Source of the DNA: a virus
Strand: one strand, 5' to 3'
DNA length: 24,541 bases
Virus record (IMG/VR): IMGVR_UViG_3300037264_002341
Coordinates: 1-24,541 of that record
In this document: positions 1 to 24,541 of the stretch, piece after piece
Position numbering within the stretch: the stretch's first letter is position 1
Layout: the number at the start of each line of letters is the position of its first letter
Notes under the pieces: model-generated
Told to the model about the DNA's origin: nothing
Database searches by the model: none
What the model saw: only the letters and a program-made list of their open reading frames with translations
Position numbers and translations under genes: made by a program

Positions 1-18
1 GAGAAGAGAGGCCGCCTG

Positions 19-99
19 ATGGTAGTCGCCTTCTCCACAATCCTCGCCTTTGTCCTCCTGATCGGACTGGCAACATATCGTGCCCTAGTAGGAGGGTGA
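19..99 (+). CDS. Small single-span membrane peptide, or C-terminal end of a longer one
   Basis: An open frame runs from the window edge to a TGA at 97-99. An ATG at 19 has AGAGAGG upstream at about 5-11 with seven bases of spacing, which would give a 26-residue peptide. Nearly all of it is one hydrophobic helix (AFSTILAFVLLIGLA), followed by a short Tyr-Arg tail. The frame is also open upstream to base 1 (EKRGRL), so this could instead be the end of a membrane protein that begins outside the window. No function can be assigned; phages often carry such peptides (holin-like, for example), but nothing here identifies one. Confidence 0.4.
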   Translation: MVVAFSTILAFVLLIGLATYRALVGG

Positions 100-150
100 G
101 CGGAAGCAGGCCCAAAGTTGGGTGTCACAAACTTCCTGAAGGAGCAGGGC

Positions 151-3117
151 ATGAACATCTACGCGGACGGCACAACCCGCCTGTACGAGTTAAGTGAGAC
201 CACTGCCGGTCGCAAGGGAGTGCCATCCAGTTTCATTGCTCGTGCTCTCAAAGAAACCCCCATGGCCGTATACCTCTATGGTCCTGGGGTAGACTGTTGG
301 ATCCCCAAATACGCCATTAAGCTCGCGGACCCGAATCGTGTTCAAGAGGCAATCGAGGTTCCTGATGAACACCCTATGTTCGAGACAACCGCCGCCTCAA
401 GCAATGGACCACAACGCTACGCCAAAATCTCTCGCATTGGGCCCGCTCGACAGAGGATGATCAAAATCGTGTTCCCATATGATTGGAGGGATATTACCAA
501 CGTCAAGAAGATAAAGGGAGCACGATATCAGCATGAGGTAGACGAGAAGTTCTTTGTCTGTCCCATCTCCGTGGACGCGGTGACAGCTCTGGACCAACTC
601 CAGTTTGCTCTCTCTCCAAAGCTCTTGAAGCTCCTAAATGAATCTCAAACAAATGTAGATCAAATAGAAGCAGTGACCGTGCCGGGCCTACAGGGTAAAC
701 TGTATCCCTTCCAAGAGAAGGGAGTAGCATATACAGAGTTCAAAAACGGAATGGCTCTCCTCGCCGATGATATGGGCTTAGGCAAGACGGTTCAAGCTCT
801 CAGTTTTCTACAACTTCATCCGGAGCTACGACCCGCCGTAATTGTAGTTCCGGCCTCCCTCAAATTGAATTGGGCGAGGGAGGCCCGGAGATGGATGGAG
901 CGCCCCCGTGCCCGAGTTTTGTCAGGATCCAAAGCAAATCCCCGCTGGCTGAGAGGGGAAATTCTCATAATCAACTATGACATACTCGCAAACAAATATG
1001 AAAAGTACATCGACAAGAAAGATGGCAAAAAGAAGGAACGTGAGCAACCGTTCACCGGCTGGGTCGATTACATAAAAAATCTGAATCCAAAAGTGGTGAT
1101 ATTAGACGAATGCTTCCCTGCCGGCACTCTTATCTCCACCCCAAGGGGGGAAGTGCCCATAGAACAATTAAAAGAGGGGGACTCAATATACAACGCACTG
1201 GGGGTGGGAAACATCACGAAGAAGGGGGAAAGATTTACCCATCACTTAGTTCGCATAACCATGAATAATGGAAAACAAATTACTTGTACTCCAAACCATC
1301 CCTTTTTCACTACGGAGGGATGGTATCCAGCCGAAAACCTTGCAGAAAAATTTCTCTTGACTCCCGCAACGATTTTTAATATACTGGAACGCGACGATAT
1401 ATTAAGAGGAGATTCTGACCATGAAACTGCGTCGCGGGAACCGAATCTGCCAATGGTGCAAAAAACCATTCAAAGTCACCCCCAACACATCTCCCAAACA
1501 AAGATTCTGCGGGAAGTCCTGCTCAGCGAAGTGGAGAATGTCACAACCTTCAATAAGGAAGGCCGTATACACGAAGGAACGATCTCAGAAAATGTCCGTC
1601 GGTCTCCAGAAAGCCCACGCCAGAAATCCACAATGGGCAAAAGACAACTCCGAACGCATGACGAAGAACAACCCCACCACGAACTCCGAGGTGGTAAAAA
1701 AGATAAAGGAACATTGGAAGAAATTCGGGCATCCCTTACAAAAACAACAGCTCAAAGGCGGGAACGGCAGACCCCTCCCCGCTCCCCAAAGAATTTTACT
1801 GGCAGCTTTAGGATCAAAATGGAAGGCGGAATTTGTAATCCCCACTCGGATGCCTCGATCTTCTTGCTACCCGACTCATTACAAAGTAGATTTAGGACTA
1901 CCCCAAAGCAAGCTTTGGATCGAGTTAGACGGATGGATTCACGAACTTCCAGAAATAGAAGCACAAGACCGAAAGAAGGAACGATTCCTGCGAGAACGCG
2001 GGTGGAAAGGGTTGAGATTTTTGAATACAAGAGTTCTGCAAGACTTGGAGGGCGTCTTGTCTACAATCTCGAAGTCTCTGGACATCCCTCCTATTACGCT
2101 GAAGGAGTCTTAGTACACAACTGTCAATTCATCAAAAACAGCGCGGCTCATAGAACCAAAGCGGTCAAGAAGTTAGTCCAGGGGGTGCCTCATGTTCTTG
2201 GACTTACGGGGACAGCAATTGAGAACCGGCCTGCGGAGATTTACAACATTATCCGGATAGTCTGCCCCGCTCTGTTCCCAGACCGTTTCTCATTTCTGAG
2301 GCGATACTGTGCAGGACGGCATACTGGTTGGGGTTGGGACTTTTCTGGAGCCTCCAACACCAAAGAGCTTCATCAAAAGCTAATAAACTCTTGCATGCTA
2401 CGACGTAGAAAAGCGGACGTGCTGCCAGAATTACCAGCTAAAATCCGCTCCGTAGTGCCGATTGAACTGGATCTTACGGCAGCAAAACTCTACCGGAAGG
2501 CGGAGAGCGACTTTATTGGATGGGTGCGCGAGACGAGGGGGCATAAGGCGGCGAAAAGGGCATCAAACGCGGAGGCCCTAACTCGAATCGAGGGATTAAA
2601 GCAACTTGCTGTTAAAGCAAAGATGACTCAAATGGTCCGATGGATCAAAGACTTCCTAGAAGTGAAGGACAAACTCGTCATCTTTGCGGAACATAAGGAA
2701 GTAGTAAATCAGCTGATGGCGGACCTGACCTCCTACAACCCTGTAGTAGTCGCCGGAGGAGTCTCAAAAGAGAATCGGCAACGGGCAGTAGACCGCTTCC
2801 AGACCGAAGACAACGTGCGAGTGATCCTCGGCTCCAAATCTTTAGCGATGGGCTGGACCTTAACCGCCGCTGCGGACACCTGCTTCACGGAGCTTTGGTG
2901 GACTCCCGGACTTCATGTACAAGCCGAGGACCGGGTCCACCGAATAGGCCAGGAAGCAGACTCAGTCAATGCTTACTATTTGATCGCAACAGAAACCATC
3001 GAGGAGGAGATCGCAGCGTTGTTAGACAAGAAGCGGAAGGTGTTAGATCAAGTACTGGATGGGATAGAGACGGATGATTCCAGTCTGTTAACCGAGCTGA
3101 TGAATGCTTACTCCTGA
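151..3117 (+). CDS. SNF2-family DNA helicase/ATPase interrupted by an intein
   Basis: This is a superfamily 2 ATPase of the SNF2 type. The N-terminal segment around 463-600 resembles the HARP-like region of SMARCAL1-type proteins. Motif I (DDMGLGKT) is at 766-789. Motif II is split: LDE ends at 1110 and CQFIKN resumes at 2122 after a 337-residue intein. The C-terminal helicase lobe carries LGLTGTAIENRP near 2200 and the motif VI form QAEDRVHRIGQ near 2920-2950. The unspliced chain is 988 residues and the spliced protein is 651. The ATG at 151 is preferred over an in-frame TTG at 118 because AAGGAG sits seven bases upstream of it. SNF2 proteins of phages are thought to remodel forks or displace proteins from DNA. 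A sigma-like gene follows directly. Confidence 0.93.
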   Translation: MNIYADGTTRLYELSETTAGRKGVPSSFIARALKETPMAVYLYGPGVDCWIPKYAIKLADPNRVQEAIEVPDEHPMFETTAASSNGPQRYAKISRIGPARQRMIKIVFPYDWRDITNVKKIKGARYQHEVDEKFFVCPISVDAVTALDQLQFALSPKLLKLLNESQTNVDQIEAVTVPGLQGKLYPFQEKGVAYTEFKNGMALLADDMGLGKTVQALSFLQLHPELRPAVIVVPASLKLNWAREARRWMERPRARVLSGSKANPRWLRGEILIINYDILANKYEKYIDKKDGKKKEREQPFTGWVDYIKNLNPKVVILDECFPAGTLISTPRGEVPIEQLKEGDSIYNALGVGNITKKGERFTHHLVRITMNNGKQITCTPNHPFFTTEGWYPAENLAEKFLLTPATIFNILERDDILRGDSDHETASREPNLPMVQKTIQSHPQHISQTKILREVLLSEVENVTTFNKEGRIHEGTISENVRRSPESPRQKSTMGKRQLRTHDEEQPHHELRGGKKDKGTLEEIRASLTKTTAQRRERQTPPRSPKNFTGSFRIKMEGGICNPHSDASIFLLPDSLQSRFRTTPKQALDRVRRMDSRTSRNRSTRPKEGTIPARTRVERVEIFEYKSSARLGGRLVYNLEVSGHPSYYAEGVLVHNCQFIKNSAAHRTKAVKKLVQGVPHVLGLTGTAIENRPAEIYNIIRIVCPALFPDRFSFLRRYCAGRHTGWGWDFSGASNTKELHQKLINSCMLRRRKADVLPELPAKIRSVVPIELDLTAAKLYRKAESDFIGWVRETRGHKAAKRASNAEALTRIEGLKQLAVKAKMTQMVRWIKDFLEVKDKLVIFAEHKEVVNQLMADLTSYNPVVVAGGVSKENRQRAVDRFQTEDNVRVILGSKSLAMGWTLTAAADTCFTELWWTPGLHVQAEDRVHRIGQEADSVNAYYLIATETIEEEIAALLDKKRKVLDQVLDGIETDDSSLLTELMNAYS
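1111..2121 (+). mobile_element. Contiguous intein inserted in the SNF2 motif II (Walker B)
   Basis: The intein begins with Cys at 1111 (CFPAGTLISTPRGEVPIEQL, block A) and has block B TCTPNHPFF with the TxxH signature. It ends in block F (VYNLEVSGHPSYYAEGVL) and block G (VHN), with Cys+1 at 2122. The flanking exteins rejoin as LDE-CQFIKN, the SNF2 DExx box, so splicing restores an active-site motif. It is 337 residues long. Residues 1-103 are the splicing N part. The stretch from about 1421 to 2000 in this frame has no recognisable domain because a homing endonuclease is encoded there in the +1 frame. The last 40 residues are the splicing C part. All residues needed for standard cis-splicing (C1, TxxH, HN, C+1) are present. 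Confidence 0.95.
1421..2113 (+). CDS. Homing endonuclease nested out of frame inside the SNF2 intein (Vsr/DUF559-like)
   Basis: This 230-residue protein is read in the +1 frame relative to the surrounding intein. AGAGGAG at about 1405-1411 lies nine bases before its ATG. The N-terminus has a Cys4 zinc knuckle (CQWC and CGKSC). The middle is Lys/Asn-rich like the DNA-contact regions of phage homing endonucleases. The C-terminal domain resembles Vsr/DUF559 nucleases: YKVDLGL, then LWIELDGWIHE, an Asp-Arg helix and RGWKGLRFLN. Members of this EDxHD group cut DNA to spread their host intein. The helix that often carries a catalytic Glu reads PQRILL here, so activity is uncertain. The stop codon lies eight bases before the intein end, so its last ~38 codons overlap intein block F. 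Confidence 0.85.
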   Translation: MKLRRGNRICQWCKKPFKVTPNTSPKQRFCGKSCSAKWRMSQPSIRKAVYTKERSQKMSVGLQKAHARNPQWAKDNSERMTKNNPTTNSEVVKKIKEHWKKFGHPLQKQQLKGGNGRPLPAPQRILLAALGSKWKAEFVIPTRMPRSSCYPTHYKVDLGLPQSKLWIELDGWIHELPEIEAQDRKKERFLRERGWKGLRFLNTRVLQDLEGVLSTISKSLDIPPITLKES

Positions 3118-3130
3118 TAAGAGAGATGGT

Positions 3131-3601
3131 ATGAACAACATCGGTCTAATCAAGACTACTGCGTATCGCTTCCACAAGACCACGGGACTTCCCTACACAG
3201 ACCTCCTATCTGAGGCCGGCCTGGCCTACACCAAGGCGATTAAAGATTATGACCCGGAGCGAGGGGCATTAAGCACCCTCGCTGTCGTCTACATGACCAA
3301 TCATCTTTCCACTTATGTAACGGATGAGAAGTGGAGACCCAAGGAAACTCCGGTCATACAGGAGGTGGTGGATGAAACGGACGAGTTCCGCCGCAAGGAG
3401 TTCCTACAAGAATTAACCTTGCTCAGTTGGAGGACGCAGATTGCTTGTCGAATGGTTCTTTCCAATCAAGATGTTTACGCAGAGATGCCCCCCAAACTGG
3501 CTCGGGGGAAGCTACGGAGGGAATTGATCGCCTCCGGATGGTCTTGGAATGAGGTGTATACCACCTTTCGGGAGATAAGGGACTTCCTGAGAAAATTCTA
3601 A
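3131..3601 (+). CDS. Sigma-70-like small protein
   Basis: The 156-residue protein contains a segment resembling sigma-70 region 2: LLSEAGLAYTKAIKDYDPER, then LSTLAVVYMTNHL, the usual pattern of an amphipathic helix followed by a (Y/F)DPxRG turn. The C-terminal RGKLRRELIASGWSWNEVY could be a helix-turn-helix like region 4. It is shorter than a primary sigma factor and similar in size to minimal ECF or phage sigma-like proteins. The ATG at 3131 is preferred because AAGAGAG precedes it; an earlier in-frame ATG at 3104 lies inside the end of the helicase gene. It may direct RNA polymerase to phage promoters. Function is inferred from the region 2 resemblance only. Confidence 0.65.
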   Translation: MNNIGLIKTTAYRFHKTTGLPYTDLLSEAGLAYTKAIKDYDPERGALSTLAVVYMTNHLSTYVTDEKWRPKETPVIQEVVDETDEFRRKEFLQELTLLSWRTQIACRMVLSNQDVYAEMPPKLARGKLRRELIASGWSWNEVYTTFREIRDFLRKF

Positions 3602-3638
3602 GCCCATGGAGAGGGCTCCACAAGAGGAGGAACCCAAG

Positions 3639-3812
3639 ATGGAAGAGGTCCTGCTAACTGCAGAACAGTTGAGGGAGTTACTGAACAGGTATCGTTCCCT
3701 GCCCGAACCAAAGGACATGATTAAGAGGATCGAACGAATTTACAAAATTGAGAGACTAGAAAAGCTGCTAGCCCAGAAGGAACAGGAGGAGAAACAAAGG
3801 GCCTCTCCGTGA
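3639..3812 (+). CDS. Small charged helical protein, unknown
   Basis: A 57-residue protein rich in Glu, Lys, Leu and Arg, with a predicted continuous helix or short coiled coil (IERLEKLLAQKEQEEKQR). The ATG at 3639 has an excellent AAGAGGAGG eight bases upstream; a further in-frame ATG at 3606 lacks this. It resembles no family I can name. It sits just after the sigma-like gene. The 68 bases after it, up to 3880, hold no gene I can see other than the ribosome binding site of the next one. Confidence 0.6.
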   Translation: MEEVLLTAEQLRELLNRYRSLPEPKDMIKRIERIYKIERLEKLLAQKEQEEKQRASP

Positions 3813-3880
3813 TTCCTACGTTTCCGATAACCGCACAAGGCAGAGAAGGTGTCTGAGCCAAGAAAGCCAAGGGGAGGGGA

Positions 3881-4627
3881 ATGGAATCCTACTACATTGG
3901 TTGCTCCAAGAAGGGCTGTCGTCTTGCGTTCCCGCTCTGCAAAGCTCGCCAGAAGCATCAGAACTGCACGGTGGAGCAATGCAGAATAAGATCAACCTTC
4001 TCCAAGCAGATAGGAGGACGTTGTGTCCTAAAGCTAAAAGGTTGTCACTCTGGTTGTCGAGACTACAGAAACTTTCTAAGAGACAACCCAGAACGGGAGG
4101 AGCCCCTGGTGCGATCTTTAGTGCGGGGGAAGAAACCTGAACCTCTCCTAGCACGGGGATCGGGACGATTGGAAAGGGGCTCCAATCGCTTGATCCGGGG
4201 AGAGTCCAAATTGATGAGAGGAGATGGACCTATGTTAGTCTGTAAACTGACCGAGGATTGGGAACTACACACGGACCATGAAGGGCTCCCATTCCTGACC
4301 CATCCAGACTACTCAGGGCGAGTGGCCTTCCAGACCGCCTTATCTGAAACCGAAGACCACGAGGAATGGCTAGACATCGTCAAGAGGAGACGGGACCGCT
4401 ACAGGGAAAGCCTCGGCGAAAATCACAAGAAGTACAAAGCAGCAGACCAGTTCATCTGGTGGTGGGATCGAATCGGGAAGGTCGGCGGCTCCTCCGAAGA
4501 CGACCCCGTTGTCCTTTCTAGGAGGGCTTCAAACCCTTCTAGAAATGACGCAAAGCTCGTTAGGGAGGCCGGAGGTCGCCTAGAGCGAGGCAAGCCGTCT
4601 CCGTCGATGTTAAAGCGGGGAGGTTAG
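3881..4627 (+). CDS. Cys-rich protein with LxRG heptad repeats, unknown
   Basis: 248 residues, preceded immediately by a G/A-rich binding site. The first 60 residues hold nine Cys in C-x4-C, CTVEQC and GCHSGC arrangements, suggesting bound zinc or an Fe-S cluster. Then LxRG occurs at residues 80, 90, 97, 104 and 111; the last four are spaced exactly seven residues, encoded by 21-base imperfect repeats (4148-4231). RLERG and LKRGG return at the C-terminus. Residues 118-200 form a soluble domain rich in Trp, Glu and His. ATG 4232 (residue 118) follows AGGAG by eight bases, so a shorter product starting there is possible. No family recognised. Two perfect or near-perfect RNA hairpins lie inside the gene. 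Confidence 0.7.
   Translation: MESYYIGCSKKGCRLAFPLCKARQKHQNCTVEQCRIRSTFSKQIGGRCVLKLKGCHSGCRDYRNFLRDNPEREEPLVRSLVRGKKPEPLLARGSGRLERGSNRLIRGESKLMRGDGPMLVCKLTEDWELHTDHEGLPFLTHPDYSGRVAFQTALSETEDHEEWLDIVKRRRDRYRESLGENHKKYKAADQFIWWWDRIGKVGGSSEDDPVVLSRRASNPSRNDAKLVREAGGRLERGKPSPSMLKRGG
4148..4231 (+). repeat. Four 21-base imperfect tandem repeats encoding LxRG heptads
   Basis: Four 21-base units starting at 4148, 4169, 4190 and 4211 each encode Leu-x-Arg-Gly plus three variable residues. Protein spacing is conserved better than the DNA, with different Leu and Arg codons used, which points to old repeats held by selection on the protein. Confidence 0.75.
4166..4188 (+). repeat. Perfect 8-bp inverted repeat inside the LxRG gene
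   Basis: CGATTGGA at 4166-4173 and TCCAATCG at 4181-4188 pair perfectly around a 7-base loop. The hairpin lies within the LxRG tandem repeats, inside coding sequence. Confidence 0.6.
4515..4545 (+). repeat. 12-bp inverted repeat inside the LxRG gene
   Basis: TTTCTAGGAGGG (4515-4526) pairs with CCCTTCTAGAAA (4534-4545) around a 7-base loop; the single mismatch is a G-U pair in RNA. It lies in coding sequence about 80 bases before the stop codon. The arm contains GGAGGG, so folding could hide a Shine-Dalgarno-like sequence. There is no U-run, so it is not a classical terminator. Confidence 0.65.
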
Positions 4628-4628
4628 A

Positions 4629-5018
4629 ATGGAGCTGTTCTCAAAACTGGAGAAGGGCAACAAGATCATTGGGATCGTCGGCAGCCGAAGACGGGACACT
4701 GAAACCGACTTTCGCAAGGTCAAAGCTGCGTTAGGTCTGGTCTACAAAGGAGGGGACTGGATCTGTTCTGGCGGGTGTCTAAAGGGCGGGGACCGCTTCG
4801 CTTACAAACTGCACAAGATTCGTTGCATCCCATACTTAGAGTTCCCCGCGGACTGGAAGCAATATAGAAAAGCTGCGGGCTTCATCCGCAACAGTGACAT
4901 TGCCAAACACTCCGACATCCTCATTGCCTGCGTTGCGCAGGACAGAACGGGCGGGACGGAGGACACAATCCAGAAGTTCAAGAAGCATCATCCAGACGGC
5001 ATCGTAGTCTTAGTGTAA
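4629..5018 (+). CDS. SLOG-superfamily protein, DUF2493/YspA type
   Basis: The 129-residue protein matches the DUF2493 (YspA-like) branch of the SLOG Rossmann fold. Visible features are IGIVGSR at the N-terminal strand, CSGGCLKGGDRFAYK in the nucleotide-binding loop region, ADWKQYRKAAGFIRN, then SDILIACV and GGTEDTIQKF. Length is typical of the family. SLOG domains bind nucleotides or nucleotide-derived ligands; relatives include DprA and LOG enzymes, and phages often encode DUF2493 proteins of unsettled role. It starts one base after the stop of the LxRG gene. Confidence 0.85.
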   Translation: MELFSKLEKGNKIIGIVGSRRRDTETDFRKVKAALGLVYKGGDWICSGGCLKGGDRFAYKLHKIRCIPYLEFPADWKQYRKAAGFIRNSDIAKHSDILIACVAQDRTGGTEDTIQKFKKHHPDGIVVLV

Positions 5019-5032
5019 GAAGGTTGACCGAA

Positions 5033-5215
5033 ATGAAAATCAAGATAATAAGTAGAGTCCCGGACGTGGATGAACTAAAGAAAGCAATAGAAGAGGCGCT
5101 CAAACGTCCACGACCTTTCCTGAAAGATTATGATCCAGAAATCCTTGGAGTGCCTAAAGCACCCCTCACTCCCTACCAATGGGGACAACTCCGAGACAGG
5201 GCGACGAAGCGATAA
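5033..5215 (+). CDS. Small hypothetical protein
   Basis: A 60-residue protein with AGAAGG nine bases before the ATG at 5033. It has a Lys/Ile-rich N-terminus followed by VDELKKAIEEALKRP and a Pro-rich stretch ending in PYQWGQLRDRATKR. A TTG at 5024 is in frame but too close to the binding site. No family recognised. It lies 13 bases before the primase gene. Confidence 0.55.
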   Translation: MKIKIISRVPDVDELKKAIEEALKRPRPFLKDYDPEILGVPKAPLTPYQWGQLRDRATKR

Positions 5216-5228
5216 ACAATAAGACGCG

Positions 5229-6182
5229 ATGGACGTCAAGCAACTATTCCAAGACTATCATATCCACTTCATAACCGGGGGGAACAAGCATTGTACCGCC
5301 GGTTGGATCAATCTACACTGCCCGCTCTGTCCGGGAAGCAAGGACTATCATCTGGGCTTCCCCCTAAAAGGGAACTGGTTCAGGTGCTGGCGCTGCGGCT
5401 GGCATCCCCCCGACAAGGTAATCGCCAAACTCCTTCATATAGACCCAGATCAAGCTCAACAAATCGTAGACAAATACGGGGGGCACTCCCCTTCCACTCC
5501 AAACAAGGAACTCAAACCGCGCCTGAAGTCTCACCGGCTCCCTTCCAACATCGGCCCTCTCACGGAGCGCCACAAGCAGTATCTCGCAAAGCGAGGATTC
5601 GATCCAGACTATCTTGAAGAGGAATGGGGGCTGCTCGGCACCGGCCCGATAAGCCGCCTGGATGGTATCTCTTACAAACATAGGATCGTTGCTCCTATCA
5701 ACTGGGACGGCAAGCAAGTCAGCTTCCAAGCTCGGGACATTACAGGGAAAGCCCTTGCAAAATATCTGGCCTGCCCGAAGGCGCGAGAGTTAGTCCACCA
5801 TCAGCATATCCTCTACGGTAAGCAGGAGAAGTGGGGTGATGTTGGCATTTGCGTAGAGGGGATCACAGATGTCTGGCGACTCAGATCCAAAGCTTTTGCA
5901 GTGTTCGGTCTCGAATACACAAATCAACAAGTCCGTCAGATGGTCAAAGTCTTCCGCAAGATATGCGTGTTGTTCGACAATGACACGGGACCTCAAGGAC
6001 TAGTCAAGGCTAGGGAGTTGGTTAAGGTCTTGAAGTTCCGAGGAGTTAAGAGTTGGATGAAGGTCATCCAGGGTGATCCAGGAGAGATGGATCAAGACGA
6101 CGCAGATGCCCTAGTGCGCGAAATTATTAGCTATTCCGACAGCGAAAAAAATCCTTTACTTCGGCGCGGCCATCGGTTATAG
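5229..6182 (+). CDS. DNA primase (CHC2-type zinc finger plus Toprim)
   Basis: A 317-residue primase-like protein. The N-terminal zinc ribbon has Cys31, Cys34, Cys53 and Cys56 (CPLC and CWRC) in the position of the CHC2 finger of DnaG. The C-terminal half is a Toprim domain: VEGITDVWRL with the conserved Glu210, and VLFDNDTG with Asp250 and Asp252 for metal binding. It is shorter than DnaG and lacks a DnaB-binding C-terminal domain or fused helicase; the helicase is encoded separately at 8510. It would make RNA primers for replication. A weak ribosome binding site precedes the ATG. Confidence 0.88.
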   Translation: MDVKQLFQDYHIHFITGGNKHCTAGWINLHCPLCPGSKDYHLGFPLKGNWFRCWRCGWHPPDKVIAKLLHIDPDQAQQIVDKYGGHSPSTPNKELKPRLKSHRLPSNIGPLTERHKQYLAKRGFDPDYLEEEWGLLGTGPISRLDGISYKHRIVAPINWDGKQVSFQARDITGKALAKYLACPKARELVHHQHILYGKQEKWGDVGICVEGITDVWRLRSKAFAVFGLEYTNQQVRQMVKVFRKICVLFDNDTGPQGLVKARELVKVLKFRGVKSWMKVIQGDPGEMDQDDADALVREIISYSDSEKNPLLRRGHRL

Positions 6183-6187
6183 TAGAT

Positions 6188-6331
6188 TTGCGTCCTGATC
6201 GGGGGGCTCTTTCCACGAACCGCCAAGACGAGTTTCGTTGCCCTCCTGCAACGAAAGCGGGCCGCCCCCAGGACTAACGGGTTTGTGGAATCCCGGCTAG
6301 GACGCAACCTGGGCGCGGCCCGCTCCTTTTT
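6188..6331 (+). ncRNA. Candidate structured RNA element with a possible pseudoknot
   Basis: The 194-base gap between 6182 and 6377 holds extensive complementarity. Outer stem: 6188-6204 with 6291-6307 (about 17 bp, one mismatch, some G-U; TTGCGTCCT to AGGACGCAA is perfect). Second stem: 6211-6221 with 6280-6290 (11 bp, one G-U). Terminal hairpin: TTTCGTTGC 6233-6241 with 6248-6256, loop CCTCCT. In addition GCGGGCCGC (6257-6265), inside the second stem, is a perfect complement of 6315-6323 downstream, which would form a pseudoknot. A TTTTT follows at 6327. It could be a regulatory RNA, an attenuator or a DNA-level replication signal. No known RNA family recognised. Confidence 0.5.
6311..6331 (+). 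terminator. Possible Rho-independent terminator
   Basis: The GC-rich segment GGGCGCGGCCCGC is followed by TCC and a run of five T (6327-6331). The 3' strand can pair locally (GGGC with GCCC, 3-base loop) or with 6257-6265. The competing pairings could make termination conditional. The local stem is short, so confidence is low. Confidence 0.35.
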
Positions 6332-6376
6332 CACGTTGCCCACTCTTCGTATTGGGGCCATGGAGGCGTAAGGGAC

Positions 6377-6568
6377 ATGTCATCCAAAGTAGTAACAGCC
6401 AAAGGCAAACTATTCAAGATCATTGCACTACGACCCGCCGCATCCCTCGCTTTCCTTTTCCTTGCCCGCAGAACCGACTTCAACCTTGATAGTGAAGTCA
6501 ATAAACTGCTGATCCAGAAGGCAAAAGATCTGGGTTGGGCAAAATCTACTCCGGTCTCTGCGGAGTAG
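6377..6568 (+). CDS. Small hypothetical protein
   Basis: A 63-residue basic protein starting at the ATG at 6377, with GGAGG at 6362-6366 upstream. The middle (LRPAASLAFLFLARR) is hydrophobic but flanked by charged residues; the C-terminal part (NKLLIQKAKDLGWAK) looks helical. It ends three bases before the next ATG. No family recognised. It separates the structured intergenic element from the initiator-like gene. Confidence 0.5.
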   Translation: MSSKVVTAKGKLFKIIALRPAASLAFLFLARRTDFNLDSEVNKLLIQKAKDLGWAKSTPVSAE

Positions 6569-6571
6569 GAC

Positions 6572-7717
6572 ATGTCTACAATTAAGTATGATAGACTAGA
6601 CGAGCCCATCGTCTTGTCAAAAGCTCTGTTAGATACCTTCCTGGAGCACCCGAAGGGCTCCGATCTGCTCGCCCTGTATACATTCTACTATTATACTGCC
6701 AAGTGGCAGAAGACTAATCAAGTGCGGGCCACCACTGCTTACACCATCAAAGCTCTCAACTGGAGTGAGGATCGAGTTCGCCGGGCCAAGAAAATTCTCA
6801 TAGAGAAGGAACTCATAAAAGACATTAGGAAAATTGATGAAAAAGGCCGGGTGGAGGGATACTTCATTAAAGTCAATTTCGTCTGGCGGAAAAACCAGCC
6901 TCCGGAAAAACCAGCCACTGGAGAATGCCAGTCCCTGGCCAATCAGGAGGGAAACTCTTTAAGTTCTAATAGTAGAAATGCTTTAAGTTCTAATAATGAA
7001 ATGCTTCCCCTCCTTCGGAGGGGGGTGCGGGGGGAGCTTCGAGATAAGTTTGAAGAGTTTTGGCAACGCTATCCACTGAAACGCAGGGGCAGCAAGGGAG
7101 AGGCTCTAAAGTCTTGGAAGAAAGTCTGCCGCCTTCCAGTAAAAGAACGTCCTACCTGGACTCAGATTAGAAGAGCTTTACACGATCAGAAAGAATCGGA
7201 ACGCTGGCAACAATCTGAGTTCATTCCGCTCGCCTCAACTTGGCTCAATAATAGCCGTTGGCTTGACGATCCAGAAGAGTTGCTTAGCTATGGCCCTCAT
7301 CAGAAGGGGGCCTCCAATCCTAAAACTCTCGCCTCCCCTTCAGAGATCACCAAACAACACTTCGGCGAGTATTATAAAAGCAAACTCAAAAACCTCATTC
7401 AACCTGCTATAGATTTGATGACCAATCCCACTCCGCAAGAAGAATCGGAGATGGCTCAAACTGTTTGCGATCTCTACAAGTGGTACGCAAAACATAGTTA
7501 CAAGCCTAATAGAGAAACCGATCCATATACGGAAATTCCTCTTACAAATGAGTTGGTGGAATGGTACATAGATTGGCTCTCAAAGCAAGGTCATTGGATC
7601 TCAGATATATCCGCCCGACACTTCAGTCCAGAAAGTGGAGTGTTCAAACGATTCCTTATTGAAATACAACACAGGGAGAGGCGTGACTTCCTTACTGGGC
7701 GGGCTATCACTAGATGA
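6572..7717 (+). CDS. Phage replication-initiation-like protein (winged helix plus DnaD/replication-protein-like domain)
   Basis: 381 residues in three parts. Residues 1-110 look like a winged helix: TTAYTIKALNWSEDRVRRA followed by a wing-like KGRVEGYFIKVNF. A linker at about 115-155 contains tandem-repeat and hairpin-derived sequence. The middle block FEEFWQRYPLKRRGSKGEAL and later FIPLASTWLNNSRWLDD is the signature seen in many phage replication proteins that act with a primase or helicase. The C-terminal 120 residues are helical and unassigned. A role in recruiting the DnaB-like helicase encoded downstream is inferred. The last four bases (ATGA) overlap the next gene. Confidence 0.72.
   Translation: MSTIKYDRLDEPIVLSKALLDTFLEHPKGSDLLALYTFYYYTAKWQKTNQVRATTAYTIKALNWSEDRVRRAKKILIEKELIKDIRKIDEKGRVEGYFIKVNFVWRKNQPPEKPATGECQSLANQEGNSLSSNSRNALSSNNEMLPLLRRGVRGELRDKFEEFWQRYPLKRRGSKGEALKSWKKVCRLPVKERPTWTQIRRALHDQKESERWQQSEFIPLASTWLNNSRWLDDPEELLSYGPHQKGASNPKTLASPSEITKQHFGEYYKSKLKNLIQPAIDLMTNPTPQEESEMAQTVCDLYKWYAKHSYKPNRETDPYTEIPLTNELVEWYIDWLSKQGHWISDISARHFSPESGVFKRFLIEIQHRERRDFLTGRAITR
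6958..7004 (+). repeat. Tandem duplication in the initiator linker
   Basis: Two adjacent copies of about 24 and 23 bases each begin with TTTAAGTTCTAATA (6958 and 6982) and end in GAAATGC. They encode LSSN twice in the linker. The 23-base second copy shows a one-base indel relative to the first. Confidence 0.7.
7007..7023 (+). repeat. GC-rich hairpin in the initiator linker
   Basis: CCCCTCC (7007-7013) and GGAGGGG (7017-7023) form a 7-bp stem with a TTC loop, followed by a G-rich tail to about 7035. In frame it encodes LPLLRRGVRGE. Similar C-rich/G-rich palindromes translated as PLLRRG-like peptides are, from memory, common as dispersed small repeats in bacterial genomes, so this may be an inserted small repeat tolerated in a linker. 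Confidence 0.5.
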
Positions 7718-8517
7718 ACCTTCTCAAGGAGGGTATAGAAGAAGCTGTTGAATTCATTCGGGCAAATGTCCGACAGGACTTGGCTTACGTGGCTTTCTCT
7801 GGAGGAAAAGACTCCATATGTCTAGCAAAACTTATGGATCTTTCCGGAGTTCCTTATCAACTTTACTATAGCCGCACGGGAATAGACCCACCAGAAGTGG
7901 TGAGGTTTATCCGTGAGGAATATCCAAAATGTCGCTTCCTGCGTCCGAAGATGGGAATGTGGACTCTGATTAGGATGAAGGGTTTTCCTCCGAGCAGGAC
8001 CAGAAGATATTGCTGTGATGTATTGAAAGAGCGCCCCACCAGACTCCGATTACAGAAAGAGTTGCGAATGCAACGTATTATGGGGATGCGAGCAGAGGAA
8101 AGTCCAAAACGAGCTACTTATCAAAGGGTTGCCCAGCGGAGCCGCCCCGACAAGTTTGAACGCCTTCTTCCCATCCTTTATTGGAAGGAGTGGATGATAT
8201 GGGAGCTGATTGAGAAGTATCAGTTATCTACTCCTATCTTGTACAAATGGGGTTTTGATCGAGTGGGGTGCGTAGTTTGTCCTTTTCATTCTAAAAAACT
8301 CCATAGCATGTATCGACGCCGTTGGCCTGGTTTCTTTCGGGTATTTGAAATGACCATGGCTCGGACCTGGCTTCGTAGGCAGGCAGATGGTAATAGGATG
8401 TTTCACAGTTCCCCCCAAGAGTTCATTCAGGACTGGTACCGCGACTCATGTGTAAGACTCTTTGCTCGCTCTGACGACGATCCGCTGAAGGTGAGGGGAC
8501 TGTTCTACAATGACTGA
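7714..8517 (+). CDS. PAPS-reductase-family PP-loop protein
   Basis: 267 residues. The PP-loop SGGKDS is at residues 29-34, the ATP-pyrophosphatase signature of PAPS reductase, ATP sulfurylase and tRNA thiolation families. Further family features are YYSRTGIDPPEVVRFI, RYCCDVLKE and GCVVCPFHS; the paired Cys motifs suggest an Fe-S cluster or sulfur-transfer residues. Phages often encode such proteins with unknown substrate; relatives include DndC, which acts in DNA phosphorothioation. There is no DndB/D/E or other sulfur gene here, so no pathway is assigned. It overlaps both neighbours (ATGA upstream, 8 bases downstream), indicating coupled translation with the initiator-like and helicase genes. 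Confidence 0.85.
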   Translation: MNLLKEGIEEAVEFIRANVRQDLAYVAFSGGKDSICLAKLMDLSGVPYQLYYSRTGIDPPEVVRFIREEYPKCRFLRPKMGMWTLIRMKGFPPSRTRRYCCDVLKERPTRLRLQKELRMQRIMGMRAEESPKRATYQRVAQRSRPDKFERLLPILYWKEWMIWELIEKYQLSTPILYKWGFDRVGCVVCPFHSKKLHSMYRRRWPGFFRVFEMTMARTWLRRQADGNRMFHSSPQEFIQDWYRDSCVRLFARSDDDPLKVRGLFYND

Positions 8518-10036
8518 AGATGACTTCATTGAGCGGCGGATAGTTACCGGCCTCATCGTCTCTACAGATTATATCAGGGAGGTGTCTCAAACTTGGGACC
8601 CCCGTTTGTTAGGTTCCCCAGATGCGAGACTCCTAGCGGAATGGTGCCTCGAGCATTACAACAAATATCATGTGGCTCCGGGACGACACATACAAGACAT
8701 TTATACCGGGAAGCTGAAGGACGGCCTGGACAAAGAACAGGCTGAAGACATAGAAGGTATTCTCAATGGTCTTAGTGATGAATATGACCTTGAACATTTC
8801 AATGTTCCTTATCTTCTGGACCAGACTAGGCGTTACTTCCAGGAGCAGCATCTCCAGAACTTCGTGGAGGAGCTTCAGGGGGAACTGTCCCGAGGTTCAT
8901 TAGTAGACGCCGAACGGTTGGCGAGTGCTTACGCACCTATTGCTAAAGGGGAGATAGATGTAGTAGACCCCTTCAAAGACTCGGAGGGGATGTGGCAAGC
9001 ATTTGAGGACCGAGAGAAACCCCTCATACAGTTCCCAGAGGCTTTGGACCGATTCTGGGGCTCACAATTCACCCGGGATTCTCTGGTAGGGATTATGGGA
9101 CCTGAAAAGTCCGGCAAGAGTTTCATGTTGAAGGAGATAGCGGTGCGGGCGAAGGCGTCTGGATGTAGCACTGCCGTCTTCCAAGCAGGAGATATGTCAA
9201 AGAAGCAGTGGATTCGTCGTCTTGGAATATATCTGACTAAACGTTCAGATGATTCTCAGTATTGTCAGGGAATCTGGATTCCGCAGTTGGACTGCTTATG
9301 GCAACAAATGGGGAAATGCGACTCCAAAAAACGAGAGTGCGATTTCGGCCCATTTGAAGGGAAGGATTGGGAGGAACTACAACGACTTACTTATGATGAC
9401 CGGGTCACCGCAGCCAAGAAGTATGACGACTATGCTCCCTGTAAGAACTGTAACAAGATAAAAGGGACAGTATGGTTGCGGTGGCGGGAGCCCGTAAAGC
9501 CTCTCACCTGGAAGGAGGCGGCTAAGGAAGCTCGCAAGTTCCGCCGACTGTTCCGTGCCCCATTCAAACTGAGCACTCATGCTAATGAAACTCTGAGCCC
9601 CGGACAGATTGTAGCTCTGCTAGATACTTGGGAACGGCAGGACAACTTCGTGCCCGACGTCATCATTATCGACTATGCCGATCTACTAGCTCCAGACTCG
9701 GATTTGGTCCGGCTAGACGAGAGAGGGAGACAAAACAAGATATGGCAACGCCTTCGCCGCCTTTCCCAAGAACGCCGGTGCTTAGTCGTGACGGCTACCC
9801 AAGCTGCCGCTACTAGTTATGGAAAGAAAACATTGACGTTGCACGACTTTAGCGAAGATAAAAGGAAGTATGCTCATGTCACCGCGATGTTCGGCTTGAA
9901 CAGGACTGAACAGGAGGAGTTGACCGGACTCCAACGGCTGAACGCACTCGTGGTGAGGGATGATAAACGACCCGCGCCGGTGACGCTGCTACAACGACTA
10001 GAGATGGGCCGTCCGTATCTTGGCAGTTTTCGCTAG
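8510..10036 (+). CDS. DnaB-like replicative helicase with a Cys-rich insertion
   Basis: 508 residues. A helical N-terminal domain (1-160) resembles the DnaB N-terminal scaffold. The RecA-like domain has Walker A GPEKSGKS at 197-204 and Walker B VIIIDYADLL with Asp388, followed by TATQAAATSYGKK and a DFSEDKRKYAHVT segment where DnaB helicases have their sensor region. Between Walker A and B is an insertion of about 100 residues with Cys270, Cys277, Cys311 and Cys314 (C-x6-C and CKNC), a likely zinc or Fe-S site not present in standard DnaB. It should unwind DNA ahead of the fork as a hexamer. The gene overlaps the PP-loop gene by 8 bases. Confidence 0.85.
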   Translation: MTEDDFIERRIVTGLIVSTDYIREVSQTWDPRLLGSPDARLLAEWCLEHYNKYHVAPGRHIQDIYTGKLKDGLDKEQAEDIEGILNGLSDEYDLEHFNVPYLLDQTRRYFQEQHLQNFVEELQGELSRGSLVDAERLASAYAPIAKGEIDVVDPFKDSEGMWQAFEDREKPLIQFPEALDRFWGSQFTRDSLVGIMGPEKSGKSFMLKEIAVRAKASGCSTAVFQAGDMSKKQWIRRLGIYLTKRSDDSQYCQGIWIPQLDCLWQQMGKCDSKKRECDFGPFEGKDWEELQRLTYDDRVTAAKKYDDYAPCKNCNKIKGTVWLRWREPVKPLTWKEAAKEARKFRRLFRAPFKLSTHANETLSPGQIVALLDTWERQDNFVPDVIIIDYADLLAPDSDLVRLDERGRQNKIWQRLRRLSQERRCLVVTATQAAATSYGKKTLTLHDFSEDKRKYAHVTAMFGLNRTEQEELTGLQRLNALVVRDDKRPAPVTLLQRLEMGRPYLGSFR

Positions 10037-10117
10037 TCTTTACAAACAGTTACGGTTCAGGAGAAGATTTTTTGAAATTTTTGCTCTTGAGTCATAAAGG
10101 AAACTAAACCTCAGGAG

Positions 10118-10123
10118 TATAAT
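10118..10123 (+). promoter_or_regulatory. Candidate promoter -10 box
   Basis: The 109-base gap at 10037-10145 contains a perfect TATAAT at 10118-10123. An A/T-rich stretch with runs of T lies at 10066-10082, upstream-element-like. No TTGACA-like -35 is found at 16-18 bases spacing; TTGAGT at about 10087 is too far. A phage-modified polymerase or a sigma factor with different needs could use it. It lies 23 bases before the next start codon. Confidence 0.4.
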
Positions 10124-10145
10124 ATCGTAGAGCGGGAGAACGGGG

Positions 10146-11459
10146 ATGCCGAAGGAGGTCCTGAAACTTAACGGCGTTAGGTTGCTTAGCTTGGAACCGC
10201 GCGACATAGTCACCGCCATCCTCCATACATTCCCGGACATTCATTACTGGAGCCCGGATGGGCTCAGGCAGCTCTGGAAGGCCGCATTCGATGTAGCTTT
10301 GGAGTTTGTAAAAACCCAAATTAAGAATGAAAGGGGGTCGAAACGGAGTGCATTAACTCGCTTCCGTAAAAGAGCGGAATGGAAGTTGTGGAGCGTGCGC
10401 CGGAGTGGGTCAAGCATGCTTACTCGGGTCTACAACGAGATGCTTGCTAATGAAGGTCACGGGTTACTGCGGGGCTTCGGCTTCGCCAACAAATTGGGAC
10501 AACCGATTTTGGGGAATGCTGAAGTCCAACCGTGCATACTGTTTCAACCGTATCAGGACTCAGAAACAATCTCTAACCAAGAGGAGGAAGTCATGTCAGA
10601 GCTGGAGTTCACGAAGAAGGAACTGAAGGACGCCCTTGAGGACGTCAACGAGACCCTGGACCTCGGCAAGACCTCCATGTCCACCAAGGGGGGTGAAGAG
10701 GAGCTGCTGGAGCGCCTGACCAAGGCCGCTCTCCAGAAGGATGGCGAGGGCAACTTCTTCATCACCGACAAGGACGAGGTCAACAAGAAGACCCGCAAGA
10801 TCATCGACGCCATCCGCGAGAACGCGGAGGAGGACGAGGAGAAGCCCAAGAAGAAGGCCAAAGCCAAGGCCGAGGCCGAGGACGAGGAGGAGGAGAAGCC
10901 CAAGAAGAAGGCCAAGGACGAGGACGACGAGGAGAAGCCCAAGGCCAAGACCAAGGTCAAGGACGAGGATGAGGAGAAGCCCAAGAAGAAGGCCAAGGAC
11001 GAGGACGAGGACGAGGACGGCGAGAAGTCCCTGGCCGACCAGGTCGCGGAGTGCTCCAAGCTGAAGCTGCTCAAGCAGATGGTCGAGGACAACAGTGAGT
11101 TCAAGAAGCTCCGCAAAAAGCTGGACGACTACAAGTTGCTGGAGGGCTTCCGCGAGCTGAAGAACGACATGTACGAGGCCCTGGGCGTCGAGCCCCCCAA
11201 GAAGAAGGCCCCCAAGAAGAAGGAGGAGACCGGCCCGCGCTACACCCGGCTCCACGCCGTCGCCGATGCCCTGAAGGAGGGCAAGACCACGAACCGGGAG
11301 AAGCTGGTCCAGCGGTCTTCTGATCTGTTCGCAGAGCATGGTGGCCACGACAACCTGCGGGAGCAGAAGGCCGACTTCGAGCGGGCCTCCAAGCTCCTGA
11401 CCGCACTCGGCCTGGCCAAGGACAACGGCAAGGAGTTCGAGTACACTCCTGAGGGCTAG
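10146..11459 (+). CDS. Long form of the charged protein: unknown N-terminal domain in frame with the Lys/Glu-rich protein
   Basis: One frame of 437 codons runs from ATG 10146 (GGGAG seven bases upstream) to TAG 11459. The first 149 codons encode a soluble unknown domain (VRLLSLEPRDIVTAILHTF, then a Trp- and Arg-containing helical region) with ordinary mixed codon use. From codon 150, exactly at an internal ATG with AGGAGG five bases upstream (10593), codon use switches almost completely to G- or C-ending codons. This looks like two genes joined in frame by loss of a stop, or one gene with two starts. Whether the full-length fusion is made cannot be decided from sequence. Confidence 0.55.
   Translation: MPKEVLKLNGVRLLSLEPRDIVTAILHTFPDIHYWSPDGLRQLWKAAFDVALEFVKTQIKNERGSKRSALTRFRKRAEWKLWSVRRSGSSMLTRVYNEMLANEGHGLLRGFGFANKLGQPILGNAEVQPCILFQPYQDSETISNQEEEVMSELEFTKKELKDALEDVNETLDLGKTSMSTKGGEEELLERLTKAALQKDGEGNFFITDKDEVNKKTRKIIDAIRENAEEDEEKPKKKAKAKAEAEDEEEEKPKKKAKDEDDEEKPKAKTKVKDEDEEKPKKKAKDEDEDEDGEKSLADQVAECSKLKLLKQMVEDNSEFKKLRKKLDDYKLLEGFRELKNDMYEALGVEPPKKKAPKKKEETGPRYTRLHAVADALKEGKTTNREKLVQRSSDLFAEHGGHDNLREQKADFERASKLLTALGLAKDNGKEFEYTPEG
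10593..11459 (+). CDS. Highly charged Lys/Glu-rich protein, codon-optimised (short form)
   Basis: 288 residues from an internal ATG with a very strong ribosome binding site (GAGGAGGAAG). The N-terminal 80 residues are mixed alpha/beta-like (SELEFTKKELKDALEDVNE). Residues about 82-150 are a low-complexity alternation of acidic and basic blocks with four EEKPKxKxK copies. After a helical region and a second basic patch (PPKKKAPKKK), the C-terminal 70 residues (RYTRLHAVADALKEGKTTN to the end) look like a folded helical domain. Such charge-patterned proteins include histone-H1-like DNA-binding proteins, but no family is recognised. Extreme G/C-ending codon use, its own candidate promoter and the strong hairpin afterwards suggest high expression. 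Confidence 0.75.
   Translation: MSELEFTKKELKDALEDVNETLDLGKTSMSTKGGEEELLERLTKAALQKDGEGNFFITDKDEVNKKTRKIIDAIRENAEEDEEKPKKKAKAKAEAEDEEEEKPKKKAKDEDDEEKPKAKTKVKDEDEEKPKKKAKDEDEDEDGEKSLADQVAECSKLKLLKQMVEDNSEFKKLRKKLDDYKLLEGFRELKNDMYEALGVEPPKKKAPKKKEETGPRYTRLHAVADALKEGKTTNREKLVQRSSDLFAEHGGHDNLREQKADFERASKLLTALGLAKDNGKEFEYTPEG
10836..10997 (+). repeat. Four 27-base repeats encoding EEKP(K/A)KKAK-type units
   Basis: Copies at 10836-10862, 10890-10916, 10929-10955 and 10971-10997 each encode Glu-Glu-Lys-Pro-Lys followed by four mostly Lys/Ala residues. They are separated by acidic spacers of 27, 12 and 15 bases, all multiples of three. The third copy is divergent (KAKTK). Unequal spacing and near-identical DNA suggest recent slippage-driven expansion. 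Confidence 0.8.
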
Positions 11460-11473
11460 TCCCTCGACAAGCA

Positions 11474-11533
11474 GGGGACTTCTAGGGTCTGCTAACCTGA
11501 AAACCTCCGTAGCAGCGGAGGCCCGAAGTCCCC
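11474..11533 (+). other. Structured intergenic RNA with competing stems
   Basis: After the charged-protein gene, GGGGACTTC (11474-11482) pairs perfectly with GAAGTCCCC (11525-11533). Inside it CCTCCG (11504-11509) can pair with CGGAGG (11516-11521), and CTGCTA (11489-11494) can pair with TAGCAG (11510-11515). The last two pairings overlap in topology and are probably alternatives. Confidence 0.5.
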
Positions 11534-11540
11534 GCTCTGC

Positions 11541-11567
11541 GCGGGAGGGGGGGATGCCCCCTCCCGC
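11541..11567 (+). terminator. Strong hairpin, likely terminator or mRNA 3' end stabiliser
   Basis: GCGGGAGGGGG (11541-11551) pairs perfectly with CCCCCTCCCGC (11557-11567), an 11-bp GC-rich stem with loop GGATG. It lies in the 141-base gap between the charged-protein gene and the FAD gene. No U-run follows, so it would be an atypical intrinsic terminator, or may protect the 3' end of the upstream message. Confidence 0.55.
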
Positions 11568-11600
11568 ACTAAGACTCCCAAATTAGTTTCAAAGGGTGCT

Positions 11601-12506
11601 ATGATGTTGTTTCTTGAACAACACTTCCTCGAACCAGAACGCCGGAAGCAAGCCGAATTTGCTGTGGTAGGAGCGGGTCTTATGGGCGCTACCATAGCAG
11701 AGATGCTACGATCTTGCGGATTGACTGGTGTTCTCCTGGACGATCCTTCCCCCTCGAATGAACCTGGAACCCGGGCTTGCGGAGGGCTTATCAAGCCTTC
11801 TCCCCTCTCAGGTCTCTCCTCAGAACAGACGAACAAATCCCTTGCTATACTTGACCGCTTCTTCGGCCTGCATCCGGAGACTCTGATCATTCGTCCGAGC
11901 GGGAATCTGATAAAGGCGAATGTTCAAGCAGTAAATATGGATCACATCTTCGCAGTCCCCCGAACCCCGGCCTTGGTGCACCGCGTCCACTCCGGAGTGC
12001 TACAATACCTCGATCAAAAAGACCGTATCGTGGAGTTAGAAAGCCCCTTGATCGTGGTGGCCGCAGGACCGGGAACACTAAACCTCTTCCCTCAGTTGAG
12101 AAGTTGTCTAGTAGTCAAACGGGGCTTCTCATTCCATATGAAAGGACGAGTCGCTCAGGGCTTCGTGAAGTTCTGGGCGCCCTACAAACAGGTTACGGTA
12201 CACAACACCCGCTTCGAGGGGGAGAAGATTGTATGGGCGGGTGAGGGGTCTGCCTTACGGCTTGAAAACTGGTATAGGGGGCGGATTCGGGAGGGACTAG
12301 CTCGTGTCCGGAAGGAGCTGCCTGAAAAGGAATATCCTCTCATCCGCACGGTGACGGGCCTCCGTCTGTTCCACCATCACCGTAAGCCTTGTTTCGTAGA
12401 GAAAATGGATAAAGGATTATATGTAGTAACCGCCGCTGGTAAGTTCGGATTGATCTCCGCCGGTTACGCTGCGATGGAGGTGGCCAAACATGAAAGACTT
12501 GCTTGA
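11601..12506 (+). CDS. FAD-dependent oxidoreductase (DAO/glycine-oxidase-like)
   Basis: 301 residues. The dinucleotide-binding motif VVGAGLMGATIAEML (GxGxxG at 24-29) followed by an acidic residue ending strand 2 (LLDD) marks an FAD Rossmann fold. The C-terminal RTVTGLRLF and the GLYVVTAAGKFGLISAGYAA segment match the end of D-amino-acid/glycine oxidase family proteins, where it contacts FAD. It is shorter than typical DAO enzymes (about 360-380), with a reduced substrate domain. It opens the metabolic cassette and overlaps the aldo/keto reductase gene by 17 bases. Substrate unknown; amines or amino-acid adducts are likely for the family. Confidence 0.8.
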   Translation: MMLFLEQHFLEPERRKQAEFAVVGAGLMGATIAEMLRSCGLTGVLLDDPSPSNEPGTRACGGLIKPSPLSGLSSEQTNKSLAILDRFFGLHPETLIIRPSGNLIKANVQAVNMDHIFAVPRTPALVHRVHSGVLQYLDQKDRIVELESPLIVVAAGPGTLNLFPQLRSCLVVKRGFSFHMKGRVAQGFVKFWAPYKQVTVHNTRFEGEKIVWAGEGSALRLENWYRGRIREGLARVRKELPEKEYPLIRTVTGLRLFHHHRKPCFVEKMDKGLYVVTAAGKFGLISAGYAAMEVAKHERLA

Positions 12507-13485
12507 GCGACTTCGGGATTACAAGAGTCTAGTGGATGCGAAGCGGGACCCAGAGATGTATGATTTCCTTTGGGGGGTCACTTGCCAAATTGGTTGTCGC
12601 CTCGGGGTGGATGAGTTTGTTCAGGAGTACGGCTGGCCGGGGCTTAAAGCGGTAGCCGAGCACCCCTTCCATCATGTCTATGTTAGCGATCCAGTCAAGA
12701 TCGAGCCTTACCGACCCCAACTGGCTATCGGCACTTACAGATGGAAATATGACCCAAAACCAATTTTGCTTGCCATTAAAAAAGGAGTGGATTTTATTGA
12801 CACTGCTCCTACCTATGGTTACGGCAAAGTGGAAGAGCGTCTGAAGGACGTGCTTACAGGAAAGAAGTTGGAGGTGGTAATAGGTTCCAAATTCGCTAGG
12901 AACAGGATGTCCTTCAACAACGTAGTCAGTTCCTGTAGGCGGACGGCCAAACGCTTCACGACTCTTCCGATCCACCTACAGCTCCATTGGCCGAATATAA
13001 AGTATCCTCTTCCTGAGGCACTACGGGCAATGCGATACTTGTTCAAGAATGGGGAAGTTGCTAGTCTCGGCGTCTGCAACATGTCGGTACCATTACTCCG
13101 TGTCGCCCGATCTTTGGCGCCTATCTCGACTGTTCAAGGACCGCTGAGCGTTTTCGTGCCTCAAGCCAAGGACTTTCTGTTGCCCTATTGCGAGAAAGAG
13201 GGGTTGACCTTCTTGGCTTACGGTCCTCTAGGTCAGGAGCCAAAAAAGCTCCTCCAGGAACGGGATCCAAAAGGCTTCTTCAAGAGGAAGGCCCGCGAAC
13301 TGAATTGCGAAGTCTCCCAAGTCCTCCTCGCGTGGGTCTGGGCTCAGGGGGCGGTCCCGATGCCCGCAACGAACAAGGTGGAACATATGAGAAGCAATCT
13401 TGACGCTCAGCAGGTGGACATGCCCCCCGACATCGTTCAGGAAATAAATGACTTCATGGAGAAAGCGGGGGCGGTGAGAAGTTAG
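12490..13485 (+). CDS. Aldo/keto reductase
   Basis: 331 residues, with GGAGGTGG six bases before the ATG. The (beta/alpha)8 NADPH-dependent reductase fold is shown by LAIGTYRW, FIDTAPTYGYGKVEERL and SLGVCNMS. The catalytic tetrad is complete: Asp104, Tyr109, Lys134 (IGSKF) and His166 (LQLHWPN). The C-terminal VLLAWVWAQGAVPMPATNKVEHM corresponds to the cofactor 2'-phosphate region. There is an extra N-terminal segment of about 70 residues (with WGVTCQIGCRLG) not usual in the family. It would reduce a carbonyl, perhaps one made by the FAD enzyme upstream. Such a gene is unusual in a phage replication region. Confidence 0.9.
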   Translation: MKDLLERLRDYKSLVDAKRDPEMYDFLWGVTCQIGCRLGVDEFVQEYGWPGLKAVAEHPFHHVYVSDPVKIEPYRPQLAIGTYRWKYDPKPILLAIKKGVDFIDTAPTYGYGKVEERLKDVLTGKKLEVVIGSKFARNRMSFNNVVSSCRRTAKRFTTLPIHLQLHWPNIKYPLPEALRAMRYLFKNGEVASLGVCNMSVPLLRVARSLAPISTVQGPLSVFVPQAKDFLLPYCEKEGLTFLAYGPLGQEPKKLLQERDPKGFFKRKARELNCEVSQVLLAWVWAQGAVPMPATNKVEHMRSNLDAQQVDMPPDIVQEINDFMEKAGAVRS

Positions 13486-14577
13486 ATGTCCTCCATATAC
13501 ATACCAAAAAGCCGGACGGGATTGAGTGTTCGAGGAGATTCATTGTATTGCCCCCTTGCCTTCACTCTTGATCCATATTGGTGGTGCGAGCCGGATTGTC
13601 TCCATTGTTATCTGCGTCGTCTCAACAAACTTTGGGGCACGGAACAGCGGGGGTTGAATTTAGAAAAGCTGGACCATCGCCTGTCTATGGGCCCTCTCAG
13701 GAAAAAACCAAAAACACCCCTAGCCAATTGTTTGGCAAACCGCAACACGATACGAGTGGGTAACAAAGCGGACCCCTTCCAACCGATAGAGCGGCAGCAA
13801 CGGTTGGCTACCCATTCCCTTCGACTTCTGTACAAATACCGATGGTCGTTTGTCATCCAGACCCGGTTTCCGGGGACGGTTCTGGACTTGGCCTCGACAA
13901 TCTTGGAGAAGTGCGTCCCACTCAATCTCGCTACTGTTATGCCCGTCATCTCTCCGGGGATGGAGCGAGATTGGGAACTGTTTGAGCAGAAGCGCACGGA
14001 GCCCATCAAAGAGCGTCTGAGGTCTATCAAAGACCTCATTAAGATAGGCGTGAATGTAGGAGTCAATGGAGAGCCCTTTATTCCGGGCTTCCATGTCCTT
14101 GGAGATTTCGAGGACACTTTGAAAAGGCTCAAAGCAATAGGAGTGAGTCGTTACAACACTTACAACTTACACTTCACCGAATTCGTAGCCAAGCGGATCC
14201 ACGATTTGCCAGGAGTAGATATAGAAAGGATATGGTATGAAAATCAAGACAAGCGTTGGCGCATTACCCTTACTAGGCTAATCGAGCTTGCAAAGAAACA
14301 CAACTTCATTCTCGGCTGTCCTGATTTCGTCAACTCCGGTCCCCGCCATCTGGAAGAGGCTAACACCTGTTGTGGAGTGGACGTTCCACGACCCACGACA
14401 TTCAATACGCACTATTTCAAACGTCTTGCTCAAAAGGGCTATGTAGCAGAGAGGATAGTCAAGTCCACTTGGGATGGAGTGGGAGACCTTGACCGGGGTC
14501 GAAAGATCATTCGGGGAGCTAAGACAGATTTTTACACCTTAAAAGACGCCGAGGTGAAGGTCAAGGAGAGTGGCTAA
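13486..14577 (+). CDS. Radical SAM enzyme, spore-photoproduct-lyase-like
   Basis: 363 residues. The 4Fe-4S site Cys34-x3-Cys38-x2-Cys41 lies in WWCEPDCLHCY. Downstream, RVGNKADPFQPIERQQRL followed by a TxxFPGT strand and a VMPVISPGMERDWE segment matches the SPL-like branch of radical SAM proteins, whose founding member acts on thymine lesions in DNA. A CCGVDVPRP segment near the C-terminus gives extra Cys. It begins directly after the stop of the reductase gene and shares one base with the next gene, so the cassette is translated as a unit. Substrate is unknown; a DNA base is possible by analogy with SPL. Confidence 0.85.
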   Translation: MSSIYIPKSRTGLSVRGDSLYCPLAFTLDPYWWCEPDCLHCYLRRLNKLWGTEQRGLNLEKLDHRLSMGPLRKKPKTPLANCLANRNTIRVGNKADPFQPIERQQRLATHSLRLLYKYRWSFVIQTRFPGTVLDLASTILEKCVPLNLATVMPVISPGMERDWELFEQKRTEPIKERLRSIKDLIKIGVNVGVNGEPFIPGFHVLGDFEDTLKRLKAIGVSRYNTYNLHFTEFVAKRIHDLPGVDIERIWYENQDKRWRITLTRLIELAKKHNFILGCPDFVNSGPRHLEEANTCCGVDVPRPTTFNTHYFKRLAQKGYVAERIVKSTWDGVGDLDRGRKIIRGAKTDFYTLKDAEVKVKESG

Positions 14578-15455
14578 TGAGTCTCCGAAGGAACACTCCT
14601 GTAGAGGAATATCCACTCGCCGTCCGCGTGTCCAACGTCCCGGTTAGGATAAGGGGGCCGGTAGATATTTTGGTCAAGCGAGAGGACCTTTGCTGCGATC
14701 CTCCGGGGCCTCCCTTCGCTAAGGTCCGGGGTCTCTTAATCCGCCTTCAGAATTTGAAAAGGCAAGGTCTTCACACTATTGGCTATATGGAAAACTCAAT
14801 CTCTATGAATGGCTGGGGAGTGGCCTGGACCTGTGCTGAATTAGGTATGCAAGCGGTCATCTATGACCCCCAATACAACTGCTATTCAGAGGTTCTGGAC
14901 TACCACCGCAAGCTTTGGAAGGAGCTTGGAGCTTTGATCCGGACAAATCCGGGGGGTGTATCCAAAGTGGATTTCGCCGTCTGCCGAGACACCTTTGAGA
15001 AGGAGTTCGGTCCAAATGCGACTCTGCTCTATCCCGGTCTGTCGTTCATCGAGACGGTGATCGCAACTGCAGAGGAAGTTGAGAGGACGATAAAACGTCT
15101 GAAGAAACGGGCGAAGACGGTTGTGGTCAACGTTGGAAGCGGGATTATTGCTGCTGGGATCTGGCGAGGTTTTGAGAAACATTGTCCGGATGTAATCATA
15201 CACGGCATCATGGGACACTCGGGAGACTTAACCCGGAAGATGAATGACATCGAGAAGAATTCCGGACTCCTCCATCAAAAGCAACTCCGATCCAAGTTTG
15301 TACTCCATGATCCCGGTTGGAAATACACCGAACCAAGCGAAGTTCCAAGTCCCTTCCCCTGTAATCAATTCTATGATTTGAAGGCGTGGGAGTGGCTTGT
15401 TCAAAATTTTCATAGGCTCGATGAACCGATCCTCTTCTGGAACATTGGGGCATAG
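14577..15455 (+). CDS. PLP-dependent enzyme, fold type II (ACC-deaminase/Trp-synthase-beta-like)
   Basis: 292 residues. The segment DILVKREDLCCDPPGPPFAK resembles the N-terminal part of fold-type II enzymes, with Lys49 in FAKVRG the likely Schiff-base lysine. SMNGWGVAWTCAELGMQAVI matches the substrate/cofactor loop and helix, and NVGSGIIAAGIWRGF replaces the glycine-rich phosphate-binding loop. It is slightly short for the fold. Relatives carry out beta-elimination, deamination or replacement on amino acids. It lies between two radical SAM genes, sharing one base with the first (TAATGA). Substrate unknown. Confidence 0.75.
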   Translation: MSLRRNTPVEEYPLAVRVSNVPVRIRGPVDILVKREDLCCDPPGPPFAKVRGLLIRLQNLKRQGLHTIGYMENSISMNGWGVAWTCAELGMQAVIYDPQYNCYSEVLDYHRKLWKELGALIRTNPGGVSKVDFAVCRDTFEKEFGPNATLLYPGLSFIETVIATAEEVERTIKRLKKRAKTVVVNVGSGIIAAGIWRGFEKHCPDVIIHGIMGHSGDLTRKMNDIEKNSGLLHQKQLRSKFVLHDPGWKYTEPSEVPSPFPCNQFYDLKAWEWLVQNFHRLDEPILFWNIGA

Positions 15456-15457
15456 TC

Positions 15458-15994
15458 ATGGACTATTTTGAGCTAAGACGCCTCGTCAGCCGGATCGTTC
15501 CCCGTATGACCCAACTTCAAGTGTCCAAACGGAAGGTGGACGCGGTGAAGGAGAAGGGGCGCAAGAAGAACTATCATCAATTCAACCTGCGCGATGGGGA
15601 ATGGCGGAAGCAGGAACGGCTTCTGAATACCGAGGCCATCAACTCCTTCCTGGAAATCTCGGTGAGAGCGGCAGCCTGCCCGATGCCCTTCAATATGGAC
15701 ATTTGGGACGGGCTTCTCTGTGTTGCGGAAGGGCAACGGGTCCAGACCTCTGATGGAAAAGTTCCTATCGAGAAAGTCAAGGCTTGTGATGTTGTCTGGA
15801 CTTTCAACGAGGAGGAACAGCGCCGCCAACTGGCTCGGGTAACTCAAATCTCTAACACCATTCGAAAGAACCTGGTTGAAGTTGAGACCGAAGAGGGGAC
15901 CATCCGGTTAACTGAAGACCACCGAGTGCTTACCCAACGGGGTTGGATTCCTGCGGGGCAACTTACGGAAGAAGACCTGATGTATGTCTGGTAA
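15458..15994 (+). CDS. Radical SAM enzyme N-extein fused to split intein N half
   Basis: 178 residues. Residues 1-87 are the N-extein of a second radical SAM protein, ending WDGLL. Cys88 (nt 15719) begins an intein: block A CVAEGQRVQTSDGKVPIEKV and block B RLTEDHRVLT with the TxxH signature, then a stop at 15992 soon after GWIPAGQL. The intein N half is 91 residues. The C-extein is encoded 0.8 kb downstream in the same frame (16796-18076), where IntC ends HN followed by Cys. This half lacks the Fe-S cysteines and cannot be an active enzyme alone. The full 473-residue protein needs trans-splicing. The stop overlaps the endonuclease gene by 11 bases. Confidence 0.93.
   Translation: MDYFELRRLVSRIVPRMTQLQVSKRKVDAVKEKGRKKNYHQFNLRDGEWRKQERLLNTEAINSFLEISVRAAACPMPFNMDIWDGLLCVAEGQRVQTSDGKVPIEKVKACDVVWTFNEEEQRRQLARVTQISNTIRKNLVEVETEEGTIRLTEDHRVLTQRGWIPAGQLTEEDLMYVW
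15719..15991 (+). mobile_element. Split intein, N-terminal half (IntN)
   Basis: 91 residues from Cys1 to the residue before the stop codon, with blocks A and B. Together with the 40-residue IntC this gives a 131-residue mini-intein, the size of known natural split inteins. Confidence 0.92.
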
Positions 15995-16814
15995 GCTCTG
16001 TAAATGCGGTTGTGGAATTCCCATCCCTTTCGGCTCAACCTGGGCAAAGGGACACAACCGTCGGGGGGAGAAGCACTCGAAGGCCGCTCTCCAGAAGATG
16101 CGAGAAGCCCGACTGGGAAACACCCCTTGGAATAAAGGGAAGCCCAGAACTGAAGAAGAGAAGGAAGCGATGCGGCGGGGCATCTCTACAGAAGAGCGGG
16201 AGAGGCGTTCCAAAAGGACAACGAGAGGTTGGAAGGAAGGTCGGTACGATTTCATGAATGGCAAGACTAACCCGGCCTGCCGTCCGGAGGTCGCTACCAA
16301 AATAGGGGAAGCCAACAAAGGCCGGATTATCTCGAAAGCTACCAGACACAAGTTGAGTAAATCCCGCCTGGGGAAACCCGGCCAGGTCGTCTCGGAGAGG
16401 GTAAAGAAGCTCCACTCCAAACGGATGAAGAAGGACAATCCCATGTATCACAAGGACGTTCTTCAAAATCATCCGGTCCTCCGAGGGGGAAGGTACTACA
16501 TTTCCATCGGAGAGAACAAGGTGGCCGGGCTTCTGACCGAGATGGGGATAGCCTTTGAGAGGCAAAAGCTCCTCCGCAAACAGGTCGGCTACTACGTTGC
16601 GGACTTCTTCTTAACCGGCCACGACGCAATAATCGAGTTTGACGGGCACTATTCTCATGTAGAGAACGCGGAGAAGGACCGTCAGCGAGACTGCTATCTC
16701 TTGAGAAGATACGGCTACCGAACTCTGCGCTTGGTGTCCATGGATCTGAACAATAGGAACAGAGAAGACCTTATCCAGAAGATACGGGAGTTTCTATGGA
16801 ACTCAAACCAGTAA
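15984..16814 (+). CDS. Free-standing homing endonuclease between the split intein halves
   Basis: 276 residues. The N-terminus has a Cys motif (CKCGCG) and several NUMOD3-like segments (GHNRRGEKHSKAALQKMREA, LGNTPWNKGKPRTEEEK, GRIISKATRHKLSKSRLG), which are DNA-binding repeats of phage homing endonucleases. The C-terminal nuclease is Vsr/DUF559-like (EDxHD group): GENKVAGLLTEMGI, YYVADFFL, AIIEFDGHYSH, then KDRQRDCYLLRRYGYRTLRL. The Glu, Asp and His-Asp residues expected for the group are all present. It should cut an intein-free allele of the radical SAM gene. Its start overlaps IntN by 11 bases and its end overlaps IntC by 19, so all three cistrons are coupled. It is in the +1 frame relative to the halves. 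Confidence 0.88.
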   Translation: MSGKLCKCGCGIPIPFGSTWAKGHNRRGEKHSKAALQKMREARLGNTPWNKGKPRTEEEKEAMRRGISTEERERRSKRTTRGWKEGRYDFMNGKTNPACRPEVATKIGEANKGRIISKATRHKLSKSRLGKPGQVVSERVKKLHSKRMKKDNPMYHKDVLQNHPVLRGGRYYISIGENKVAGLLTEMGIAFERQKLLRKQVGYYVADFFLTGHDAIIEFDGHYSHVENAEKDRQRDCYLLRRYGYRTLRLVSMDLNNRNREDLIQKIREFLWNSNQ

Positions 16815-16915
16815 AGGTGAAACGGGTCCGCAAGATTCCAGGGGAGTATCGAGTGTACGATATCACCGTGGACCGCAACTCCAACTTCTTCGCGGAGGGG
16901 CACCTAGTTCACAAC
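16796..16915 (+). mobile_element. Split intein, C-terminal half (IntC)
   Basis: 40 residues with blocks F and G, ending in His-Asn just before Cys+1 at 16916. It provides its own start codon and ribosome binding site. Confidence 0.92.
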
Positions 16916-18076
16916 TGTCCCTTTGCTTGTATCTATTGCTACGCGAATTCCTTTAGGGCCAGTCTTTACACGGCCTTCTTCGACAACTCGAAGACCATGG
17001 GATTCCGTCATTGCAATCCCACCTACTACAAGAAGGAGATGGACAAGATGTTGAAATTCCGCTCTCTCCCATTCTCGGAGAAGCGGACGCTAACAGGCAT
17101 TAACAAAGCCTTCGCCCTTGATATTCCCGTCCGCATGGGTATCCGCTTCGAGGACTTCCTGCGAAATGAGCAGAGGGCCGGAGTCAGTCTGGAGATGTTG
17201 AACTACCTAGCTGATATTAGTTATCCGATCATGATCAACACGAAGTCCTACATTCCAGGACAGGACGCCTACGTGAAAGCTCTCTCTCGAAACGAGGCCG
17301 GAGCGGCTATTCACGTCACTGTCATCTCCTGCAATGAGGAGATACTACGAAAGTTGGAGCCTGGGGCACCATCCTACAAACGGCGGCTGGAGACGATGAG
17401 GAATCTCTGCTCTGCAGGGGTGCGGGTAGTCGCTCGGATCGAGCCCTATCTGTTCCTTCTCACTGATGATCCGGACGACCTGAAGCAATATATGGAAGAG
17501 GTGTATGGAACCGGGGTAAGGCATATCACATTCGACACCTACTCTTACACGGCCCAAAATCCAGGGATTCGTCAGGCCTTTATCAATGTGGGATATGACT
17601 ATGACCGTCTTTTCCTCGCCGGATGCGATAGCCAACCACTTGGAAGCCTTCTTTTGGCTAAATTTATGGACCTGTTTAGAGCTAGGGGATTTTTCTGCTC
17701 TACATTCGATATGGGAAATGTTCCTAGTAACGACCAAGCCATCTGCTGCGAAGTAGGAGACTGGTTCAAGGGGGGCTTCAACTACGGCTGCACCGTTATG
17801 GCGGCTCGGTTCATCCGAGACCAGTCCAAGAAGCTCGGTCCCAATATGGGAGTCTGCTGGTCGGACTTTGTATATTGGGTCGTTAAAAGGGGAGGCTTCC
17901 TCACCCCCGAACTACAACGGATGGTCCACGAACTCTGGAACCTCGGGGGAAATGTTGCTTACAGCCCTCGTTGGGCTCAGGGGCTAGTTCCTTGCGGAAT
18001 GGACGACGACGGCCTCATCTGGATCCATGAACCGAGCCGCGATCATCGGCAAACTCTCTTGGAGGAATTGATATGA
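16796..18076 (+). CDS. Split intein C half fused to radical SAM C-extein
   Basis: 426 residues, with GGGAG five bases before the ATG. Residues 1-40 are IntC: block F YRVYDITVDRNSNFFAEG and block G HLVHN. Residue 41 is both the +1 Cys for splicing and the first Cys of the radical SAM cluster CPFACIYCYA (Cys41, 45, 48). The rest is SPL-like: VRMGIRFEDFL, a YPIMINTKSYIPG strand, HVTVISCNEEILRKLEP with GAPSYKRRLETM, and VVARIEPYLFLL. A late CC motif (AICCEVGDWF) may hold a further cluster. Without splicing it would carry the cluster but lack 87 N-terminal residues. It shares ATGA with the next gene. Confidence 0.93.
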   Translation: MELKPVKVKRVRKIPGEYRVYDITVDRNSNFFAEGHLVHNCPFACIYCYANSFRASLYTAFFDNSKTMGFRHCNPTYYKKEMDKMLKFRSLPFSEKRTLTGINKAFALDIPVRMGIRFEDFLRNEQRAGVSLEMLNYLADISYPIMINTKSYIPGQDAYVKALSRNEAGAAIHVTVISCNEEILRKLEPGAPSYKRRLETMRNLCSAGVRVVARIEPYLFLLTDDPDDLKQYMEEVYGTGVRHITFDTYSYTAQNPGIRQAFINVGYDYDRLFLAGCDSQPLGSLLLAKFMDLFRARGFFCSTFDMGNVPSNDQAICCEVGDWFKGGFNYGCTVMAARFIRDQSKKLGPNMGVCWSDFVYWVVKRGGFLTPELQRMVHELWNLGGNVAYSPRWAQGLVPCGMDDDGLIWIHEPSRDHRQTLLEELI

Positions 18077-18255
18077 GTCCCGCTATTGCCATCCCGAAGG
18101 ACAAATGCAACAACTGTCACTTTCGACCCTATCTGGACGATGCCTGGCGCTGCGGATGGTATCGCCGCCCGTTGACTCCTCGACAGGTTCGGGGAACCTC
18201 ACATAAACCGTTCTGGTGTAAACTACTTGCGGCCATAGGACAGGAGAGATCATGA
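18073..18255 (+). CDS. Small four-cysteine protein, probably zinc-binding
   Basis: 60 residues with Cys12, Cys15 (CNNC), Cys27 and Cys49, a spacing that could bind zinc or an Fe-S cluster. It overlaps the radical SAM gene upstream and the next gene downstream, each by ATGA. Basic C-terminal half. No family recognised; its coupled position suggests a partner of the radical SAM protein. Confidence 0.65.
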   Translation: MSPAIAIPKDKCNNCHFRPYLDDAWRCGWYRRPLTPRQVRGTSHKPFWCKLLAAIGQERS

Positions 18256-19043
18256 AGATTGACAATTTGGTGGAGGACCTCTTCTCTCACGCGGTGGCTT
18301 TAGACCAGAGTGGGGGACTGCGCAATACCATCTATGCTCTAGGAAAGGAAATCTTCATACTCAACTATGACTATACGGTATTGCTTCGCTTTCTTCTCAG
18401 GAAGTCTGAGGCCCCATTCCATGATCACATTTCCTTCCGCGCCAACGACTATGACAGTCGTGAATTCGAGGAACGGGACGGAATGATCGTCTTCACGAGT
18501 CAGAATGATCGTTACACTCGCCGCAAGAGTTGCGGGACACCGGACCTCCCTCCAGAGGACGTCAAAGCCCTCTACCGGCGGTATGCGGCGGTGGAGGAGG
18601 ACAAGAGCTTCGAGGTTGAAATTCACAAAGATGTTCTGTCCCTCTTGGATCGAGACCTGAGTCACATCGAGTTCCGTGGCAAGAAGGGGGATCCAATCAA
18701 GCTCGTCCAACGCAACATTTACTCAGGGGCCATCATCGAGATCGAGGAGAGGTTGGCGGGTCTGTTCAAAGCTTGTCTTGCCCCTCGGAACTTCGGCCCT
18801 CTGGCTCTGAGGACTCCAGACTTCGCGGCTCTGTTTGCCTTCCAAGACTTGCTAAGGTTCAACTTTCCTCTGGACAATAGACACGGCGACTTCATCCGGG
18901 TGGATAGCATCGACAAGAACAAGCGAGACATGACGGGCTTCATTGCCTGTTGTCTATATGATGAGATCATCGAAATCTTAGCTAGTGATATCCGGAAAAC
19001 CAAGCAGATAGTGGTAGACGAAATATTGAAAAGGAGGAAGTGA
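18252..19043 (+). CDS. Hypothetical protein, unknown
   Basis: 263 residues, soluble and mixed alpha/beta. Visible segments include KEIFILNYDYTVLLRFLLR, HISFRANDYDSREFEERDG, a Tyr/Arg-rich stretch and a hydrophobic helix (GFIACCLYDEIIEILASDI) near the C-terminus. Strand-rich central segments loosely recall sliding-clamp-like modules, but this is too weak to assign. It starts by ATGA overlap and is followed after a single base by the small basic gene, so it belongs to the same operon as the radical SAM cassette. Confidence 0.7.
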   Translation: MKIDNLVEDLFSHAVALDQSGGLRNTIYALGKEIFILNYDYTVLLRFLLRKSEAPFHDHISFRANDYDSREFEERDGMIVFTSQNDRYTRRKSCGTPDLPPEDVKALYRRYAAVEEDKSFEVEIHKDVLSLLDRDLSHIEFRGKKGDPIKLVQRNIYSGAIIEIEERLAGLFKACLAPRNFGPLALRTPDFAALFAFQDLLRFNFPLDNRHGDFIRVDSIDKNKRDMTGFIACCLYDEIIEILASDIRKTKQIVVDEILKRRK

Positions 19044-19044
19044 G

Positions 19045-19191
19045 ATGGCCGGAGGTAAGTCAAGGAAGTCTGGCGGCGTCTCGAAGGCCCTCATCGAGAA
19101 GATCAAGAGGGGAGACTACTCCAAGAAGTCCTGCGGGACCAAGAAGAAGAAGGGGTCTGAGCTTGAACTTGTACCTGAAAAGACTAAGTGA
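19045..19191 (+). CDS. Small basic protein, 48 residues
   Basis: AAGGAGG with seven bases of spacing precedes the ATG at 19045. The product is very basic (GGKSRKSGGVSKALIEKIKR, then CGTKKKKG) with one Cys. Codons lean towards G/C endings. It may bind nucleic acid, but no family is recognised. Its end overlaps the start of the next gene in another frame. Confidence 0.65.
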   Translation: MAGGKSRKSGGVSKALIEKIKRGDYSKKSCGTKKKKGSELELVPEKTK

Positions 19192-19927
19192 GCTGAACGT
19201 CAAGCCTAACTTCTTTGTGAGCCGTCCGCTTCTCACTCTCTTTGGAGCGCGACCCAGAGAGAATGACCAATGGCTCTGGCTAGAAGACAAGGAGGAAATC
19301 TGTCTTTTGCCGCCCCTCCCGAAGGGGGGACATACCGGAGGCTGGCCGGTCGATTTCGTCTGGGCAGATTTCGATGATTTCCCACCTCCCGAGGGTGAAC
19401 GGAAGTTCCTAGATCACGAGTATCTGTTCCGGCCCGCCGACTTCCTAACCATGGAGGGGGGGAAGTGGCAGGCTTTCAGGAAGAACAGTCGCAAATGGCC
19501 GAGGGGTCGCAAATGGCGAATGTCATACACCACGAGGCCCGGGAAGGCGCTGGACCGTCTAGTAGCCCGTTGGTTGAGCAAGCGCCCTAATATGGAAGGG
19601 GCCGAGGCCCTGGCCTCCATGGTCCTTAATCCTTCCTTTGGAGTACAGAGAGCTTGCCTATATCTGTATTCAAGTCATTTGGTGGCGGTGAATGTTTGGG
19701 ACTACAATCATATGTTTATCAATTACCGCTATTGCATCTGTCCGGATGAACCATATTTAGATGAATTCATGCGATTGCAATTCTATCTCGGGATGAATCA
19801 GATCCATCCGGGCATGCTAGTAAATGACGGAGGCTCAGTAGGGCAACCTGGGATCGAGGCTCACAAAGACAGAATGAACCCGTTCCGTAAGCGAGAGGTC
19901 AGATCGTGGTCATTGATACGTCCCTAA
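19163..19927 (+). CDS. DUF2156-like (GNAT-fold) acyl or aminoacyl transferase
   Basis: 254 residues if started at TTG 19163, which has AAGGGG seven bases upstream; the frame is open further upstream but overlaps the basic gene there. HEYLFRPADFLTMEGGKWQ followed by FRKNSRKW resembles the (D)YLYxxxDLxxLxGxxxxxKRNxxNxF motif of the DUF2156/phosphatidylglycerol lysyltransferase C-terminal family. VNDGGSVGQPGIEAHKDRMN near the end resembles the matching NxxxDxGxxGLRxxKxxxxP motif. These enzymes use aminoacyl-tRNA or acyl-CoA donors. The protein has no membrane segments, so lipid is an unlikely acceptor. It ends the metabolic cassette. Confidence 0.55.
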   Translation: MNLYLKRLSELNVKPNFFVSRPLLTLFGARPRENDQWLWLEDKEEICLLPPLPKGGHTGGWPVDFVWADFDDFPPPEGERKFLDHEYLFRPADFLTMEGGKWQAFRKNSRKWPRGRKWRMSYTTRPGKALDRLVARWLSKRPNMEGAEALASMVLNPSFGVQRACLYLYSSHLVAVNVWDYNHMFINYRYCICPDEPYLDEFMRLQFYLGMNQIHPGMLVNDGGSVGQPGIEAHKDRMNPFRKREVRSWSLIRP

Positions 19928-20127
19928 CAGGCAAAATTACTCATAGGTGCTCGTGCGGGCAGGCTAACGGTATGAAAATGCCGGACGGGAAGAAACTGAT
20001 AAAGTCCATCCAGTTGATTATTATTCATCCGGATGGGCTAGTTGAAGGGGAATGTATTAAATGTAAGAGAAGGACAACCCTTCCATTACGATTCGCTCCA
20101 ATCAAAACTCAAAGGAGGGAAGGATGA
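19906..20127 (+). CDS. Small zinc-ribbon protein
   Basis: 73 residues from a GTG at 19906 with GAGAGG seven bases upstream. CSCG near the N-terminus and CIKC near the C-terminus frame a small beta ribbon, typical of zinc ribbons in transcription or replication accessory proteins. It overlaps the transferase gene by 22 bases and the clamp gene by ATGA. No specific family recognised. Confidence 0.65.
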   Translation: MVIDTSLTGKITHRCSCGQANGMKMPDGKKLIKSIQLIIIHPDGLVEGECIKCKRRTTLPLRFAPIKTQRREG

Positions 20128-21146
20128 AGATCAAGAGGCTAGAGTTGTTGGAGGCTCTGGAGATAGTCAGACCCGGACTGGCTACTGGCAAGGAAGTGAT
20201 AGAACAGTCAAGCTCATTCGCCTTCCGGGGAGGGCGAGTGATTACCTACAATGATGAGATCAGCATCGCTCATAAAATTGAGGGGATGGACCTCGAAGGG
20301 GCGATCAAGGCGGAGGAACTCTATCAGTTGCTAGGCAAGATCAAGGCAGAGGAGATCTCAATAGCAACCACGGACAATGAACTCCGGATCAAGGCAGGGC
20401 GCTCCAGAGCCGGAATCAAACTCCAGACCGAGATCAAATTGCCTCTGGATGAGATTAGTGAGATAGGGGACTGGGAGCCAATACCAGAAGACCTTATCCC
20501 CAATCTCAGCATGGCTCTACCTTGCGTAGGCCGGGAAGCTTCCCGACCCGTCCTACAAAATATCCACATACGGAAGGATGGGAAAGTTGAAGCTTCTGAT
20601 AGCCTTCGAGCCATCCAGTGTGTCGGCACGGAGTTGCCCATCCCAACTTGCCTCATTCCCGGTTCCACCGTTCGAGAGTTGATTCATTACCCGCTTACCG
20701 AGATGTCTCATAATCAGGGATGGCTCCACTTCAAGACGAAACAGGGGACAATCATCTCCTGCCGAACCGTGAATGACAACTATGTGAACGTGGATGAGGT
20801 TATCCACGTGAAGGGGGAGGAGATCCACCTTCCCGATAATCTCGGAGAGATTCTGGAGAAGGCGGCCATCTTCGTCAAGGGCGATAAGGCGGTCAAGGAA
20901 GAAGTGGAGATCAGGTTCGCCGAAGGCAAGATGGTTATTCGAGGGGAAGGAAACTATGGATGGTTCCAAGAACAGGCTGATCTGGATTACAAGGGTGAGG
21001 AAGTGACAATCACCGTCAATCCAACAATGCTCAAGACCATTGCCTCTAAGGTGAAACGCTGCGTGCTCGGAGAGAACAGTATGCGTTTCGATGGCGAGAG
21101 CTGGATTTACATCGTTGCTCTGACTACTATGAAAGAAGGAAGGTGA
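20124..21146 (+). CDS. dnaN: DNA polymerase sliding clamp (beta/DnaN-like)
   Basis: 340 residues, slightly shorter than bacterial DnaN (about 366). The N-terminal domain has the strand-helix pattern of a clamp and SIATTDNELRIKAGRS, the equivalent of the DnaN segment preceding the first domain boundary. The middle domain has SMALPCVGREASRPVLQNIH, a good match to the DnaN sequence where domain 2 begins (F..vAfAvs.De.rpvLnGv). The third domain ends SWIYIVALTTMKEG, in place of the DnaN C-terminal YVVMPMRL. A phage-encoded ring clamp would tether the family A polymerase and other proteins to DNA. It overlaps the zinc-ribbon gene by ATGA, and the clamp loader begins at 24381. Confidence 0.82.
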   Translation: MKIKRLELLEALEIVRPGLATGKEVIEQSSSFAFRGGRVITYNDEISIAHKIEGMDLEGAIKAEELYQLLGKIKAEEISIATTDNELRIKAGRSRAGIKLQTEIKLPLDEISEIGDWEPIPEDLIPNLSMALPCVGREASRPVLQNIHIRKDGKVEASDSLRAIQCVGTELPIPTCLIPGSTVRELIHYPLTEMSHNQGWLHFKTKQGTIISCRTVNDNYVNVDEVIHVKGEEIHLPDNLGEILEKAAIFVKGDKAVKEEVEIRFAEGKMVIRGEGNYGWFQEQADLDYKGEEVTITVNPTMLKTIASKVKRCVLGENSMRFDGESWIYIVALTTMKEGR

Positions 21147-21149
21147 ACT

Positions 21150-21578
21150 ATGTGTTATCCATATCCAGAGGAGTGGAAATGGCAGAAGGAACTCCAGCGC
21201 CCCTGCTTTGATGGGGGTACTGGACAAGAGTGCGAATGCGTCGAGGGCACCAACCAACAGAACGAGTGTCTAATCCTCCGCTTCGAGGAGCGGAGCTGGC
21301 TTGCTTGTACCTCTGGGGGGCTCTACCCCTACCTGTCCGATTACCGCCGCTCCTTTGCGGGGGATCCCGATGTGGAGGAGCAGCGGTGCCGGGCCAATTC
21401 CGCCGAGGCCCAAATGAAAGATGCGGCTGGACTCCTACGGAGGGTGGTCGTAGTTGACGGTCGATTCAGACAACTCAGGCCGAGGGACGACCGCGTAGCG
21501 GTCCAACAGGAAGTCTACCGTTTACTTGGCATTGGAGAAGATGTCTTCAAGTTCCTCAAGGAGATAGGGGAAGGATAA
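21150..21578 (+). CDS. Hypothetical Cys-rich protein
   Basis: 142 residues with AAGGAAGG upstream of the ATG. The N-terminal half has Cys at C2, CFDGG, CEC, NEC and ACTSGG, suggesting metal binding. The C-terminal half is charged and helical (VQQEVYRLLGIGEDVFKFLK). No family recognised. It lies three bases after the clamp gene and before a tiny membrane peptide gene. Confidence 0.6.
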   Translation: MCYPYPEEWKWQKELQRPCFDGGTGQECECVEGTNQQNECLILRFEERSWLACTSGGLYPYLSDYRRSFAGDPDVEEQRCRANSAEAQMKDAAGLLRRVVVVDGRFRQLRPRDDRVAVQQEVYRLLGIGEDVFKFLKEIGEG

Positions 21579-21581
21579 GTA

Positions 21582-21692
21582 ATGGACGCAGCAAGTTTCT
21601 TGGCGGGGTTAATTCTCGGTTTGTGCCCCGGTGCCGTAATTGGTGTCCTTCTTTTCCTGTATTTGAGGGAGTACATAAATAAGTGCAAATAG
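21582..21692 (+). CDS. Tiny single-span membrane peptide
   Basis: 36 residues with AAGGA six bases upstream of the ATG. One hydrophobic helix (FLAGLILGLCPGAVIGVLLF) is followed by a basic tail (LREYINKCK). It overlaps the next gene by 10 bases. Too short to assign; position between the clamp and polymerase genes gives no functional clue. Confidence 0.5.
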   Translation: MDAASFLAGLILGLCPGAVIGVLLFLYLREYINKCK

Positions 21693-22954
21693 GCTTATTC
21701 AGCAAACAAGAGACCGCTTCCAAATTTCGTCCTGATGGGAAGGGTCACACCTGCGCCAAATGCGGTCTCTACAAGTACGTCATCAGTCCCCGAATGAAGC
21801 CCTACGGAGACTTCAAGAAAGGAATCCTCAACATAGGGGAGGCTCCGGGGGAACATGAGGACCGACGGGGCAAACAATGGCAAGGGAAAACGGGTCGAGC
21901 TTTGAAGGCGATGTACGACAGTCTTGGTATTAACCTGTTCAAGGATTGTATCAATATTAATGCCATCAATTGCCGACCCACTAAAGATTCAGGCAACCGA
22001 GAGCCGGAAGACGAGGAGATCACATCCTGCCGGAGGCGCGTGTTCGAGGTTATAGACGAGTACAAACCAAAACTTATCATGCTCTTTGGGGGGTGTGCCG
22101 TCAAAAGTGTCATCGGCTCTCGGTGGACTAAGGATTTGGGAGGCATCTCAAGATGGCGAGGCTGGACCATCCCTGATCGGGAACTGAATGCTTGGATCTG
22201 TCCCGTCTTCCATCCGAGCTATGTAGAGCGCGGAGAAGCTCAGATTGAGGTCATATGGGAAAAGGATTTGCGCCGCGCTTTCCGAAAGATAGGCAAACCC
22301 ATTCCCGAATTCATAGATGAGCGGACACAGATCGAGATACTTACGAATCCCAAAGACATTCGGCGGATGCTCATAGATGTAATGCAAGGCACCCCCTTCC
22401 ATCCCTACTTTGTGGCCTTCGACTATGAGACAACGGGAATGAAGCCACAACGGAAGGGACACAAGATCATCTGCGCCTCAGTATGTGCAGAACCGGGCAA
22501 GGCTTACGCCTTTATGATGATGGAGGAAATCTGGAGAATTTGGCGAGTATTCCTCCGGAGTGACATAGGCAAGATAGCACAGAACCTAAAACACGAAGAC
22601 AATTGGTCAAAGGTCCTCCAGAAAACGGACGTCAAGAATTGGGCCTGGGATCCAATGCTGGCTGCTCGATTACTCGCCGGAAGGCCGGGTTGCGCTTCAT
22701 TGAAATTCCAAGCCTATGTTCGATACGGTCTGCCCAACTGGCAATATGATTGGGTTGAGGACTTCCTAGAAATGGAGGACAACAAGGATGGTAATTCATT
22801 CAACCGGATTGAGGAACTGGTAAAAAGCGAGAGGGGGCAAAGAATGCTCTTGGAATATTGCGGGATTGACGGTCTGAAGACTCTGCCCCTCTCCTTAGAA
22901 CAAATGCAAGAAATGGGATTGGATCCCGAGAAGATTGCCCGAGGGATTCTATAA
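21683..22954 (+). CDS. Fusion of uracil-DNA glycosylase (family 4/5-like) and 3'-5' exonuclease
   Basis: 423 residues from GTG 21683. Residues 1-200 form a UDG with GEAPG at 52-56, four cysteines in the family 4 Fe-S pattern (24, 27, 97 in NCRP, 116) and HPS at 177-179. Residues 240-420 form a DnaQ/Pol I-type exonuclease: Exo I FDYETTG (Asp247, Glu249), Exo II AQNLKHED (Asp306) and Exo III YCGID (Tyr-x3-Asp). The polymerase domain is the next gene, so the proofreading part of a family A polymerase has been separated from it and fused to a uracil-removing enzyme. The N-terminus MQIGLF contains a QxxLF clamp-binding-like peptide. The start lies inside the membrane peptide gene. Confidence 0.88.
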   Translation: MQIGLFSKQETASKFRPDGKGHTCAKCGLYKYVISPRMKPYGDFKKGILNIGEAPGEHEDRRGKQWQGKTGRALKAMYDSLGINLFKDCININAINCRPTKDSGNREPEDEEITSCRRRVFEVIDEYKPKLIMLFGGCAVKSVIGSRWTKDLGGISRWRGWTIPDRELNAWICPVFHPSYVERGEAQIEVIWEKDLRRAFRKIGKPIPEFIDERTQIEILTNPKDIRRMLIDVMQGTPFHPYFVAFDYETTGMKPQRKGHKIICASVCAEPGKAYAFMMMEEIWRIWRVFLRSDIGKIAQNLKHEDNWSKVLQKTDVKNWAWDPMLAARLLAGRPGCASLKFQAYVRYGLPNWQYDWVEDFLEMEDNKDGNSFNRIEELVKSERGQRMLLEYCGIDGLKTLPLSLEQMQEMGLDPEKIARGIL

Positions 22955-22956
22955 TT

Positions 22957-24369
22957 GTGAGCTACGCCACCGCATACGACGCCTATCAACTTTTTCACAA
23001 AGGTGCTCAAGCTCTCGCTAGAGCAGAGCGGGCCGGAATCCGTCTAGATGTGGAGAGTTGCGAGAAGCAGTCTCGACATTTGAAGCGCCGGATCGGCAAA
23101 CTGAAGGAGGATTTCGAGGAGACCAAATTTTATCGGCGCTGGAGTCACATATTTGACTCAAAGACCAAGATCAATAGTGATGATCAATTACGTCATATGC
23201 TCTATAACGTAATGAAGATGCCTCCTCCTACGACCACCGATTCTGGGAAAGGATCCACCAATGAGGAAAGCCTACTTCAACTCACAACCGACGTTCCTGA
23301 GTTGGAGACGCTTCTACAGATAAGAAAGCTACAGAAGGGGCGGACTACATACCTGCAAGCCTTCCTGCGAGAGCAGGTAGACGGCTTTATTCATCCTTCA
23401 ATTAACCTTCATATACCTTGGACTTACCGATCCTCAATGGACCGTCCTAATCTACAAAACGTGTCGAAGCGGGACAAGGAGATGAAAAAGATTGTCCGAA
23501 GTGTCCTGTTCCCGCGCTTTGGACATCAATTAGGCGAGTTCGACTTCAGTGGAATTGAGGTGGCAATAGGGGCATGCTATCACAAAGATCCAACTATGTT
23601 AAAGTATATCAAAGACAAGACCACGGATATGCACCGGGATATGGCCATCCAATGTTACCTGCTAGATTATTTCGACAAGGACATCCCCGTTCATAAAAAT
23701 GTCCTCCGCCAGGGAGGGAAAAATGGTTTCGTGTTCCCTCAATTCTATGGAGATTACTATGGGAATTGCGCTAGAAACCTTGCCAAGTGGGTTAAGATGC
23801 ACCTCACAGGGAAATGGAAGAAAGGACAAGGGATCGAACTCTCCGAGGGCTACCATATATCCGATCATCTGATATCGAAAGGAATCAAAAGCTTCGACGA
23901 CTTTGAACAGCACATCAAAGAGGTAGAAGCAGATTTCTGGGGGCGGCGGTTCAAAGTCTACGCGGAATGGAAGGAAGAAACCTGGGAAGAATATCAAAGA
24001 AAGGGATACATAGACTTCTACACCGGCTTTCGCTGTTCTGGAGTATTTGACAAACGACAAATTCTGAATGCGCCCATCCAAGGGACCGCCTTCCATTGTC
24101 TCCTCTGGAGCTTTGTCCGGACGGACGAGACTATGCTAAAGGAAGAGTGGGAAACGAGACTTATCAACCAAGTTCATGATTCTATGATGCCCGATATTCA
24201 ACCAAAGGAACTTGAGCACGTAGCGAAAACAATACACCGGATAGGGACGGTGGAGCTTCCGAAGGCTTGGGATTGGATCATCGTTCCTCTTGAGATCGAA
24301 GCGGACGTTGGAGCTGTAGATGCTTCTTGGTACGATCTGGAACCTTATCAGTTCACAAAGGCGGCATAA
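22957..24369 (+). CDS. polA: Family A DNA polymerase, polymerase domain only
   Basis: 470 residues from GTG 22957, with GAGGGA upstream. It lacks an exonuclease domain, which is in the gene before it. The palm/fingers motifs are visible: WTYRSSMDRPNLQNV (the R-x-SS-x-PNLQN signature), motif A EFDFSGIE (Asp196), motif B RQGGKNGFVFPQFYG (Arg251, Lys255) and motif C VHDSMMPD (His407, Asp408). Motif C has Ser where most Pol I enzymes have Glu, and motif B has one more residue than usual between Lys and Tyr-Gly. Both catalytic Asp are present. A long charged segment at about 275-360 separates motifs B and C. It is likely the phage replicative polymerase. Confidence 0.92.
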   Translation: MSYATAYDAYQLFHKGAQALARAERAGIRLDVESCEKQSRHLKRRIGKLKEDFEETKFYRRWSHIFDSKTKINSDDQLRHMLYNVMKMPPPTTTDSGKGSTNEESLLQLTTDVPELETLLQIRKLQKGRTTYLQAFLREQVDGFIHPSINLHIPWTYRSSMDRPNLQNVSKRDKEMKKIVRSVLFPRFGHQLGEFDFSGIEVAIGACYHKDPTMLKYIKDKTTDMHRDMAIQCYLLDYFDKDIPVHKNVLRQGGKNGFVFPQFYGDYYGNCARNLAKWVKMHLTGKWKKGQGIELSEGYHISDHLISKGIKSFDDFEQHIKEVEADFWGRRFKVYAEWKEETWEEYQRKGYIDFYTGFRCSGVFDKRQILNAPIQGTAFHCLLWSFVRTDETMLKEEWETRLINQVHDSMMPDIQPKELEHVAKTIHRIGTVELPKAWDWIIVPLEIEADVGAVDASWYDLEPYQFTKAA

Positions 24370-24380
24370 AGGAGGGATGA

Positions 24381-24541
24381 GTGGAACTCTACAAGAAATA
24401 TCGACCCTCAGATTTTGATGACATCCTTAGCAACCGAGAGGCTGTCAAGTTTCTTGAGTCTGAGGCCGAGAAGGATGATCCAAGTCATGCCTATCTCTTC
24501 ATCGGGGAGCACGGCTGTGGCAAAACTACGCTTGCCAAGAT
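24381..24541 (+). CDS. Clamp loader ATPase subunit (DnaX/RFC-like), cut by the window edge
   Basis: The first 53 codons of an AAA+ protein, starting at GTG 24381 with AAGGAGGG just upstream. ELYKKYRPSDFDDIL at the N-terminus is the hallmark of DnaX and RFC small subunits, and LFIGEHGCGKTTLAK is the Walker A motif. The rest lies beyond the window. It would load the sliding clamp encoded at 20124. Confidence 0.85.
   Translation, partial: MELYKKYRPSDFDDILSNREAVKFLESEAEKDDPSHAYLFIGEHGCGKTTLAK

Follow-up and report, generated by a model that had tools for sequence, protein, structure and literature searches.

In this work, we describe an arrangement, found in a virus genome and recurring in many phages, that is very probably a cis-splicing intein in which the homing endonuclease comes from an overlapping gene and not from an in-frame domain. 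Intein endonucleases are described either as in-frame domains of the intein or as free-standing genes lying between split halves. In the window, the virus record of 24,541 bases analysed here, a contiguous intein lies in the gene of an SNF2 helicase and contains, in the +1 frame, an endonuclease gene that would be translated from its own start. The features of the window given below are all on the plus strand.

The intein and its nested gene

The host gene (118-3117) encodes an SNF2/SF2 helicase (Pfam SNF2-rel_dom, E 2.5e-27; Helicase_C, E 2.4e-12; PHROG DNA helicase) of 999 amino acids. It is read in frame 1, uninterrupted through the intein, and is not broken into separate ORFs for an N- and a C-half. 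The earlier note, made from the letters of the same DNA, had claimed that the host frame is open across the intein, and indeed no internal stop is found in the gene. The intein (1111-2121) corresponds to residues 332-668, from the Cys1 codon at 1111 to the terminal Asn ending at 2121, and interrupts the Walker B motif of the helicase, as LDE/CQF. It is of the class-1 type: Cys1, a block B TxxH in the form TPNH, and a final His-Asn followed by a +1 Cys (HN/C) are all present, as expected of a cis-splicing intein. Profile matches were obtained to Pfam Intein_splicing (E 6.8e-10) and, at the two ends, to TIGR01445 (E 1.4e-8) and TIGR01443 (E 6.6e-6). The same motifs recur over 78 relatives, with Cys1 in all 78, HN in 71 and SN in 7, a +1 Cys in 74 and a +1 Ser in 4, and TxxH, within the stretch searched, in 65.

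The splicing domain is predicted with confidence by AlphaFold, pLDDT being 96-98 at both intein ends and 90-98 over residues 1-90, the N-terminal part holding blocks A and B (1111-1380). The predicted domain has the horseshoe fold, with the gp41-1 intein (6qaz, E 8e-7) as its top Foldseek match. The linker between the two halves, about residues 91-294 (1381-1992), is the host-frame shadow of the endonuclease gene and is predicted to be mostly disordered, with pLDDT of 41-50 over residues 151-285.

The nested gene (1421-2113) encodes 230 amino acids, starting at ATG 1421. A Shine-Dalgarno-like AGAGGAG (1405-1411) lies 9 nt before this codon, with a duplex energy of -8.4 kcal/mol. The complete intein, the 230-codon +1 endonuclease, the AGAGGAG and the ATG had all been pointed out in the earlier note, and are borne out by the motifs and by a Pfam DUF559 match to the nested frame (E 1.4e-11). 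An in-frame endonuclease domain, the mark of the canonical bifunctional intein, is absent: the endonuclease of the window is in +1, as is that of every other nested locus.

The nested protein is laid out as a zinc-ribbon-like N-terminus with four cysteines, a linker SERMxKNNP, and a DUF559/Vsr-like core of the EDxHD type, in which D157, D170, H174 and D183 are invariant, and E168 nearly so, over 64 sequences. AlphaFold gives it a mean pLDDT of 90.9. Foldseek places it closest to I-Bth0305I (3r3p), a match of probability 0.99 that is nonetheless weak by E-value (0.037), followed by NGO0050 and Vsr (1vsr); a profile search returned 3hrl (E 2.8e-12) and 3r3p (E 0.002), and the N-terminus has weak profile matches to L24e/YacG-like zinc ribbons. 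By its conserved residues, Pfam match and predicted fold, the protein is a DUF559/Vsr-like homing endonuclease of the I-Bth0305I/EDxHD type, for which DNA cleavage is predicted. No Rfam elements or tRNAs were found by searches across the window. The window also holds repeats, which are of no relevance to the nested gene.

Surveys of related inteins

A tblastn search against GenBank phages found the endonuclease in 42 of them, mostly beneath genes annotated as helicase or as of unknown function. Seven loci were opened, in Vibrio, Pseudomonas and Corynebacterium phages: in all seven the helicase CDS is intact, its intein is inserted at DE/C, and the endonuclease lies within it in +1. In these annotated phages the nested gene is missed, the helicase CDS being the sole annotation there.

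Relatives were then collected in two sets. The first, obtained by a profile scan with the endonuclease only, comprises 84 unique loci at which the two intein halves are both present; it includes the window and the seven phages. The second was obtained with splicing domains only and with zero endonuclease information; short N and C splicing alignments were used, since the inteins aligned all together are too diverse for scanning, and 106 unique paired loci were found. All 84 loci of the first set have the endonuclease in +1, and the host frame is open in 83, the exception (L041) containing a host-frame stop. In the second set, 102 out of 106 are in +1 and open; the remainder consists of two fractured radical-SAM genes (L248 and L257), one mini-intein of 140 residues (L130) and one mispairing. 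Frequent stops in homologues, which the earlier note had named as evidence against its proposal, are thus seen in neither frame, in the first set or in the second. The union of both sets, approximate because based on sequence de-duplication, amounts to about 161 distinct phage or prophage inteins with +1 nesting, the outcome of the search for phage inteins with an overlapping +1 Vsr/DUF559 frame that the note had suggested. An in-frame copy of this endonuclease was found at none of the loci surveyed by the two profile scans. A sequencing error that splits one in-frame domain into two frames, also raised in the note, is ruled out as a shared cause by about 160 independent records, sequenced GenBank phages included.

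The exteins match, among others, Pfam families of SF2 and SNF2 helicases, clamp-loader subunits and a helicase-methylase fusion. Insertion follows Asp-Glu in 74 of 78 loci of the first set; in the second set this site is favoured by the search pattern itself, DECFPAG. Distances between splicing domains and between endonucleases are correlated (r 0.72, with 0 of 999 permutations as high), so that the two have been inherited together as a unit. The fixed +1 phase most simply reflects a single ancestral event.

Single-sequence scans of IMG/VR with the nested endonuclease or with the whole SNF2 protein gave no match, and a scan with a homologous endonuclease of the same genome, described below, gave one weak relative. 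No close relative of the window phage was found, and the evidence on selection and on empty sites has therefore been drawn from relatives.

Openness of the host frame

A stop in the host frame requires an endonuclease codon ending in T before AA, AG or GA. Given the endonuclease protein of the window, the exact probability of no host stop is 3.4e-7 with the codon usage of the phage; it becomes 6e-5 with the endonuclease's own codon usage, which already contains the avoidance. The figure of 1.5e-5, from which the earlier note had argued that the openness is probably selected, was crude but reasonable, and its conclusion is upheld by the stop avoidance seen in relatives. In the first set, T is found at 1 of 1205 stop-creating sites (one NNT codon against 1204 NNC, 0.08%), against 64% at other codons ending in C or T; in the second set the figures are 0 of 1180 and 53%. 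Over 17,401 codons of the first set, the host frame contains 1 stop, and the third forward frame 1541.

Relatives of the endonuclease located outside inteins served as a control. Their equivalent frame contains 158 stops in 2759 codons, with T at 45.5% of such sites; a close relative lying directly upstream of an intein-free helicase (L093) has 19 stops. Free-standing relatives, including one in the window itself, show no stop avoidance. The open host frame is therefore beyond chance, and is kept by stop avoidance.

The free-standing relative in the window belongs to a fractured radical-SAM gene (15458-18076), carrying a split intein. The N-part of the gene, with the N-intein (Cys1 at 15719), spans 15458-15994 and has a stop at its end; the endonuclease, homologous to the nested one and composed of NUMOD3 (E 1.9e-7) and DUF559 (E 1.5e-9) domains by Pfam, spans 15984-16814 between the split-intein halves, overlapping both gene halves by a few bases only; the C-intein (to 16915) and the C-part of the radical-SAM protein occupy 16796-18076. 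Such fractured genes, in which a free-standing endonuclease separates the halves of a split intein, were reportedly described by Dassa et al. in 2009. The earlier note had compared the SNF2 intein with such genes, aptly, since one lies in the same window. In both cases a Vsr-related homing endonuclease is tied to an intein in phage genes; the fractured gene, however, is broken in two with the endonuclease in between, whereas the SNF2 gene is contiguous.

The presence of this locus, with an endonuclease of the same family, and of the fractured radical-SAM relatives of the second set, might suggest that the SNF2 intein is also split and works in trans, its C-half being separately initiated and the open host frame incidental. 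We consider this very unlikely. Host-frame stops have been removed across about 160 loci, over tens of thousands of codons, while trans-splicing needs none of this; the true split locus, an in-genome control, has gathered nine stops in the 268 codons of its host-equivalent frame.

Selection on the two frames

The earlier note had proposed to compute substitution rates in both frames. In close pairs of relatives, over the overlap, omega is 0.03-0.25 for the endonuclease frame against 0.8-3.1 for the host frame, as simple Nei-Gojobori counts that ignore the overlap; the changes in the host frame are concentrated at host position 1, which is position 3 of the endonuclease. Outside the overlap, in the N-intein, omega is 0.04-0.25 in close pairs. 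In the linker of relatives, pN/pS in the host frame is 1.47. In these relatives the endonuclease frame is thus under purifying selection, and the host linker is neutral apart from stops, being kept readable rather than conserved. Such conservation as the host frame of the linker shows, for instance a near-invariant LQ, appears to be a shadow of the endonuclease codons and gives no evidence for a linker function.

The 3' end behaves differently. Over the last ~29 endonuclease codons, from GWxVLRF to the stop, endonuclease pS falls from 0.46 to 0.22 and host pN from 0.18 to 0.09. In relatives, the intein strand VDSVEI, located ahead of block F, is read from the same DNA. Three inteins that have lost most of the endonuclease (L157, L249 and L256) retain the segment. 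In the window the corresponding segment (2000-2113) encodes folded parts of both proteins, reading GWKGLRFLN in the endonuclease and VERVEIFEYKS in the intein strand; the dual constraint is that seen in relatives. Only these last ~29 codons are constrained in both frames.

Initiation of the nested gene

A start codon precedes the zinc ribbon in all 82 intact copies, and is ATG in 76, the best having been chosen among several candidates per locus. For the 35 loci with a single possible start, the median Shine-Dalgarno energy is -6.6 kcal/mol, against -1.9 at ATGs of other frames (P 1e-5). In several Vibrio phages the Shine-Dalgarno is made by the host codons for Asp-Glu-Val (GACGAGGTT); at some loci it is not recognisable. 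In the window, a TAA at 1403-1405, five codons before ATG 1421, is the upstream boundary of the endonuclease ORF, so that entry into the nested frame from far upstream is impossible. From these features, we infer that the nested gene is independently initiated, at ATG 1421 in the window.

A programmed +1 ribosomal frameshift, from the helicase and N-intein frame into that of the endonuclease, would instead produce a helicase-N-intein-endonuclease fusion. The nested frame is always +1 and never +2, as a fixed shift requires, and a clear Shine-Dalgarno is missing at some loci; however, in 50 of 82 loci an endonuclease-frame stop lies within 5 codons upstream of the first possible start, leaving little room for a shift, all 82 have a start codon (93% ATG) with enriched Shine-Dalgarnos, and common descent, as seen in the correlated distances, accounts together with the dual-coded 3' end for the fixed phase. 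Frameshifting is accordingly an improbable explanation, and independent initiation is retained below.

Mobility and decay

An empty site was found for one relative (L005): Vibrio phage PS17B.1 carries a helicase without intein, 92% identical at the protein level, with the exact join GATGAG/TGT. Between this relative and L009, dS is 0.07-0.21 in the intein against 1.42 in the extein; in a second pair (L069 and L080) the values are 0.20-0.39 and 1.53. Inteins far more alike than their exteins, together with the exact empty site, point to active and recent homing, and to the horizontal spread of these elements.

In two loci (L062 and L085) the endonuclease is broken and the host frame is intact. 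These copies and the mini-intein are consistent with the usual gain-and-decay cycle. Broken or deleted copies, namely the two above, the mini-intein and the three endonuclease-deleted inteins, could also suggest that the window holds a decayed intein and endonuclease, both frames being open by chance. This we regard as the least credible of the alternatives, with hardly any probability left to it: in the window alone an open host frame has a chance of 3.4e-7, the catalytic residues are intact, and in relatives both the endonuclease and the splicing domain are under purifying selection.

Proposed expression and relation to known elements

For the SNF2 gene, we propose the following course of events. 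A ribosome starting at the SNF2 start codon would read one frame throughout, giving a precursor in which the two halves of the splicing domain are joined by a mostly disordered linker of ~200 residues; the intein would then excise itself, restoring the Walker B motif of the helicase at DE/C. Splicing, like cleavage by the endonuclease, is inferred. A second ribosome would initiate at ATG 1421 on the same mRNA, by means of a Shine-Dalgarno embedded in intein codons, and read in +1 a zinc-ribbon and Vsr-like endonuclease of the EDxHD type. The endonuclease may cut at the Walker B codons of helicase alleles that lack the intein; repair of the break would then copy the intein, and the gene nested in it, into the cut allele. 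Selection on the linker frame would amount to little more than the absence of stop codons; the exception would be the 3' end, where the DNA of the last ~29 endonuclease codons also encodes a folded C-intein strand.

Canonical full-length inteins, such as PI-SceI, likewise have a Hint splicing domain with an endonuclease between its N and C parts, are mobile, and are inserted in conserved active-site motifs; here, in contrast, the endonuclease has an overlapping gene of its own in +1, and the in-frame linker, predicted to be disordered, evolves neutrally except for stops. I-Bth0305I (PDB 3r3p), the top fold match of the nested protein, differs in that its annotation is that of a mobile intron protein and no intein surrounds it.

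The nearest precedent is the ShiLan domain, or Pacc40 insertion, in which out-of-frame HNH endonucleases are found within mycobacteriophage methylases (Arsenault, Gosselin and Gogarten 2025, PMC11855218). It shares with the present elements the out-of-frame endonuclease in an insertion, the open host frame, a homing distribution and a disordered host-frame product. It has no splicing domain, however, and is predicted to be retained in the methylase; its endonuclease is of the HNH type, lies in the third frame and starts at GTG, with an undetectable RBS (PMC11855218). The window element has neither an HNH nuclease nor such a lack of a splicing domain: ours are inteins, with a Vsr/EDxHD-type nuclease always in +1, preceded by a Shine-Dalgarno and an ATG, at ~160 loci. 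A literature search for inteins with an overlapping out-of-frame endonuclease found no description, although a preprint (10.1101/2025.01.02.630785) may contain examples; its title names a "non-canonical architecture" of actinophage inteins, and PMC11855218 cites it for overlapping frames. The earlier suggestion that the arrangement is undescribed thus stands for inteins in the literature found, and does not stand for out-of-frame HNH genes, published in 2025 within non-splicing phage insertions (PMC11855218). Given this precedent, and the possible examples in the preprint, we do not call the nested-endonuclease intein categorically new.

These elements probably represent a third and widespread architecture of mobile inteins, combining a contiguous splicing intein, an independently initiated overlapping endonuclease, and a short dual-coded segment that locks the latter in +1. 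They supply about 160 candidates for splicing domains able to accommodate long disordered linkers, which may be useful in split-intein engineering. They are also a clear example of long gene overlap in which one frame is neutral and the other constrained, with a short segment of fold that is truly dual-coded. In this large family of phage inteins the endonuclease is hidden in a second frame, where gene callers miss it. If this reading is true, the dose of the endonuclease would be decoupled from that of the host protein, and the arrangement could link free-standing endonucleases, inteins and fractured split-intein genes as a transitional stage, and is a plausible intermediate toward the origin of split inteins.

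Nested and free-standing relatives

Among the related phage and prophage loci, L026 carries a nested intein, that is, a contiguous intein holding an endonuclease gene in its +1 frame, within a helicase-methylase fusion gene (L026:3061-6537). This gene resembles Pacc40 gp60, described in the ShiLan paper (PMC11855218), in that both combine a helicase with a methylase and both feature an out-of-frame nuclease.

Only one of the nested loci found, L041, has a stop in the host frame, shared by extein and intein: a TAG at intein residue 198 (L041:4114), within a clamp-loader-like gene. It is possible that this stop marks a step towards a split intein, or else an error.

A close relative of the nested endonuclease is free-standing in a further locus (L093:3962-4576), where the host-equivalent frame contains 19 stops. 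An SF2 helicase without intein (VDESHH) lies directly downstream.

Fractured inteins and neighboring genes

Window positions 11601-18076 hold a run of enzyme genes unusual in phage, encoding an FAD oxidoreductase (DAO), an aldo/keto reductase, an unassigned 363-aa protein, a PLP-dependent (PALP) enzyme and a radical-SAM protein. Together they may form a pathway that modifies nucleotides or DNA. A 437-aa protein (window 10146-11459), featuring a long Lys/Glu/Asp-rich repeat (EEKPKKKAKDEDE), gave zero matches in a Pfam search.

The radical-SAM gene, Rv2578c/PA0069-like, is fractured (window 15458-18076): a NUMOD3-DUF559 endonuclease is sandwiched by split intein halves, which share one frame, and the insertion site precedes the leading Cys of CPFACIYC, the gene's CxxxCxxC cluster motif. 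Fractured inteins were also found in the same gene family in two related loci (L248 and L257, about 3501-4550), inserted a few residues beyond the window site, ahead of CYANxFRASLY. Here the C-intein and the endonuclease appear to be joined in frame, which is a third layout.

Follow-up and report, generated by a model that had tools for sequence, protein, structure and literature searches.

The DNA that we analyzed, a 24,541-nucleotide viral stretch (IMG/VR record IMGVR_UViG_3300037264_002341, hereafter the window), very probably carries a mobile, cis-splicing intein within motif II (DE^C) of a phage helicase, whose homing endonuclease gene (HEG), of the DUF559/Vsr-like type, is a separate gene fully nested in the +1 frame. 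We report on its sequences, its phase, its avoidance of stops, the dual conservation, the predicted folds of both products and the existence of empty, mini- and full alleles.

Organization of the locus

The features of the locus are listed in Table 1. The N-extein region also matched the DNA helicase profile phrog_62 (6.8e-101). The HEG lies entirely within the intein, in the +1 frame, and has its own Shine-Dalgarno (SD) sequence. A frame check confirmed that RGWKGLRFLN, in the HEG frame (ORF 1421-2113), is found at 1997, and that VERVEIFEY, in the frame of ORF 118-3117, begins at 2002, as given in the initial annotation of this DNA. The splice junction reads ...VLVHN (Asn at 2119-2121) followed by Cys 2122, and the endonuclease stop (TAG, 2111-2113) precedes it by exactly the 8 bases (2114-2121) that had been stated. 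That both products carry family motifs was also borne out, by PF14890 (6.8e-10), TIGR01445 (1.4e-8) and TIGR01443 (6.6e-6) for the intein and by PF04480 (DUF559, 1.4e-11) for the nuclease. The dual coding had been placed in 112 bases (2002-2113); it is real there, but the true overlap is the entire 693-base HEG.

Table 1. Features of the helicase-intein locus, in window coordinates
Feature	Position	Strand	Evidence or remark
SNF2 helicase ORF (complete)	118-3117	+	single ORF, carries intein 1111-2121
N-extein, N-terminal SNF2-type helicase to ...VVILDE (motif II)	118-1110	+	PF00176 2.5e-27
N-terminal splicing part of the intein (Cys1; blocks A, B)	1111-1356	+	TIGR01445; own HMM 3.2e-25; pLDDT
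Linker of about 200 residues in the intein frame, modeled with low confidence	1378-1992	+	pLDDT, stop counts, intein-frame z
SD-like AGGAG, 9 nt upstream of HEG ATG	1407-1411	+	sequence
Nested HEG, +1 frame	1421-2113	+	PF04480, conserved columns, AlphaFold, Foldseek
Both-frame constrained segment: HEG RGWKGLRFLN strand / intein RVERVEIFEY strand	1993-2034	+	z-tests, change rates, models
Intein C-terminal splicing part (blocks F, G, ...VLVHN)	1996-2121	+	TIGR01443; own HMM 4.6e-16; pLDDT 81-96
Second both-frame segment: intein block F VYNLEV / HEG C-terminal helix STISKS	2056-2076	+	z-tests, change rates
3' end of the HEG with its stop codon, a passenger on intein block F/G and unconserved as nuclease	2077-2113	+	HEG z at control level
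C-extein, helicase from Cys(+1), motif II DE-C rejoined	2122-3117	+	PF00271 2.4e-12

Predicted folds of the intein and the nuclease

Inteins are recognized by an N-terminal Cys, a block A/B with a TxxH-type motif, and a C-terminal HN followed by Cys, Ser or Thr. The window's intein displays CTPNHPFF and VHN followed by C, and Cys1, His63 and Asn337 were invariant in 73 aligned inteins. In the AlphaFold model of the whole intein (mean pLDDT 67.3, pTM 0.53), residues 1-80 of the N part reached a pLDDT of 95-97, while the linker stayed at 40-57 in most ten-residue blocks, with one at 74. The splicing parts (pLDDT 81-97) adopted a Hint fold, which superimposed on 2lwy with a Z of 19.7 (VIA-align; rmsd 1.5, 126 aligned) and on gp41-1 with a Z of 19.0. 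Both gp41-1 and NrdJ-1 matched the intein profile or the model. In Vibrio phages, the same DE^C site was found empty (L270), occupied by a mini-intein (L268, L269), and occupied by a nested intein (L004).

The HEG product is predicted, from its motifs and its model, to be a DUF559/Vsr-like (EDxHD) endonuclease with a Vsr/PD-(D/E)XK fold. It contains a Cys4 zinc finger (C10, C13, C30, C34), NNP and GGNG motifs and the core residues D157, E168, D170, H174 and D183 of Vsr/DUF559 nucleases. All 88 aligned HEGs matched PF04480. The model was ordered (pLDDT 91.4, pTM 0.66), and searching with the HEG profile (hmmsearch) retrieved 3hrl (4.1e-14) and 3r3p (0.0037). Foldseek ranked 3r3p, the catalytic domain of I-Bth0305I, first, a mitoribosomal protein second, 3hrl third and 1vsr (Vsr) fifth; the probabilities were 0.97 for 3r3p, 0.98 for 3hrl and 0.72 for 1vsr, with weak E-values for the nucleases (0.075-0.33, none below 0.001).

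The two models meet at the 3' end. Strand 196-201 of the nuclease corresponds to bases 2006-2023 and its helix 209-219 ends at base 2077, after which the chain is modeled as coil; strand 296-305 of the intein corresponds to bases 1996-2025. The last predicted strand and helix of the nuclease share their bases with the C-terminal strand and block F of the intein.

The nested arrangement in the family

Used as the sole query against viral contigs, the window's HEG retrieved no relative. Two alignment-based scans, of which the best 80 of 138 and the best 80 of 140 relatives were taken, were pooled to 116 distinct HEGs (window included) of phage and bacterial origin. Among these listed matches, both intein halves were present at 103 HEGs, and at 99, the window among them, a single ORF spanned both halves with the HEG at +1. 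An HEG at offset 0 or +2 was found at none of the 99 nested loci listed, and we therefore rejected in-frame fusion or random phase for nested HEGs of the DUF559 type. The other 17 comprised 4 split or broken loci, 2 cut by contig ends and 11 without a detected intein, 8 of which were short matches that were left out of the tree.

We also scanned from the intein side, with a C-terminal set of 10 sequences as query because the pooled intein alignment was too poorly conserved for scanning. The best 80 of 378 relatives gave 80 loci, 70 of them distinct. Among these listed matches, 66 had the HEG at +1 (in three cases as a remnant), and the rest were one mini-intein and three in-frame inteins of another type. 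As judged from both scans, the +1-nested HEG is a trait of the family. Among the matches listed, the intein was inserted directly after DE in 95 of the 99 nested loci, and the HEG nearest to the window's shared 43% identity with it. The HEG stop lay beyond the called splice point in three of the 99 loci (L070, L076 and L180); L076 was left out of the conservation and rate analyses because its contig ends there, which makes the junction call unreliable. A single TAG was seen in the intein frame of L138.

Openness of the intein frame across the nuclease gene

In the window, the intein frame contains no stop over the HEG core, while synonymous shuffling of the HEG led to an expectation of 6.4, and none of 300 shuffles left the frame open. 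Over the 99 nested loci, which have no such stop by definition of the set, 794 stops were expected from synonymous shuffling and 1166 from the codon usage of the non-overlapping parts; on average, a shuffled locus kept its intein frame open with a chance of 0.005. Two loci at contig edges (L029 and L183), which had been picked regardless of openness, also had no stop (14.0 and 11.3 expected). The third frame, used as a control, contained 1366 stops for 1285 expected. Openness by chance was accordingly rejected. Over the HEG core, the intein frame is kept free of stops in that no HEG codon ending in T is followed by one starting with AA, AG or GA.

Given the HEG protein, the mean intein-frame z over the HEG core was 0.2-0.5, compared with 0.05-1.0 for the third frame. 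The intein-frame linker therefore seems to be constrained only to remain stop-free alongside the HEG reading in +1. The mostly low confidence of the AlphaFold model in this middle part of about 200 residues likewise suggests that openness is its only requirement.

Constraint on both proteins at the 3' end

We scored each frame against a synonymous null that holds the other protein fixed, with the third frame as a control. These are family-level tests on at most 98 loci, and the z-tests ignore kinship, the 98 loci amounting to 82.5 effective sequences at 70% identity clustering and to 33.6 at 50%. Since control z-scores went up to 1.0 in the HEG core, values near 1 are uninformative. Third-position and per-site rates were taken from 20 close, non-independent pairs elsewhere in the family, because even the closest listed HEG is too distant from the window's (43% identity).

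In 1993-2034, the mean intein-frame z with the HEG fixed was 2.0 (98 loci; third-frame control 0.7), which is what remains after the part of intein conservation forced by HEG residues; the HEG z with the intein fixed was 4.85. The valid control for this segment is that of the HEG-synonymous null; under the intein-synonymous null, the third frame reached a z of 4.0 because the HEG constraint leaks in. Taken by itself, the window gave an intein z of 1.19 in this segment (p 0.135), with p 0.005 over 2002-2025. In 2056-2076, the HEG z was 1.98 (68 loci; control 0.9) and the intein z 2.69, and the change rate (0.043 per site) was the lowest among the regions compared. The intein third-position rate fell from 0.212 in the non-overlapping N part to 0.054 in the first segment and 0.079 in the second; that of the HEG fell from 0.286 in its core to 0.164 and 0.029. 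Between the two segments (2035-2055), there was constraint on the HEG (z 2.5, for a control of 1.5) and weak constraint on the intein (1.2).

Beyond 2076, the situation was different. The HEG z over 2077-2113 was 0.98 for a third-frame value of 0.78 (28 loci), HEG stops were scattered, and the weighted share of HEGs still open was 0.52 at 2077 and had dropped to 0.21 by 2107, while the intein third-position rate was normal (0.273). In the family, the same-strand nested genes encode two selected proteins from one stretch, and these results support constraint on the sequence of both products only in about 1993-2034 and 2056-2076. The initial annotation had proposed constraint in two frames over the whole of 2002-2113, with suppressed synonymous change in both as the check. 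Such constraint was found in the two segments and rejected for 2077-2113; as the HEG tail is a passenger there, the proposal was right for about half of its length. Synonymous variation at normal rates in one frame had been named as the sign that only one product is under selection, and the last third, by this rule, encodes one constrained product.

Integrity and expression of the nested gene

The unconstrained tail would suit another reading, namely that a normal intein harbors in +1 the remains of an HEG, open by chance or through the intein frame alone. The three remnants and an early stop in the profile of 6 of the 133 long HEG matches also point that way, and some HEGs may indeed be decaying or starting later. 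Yet D157, D170, H174 and D183 were invariant in the 88 aligned HEGs, and E168, C30 and C34 were conserved at 90% or more. (C10 and C13 were invariant in 6 HEGs; they fell outside the 90% columns of the 88, many rows of which start inside the gene.) Furthermore, HEG-core change rates were 0.122, 0.094 and 0.286 at first, second and third HEG codon positions, 127 of the 133 long matches were open through the core, and SD sequences were enriched at candidate starts, which together make decay highly improbable.

An SD match of at least 5 nt preceded the best candidate HEG start at 58 of the 99 nested loci, compared with 12 of 99 internal controls, and the best start lay 240-325 nt into the intein at 82 of them. 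Both observations speak against programmed ribosomal frameshifting from the helicase start, which would yield a nuclease fused to the N part of the intein. A shift by +1 would be compatible with the constant +1 phase of the 99 loci, and 17 of them had no SD match of at least 4 nt; we nevertheless consider frameshifting very unlikely.

For the separate nested gene, we infer from the sequences the following course of expression, splicing and homing. One mRNA would be read in two ways, in the helicase frame and in the +1 HEG frame. Ribosomes starting at the helicase would make a single helicase-intein precursor, from which the intein would excise itself, restoring DE-C and an active ATPase. Those initiating at the internal SD and ATG (1407-1423) would make a free 230-residue protein with a zinc finger and a Vsr-like nuclease domain. 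This nuclease would cleave helicase alleles that lack the intein, at the point of insertion, and repair would copy the intein in.

Comparison with known systems

In canonical bifunctional inteins, an in-frame LAGLIDADG or HNH domain accompanies splicing. The window's intein resembles them in that its Hint domain is interrupted by an HEG between blocks B and F, but this HEG is out of frame with its own start, and the insert as read in the intein frame is modeled with low confidence. The nuclease resembles I-Bth0305I in its Vsr-like catalytic fold (Foldseek E 0.075, hmmsearch E 0.0037, for 3r3p, whose PDB entry calls it a mobile intron protein). I-Bth0305I is a group I intron homing endonuclease, and we know of no intein overlap in its case.

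In fractured genes, a break leaves the intein and its host gene as two ORFs, and an HEG lies between them. Such split intein halves flanking a free-standing Vsr-like HEG were reportedly described by Dassa et al. in 2009, and we take gp41-1 and NrdJ-1 to be members of this group. The window shares with them the intein halves flanking a Vsr-like HEG, but its helicase-intein is one continuous ORF (118-3117). Three split loci (L054, L065, L075) carry the same class of HEG in the same phase as the nested loci, and the window's own second intein (15458-18076) has the split form of a fractured gene, again in the same phase. The HEG of this second intein had one weak relative; the lack of a match to it in four phage records carries little weight. 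These loci would agree with the window being a split-intein locus with a free-standing HEG and an incidentally open frame. This is extremely unlikely, however, since one ORF runs across both intein halves in the window and in 98 other loci, at a mean shuffled chance of 0.005 each, while the three split loci had stops at the shuffled level (15, 35 and 25 for 17, 35 and 24) and formed one clade (100/99) among the nested HEGs. These three are loci that lost openness and became split inteins with the phase kept.

PMC11855218 (2025) describes an out-of-frame HNH homing endonuclease gene in a phage DNA methylase (ShiLan-type), lying in the third frame of an insert for which neither intein nor intron nor ribosome-binding site was found, and which its authors predict to stay in the protein. 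The two cases are alike in that the HEG is read in another frame than its host gene, which is open across it. The window's HEG differs from this HNH gene in a non-splicing insert, as it encodes a DUF559 nuclease inside a recognizable intein, and the same bases encode the nuclease core and the C-terminal splicing motifs of this intein. The same source cites Gosselin et al. 2025 (bioRxiv 10.1101/2025.01.02.630785) on actinobacteriophage inteins with 'Non-Canonical Architecture'; from this title and a sentence of PMC11855218 on overlapping frames in actinophages, out-of-frame intein HEGs may already be described. Our literature search, beyond whose reach the two likeliest sources lay, found no description of a DUF559 HEG lying out of frame in an intein.

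We lean slightly towards the view that these elements form an ancient class of mobile inteins in obligate entanglement, with the HEG always a free +1 protein. Its phase would be locked by the bases that its last strand and helix have in common with the last strands of the intein. The overlap would shield it from loss by frameshift, as any indel would destroy the helicase as well. This class would be ancestral to at least one split-intein lineage, and split inteins would have arisen once the intein frame was released. The arrangement points to a path by which cis-spliced inteins may become split, and to a means by which a selfish nuclease gene could evade frameshift decay. Dual coding here is natural and long, and the alignments are deep enough for each base to be assigned to one of the proteins or to both. 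Intein HEGs are normally sought as in-frame domains or as separate ORFs, and an entire class can escape annotation because it is hidden in the second frame; all eight of the named records that we opened are annotated, in place of a nested HEG, with the long CDS only.

Layout of the nested gene and its phase in relatives

On rechecking, the motifs and coordinates given for the helicase locus in the initial annotation, and the 8-base gap that it placed between the stop of the homing endonuclease gene (HEG) and the splice junction, were all exact (see table). Splicing would rejoin VVILDE and CQFIKN of the helicase. The HEG starts with an ATG, with AGGAG 9 nt ahead, and its product of 230 residues combines a zinc finger of the Cys4 type with a nuclease domain of the DUF559 family (PF04480, 1.4e-11, residues 152-220).

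Features of the window, with dual-constraint scores (z) and change rates. Rates are for intein positions 1, 2, 3, except in the exteins (positions 1, 2, 3); they come from 20 close pairs, which are non-independent and do not include the window.
Feature	Coordinates	Intein-frame mean z, given HEG	HEG-frame z, given intein	Change rates	Remarks
SNF2-type helicase ORF	118-3117				contains intein
Intein	Cys 1111 to Asn 2121				in helicase motif II
HEG ORF	1421-2113				entirely within intein ORF, offset +1
Intein N part, non-overlapping				0.112, 0.082, 0.212	
HEG core		0.2-0.5 (third frame 0.05-1.0)		0.286, 0.122, 0.094	
Overlap segment	1993-2034	2.0 (third frame 0.7)	4.85	0.164, 0.043, 0.054	98 loci (z given HEG)
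Overlap segment	2035-2055	1.2	2.5 (third frame 1.5)	0.171, 0.086, 0.15	90 loci (z given HEG)
Overlap segment	2056-2076	2.7	2.0 (third frame 0.9)	0.029, 0.021, 0.079	68 loci (z given HEG)
Overlap segment	2077-2112	3.3	0.98 (third frame 0.78)		28 loci (z given HEG)
Intein end	2077-2121			0.05, 0.033, 0.273	
N- and C-extein				about 0.2, 0.12, 0.47	
Second intein, split	15458-18076				radical SAM gene
Second intein, N half	ends 15994				
Second HEG	15984-16814				NUMOD3 + DUF559
Second intein, C half	from 16796				with radical SAM domain

With tblastn, a relative was found in 40 of 50,697 phage records; in all eight that were opened, the HEG lay at +1 within one long CDS and was itself without annotation. 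Alignment-based scans kept 80, 18 and 80 loci from viral contigs, species genomes and viral contigs, respectively, the two viral-contig sets being the best 80 of 138 and the best 80 of 140 confirmed loci. Adding the named phages and the window gave 185 sequences and 116 distinct HEGs, near-copies still being present. Intein N and C parts, detected with iteratively built profiles, were in a single ORF with the HEG at +1 in 99 of the 116, while none of the 116 had the HEG at offset 0 or +2; the remainder were split or broken (4), cut by contig ends (2) or without detected intein (11). This HEG-based scan is neutral as to phase. When the search started from the intein instead (best 80 of 378), 70 distinct loci were obtained, on contigs partly in common with the HEG-based set. 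The HEG was at +1 in 66 of them, 3 of these 66 retaining remnants alone; the rest were one mini-intein and three in-frame inteins in other genes, read by eye as LAGLIDADG.

The dipeptide DE directly precedes the intein in 95 of the 99 loci, the helicase identity of the host gene having been checked in part of them. Corynebacterium phage phi673 has the same nested layout, as have 8 of the 18 species-genome loci. The latter, from bins or genomes labelled Verrucomicrobiota, Pseudomonadota, Thermodesulfobacteriota, Campylobacterota, Myxococcota, Bacteroidota and Bacillota, are presumably prophages or phage contigs.

The separate parts, Hint inteins and Vsr-like HEGs, are already known, and split inteins surrounding Vsr-like HEGs were reportedly described by Dassa in 2009. 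HEGs lying out of frame in a phage gene that contains no intein have also been described (PMC11855218). In the literature searched, we found no intein reported to carry a DUF559 HEG in the +1 frame; a preprint of 2025 on inteins of 'Non-Canonical Architecture' in actinophages may describe out-of-frame HEGs in inteins.

Stop avoidance in the intein frame

An open intein frame across the HEG core requires that a HEG codon ending in T never precede a codon starting with AA, AG or GA. The absence of stops from the 99 loci is true by definition; what puts openness to the test is the proportion of loci having both halves that fall in this class, 99 of 103. Synonymous shuffling within each HEG predicted 794 stops over the 99 loci (mean chance of openness 0.005 per locus), and codon usage from outside the overlap predicted 1166 (0.008). 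The window has none, against 6.4 expected. Two contig-edge loci not selected for openness (L029 and L183) also had none, against 14.0 and 11.3 expected, while the third-frame control had 1366 against 1285. One locus (L138) carries a single TAG (4114-4116) in an otherwise open frame, for which 12.6 stops were expected if free; the frame may have been broken recently here, or the stop may be recoded.

In the split loci L054, L065 and L075, 15, 35 and 25 stops were counted where 17, 35 and 24 were expected, indicating that the openness constraint is gone there. In the HEG tree (109 rows) they form one clade (100/99) among nested loci. The phase of HEG and intein halves is unchanged, and the C half, whose start codon was guessed, still overlaps the HEG 3' end in +1. 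For this clade, in a tree that is unrooted, this suggests that splitting is the derived state. In the second intein of the window, the halves share phase, the N-half frame contains 9 stops and the C half overlaps the HEG by just 19 bases.

Which bases serve which protein

Across 98 loci, HEG residues dominate column conservation to about 1990. Beyond this, Gly, Trp, Arg, Phe and Asn of the HEG are at 100%, and the intein alongside has Val (82%), Asp/Glu (93%), Val/Ile (93%) and Glu (71%), conservation that is partly forced by the HEG residues. The dual-constraint score was computed leaving relatives out, against synonymous nulls; the 98 loci correspond to 82.5 effective sequences with clustering at 70% identity and 33.6 at 50%, and the picture was unchanged with the 50% cut-off. 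The window's own score at 1993-2034 was weak (z 1.19).

The initial annotation had held that 2002-2113 as a whole, encoding both the endonuclease C-terminus and intein block F, is constrained in two frames. Intein first positions are HEG third positions, and the pair rates indicate that silent change is suppressed in both frames at 1993-2034 and 2056-2076, where the claim is supported; at 2077-2121 the intein frame alone is constrained.

Predicted structures

In the nuclease model (85-row alignment, pLDDT 91.4, pTM 0.66), the final strand spans residues 196-201 (bases 2006-2023) and the final helix 209-219 (2045-2077), with coil after it; the end of the dual constraint coincides with the end of this predicted fold. 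For the intein, the model (70 rows; pLDDT 67.3 on average, pTM 0.53) is confident in the N and C splicing parts and of low confidence for most of residues 91-290, where a single block of ten residues reaches 74. The intein strands at 296-305 (1996-2025) and 316-322 (2056-2076) sit in the two doubly constrained segments, so that 1993-2034 encodes a beta strand in the models of both proteins. The nearest solved folds of the nuclease were the I-Bth0305I catalytic domain, 3hrl and Vsr (probabilities 0.97, 0.98 and 0.72), with E-values of 0.075-0.33, none below 0.001; the sequence-profile match to 3hrl had 4.1e-14. Those of the intein were Hint domains (Z up to 19.7).

Alleles, expression and decay

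Within one Vibrio phage group with close helicases, the DE^C site lacks any insert in L270, carries a mini-intein (roughly 150 residues) in L268 and L269, and carries the nested intein in L004, which is the set of alleles that a homing cycle would produce. Two further phages of this group (L267 and L271) have a helicase with two inteins, a mini-intein at DE^C and another near the P-loop (GK).

A Shine-Dalgarno match of at least 5 was present at the best candidate HEG start in 58 of 99 loci, versus 12 of 99 internal controls, and this start lay 240-325 nt into the intein in 82 of 99, which makes internal initiation likely for most loci. Among 140 distinct inteins pooled, 133 had a long HEG match, open across the catalytic core in 127 and interrupted by an early stop, in profile terms, in 6; 3 had HEG remnants and 4, including the 3 LAGLIDADG inteins, no DUF559 HEG. 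None of the 140 had an intein-frame stop, in sets chosen for one ORF. These counts are compatible with the proposal that the entanglement protects the HEG from frameshift loss. In two loci (L070 and L180) the HEG frame continues beyond the splice junction into the C-extein, where the end of the nuclease would share bases with the helicase.

Other features of the window

A protein with a long low-complexity stretch rich in Lys/Glu is encoded at 10146-11459. At 21683-24369, two adjacent ORFs encode DNA polymerase (phrog_17 matches 478-827 and 834-1237); the first has an N-terminal stretch that, read by eye, we take to be uracil-DNA-glycosylase-like.

Follow-up and report, generated by a model that had tools for sequence, protein, structure and literature searches.

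A family of phage inteins overprinted by out-of-frame EDxHD endonuclease genes, with a split clade nested among open members

The main result of this analysis is a family of overprinted inteins, in which a continuous intein read in the frame of its host gene shares its DNA with an endonuclease gene read in another frame. One member interrupts an SNF2-type helicase gene in the window, by which we mean the whole viral record analysed here (24.5 kb); a second intein in the same window interrupts a radical SAM gene and is split. The open, overprinted state is an old and widespread architecture under very strong selection, not a brief stage on the way to something else.

An endonuclease gene overprinted on a continuous intein

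The helicase ORF occupies positions 118-3117 of the plus strand and is stop-free throughout (999 aa), with Pfam matches to SNF2-rel_dom, Helicase_C and Intein_splicing. Its N-extein (118-1110) and C-extein (2122-3117) flank a continuous intein of 337 aa in the helicase frame (1111-2121, from C1 at 1111 to the N that ends at 2121), which interrupts Walker B as ILDE|CQF. The junctions read ILDE|CFPAGT on the N side and LVHN|CQFIKN on the C side, and the intein has the features of class 1, namely Cys1, blocks A and B, and a C-terminal HN followed by Cys, Ser or Thr at the +1 position. It is matched by TIGR01445 (1.4e-8), TIGR01443 (6.6e-6) and Pfam Intein_splicing (6.8e-10). On the same strand, in +1 relative to the helicase, lies the gene for HEN1, an EDxHD/DUF559 endonuclease with a zinc finger (1421-2113; Pfam DUF559 1.4e-11). 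Its ATG at 1421 stands 310 nt after C1 (103 codons plus 1 nt, hence the +1 frame), its stop is a TAG at 2111-2113, and a Shine-Dalgarno-like AAGAGGAG precedes it on the plus strand at 1404-1411 (anti-SD duplex -8.4 kcal/mol). The 3' end of HEN1 overlaps IntC by ~118 nt (1996-2113, plus strand), a dual-coded stretch that specifies the block F/G region of IntC in the helicase frame and the C-terminal strand and helix of HEN1 in +1.

Predicted structures were obtained for both readings of this DNA. The AlphaFold model of HEN1 has a pLDDT of 90.3, and the best Foldseek match of its nuclease domain is I-Bth0305I (3r3p), with a probability of 1.00 but an E-value of 0.014. In the host frame, the predicted intein has Hint halves at residues 1-85 and 294-337 (pLDDT ~80-97) around a disordered middle, and its top Foldseek match is the gp41-1 intein (6qaz, E 1.4e-6). 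One reading of the DNA is thus modelled as a confidently predicted nuclease, the other as two Hint halves with a disordered linker between them. We assign HEN1, and also HEN2 of the radical SAM locus, to the EDxHD nucleases on the basis of DUF559 in both and, for HEN1, the fold match to 3r3p; across 45 rows HEN1 residues D157, D170, G171, H174 and D183 are invariant, and E168 is nearly so.

Single-protein scans with HEN2 or the SNF2 protein as query returned almost no relatives, and those of HEN1 were reached through tblastn against annotated phages and then through alignment queries. The tblastn search gave 40 records (Vibrio, Pseudomonas and Corynebacterium phages), and in the 7 that were fetched the HEN1 match lay within a helicase-like ORF, in +1 to that ORF. 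Alignment queries against IMG/VR and 84,980 genomes yielded 137 open loci, which form 86 clusters at 90% identity. The HEN frame is +1 in all 86 clusters, DE stands directly before C1 in 82 of them (Walker B, DE|C), and 77 have the HN end. Hosts tested include SNF2 and ResIII/XPB-type helicases and a DNA polymerase III clamp-loader protein, while some host proteins have no Pfam match outside the intein. Shine-Dalgarno duplexes are stronger at HEN starts than at internal ATGs (median -7.3 vs -3.8, P 7e-8). The helicase records we examined are annotated without the out-of-frame endonucleases; gene callers overlook overprinted endonucleases of this kind.

Two further arrangements were seen during these scans. 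The SNF2 protein at L076:1792-5745 combines an overprinted Walker B intein with a LAGLIDADG endonuclease domain upstream, which is probably part of a second intein. In L153, L155, L156 and L157 (L154 is partial), related endonucleases are fused in frame in full-length inteins that end HN|CRCM or similar; nucleases of this type thus occur in the classical layout as well.

The first-pass annotation had described the SNF2 frame as still open, which is correct for the frame itself but suggests a passing stage that the stop counts do not bear out. HEN codons were permuted among synonymous positions, which preserves the protein and its codon usage, and stops in the host frame were counted. For HEN1 the host frame has 0 stops against a mean of 6.4 expected (P = 7e-4), with no depletion of stops in its third frame (10 vs 9.1 expected). 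Over the 86 open clusters there are 0 host-frame stops against 760.9 expected; because the open class is defined by the absence of such stops, the weight of this figure rests on the bimodality of the counts and on controls. The third frame of the open loci shows no depletion (1269 stops vs 1185 expected), HEN-like rows without a flanking intein have 123 stops against 125.5 expected, and the split clade described below has 105 against 104.0. The bimodal counts and these controls argue against circularity of the open class, and the open host frame is maintained by selection.

Divergence at host codon positions 1/2/3 was compared in 14 independent pairs (an earlier set comprised 110 non-independent pairs). 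IntN (.15/.11/.31) and the tail of IntC (.06/.05/.34) show the host pattern, and the middle of the intein (.32/.14/.12) shows that of the HEN, whose position 3 is host position 1. In the HEN/IntC overlap the values are.12/.06/.09, and both frames are constrained. In most open relatives the 3' end of the HEN also codes for IntC, with a median overlap of 95 nt; typically, the bases of the HEN motif GWKVLRF are also those of the IntC motif RVESVEI. About 95 nt serve two conserved folds, that of the nuclease and that of the splicing domain, and splicing and homing, two selfish strategies, are joined in overlapping frames.

Split members and putatively mobile alleles of the family

Conversion from the open to the split state has occurred within the HEN1 family, in which a split clade is nested among open loci. 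Its four members (L040, L075, L082 and L093) form a single branch (SH-aLRT 99) among 85 open rows in a quick tree; our trees come from quick searches, are unrooted and have moderate support in their deep branches. The host frames of the split clade contain 15-35 stops each, their IntC start codons are ATGs inside the HEN ORF, and the overlap register of HEN and IntC is that of the open loci. In L075, L082 and L093 the IntC ATG lies in gaATGc, where the HEN reads ECD and most open relatives have QD, and L040 starts its IntC at a different ATG. Both the N half and the C half of L082 carry helicase and intein domains. The first-pass annotation had proposed that an endonuclease gene enters a mini-intein in another frame, that the host frame at first stays open, and that it gains stops once IntC acquires its own start. 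The nested split clade and its IntC starts support this process for the HEN1 family, but it does not extend to the two window loci from which it was drawn.

A survey for intermediates, suggested by the same annotation, was partly rewarded. L148, whose host is clamp-loader-like by motif, has 1 host-frame stop against 16.5 expected and is otherwise stop-free, although metagenomic contigs can contain errors and this single stop could be one. Recoding of TAG in L148 was considered and is unlikely, as the L148 HEN also terminates at a TAG, at the place where its relatives end. The other intermediate, an IntC start without a stop, has no clear case among the 86 open loci: a host-frame ATG is found near IntC in 11 of the 86, but the Shine-Dalgarno sequence is weak at most of these. 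In L146, split intein halves flank a deleted, frameshifted HEN. The likely order, read across different lineages, is an empty site or mini-intein, an open overprinted intein, a first stop, a split intein and, finally, loss of the HEN.

Alleles in close Vibrio phages bear on the mobility of the element. At identical codons these phages have a 356-aa HEN-intein (L006), a 150-aa mini-intein (L220 and L222) or, in L219, an uninterrupted DE|CHH site, and the flanks of L006 and L219 are 97-100% identical over 30 nt. Indirectly, such a distribution suggests that endonucleases of the HEN1 family may cut the intein-free allele and drive homing.

Some loci have the endonuclease outside the helicase gene. 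HEN1-family endonucleases at L061:3965-4603 and L160:3977-4582 lie just upstream of a helicase gene without an intein. The helicase frame of L061 is broken at motif II, perhaps through sequencing error, and the old host frame of L160 has a partial stop deficit (19 vs 26.5 expected), which suggests a recent departure from an open intein. In addition, two Vibrio phage helicases (L221:301-3432 and L223:301-2802) have two inteins each, one at Walker B and another that seems to interrupt Walker A (..THN|T).

The radical SAM locus and the proposed mechanism

The radical SAM gene of the window is interrupted by an intein in two pieces. On the plus strand, the N-half with IntN spans 15458-15994 (IntN 15719-15991, TAA 15992-15994), and after C1 at 15719 the host frame has TAA stops at 15992 and 16001, with nine stops up to IntC. 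HEN2, an endonuclease with NUMOD3 and DUF559 (EDxHD), follows at 15984-16814 on the same strand; it starts 265 nt after C1 and is therefore in +1, its start overlaps the IntN stop, and its stop overlaps the IntC start. A Shine-Dalgarno-like GGGAG (16786-16790, plus strand, -6.9 kcal/mol) precedes IntC and the radical SAM C-half (16796-18076, plus strand). IntC itself (16796-16915, 40 aa) is in the IntN frame, and the C-half begins CPFACIYC after the junction LVHN|CPFACIYC at 16915/16916. Pfam and NCBIfam confirm radical SAM and the intein N and C termini. All coordinates in the first-pass annotation were correct, and it was right that both endonucleases are in +1 to their host gene, that the SNF2 frame is open, and that the radical SAM frame has the stops at 15992 and 16001 with IntN and IntC in one frame.

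Most of 45 radical SAM homologues have no intein. L184-L186 and L216 have a continuous mini-intein at the exact window site, 136 aa long in L184, and the window radical SAM intein matches that of L184 best (39.7% identity, 108 bits; next 69). In these four genes, and in L175 and L187, the third Cys of CxxxCxxC is the site of a second intein, which is split and has its endonuclease fused in frame to IntC; L218 has a continuous mini-intein at that Cys. Both sites therefore show split beside unsplit mini-inteins, a pairing that occurs at least twice in this gene. An open out-of-frame stage was not found at the radical SAM site among the 45 homologues, which show empty, mini and split states; the sole hint of a former open stage is a mild stop deficit in the host frame of HEN2 (7 vs 12.1 expected by synonymous shuffle, P = 0.03).

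In L184 (2403-3407 and 3395-5248), as in L185, L186 and L216, the CxxxCxxC motif of a single gene thus holds both inteins, the continuous mini-intein ahead of its first Cys and the split one at its third. Genes for aldo/keto reductase-like, radical SAM-like, PLP-enzyme and radical SAM proteins cluster at positions 12490-18076 of the window and may form a small-molecule or base-modification module. A lysine- and glutamate-rich low-complexity protein is encoded at 10146-11459, where long antisense ORFs are likely compositional artefacts.

We hold with considerable confidence that HEN1 and its intein represent a family of mobile inteins with an out-of-frame EDxHD endonuclease, that this family became split in at least one lineage, and that the fractured radical SAM gene arose independently. 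In the mechanism we propose, a single transcript would provide two readings of the intein DNA. Ribosomes in the helicase frame would read the endonuclease gene as an unstructured linker of ~200 residues within the intein, and the precursor would splice in cis, restoring the helicase Walker B; initiation at the internal Shine-Dalgarno sequence and ATG would yield the +1 product, the endonuclease. This enzyme would cleave alleles that lack the intein, at the conserved codons of Walker B, and the element would so spread by homing. Both the splicing of these inteins and the translation of the HENs are predictions from sequence. As the 3' end of the endonuclease gene doubles as IntC, both frames are kept. 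The overprinted state is stable, but release of the host frame took place in at least one lineage, where IntC acquired a start codon inside the endonuclease gene and stops rose to chance level; the two halves now encoded would splice in trans. The radical SAM locus, an IntN-HEN-IntC fractured gene with overlapping starts and stops, would likewise act by trans-splicing, a state reached independently and with a different EDxHD endonuclease; HEN2 probably entered a mini-intein like that of L184. It is tempting to speculate that overprinting is a general, stable form of phage inteins and host-frame release a recurrent origin of split inteins, a generalization to which we give even chances.

Several other readings of these loci were weighed. 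Taken strictly, the model of the first-pass annotation makes the two window loci an earlier and a later step of a process within a single lineage, and indeed they have an equal +1 offset, HEN starts after 103 and 88 intein residues and EDxHD nucleases in common, and the HEN2 stop deficit points the same way. By the refutation test that the annotation itself set, the common offset may be chance, however, and HEN1 and HEN2 share the DUF559 nuclease core alone (24% identity). The profile of the HEN1 family gives HEN2 20 bits and most members roughly 115-290, which places HEN2 outside the family; the inteins of the two loci also take different, weakly resolved, places in the phylogeny that the annotation had called for. 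In addition, HEN2 overlaps IntC by just 19 nt against ~118 nt for HEN1, so the loci are not one architecture with and without stops, and the intein closest to that of the radical SAM gene, at the same site in L184, is a continuous mini-intein that lacks a HEN. We therefore regard stages of a single lineage as improbable. HEN2 has no phage relatives by tblastn, and its tree position, a long unplaced branch, was discarded as a long-branch artefact.

Programmed frameshifting, which would make the endonuclease as a fused IntN-HEN protein, is suggested by the overlap of the frames and by HEN ORFs that are open upstream of the ATG in many loci. We think it quite improbable nonetheless, given the strong Shine-Dalgarno sequences and ATGs at HEN starts and the split loci, where IntN ends in stops and yet the HEN persists. 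Trees that leave the root uninferred would accommodate a split ancestor from which the open form was derived by stop loss, but this would require the loss of 15-35 stops in ~190 codons, and the split loci are one branch among the open rows with an unchanged HEN/IntC register, which makes such an origin very improbable. Finally, the open frame might be a by-product of HEN codon or amino-acid usage and not of selection, as the non-significant single-locus P of a few very G+C-rich loci (L028, L036 and L062) could suggest. The shuffles preserve that usage, and depletion is absent from the third frame, from the split clade and from the rows that lack a flanking intein; usage is refuted as the sole cause, and we find this account scarcely credible. 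An overprinted intein kept open by selection, and released in at least one lineage, is the reading we prefer.

Comparison with known systems

In canonical inteins, an in-frame endonuclease domain lies between IntN and IntC. The HEN1 family resembles them in its Hint halves and in the point of nuclease insertion, but its nuclease is in another frame and overlaps IntC at its 3' end. Fractured genes, in which split inteins have an intervening homing endonuclease gene, were reportedly described by Dassa et al. in 2009 (NAR 37:2560). The radical SAM locus is like them, with an IntN-extein ORF and a separate IntC-extein ORF flanking an endonuclease gene of the EDxHD/Vsr type. The SNF2 locus is unlike them: its host ORF is unbroken from 118 to 3117, and the endonuclease overprints an intein that is itself continuous. 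To our knowledge, neither a continuous overprinted intein nor an open-to-split series has been reported, and searches of the open-licence literature gave no account of a functional intein that contains an out-of-frame endonuclease.

Split inteins are widely used tools, and the origin of the naturally split ones is an open question. Because open, one-stop, split and dead-nuclease split members are all present, the order and the mechanism proposed here are directly testable. The split and mini inteins from this analysis may also serve as reagents.

Three published systems share features with these loci. The AceL NrdHF split class 3 intein, on a phage-like contig, has a GIY-YIG nuclease (PMC7891396). 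In its intervening nuclease gene it resembles the fractured layout of the radical SAM locus, and it differs in nuclease type and intein class; the passages of PMC7891396 consulted describe no overlapping frame. I-Bth0305I, an EDxHD homing endonuclease from a mobile group I intron (PDB 3r3p; PMC3943268), matches HEN1 structurally in its nuclease domain, but does not occupy a second frame of an intein. Phage methylases can contain the ShiLan domain, an HNH endonuclease hidden in a different reading frame (Arsenault et al., 2025, PMC11855218). Like the SNF2 locus, it combines an insertion that encodes its endonuclease out of frame with an open host frame and a homing-like distribution. ShiLan, however, is an insertion without a splicing domain, with an HNH nuclease and no detectable Shine-Dalgarno sequence (PMC11855218), whereas the SNF2 locus has an intact intein in the host frame, an EDxHD nuclease and a Shine-Dalgarno sequence.

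Follow-up and report, generated by a model that had tools for sequence, protein, structure and literature searches.

The closest described systems to the locus analyzed here are the thymidine hypermodification cassettes of Pseudomonas phage M6, whose modification we take to be of the 5-NedU type, and Pseudanabaena phage Pam3, together with that of PaMx11, which codes for the flavin-dependent lyase gp47 (PDB 8z2o and 8z79). Matches to the fold-type II PLP enzyme family (Pfam PALP) are found in 66 cultured phage records; in M6 and Pam3, the two of these that we annotated with their full cassettes, the PALP gene adjoins those for a radical SAM "photolyase", an aGPT-Pplase/ADDT and thymidylate synthase (TS). 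The M6 radical SAM enzyme, gp53, presumably rearranges an amino-acid adduct.

We analyzed a 24,541-nucleotide stretch of viral DNA (hereafter the window; positions 1 to 24,541 of IMG/VR record IMGVR_UViG_3300037264_002341), for which the original prediction, made from the sequence alone, had proposed a cassette of coupled genes embedded among replication genes. All the genes it named were located on the + strand at 11601–19927, in ORFs that overlap or abut, with a primase, a replication initiator, a DnaB-like helicase, a processivity factor (20124–21146, + strand; phrog_947, 7e-29) and PolA as neighbors, thus upholding both the coupling and the replication setting. All features described below lie on the same strand. 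We grouped related contigs by shared exact 100-mers, such that near-identical ones were counted once, yielding 64 groups with the window outside them. As each group was retrieved by way of one matching core gene (or the FAD enzyme), that gene is present by construction and the other core genes constitute the test. Nearly all the related records are fragments, and the 25 groups not spanning the interval from the helicase to the clamp or PolA were set aside. In all 39 of the spanning groups, the two radical SAM genes, a second clamp gene and a DUF2156-like gene occur together, forming the conserved core. Around this core the PLP, FAD and aldo/keto reductase (AKR) genes are interchangeable: PALP is present in 19 of the 39 groups and the AKR in nine, and in seven no accessory gene was found among those sought. 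Further accessory genes in the relatives include an amidoligase and FemAB/GNAT-like genes, which fit an amino-acid chemistry. In the contigs collected, the cassette lies between replication genes and not within an operon for a small molecule. The two smallest predicted genes were likewise recovered, namely a 60-aa protein with four cysteines (18073–18255), which has no match in the Pfam and PHROG scans, and a 48-aa basic protein (19045–19191) with recognizable relatives starting with MGGKSRKSGGVS, found at full length in seven of the 16 relatives' intervals examined and partially in two more.

The two radical SAM enzymes had been predicted to be SPL-like. Their radical SAM nature is supported by the cysteines of the CxxxCxxC motif, invariant in both alignments (A3 and A4; in radical SAM 1 these are C34, C38 and C41, across the 27 sequences of A3), and by family matches. 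Radical SAM 1 (13486–14577) matches NCBIfam rSAM_PA0069 (3.9e-16, under the cut-off set for the model), shows no match in the Pfam scan, and aligns with M6 gp53 in hhalign (E 2e-12). The ORF at 16796–18076, belonging to radical SAM 2, matches Pfam Radical_SAM (E 6.7e-7), and both enzymes match the same PHROG. PDB sequence searches with both profiles returned no match. At about 21% identity, the two enzymes resemble M6 gp53 weakly, and judging by sequence both appear to be its distant relatives. The SPL assignment did not hold: the Pfam and NCBIfam scans gave just general radical SAM matches and sub-threshold ones to rSAM_PA0069/Rv2578c. As no SPL-specific family model was matched, we rejected SPL as the family of these enzymes and use "SPL-like" for a superfamily-level resemblance alone.

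The second radical SAM enzyme, originally taken to be a single gene, is in fact a fractured gene spanning 15458–18076, whose N-part and endonuclease had been missing from the predicted gene list. The N-part (15458–15994) comprises an 87-aa N-extein (15458–15718) followed by the N-terminal intein half IntN (15719–15991), which starts at Cys88, has a TxxH motif and gives Hint/intein matches in Pfam. It is followed by a free-standing homing endonuclease (15984–16814; Pfam NUMOD3 1.9e-7, DUF559 1.5e-9) and by the C-part (16796–18076), with a 40-aa IntC (16796–16915; Intein_splicing 6.4e-6) that ends in HN, and a C-extein opening with the first cysteine of CPFACIYC. The intein site thus falls exactly at the first cysteine of the CxxxCxxC motif. 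The extein is intact in homologs in the alignment, and in the relatives Cys1, Cys3 or both cysteines are occupied by inteins, with three break patterns at two sites. The same three-ORF layout recurs in contigs L113 and L144, and related layouts in L098, L006, L021 and L016–L018; since, in addition, the catalytic residues (Cys1, TxxH, HN and the +1 Cys) are all retained across the separate IntN and IntC ORFs, we rejected sequencing error as the source of the split. Protein trans-splicing would restore the [4Fe-4S] motif, with radical SAM 2 becoming active only afterwards. Fractured genes, in which a homing endonuclease lies between the halves of a split intein, were reportedly described by Dassa et al. 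in 2009. The present locus resembles them in its succession of IntN ORF, free-standing endonuclease and IntC ORF and in the Cys1, TxxH and HN/Cys motifs, but differs in its host, a radical SAM enzyme in which the break falls on a catalytic cysteine of the cluster. For a related radical SAM family, NCBIfam already lists an intein under NF038136 (intein-containing Rv2578c-family radical SAM); the match here is far below the cut-off of that model, which does not imply the split arrangement. The locus offers new natural split inteins, and radical SAM 2 a natural test of mobile inteins exploiting a catalytic cysteine.

The remaining core genes were characterized mainly through structure models. The gene at 18252–19043, present as predicted and described as coding for an unknown protein, gives an AF2 model (pLDDT 84) that identifies its product as a probable second clamp with the two-domain sliding-clamp fold: Foldseek retrieves PCNA (5e-8), and VIA comparisons yield a Z of 15.3 to PCNA (rmsd 4.2, 214 aligned) and 14.7 to the T4 clamp. 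It thus shares the fold of PCNA, T4 gp45 and the 9-1-1 clamps (Z about 14–15), but, unlike them, has no sequence family match and is present beside a separate processivity factor. It could instead have a plain replication role. The DUF2156-like transferase (19163–19927) was recovered as predicted, and its model lies close to DUF2156 and to MprF/FemX-type transferases that depend on aminoacyl-tRNA. Its mechanically called ORF, beginning at 19040, is too long, and the relatives agree with a probable TTG start at 19163. The protein has no match in the Pfam scan; its profile finds the DUF2156 protein 2hqy with E 0.0035, and its AF2 model (pLDDT 94.5) superimposes on 2hqy over the whole chain as a dual-GNAT fold (Z 21.6, rmsd 2.8, 249 aligned). 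The same fold list holds MprF (Z 15.3), FemX (Z 13.1) and acetyl-CoA GNATs (Z about 10–12). The fold points to an aminoacyl-tRNA donor but does not by itself prove one. The whole-chain dual-GNAT fold is shared with the aminoacyl-tRNA-dependent transferases MprF/A-PGS, FemX and Sba18/Sbb17 (Z 13–15), from which the phage protein differs in lacking a Pfam match and a membrane part and in being coded in a phage replication region.

Among the accessory genes, the FAD enzyme (11601–12506) matches Pfam DAO (E 2.5e-10) and the PDB entries 8z2o and 8z79, annotated as "Flavin-dependent lyase" (E 1.2e-28 and 1e-27, respectively). It is 30% identical to PaMx11_47, and a six-sequence alignment shows the KPS and WAPYxQ motifs and Lys281 to be common to it and gp47. 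The PLP enzyme (14577–15455) matches Pfam PALP (E 1.7e-12) and is 36% identical to M6 gp52, with Lys49 invariant across a 15-sequence alignment; a PDB sequence search with it gave no match. The AKR (12490–13485; Pfam E 5e-30) is always accompanied by DAO or family C17 in the AKR-bearing groups among the relatives (10/10). The predicted tie of the FAD and PLP enzymes to thymidine hypermodification is supported, their nearest phage or solved-structure relatives being enzymes of such cassettes, and it is their homology to the PaMx11 lyase and M6 gp52 that supports the hypermodification idea. A reading of the cassette as a toxin or defense system was rejected, as PADLOC gave no convincing match for its proteins, just AbiTi for the PLP enzyme (1.7e-4).

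The tailoring enzymes of the M6/PaMx11-type systems, namely the PLP enzyme, the flavin lyase and the radical SAM, are all present here. An ordinary pathway of this type would be compatible with such shared enzymes if the 5-hmdUMP synthase, 5-hmdU kinase and ADDT were coded elsewhere or too divergent, leaving the cassette as the tailoring part; it is also compatible with the presence of TS homologs in one of 38 related records (PF00303) and two of 64 contig groups, given that most records are fragments. We consider it unlikely in view of our searches for these early enzymes, whose absence, as remarked in the prediction, extends beyond the window in the records covered. The ADDT, kinase and TET/JBP searches covered 30 of 39 records (the window and 29 of its 38 relatives), nine mostly short records being left out. 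ADDT (PF18724) was found in none of the 30, nine of which are 51–172 kb long, against 3/3 known phages in the control, and tblastn found no ADDT or kinase relatives in the flanks of the 64 groups. No TS was seen among the window's genes. The search of the remaining genome for TS and kinases, suggested with the prediction and run on the relatives, recovered rare TS; the 5-hmdU DNA kinase models (PF18748 and PF18723) each gave 0/30 in searches that had no in-tool positive control. A TET/JBP hydroxylase as an alternative start was matched in 0/30 records, and likewise not in the controls. Further, one relative (G031; 74,972 b) appears complete: it has a direct terminal repeat of 114 b and codes for a terminase, a portal and a tape measure (the terminase being found by PHROGs, since a Terminase_6N search for completeness gave 0/18). 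It has the core and no match for TS, ADDT, HMUDK or HMUDK_hel. Its lack of PALP and FAD genes, like the seven spanning groups in which no accessory gene was found, counts against the reading that we favor below. It also carries ThyX, which, together with the TS homologs in two groups, leaves room for a source of 5-hydroxymethyl-dU.

Two other readings change the substrate or the purpose of the cassette. One would have it modify tRNA, be it that of the host or of the phage, or a peptide, and draws on the known aminoacyl-tRNA-dependent transferases among the fold matches, which act on lipids, peptides or antibiotics, and on the FAD enzyme, whose matches to ThiO and MnmC are weak and fall below threshold. 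We regard this as rather improbable, given the linkage to a helicase, clamp and polymerase, the clamp-fold protein in the core, and the DNA-hypermodification cassettes in which the closest relatives of the FAD and PLP enzymes sit. More improbable still is a DNA-repair cassette, in which the radical SAM enzymes would reverse thymine photoproducts and the other enzymes play unrelated roles: their SPL-type superfamily resemblance and the clamp association would suit it, but no SPL family model was matched, and the constant company of a transferase and shuffled amino-acid-type enzymes fits biosynthesis better.

On balance, we favor, with some reserve, a cassette that hypermodifies DNA bases after replication, carried by a lineage of uncultivated tailed phages and acting most likely on thymine. 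Both its chemistry and the modified base are what we infer: of the original claim that the cassette remodels a modified base, the homology to thymidine-hypermodification enzymes and the replication linkage stand. The second clamp would tether the enzymes to DNA, and the DUF2156-like protein would bring an amino acid, perhaps from aminoacyl-tRNA, in place of the route through a 5-hmdU kinase and an amino-acid-DNA transferase. The radical SAM enzymes may functionalize thymine at its methyl group, rearrange the adduct in the manner proposed for M6 gp53, or do both, after which the side chain could be trimmed by the PLP enzyme (decarboxylation), the FAD enzyme (cleavage or oxidation) and the AKR (reduction). 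Most likely, then, this would be a new form of phage thymine hypermodification whose amino acid arrives differently, with aminoacyl-tRNA as a possible source. The more specific version is a tentative one, which we hold to be the lesser chance: bases charged with amino acids from aminoacyl-tRNA, where a clamp-tethered DUF2156-type transferase and two thymine-activating radical SAM enzymes replace the 5-hydroxymethyl-dU/pyrophosphate/ADDT route, with swappable PLP, FAD and AKR enzymes diversifying the product. If true, covalent DNA modification would be fed by translation substrates, newly connecting two central pathways and providing a novel way of making bulky thymines able to block the nucleases of the host. 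With its swappable tailoring genes, the lineage would then yield novel side chains for DNA. In the titles and opening lines of abstracts, we recognized no account of this system under DNA modification with aminoacyl-tRNA, under inteins and radical SAM in phages, under DUF2156 with phage or radical SAM, or under Rv2578c and intein.

Compared with the described systems, the locus shares with the M6 and Pam3 cassettes the PLP enzyme family, an adjacent radical SAM gene and the position among replication genes, and with PaMx11 the FAD enzyme family with its conserved motifs. It departs from PaMx11 in the 30% identity of that enzyme, which here adjoins no ADDT of the gp46 type and is coupled instead to an AKR. 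From M6 and Pam3 it is set apart by the rarity of TS and the lack of ADDT matches in the lineage, and by a core that features two radical SAM enzymes, a second clamp-fold protein and a DUF2156-like transferase.

The cassette (11601-19927 of the 24,541-base fragment that constitutes the entire IMG/VR record) is a run of plus-strand genes in which neighboring ORF calls abut or overlap, flanked by a DnaB-like helicase on one side and a processivity clamp with PolA on the other. Its families are an FAD oxidoreductase (DAO), an aldo/keto reductase (AKR), radical SAM 1, a fold-type II PLP enzyme, radical SAM 2, a small Cys protein, the 18252-19043 protein, a small basic protein and a DUF2156-like protein. 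Using the FAD enzyme, both radical SAM enzymes and the 18252-19043 protein as queries, we gathered relatives from IMG/VR, and with radical SAM 2 also from GTDB genomes, in which just three contigs binned into MAGs gave a match. Together these make up 64 distinct contig groups, 39 of which reach from the helicase to the clamp/PolA. All 39 code for radical SAM 1, radical SAM 2, the 18252-19043 protein and the DUF2156-like protein, a core accompanied by a variable accessory set: the PLP enzyme occurs in 19/39, the AKR in 9/39 and DUF362 in 3/39, with seven of the 39 lacking any accessory gene searched for. An amidoligase was found in one contig group and a GNAT/FemAB-like gene in three. Neither the DUF2156-like protein nor the 18252-19043 protein matched any of 50,697 cultured phage records, and the radical SAM enzymes had one or two weak partial matches each.

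Several further features were seen in and around the cassette. Three related records (L022, L026 and L031) carry a divergent radical SAM (22-23% identity) in place of radical SAM 1, beside a DUF362 gene and upstream of radical SAM 2, while others have Amidoligase_2 (L029:8262-9179), an RtcB RNA ligase (L025:11140-12318) or a D12 DNA methyltransferase (L013:11143-11901) in the region. The window also encodes a PAPS-reductase-like protein (7714-8517; PADLOC match BrxP 3e-28, SspD/DndC weakly; also phrog_424), whose relatives in L098 and L162 lie close to the cassette, and a weak YspA/SLOG-like family match (4629-5018; 1.9e-4). Its PolA is called as two ORFs (21683-24369), a single ORF in L002 and L039.

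The original prediction listed a second radical SAM enzyme; it is present, but its gene is in pieces, which had been overlooked. By its sequence motifs, the gene is fractured at a catalytic cysteine. On the plus strand, 15458-15994 encodes an 87-aa N-extein followed from Cys88 by an intein N-fragment (Hint_2 and Intein_splicing matches), 15984-16814 a homing endonuclease (NUMOD3 + DUF559), and 16796-18076 a 40-aa intein C-fragment ending in LVHN and followed directly by C-PFACIYC, so that the +1 extein residue is Cys1 of the radical SAM CxxxCxxC motif. Intact genes in relatives run uninterrupted across this site. L113 and L144 share the three-ORF layout; in L098 the IntN is fused to the endonuclease and the IntC is a separate ORF; in L006 and L021 the split intein sits at the third cysteine, and its endonuclease-like part is fused to the IntC; and L016-L018 combine an uninterrupted mini-intein at Cys1 with a split intein at Cys3. 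Such inteins were detected in the window and in 5/61 contig groups having the gene, some covering it incompletely. A related radical SAM family with an intein has already been catalogued (NF038136), so finding inteins in enzymes of this type is in itself no novelty. Separately, the SNF2-type helicase of the window (118-3117) has its motif II occupied by a cis intein in one piece (LDE/C...VHN/CQF), which is absent from relatives such as L003, and the L017 PolA (L017:16744-19149) has a break of about 1 kb, possibly a further intein or intron.

The AlphaFold2 model of the 18252-19043 protein, built on 29 aligned relatives, is of good quality (pLDDT 84) and shows a sliding-clamp fold with two domains, matching PCNA at Z 15.3 (rmsd 4.2, 214 residues) and the T4 clamp at Z 14.7. 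Since 20124-21146 codes for a separate processivity factor (phrog_947, 7e-29), it is predicted to be a second sliding-clamp-fold protein. Relatives of the small basic protein (19045-19191, MAGGKSRKSGGVS...) often terminate in LFD/LFG/LFE, endings that resemble clamp-binding peptides; the window copy lacks this motif. The model of the DUF2156-like protein (19163-19927; pLDDT 94.5) best matches the DUF2156 structure 2hqy (Z 21.6, rmsd 2.8, 249 residues), followed by MprF/A-PGS (Z 13.8-15.3), the aminoacyl-tRNA-dependent peptide synthases Sba18/Sbb17 (Z 13.1-13.8) and FemX (13.1), with acetyl-CoA GNATs ranking lower (Z about 10-12). This ranking favors an aminoacyl-tRNA donor, fold alone being no demonstration of function.

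Homology ties the cassette to known thymidine hypermodification systems. The PLP enzyme matches 66 cultured phage records and is 36% identical to M6 gp52; Lys49 and 26 further positions are invariant across 15 sequences, M6 and Pseudanabaena phage Pam3 included. In both these phages its gene adjoins a radical SAM "photolyase" gene, with aGPT-Pplase/ADDT (amino acid:DNA transferase), kinase-like and TS genes close by; in a third record inspected, Rhizobium phage I72, the match lies close to the record end among mostly unnamed displayed neighbors. M6 DNA contains 5-NedU, according to passages in two papers (PMC6449724, PMC11946847). The FAD enzyme matches the "Flavin-dependent lyase" structures 8z2o/8z79 (E 1.2e-28 and 1e-27), and Sonora, PaMx11 and Rhizobium phage TM26 each carry a relative of it in a TS-containing cassette. 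By hhalign, M6 gp53 is related to both the radical SAM 1 family (E 2e-12) and the radical SAM 2 family (E 1e-5), which are also related to each other (E 2e-27).

The front end of those pathways was not recovered. ADDT was found in 0/30 lineage records (controls positive in 3/3 known phages), as was each of two 5-hmdU kinase models, run with no positive control alongside. With M6, Sonora and PaMx11 proteins as tblastn queries, no ADDT or kinase relative was detected in the flanks of the 64 contig groups. TS matched in 1/38 records and ThyX in 1/42, the latter set including M6, Sonora and PaMx11. One contig group (G031; 74,972 bases) is probably complete, as its ends share a direct repeat of 114 bases (a further, partial copy lies close by) and its genes include those for terminase, portal and tape measure proteins. 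It carries the core, the unassigned family C17 and the AKR, and ThyX is its sole match among ADDT, 5-hmdU kinases, TS and ThyX; the ThyX gene (record L069) sits at the end of this 75-kb genome.

What the analysis shows directly is which genes are present and linked, their homologies, the folds predicted for their products and the motifs of the inteins. Beyond this, we propose that the second clamp would tether the cassette enzymes to DNA, one radical SAM enzyme would activate the thymine methyl group, the DUF2156-like enzyme would provide an amino acid, and the other radical SAM enzyme would rearrange the adduct; the PLP enzyme may then decarboxylate it, the FAD enzyme cleave or oxidize it, and the AKR reduce the carbonyl so formed. 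The order of these five steps is a guess. The constant partnership of the AKR with the FAD enzyme (two groups) or C17 (eight) in all ten AKR groups suits a product-reducing role. DNA modification by the cassette may be tRNA-fed. In M6 and PaMx11, a kinase and ADDT attach an amino acid to 5-hmdU, which radical SAM, PLP or FAD enzymes then remodel. The original prediction of DNA-base hypermodification stands through the homology of the PLP, FAD and radical SAM enzymes to those of M6 and PaMx11, but in altered form: the cassette is most likely a variant on a known kind of phage DNA hypermodification.

What the first reader, a model, noticed from the sequence alone, without database searches (positions are those of the whole stretch)
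15458..18076. Fractured radical SAM gene: split intein with a free-standing endonuclease
Seen: N-extein plus IntN, a Vsr-like endonuclease, and IntC plus C-extein are three overlapping cistrons. Splicing junctions (Cys1, TxxH, HN, Cys+1) are intact, and the joined extein gives WDGLL-CPFACIYCYA, a full radical SAM cluster. Known: this matches the fractured-gene arrangement described from environmental sequences. A radical SAM enzyme as the host gene, with the +1 Cys being the first Fe-S ligand, appears unusual.
Basis: partly seen in the sequence, partly recalled or inferred. Interest (0 to 1): 0.85.

Follow-up and report, generated by a model that had tools for sequence, protein, structure and literature searches.

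The report
Split, self-rejoining phage radical-SAM gene
A phage enzyme gene has been broken in two by a mobile element that carries its own DNA-cutting enzyme, and the sequence predicts that the two protein halves stitch themselves together exactly at the enzyme's iron-sulphur site; relatives show the same spot in many stages of invasion.

Summary
Confirmed: ORFs 15458-15994, 15984-16814 and 16796-18076 are N-extein+IntN, a NUMOD3/DUF559 endonuclease, and IntC+C-extein. Of 74 IMG/VR relatives, 57 run uninterrupted through the junction and 17 are interrupted, so the halves are normally one protein. In relatives L073 and L099 the three-cistron cassette has 9/275 synonymous differences, their exteins 25/72: it moved as a unit; L112 is a matching empty site. 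The layout is that of published 'fractured genes'. New to me are the site (before the first cluster cysteine) and a series: a second site 21 bp downstream (before the third cysteine) has its own intein lineage, and inteins occur as contiguous mini-inteins or split, with the endonuclease free, fused to IntN or fused to IntC; two arrangements carry both sites around a 7-residue middle extein. A radical SAM host is not new: NCBIfam NF038136 describes a contiguous intein at the second site. The window also holds a contiguous SNF2 intein with an endonuclease in an overlapping frame. Splicing and cutting are inferred, not shown.

The parts
15458..15718 (+). N-extein of the radical SAM protein (87 aa)
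   Evidence: contiguous with the C-extein in 19 of 21 relatives searched piecewise
15719..15994 (+). IntN (91 aa) and stop; Cys1 at 15719, block B TEDH at 15911-15922
15984..16814 (+). free-standing endonuclease ORF, NUMOD3 + DUF559, 276 aa
   Evidence: model of the C-terminal domain closest to I-Bth0305I
16786..16790 (+). GGGAG, possible ribosome-binding site of the IntC cistron
16796..16915 (+). IntC (40 aa) ending in HN
16916..18076 (+). C-extein (386 aa) and stop; radical SAM domain; CPFACIYC at 16916-16939, Cys+1 = first cysteine of CX3CX2C
1111..2121 (+). second intein of the window, contiguous, in the SNF2-type helicase 118-3117 (between DE and C)
1421..2113 (+). DUF559 endonuclease ORF nested in another frame inside the SNF2 intein

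Best explanation
A mobile three-cistron element sits exactly before the first cysteine of the CX3CX2C motif of a phage radical SAM enzyme. It encodes IntN, a free-standing DUF559/EDxHD-type homing endonuclease, and IntC, each product with its own start codon. N-extein-IntN and IntC-C-extein are made separately, associate and trans-splice by Cys1/Cys+1 chemistry, giving a 473-residue radical SAM protein; since Cys+1 is a presumed ligand of the [4Fe-4S] cluster, the cluster site is completed only by splicing. The endonuclease cuts intein-less alleles at the motif and repair copies the whole cassette in. Shown by sequence: anatomy, exact junction, an empty/occupied pair and transfer of the cassette as a unit in relatives. 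Inferred: translation of all three cistrons, trans-splicing, cutting of the empty site, dependence of the cluster on splicing.
For: Anatomy and splicing residues. Uninterrupted homologues contiguous at this bond. Same three-cistron layout, related intein and related endonuclease (47-61% identical) at the same site in L099 and L085, and in L073, which differs little from L099. Site-a inteins form one lineage, 98/95 support. Cassette of L073/L099 98.4% identical (1191/1210) against 231/255 and 67/72 in the exteins; synonymous differences 9/274.7 against 25/71.9 sites, Fisher 2e-12. L112 is contiguous at the junction without gain or loss of bases. GGAG before the IntC start in the window, TAAGGAG in L073/L099. 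Endonuclease model best matches I-Bth0305I, E 4.9e-4.
Against: No splicing, translation or cutting data. The window's endonuclease start has no better than a 3-base ribosome-binding match. The IntN domain scores are below curated cut-offs. The homing signature comes from relatives, not from the window's own copy. The synonymous count in the cassette counts the short ORF overlaps twice.
Confidence: 0.85

Rival explanations
1. A dead fracture: the intein halves no longer splice and the gene is decaying, or the C part works alone.
For: No activity is shown; the outer frame between the halves is full of stops (9).
Against: All nucleophiles and block motifs are kept in the window and in the other 12 intein rows aligned. 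Without splicing the C part would start with IntC and lack the conserved N-extein. In L073/L099 the N-extein shows 3 nonsynonymous against 21 synonymous differences, so both halves are under constraint there.
Confidence: 0.07
2. Programmed frameshifting joins the cistrons into one precursor that splices in cis.
For: Start and stop codons overlap at both joints in the window.
Against: The shift from N part to endonuclease is +1 in the window and L099 but +2 in L085, L003, L014 and L060 (from coordinates), so no one shift is conserved; IntC starts have ribosome-binding motifs.
Confidence: 0.04
3. Assembly or sequencing error makes a contiguous intein look split.
For: These are metagenome contigs.
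Against: Nine stops, not one, in the outer frame; the same layout in L073, L099 and L085.
Confidence: 0.02
4. The two parts are normally separate subunits and the intein-like ends are incidental.
For: None found.
Against: 57 of 74 relatives have the parts fused at exactly this bond.
Confidence: 0.01

Closest known systems
'Fractured genes' with split inteins and a Vsr-like/EDxHD endonuclease (Dassa et al. 2009; content recalled, seen here only as a citation; paper not held)
   Same: N-extein-IntN, free-standing endonuclease, IntC-C-extein as three consecutive cistrons from environmental phage DNA
   Different: radical SAM host gene; insertion in a Fe-S motif; relatives with the endonuclease fused to IntN or IntC, and two such sites 21 bp apart
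Intein-containing Rv2578c-family radical SAM protein (NCBIfam NF038136)
   Same: intein inside the CX3CX2C motif of a radical SAM protein
   Different: contiguous 574-residue model; its break lies at the third cysteine in 4 of 4 homologues read, the position of site b, not of the window's site a
I-Bth0305I (EDxHD homing endonuclease; PMC3943268, passages)
   Same: best PDB match of the endonuclease model, 3r3p, TM 0.76 by target length
   Different: 25% identity in the aligned part; here encoded between intein halves
gp41-1 and NrdJ-1 inteins
   Same: mini-intein profile of the relatives matches 6qaz (1.8e-7) and 8ubs (8.1e-13)
   Different: best hit is the Spl DnaX mini-intein, 7.2e-22; the window's own halves were not in that profile
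ShiLan out-of-frame HNH element (PMC11855218, abstract and passages), for the SNF2 side finding
   Same: endonuclease in another frame of a stop-free insertion in a phage gene
   Different: [quoted passage not shown] the SNF2 insertion is a clear intein (Intein_splicing 6.8e-10, TIGR01443 over cut-off)
Neighbouring MCM inteins of Haloarchaea (PMC10643990, abstract and passages)
   Same: several intein sites near each other in one gene
   Different: contiguous LAGLIDADG inteins; here sites are 7 residues apart and split and contiguous inteins are combined

Membership tests
Fractured gene (split intein plus free-standing endonuclease) | host gene broken into two cistrons, each carrying half an intein | tested here: met
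Fractured gene (split intein plus free-standing endonuclease) | endonuclease ORF between the halves | tested here: met
   DUF559 and NUMOD3 over cut-off in 15984-16814
Fractured gene (split intein plus free-standing endonuclease) | protein trans-splicing | not testable with these tools
   needs co-expression
Class 1 intein | Cys1, TxxH, HN, Cys/Ser/Thr+1 | tested here: met
   window C, TEDH, HN, C; the other 12 radical SAM intein rows and the SNF2 intein agree; class rules recalled
EDxHD homing endonucleases (I-Bth0305I) | Vsr-like catalytic fold | tested here: met
   3r3p first of 453 Foldseek matches, E 4.9e-4; model good only in the C-terminal domain
EDxHD homing endonucleases (I-Bth0305I) | the four catalytic residues that name the family | not tested
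   no residue-level comparison with 3r3p was made
EDxHD homing endonucleases (I-Bth0305I) | cutting of the intein-less site | not testable with these tools
   needs purified enzyme
NF038136 intein-containing Rv2578c radical SAM | score over the curated cut-off of 700 bits | tested here: not met
   best window match 47.8 bits as DNA, 56 bits as protein
NF038136 intein-containing Rv2578c radical SAM | intein before the third cysteine | tested here: not met
   window insertion is before the first cysteine
Radical SAM superfamily (extein) | CX3CX2C and radical SAM fold | tested here: met
   PF04055 just over cut-off; CX3CX2C in 70 of 70 exteins assembled; model of homologue L005 matches lipoyl synthase, SkfB, SuiB, spore photoproduct lyase at E 2e-4 to 1.3e-3

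The most novel reading that the evidence does not exclude
The window catches two stages of one route by which inteins become split. In the SNF2 intein an endonuclease gene lies in an overlapping frame of a still contiguous intein (dual coding over 693 nt, across IntC too); in the radical SAM gene the endonuclease sits between the halves and the outer frame has filled with stops. Endonuclease genes would thus enter inteins from outside, out of frame, and either fracture the intein, become fused to one half (L076, L003, L014, L060), or be deleted again (L133 keeps the endonuclease tail in the other frame as a fossil).
Probability: 0.3. Interest if true: 0.82.

Novelty: new variant of a known kind. 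Interest (0 to 1): 0.66.

Why it matters
How naturally split inteins arise, and how an endonuclease comes to lie between the halves, is open. One host-gene family here shows two intein sites 21 bp apart, each in empty, contiguous and split state, with the endonuclease free, fused to IntN or fused to IntC, plus an empty/occupied pair and a recently moved cassette. That makes the order of events, and competition between overlapping homing sites, directly testable. It also offers new candidate split inteins and a metallo-enzyme whose cluster site is completed only by splicing.

Tried and rejected
Cultured phages: no match by tblastn of the C-extein or megablast of 14001-24541. Endonuclease as query in IMG/VR: 14 stretches matched a pattern, 1 encoded a relative at 27% identity (L026, not examined). 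The SNF2 protein with its intein as query: 9 stretches, no relative; the C-extein profile gave 301 relatives, the best 80 kept. Extein profile against PDB sequences: no hit at 0.01. Frame-openness test of the split cassette: not significant, 9 stops against 13.2 expected, 7.6% of 3000 shuffles as low. Openness of L133's fossil frame alone: not significant, 0 against 1.1, 14% of 5000. The insertion could not be placed on the fold: block mean pLDDT 34-62 for residues 81-120. The enzyme's substrate stays unknown. NF038136 over its cut-off: 0 of 80 genomes searched, so no actual intein-bearing member was read; the site was inferred from the model's break in uninterrupted homologues. Literature: no paper with 'intein' and 'Rv2578c'; of 19 papers with 'intein' and 'radical SAM' (listing) I read passages of one, PMC3322345, which reports inteins in other genes.

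Rows dropped: the extein tree (67 rows) leaves out L098 and L099 (short pieces), L092 (frameshifted), and L095, L059, L061, L096, L084, L086, L097 and L094, which were never assembled (truncated or copies). The first alignment for A2 failed on L050, which was then left out; its stop turned out to lie at the very end. In the intein tree L098_b and SNF2 are long branches whose place is unsure.

Full report
WHAT IS THERE. The window is a 24,541-base virus record. The three ORFs exist as described. The first holds an N-extein of 87 aa and an IntN of 91 aa; the second is a NUMOD3 + DUF559 endonuclease; the third holds an IntC of 40 aa and a C-extein of 386 aa with a radical SAM domain. The outer ORFs share a frame, with nine stops between them. 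PHROGs puts the C part in phrog_13321, unknown function; NCBIfam shows distant likeness to Rv2578c/PA0069 radical SAM proteins.

THE JUNCTION. A scan of IMG/VR with the C-extein gave 21 relatives. With N- and C-extein searched apart, 19 of 21 have no insert between them and 2 (L003, L014) are interrupted. An alignment-based scan gave 74 loci, which include the contigs of all 21: 57 of 74 run through the motif in one segment, 17 are interrupted. Three MAG contigs of genome contigs, of 34 stretches that matched a pattern, encode relatives over nearly the full length (L110-L112); whether these are prophages or stray phage contigs is not known. All 70 exteins that I assembled (59 uninterrupted, 11 joined across inteins) hold CX3CX2C.

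TWO SITES, MANY STATES. The interrupted genes use two positions 21 bp apart: site a before the first cysteine, site b before the third. The 17 loci fall into ten arrangements: L059/L060/L061/L096 and L084/L085/L086/L097 are identical over the region, and L088 and L094 have the same first 333 residues though they match at only 1341 of 1824 ungapped bases over the gene. Site a: window, L073, L099 and L085 are split with a free-standing endonuclease; L076 is split with the endonuclease fused in frame to IntN; L060 is a contiguous mini-intein. Site b: L003, L014 and L060 are split with the endonuclease fused to IntC; L085, L087, L088 and L098 are contiguous mini-inteins. L060 and L085 carry both, so a middle extein of seven residues (CPFACIY, CSYACKY), holding two cluster cysteines, would have to be joined on both sides. 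Each of these two holds exactly one endonuclease. PMC3943268 (passages) says that EDxHD enzymes use a target of nearly 60 bp; if that holds here, an intein at one site would break the target of the other. PMC10643990 (abstract and passages) reports interference between neighbouring inteins. That link is inference.

LINEAGES AND MOVEMENT. Intein halves fall into two lineages by site (6 site-a and 7 site-b rows, 98/95 support), each with contiguous and split members; with the SNF2 intein counted as contiguous the tree needs 3 changes between the states. On the extein tree (67 rows) occupancy of a needs 5 changes and of b 5. The window's nearest extein is L003 (73% identity, support 96), whose site b is occupied and site a empty. 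L073 and L099 share a cassette with 1191 of 1210 bases identical, against 231 of 255 in the N-extein and 67 of 72 in the available piece of C-extein; upstream there is no ungapped likeness (158 of 499). Synonymous differences are 9 of 274.7 sites in the cassette and 25 of 71.9 in the exteins. L112 lacks the cassette and is contiguous at the junction; its flanks match L073 at 106 of 120 and 102 of 120 bases. This is the mark of homing of the whole three-cistron unit, shown for these relatives and not for the window's own copy.

EXPRESSION. IntC starts carry GGAG (window, L085), TAAGGAG (L073, L099) or TAAGGA (L076); endonuclease-IntC fusions carry GAGGT or AGGAGGT; free endonuclease starts have only 3-base matches in the window, L073 and L099 and GGAG in L085. 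Separate initiation is likelier than frameshifting, because frame relations differ between lineages (from coordinates). Translation was not tested.

ENDONUCLEASE. The window's endonuclease is 61, 54 and 47% identical to those of L099, L076 and L085. Its model has mean pLDDT 64.5 and is good only in the C-terminal domain; the best PDB match is I-Bth0305I, then NGO0050, which is also the only sequence-profile hit at E up to 1 (3hrl, 3.7e-4). Site-b endonucleases are remote relatives by profile comparison (E 2e-6).

ENZYME. The model of the uninterrupted homologue L005 (mean pLDDT 79) has a radical SAM fold; lipoyl synthase, SkfB, SuiB and spore photoproduct lyase match at E 2e-4 to 1.3e-3. Beside it lie a second PA0069-like radical SAM ORF (13486), a PLP-dependent enzyme (14577), an FAD oxidoreductase (11601) and an aldo/keto reductase (12490). 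That this is a base- or nucleotide-modification pathway is a guess.

KNOWN OR NEW. The layout is that of published 'fractured genes' (recalled; paper not held). A radical SAM host is known from NCBIfam NF038136: in 4 of 4 uninterrupted homologues read, the model breaks at the third cysteine, so the known intein is at site b. In ten literature searches (listings, with passages of eight papers read) I saw no intein at the first cysteine, no endonuclease fused to one half of a split intein, and no such series; the library lacks most subscription papers, so this is weak evidence of absence.

THE SECOND INTEIN. The SNF2-type helicase 118-3117 has a contiguous intein between DE and C (1111-2121). 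A DUF559 endonuclease (1421-2113; E 1.4e-11) is encoded in another frame inside it and overlaps IntC as well. When the endonuclease's synonymous codons are shuffled, the intein frame has 8.1 stops on average and 0 in none of 3000; when the intein's codons are shuffled, the endonuclease frame stays open in 1.2% of 5000. Helicases were found in 10 of the 21 records of the first scan, and none of the 10 has an insert of intein size. Of the best 80 of 301 relatives (some on contigs already seen), 79 are tagged as uninterrupted by the local DE/C motif and one, L133, has a mini-intein at the same bond. L133's other frame still matches the end of DUF559 (E 1.6e-5, over Pfam's cut-off), although its openness alone is not significant. 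An endonuclease gene was therefore probably there once and was deleted except where it shares DNA with IntC. The nearest precedent that I found is the ShiLan element, which its authors could identify neither as intein nor as intron.

Noticed in passing
window 1111-2121 and 1421-2113: Contiguous intein in an SNF2-type helicase with a DUF559 endonuclease encoded in an overlapping frame (dual coding); the intein frame has 0 stops where 8.1 are expected.
   Followed up: yes
L133:3322-3489: Mini-intein at the same SNF2 site whose other frame keeps the tail of a DUF559 endonuclease (E 1.6e-5): likely fossil of a deleted nested endonuclease.
   Followed up: yes
L060:3616-5042 and L085:3015-5000: Two inteins, one split and one contiguous, around a 7-residue middle extein in one gene.
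   Followed up: partly
window 21683-22954 and 22957-24369: DNA polymerase A-like sequence in two adjacent ORFs: UDG plus a stretch matching phrog_17 478-827, then 834-1237; no intein seen at the break.
   Followed up: no
window 11601-18076: Run of FAD oxidoreductase, aldo/keto reductase, two radical SAM ORFs and a PLP-dependent enzyme in a phage replication region; substrate unknown.
   Followed up: no
L092:5001-6294: Uninterrupted at the motif, but the radical SAM frame breaks near residue 240; error or decay not decided.
   Followed up: no
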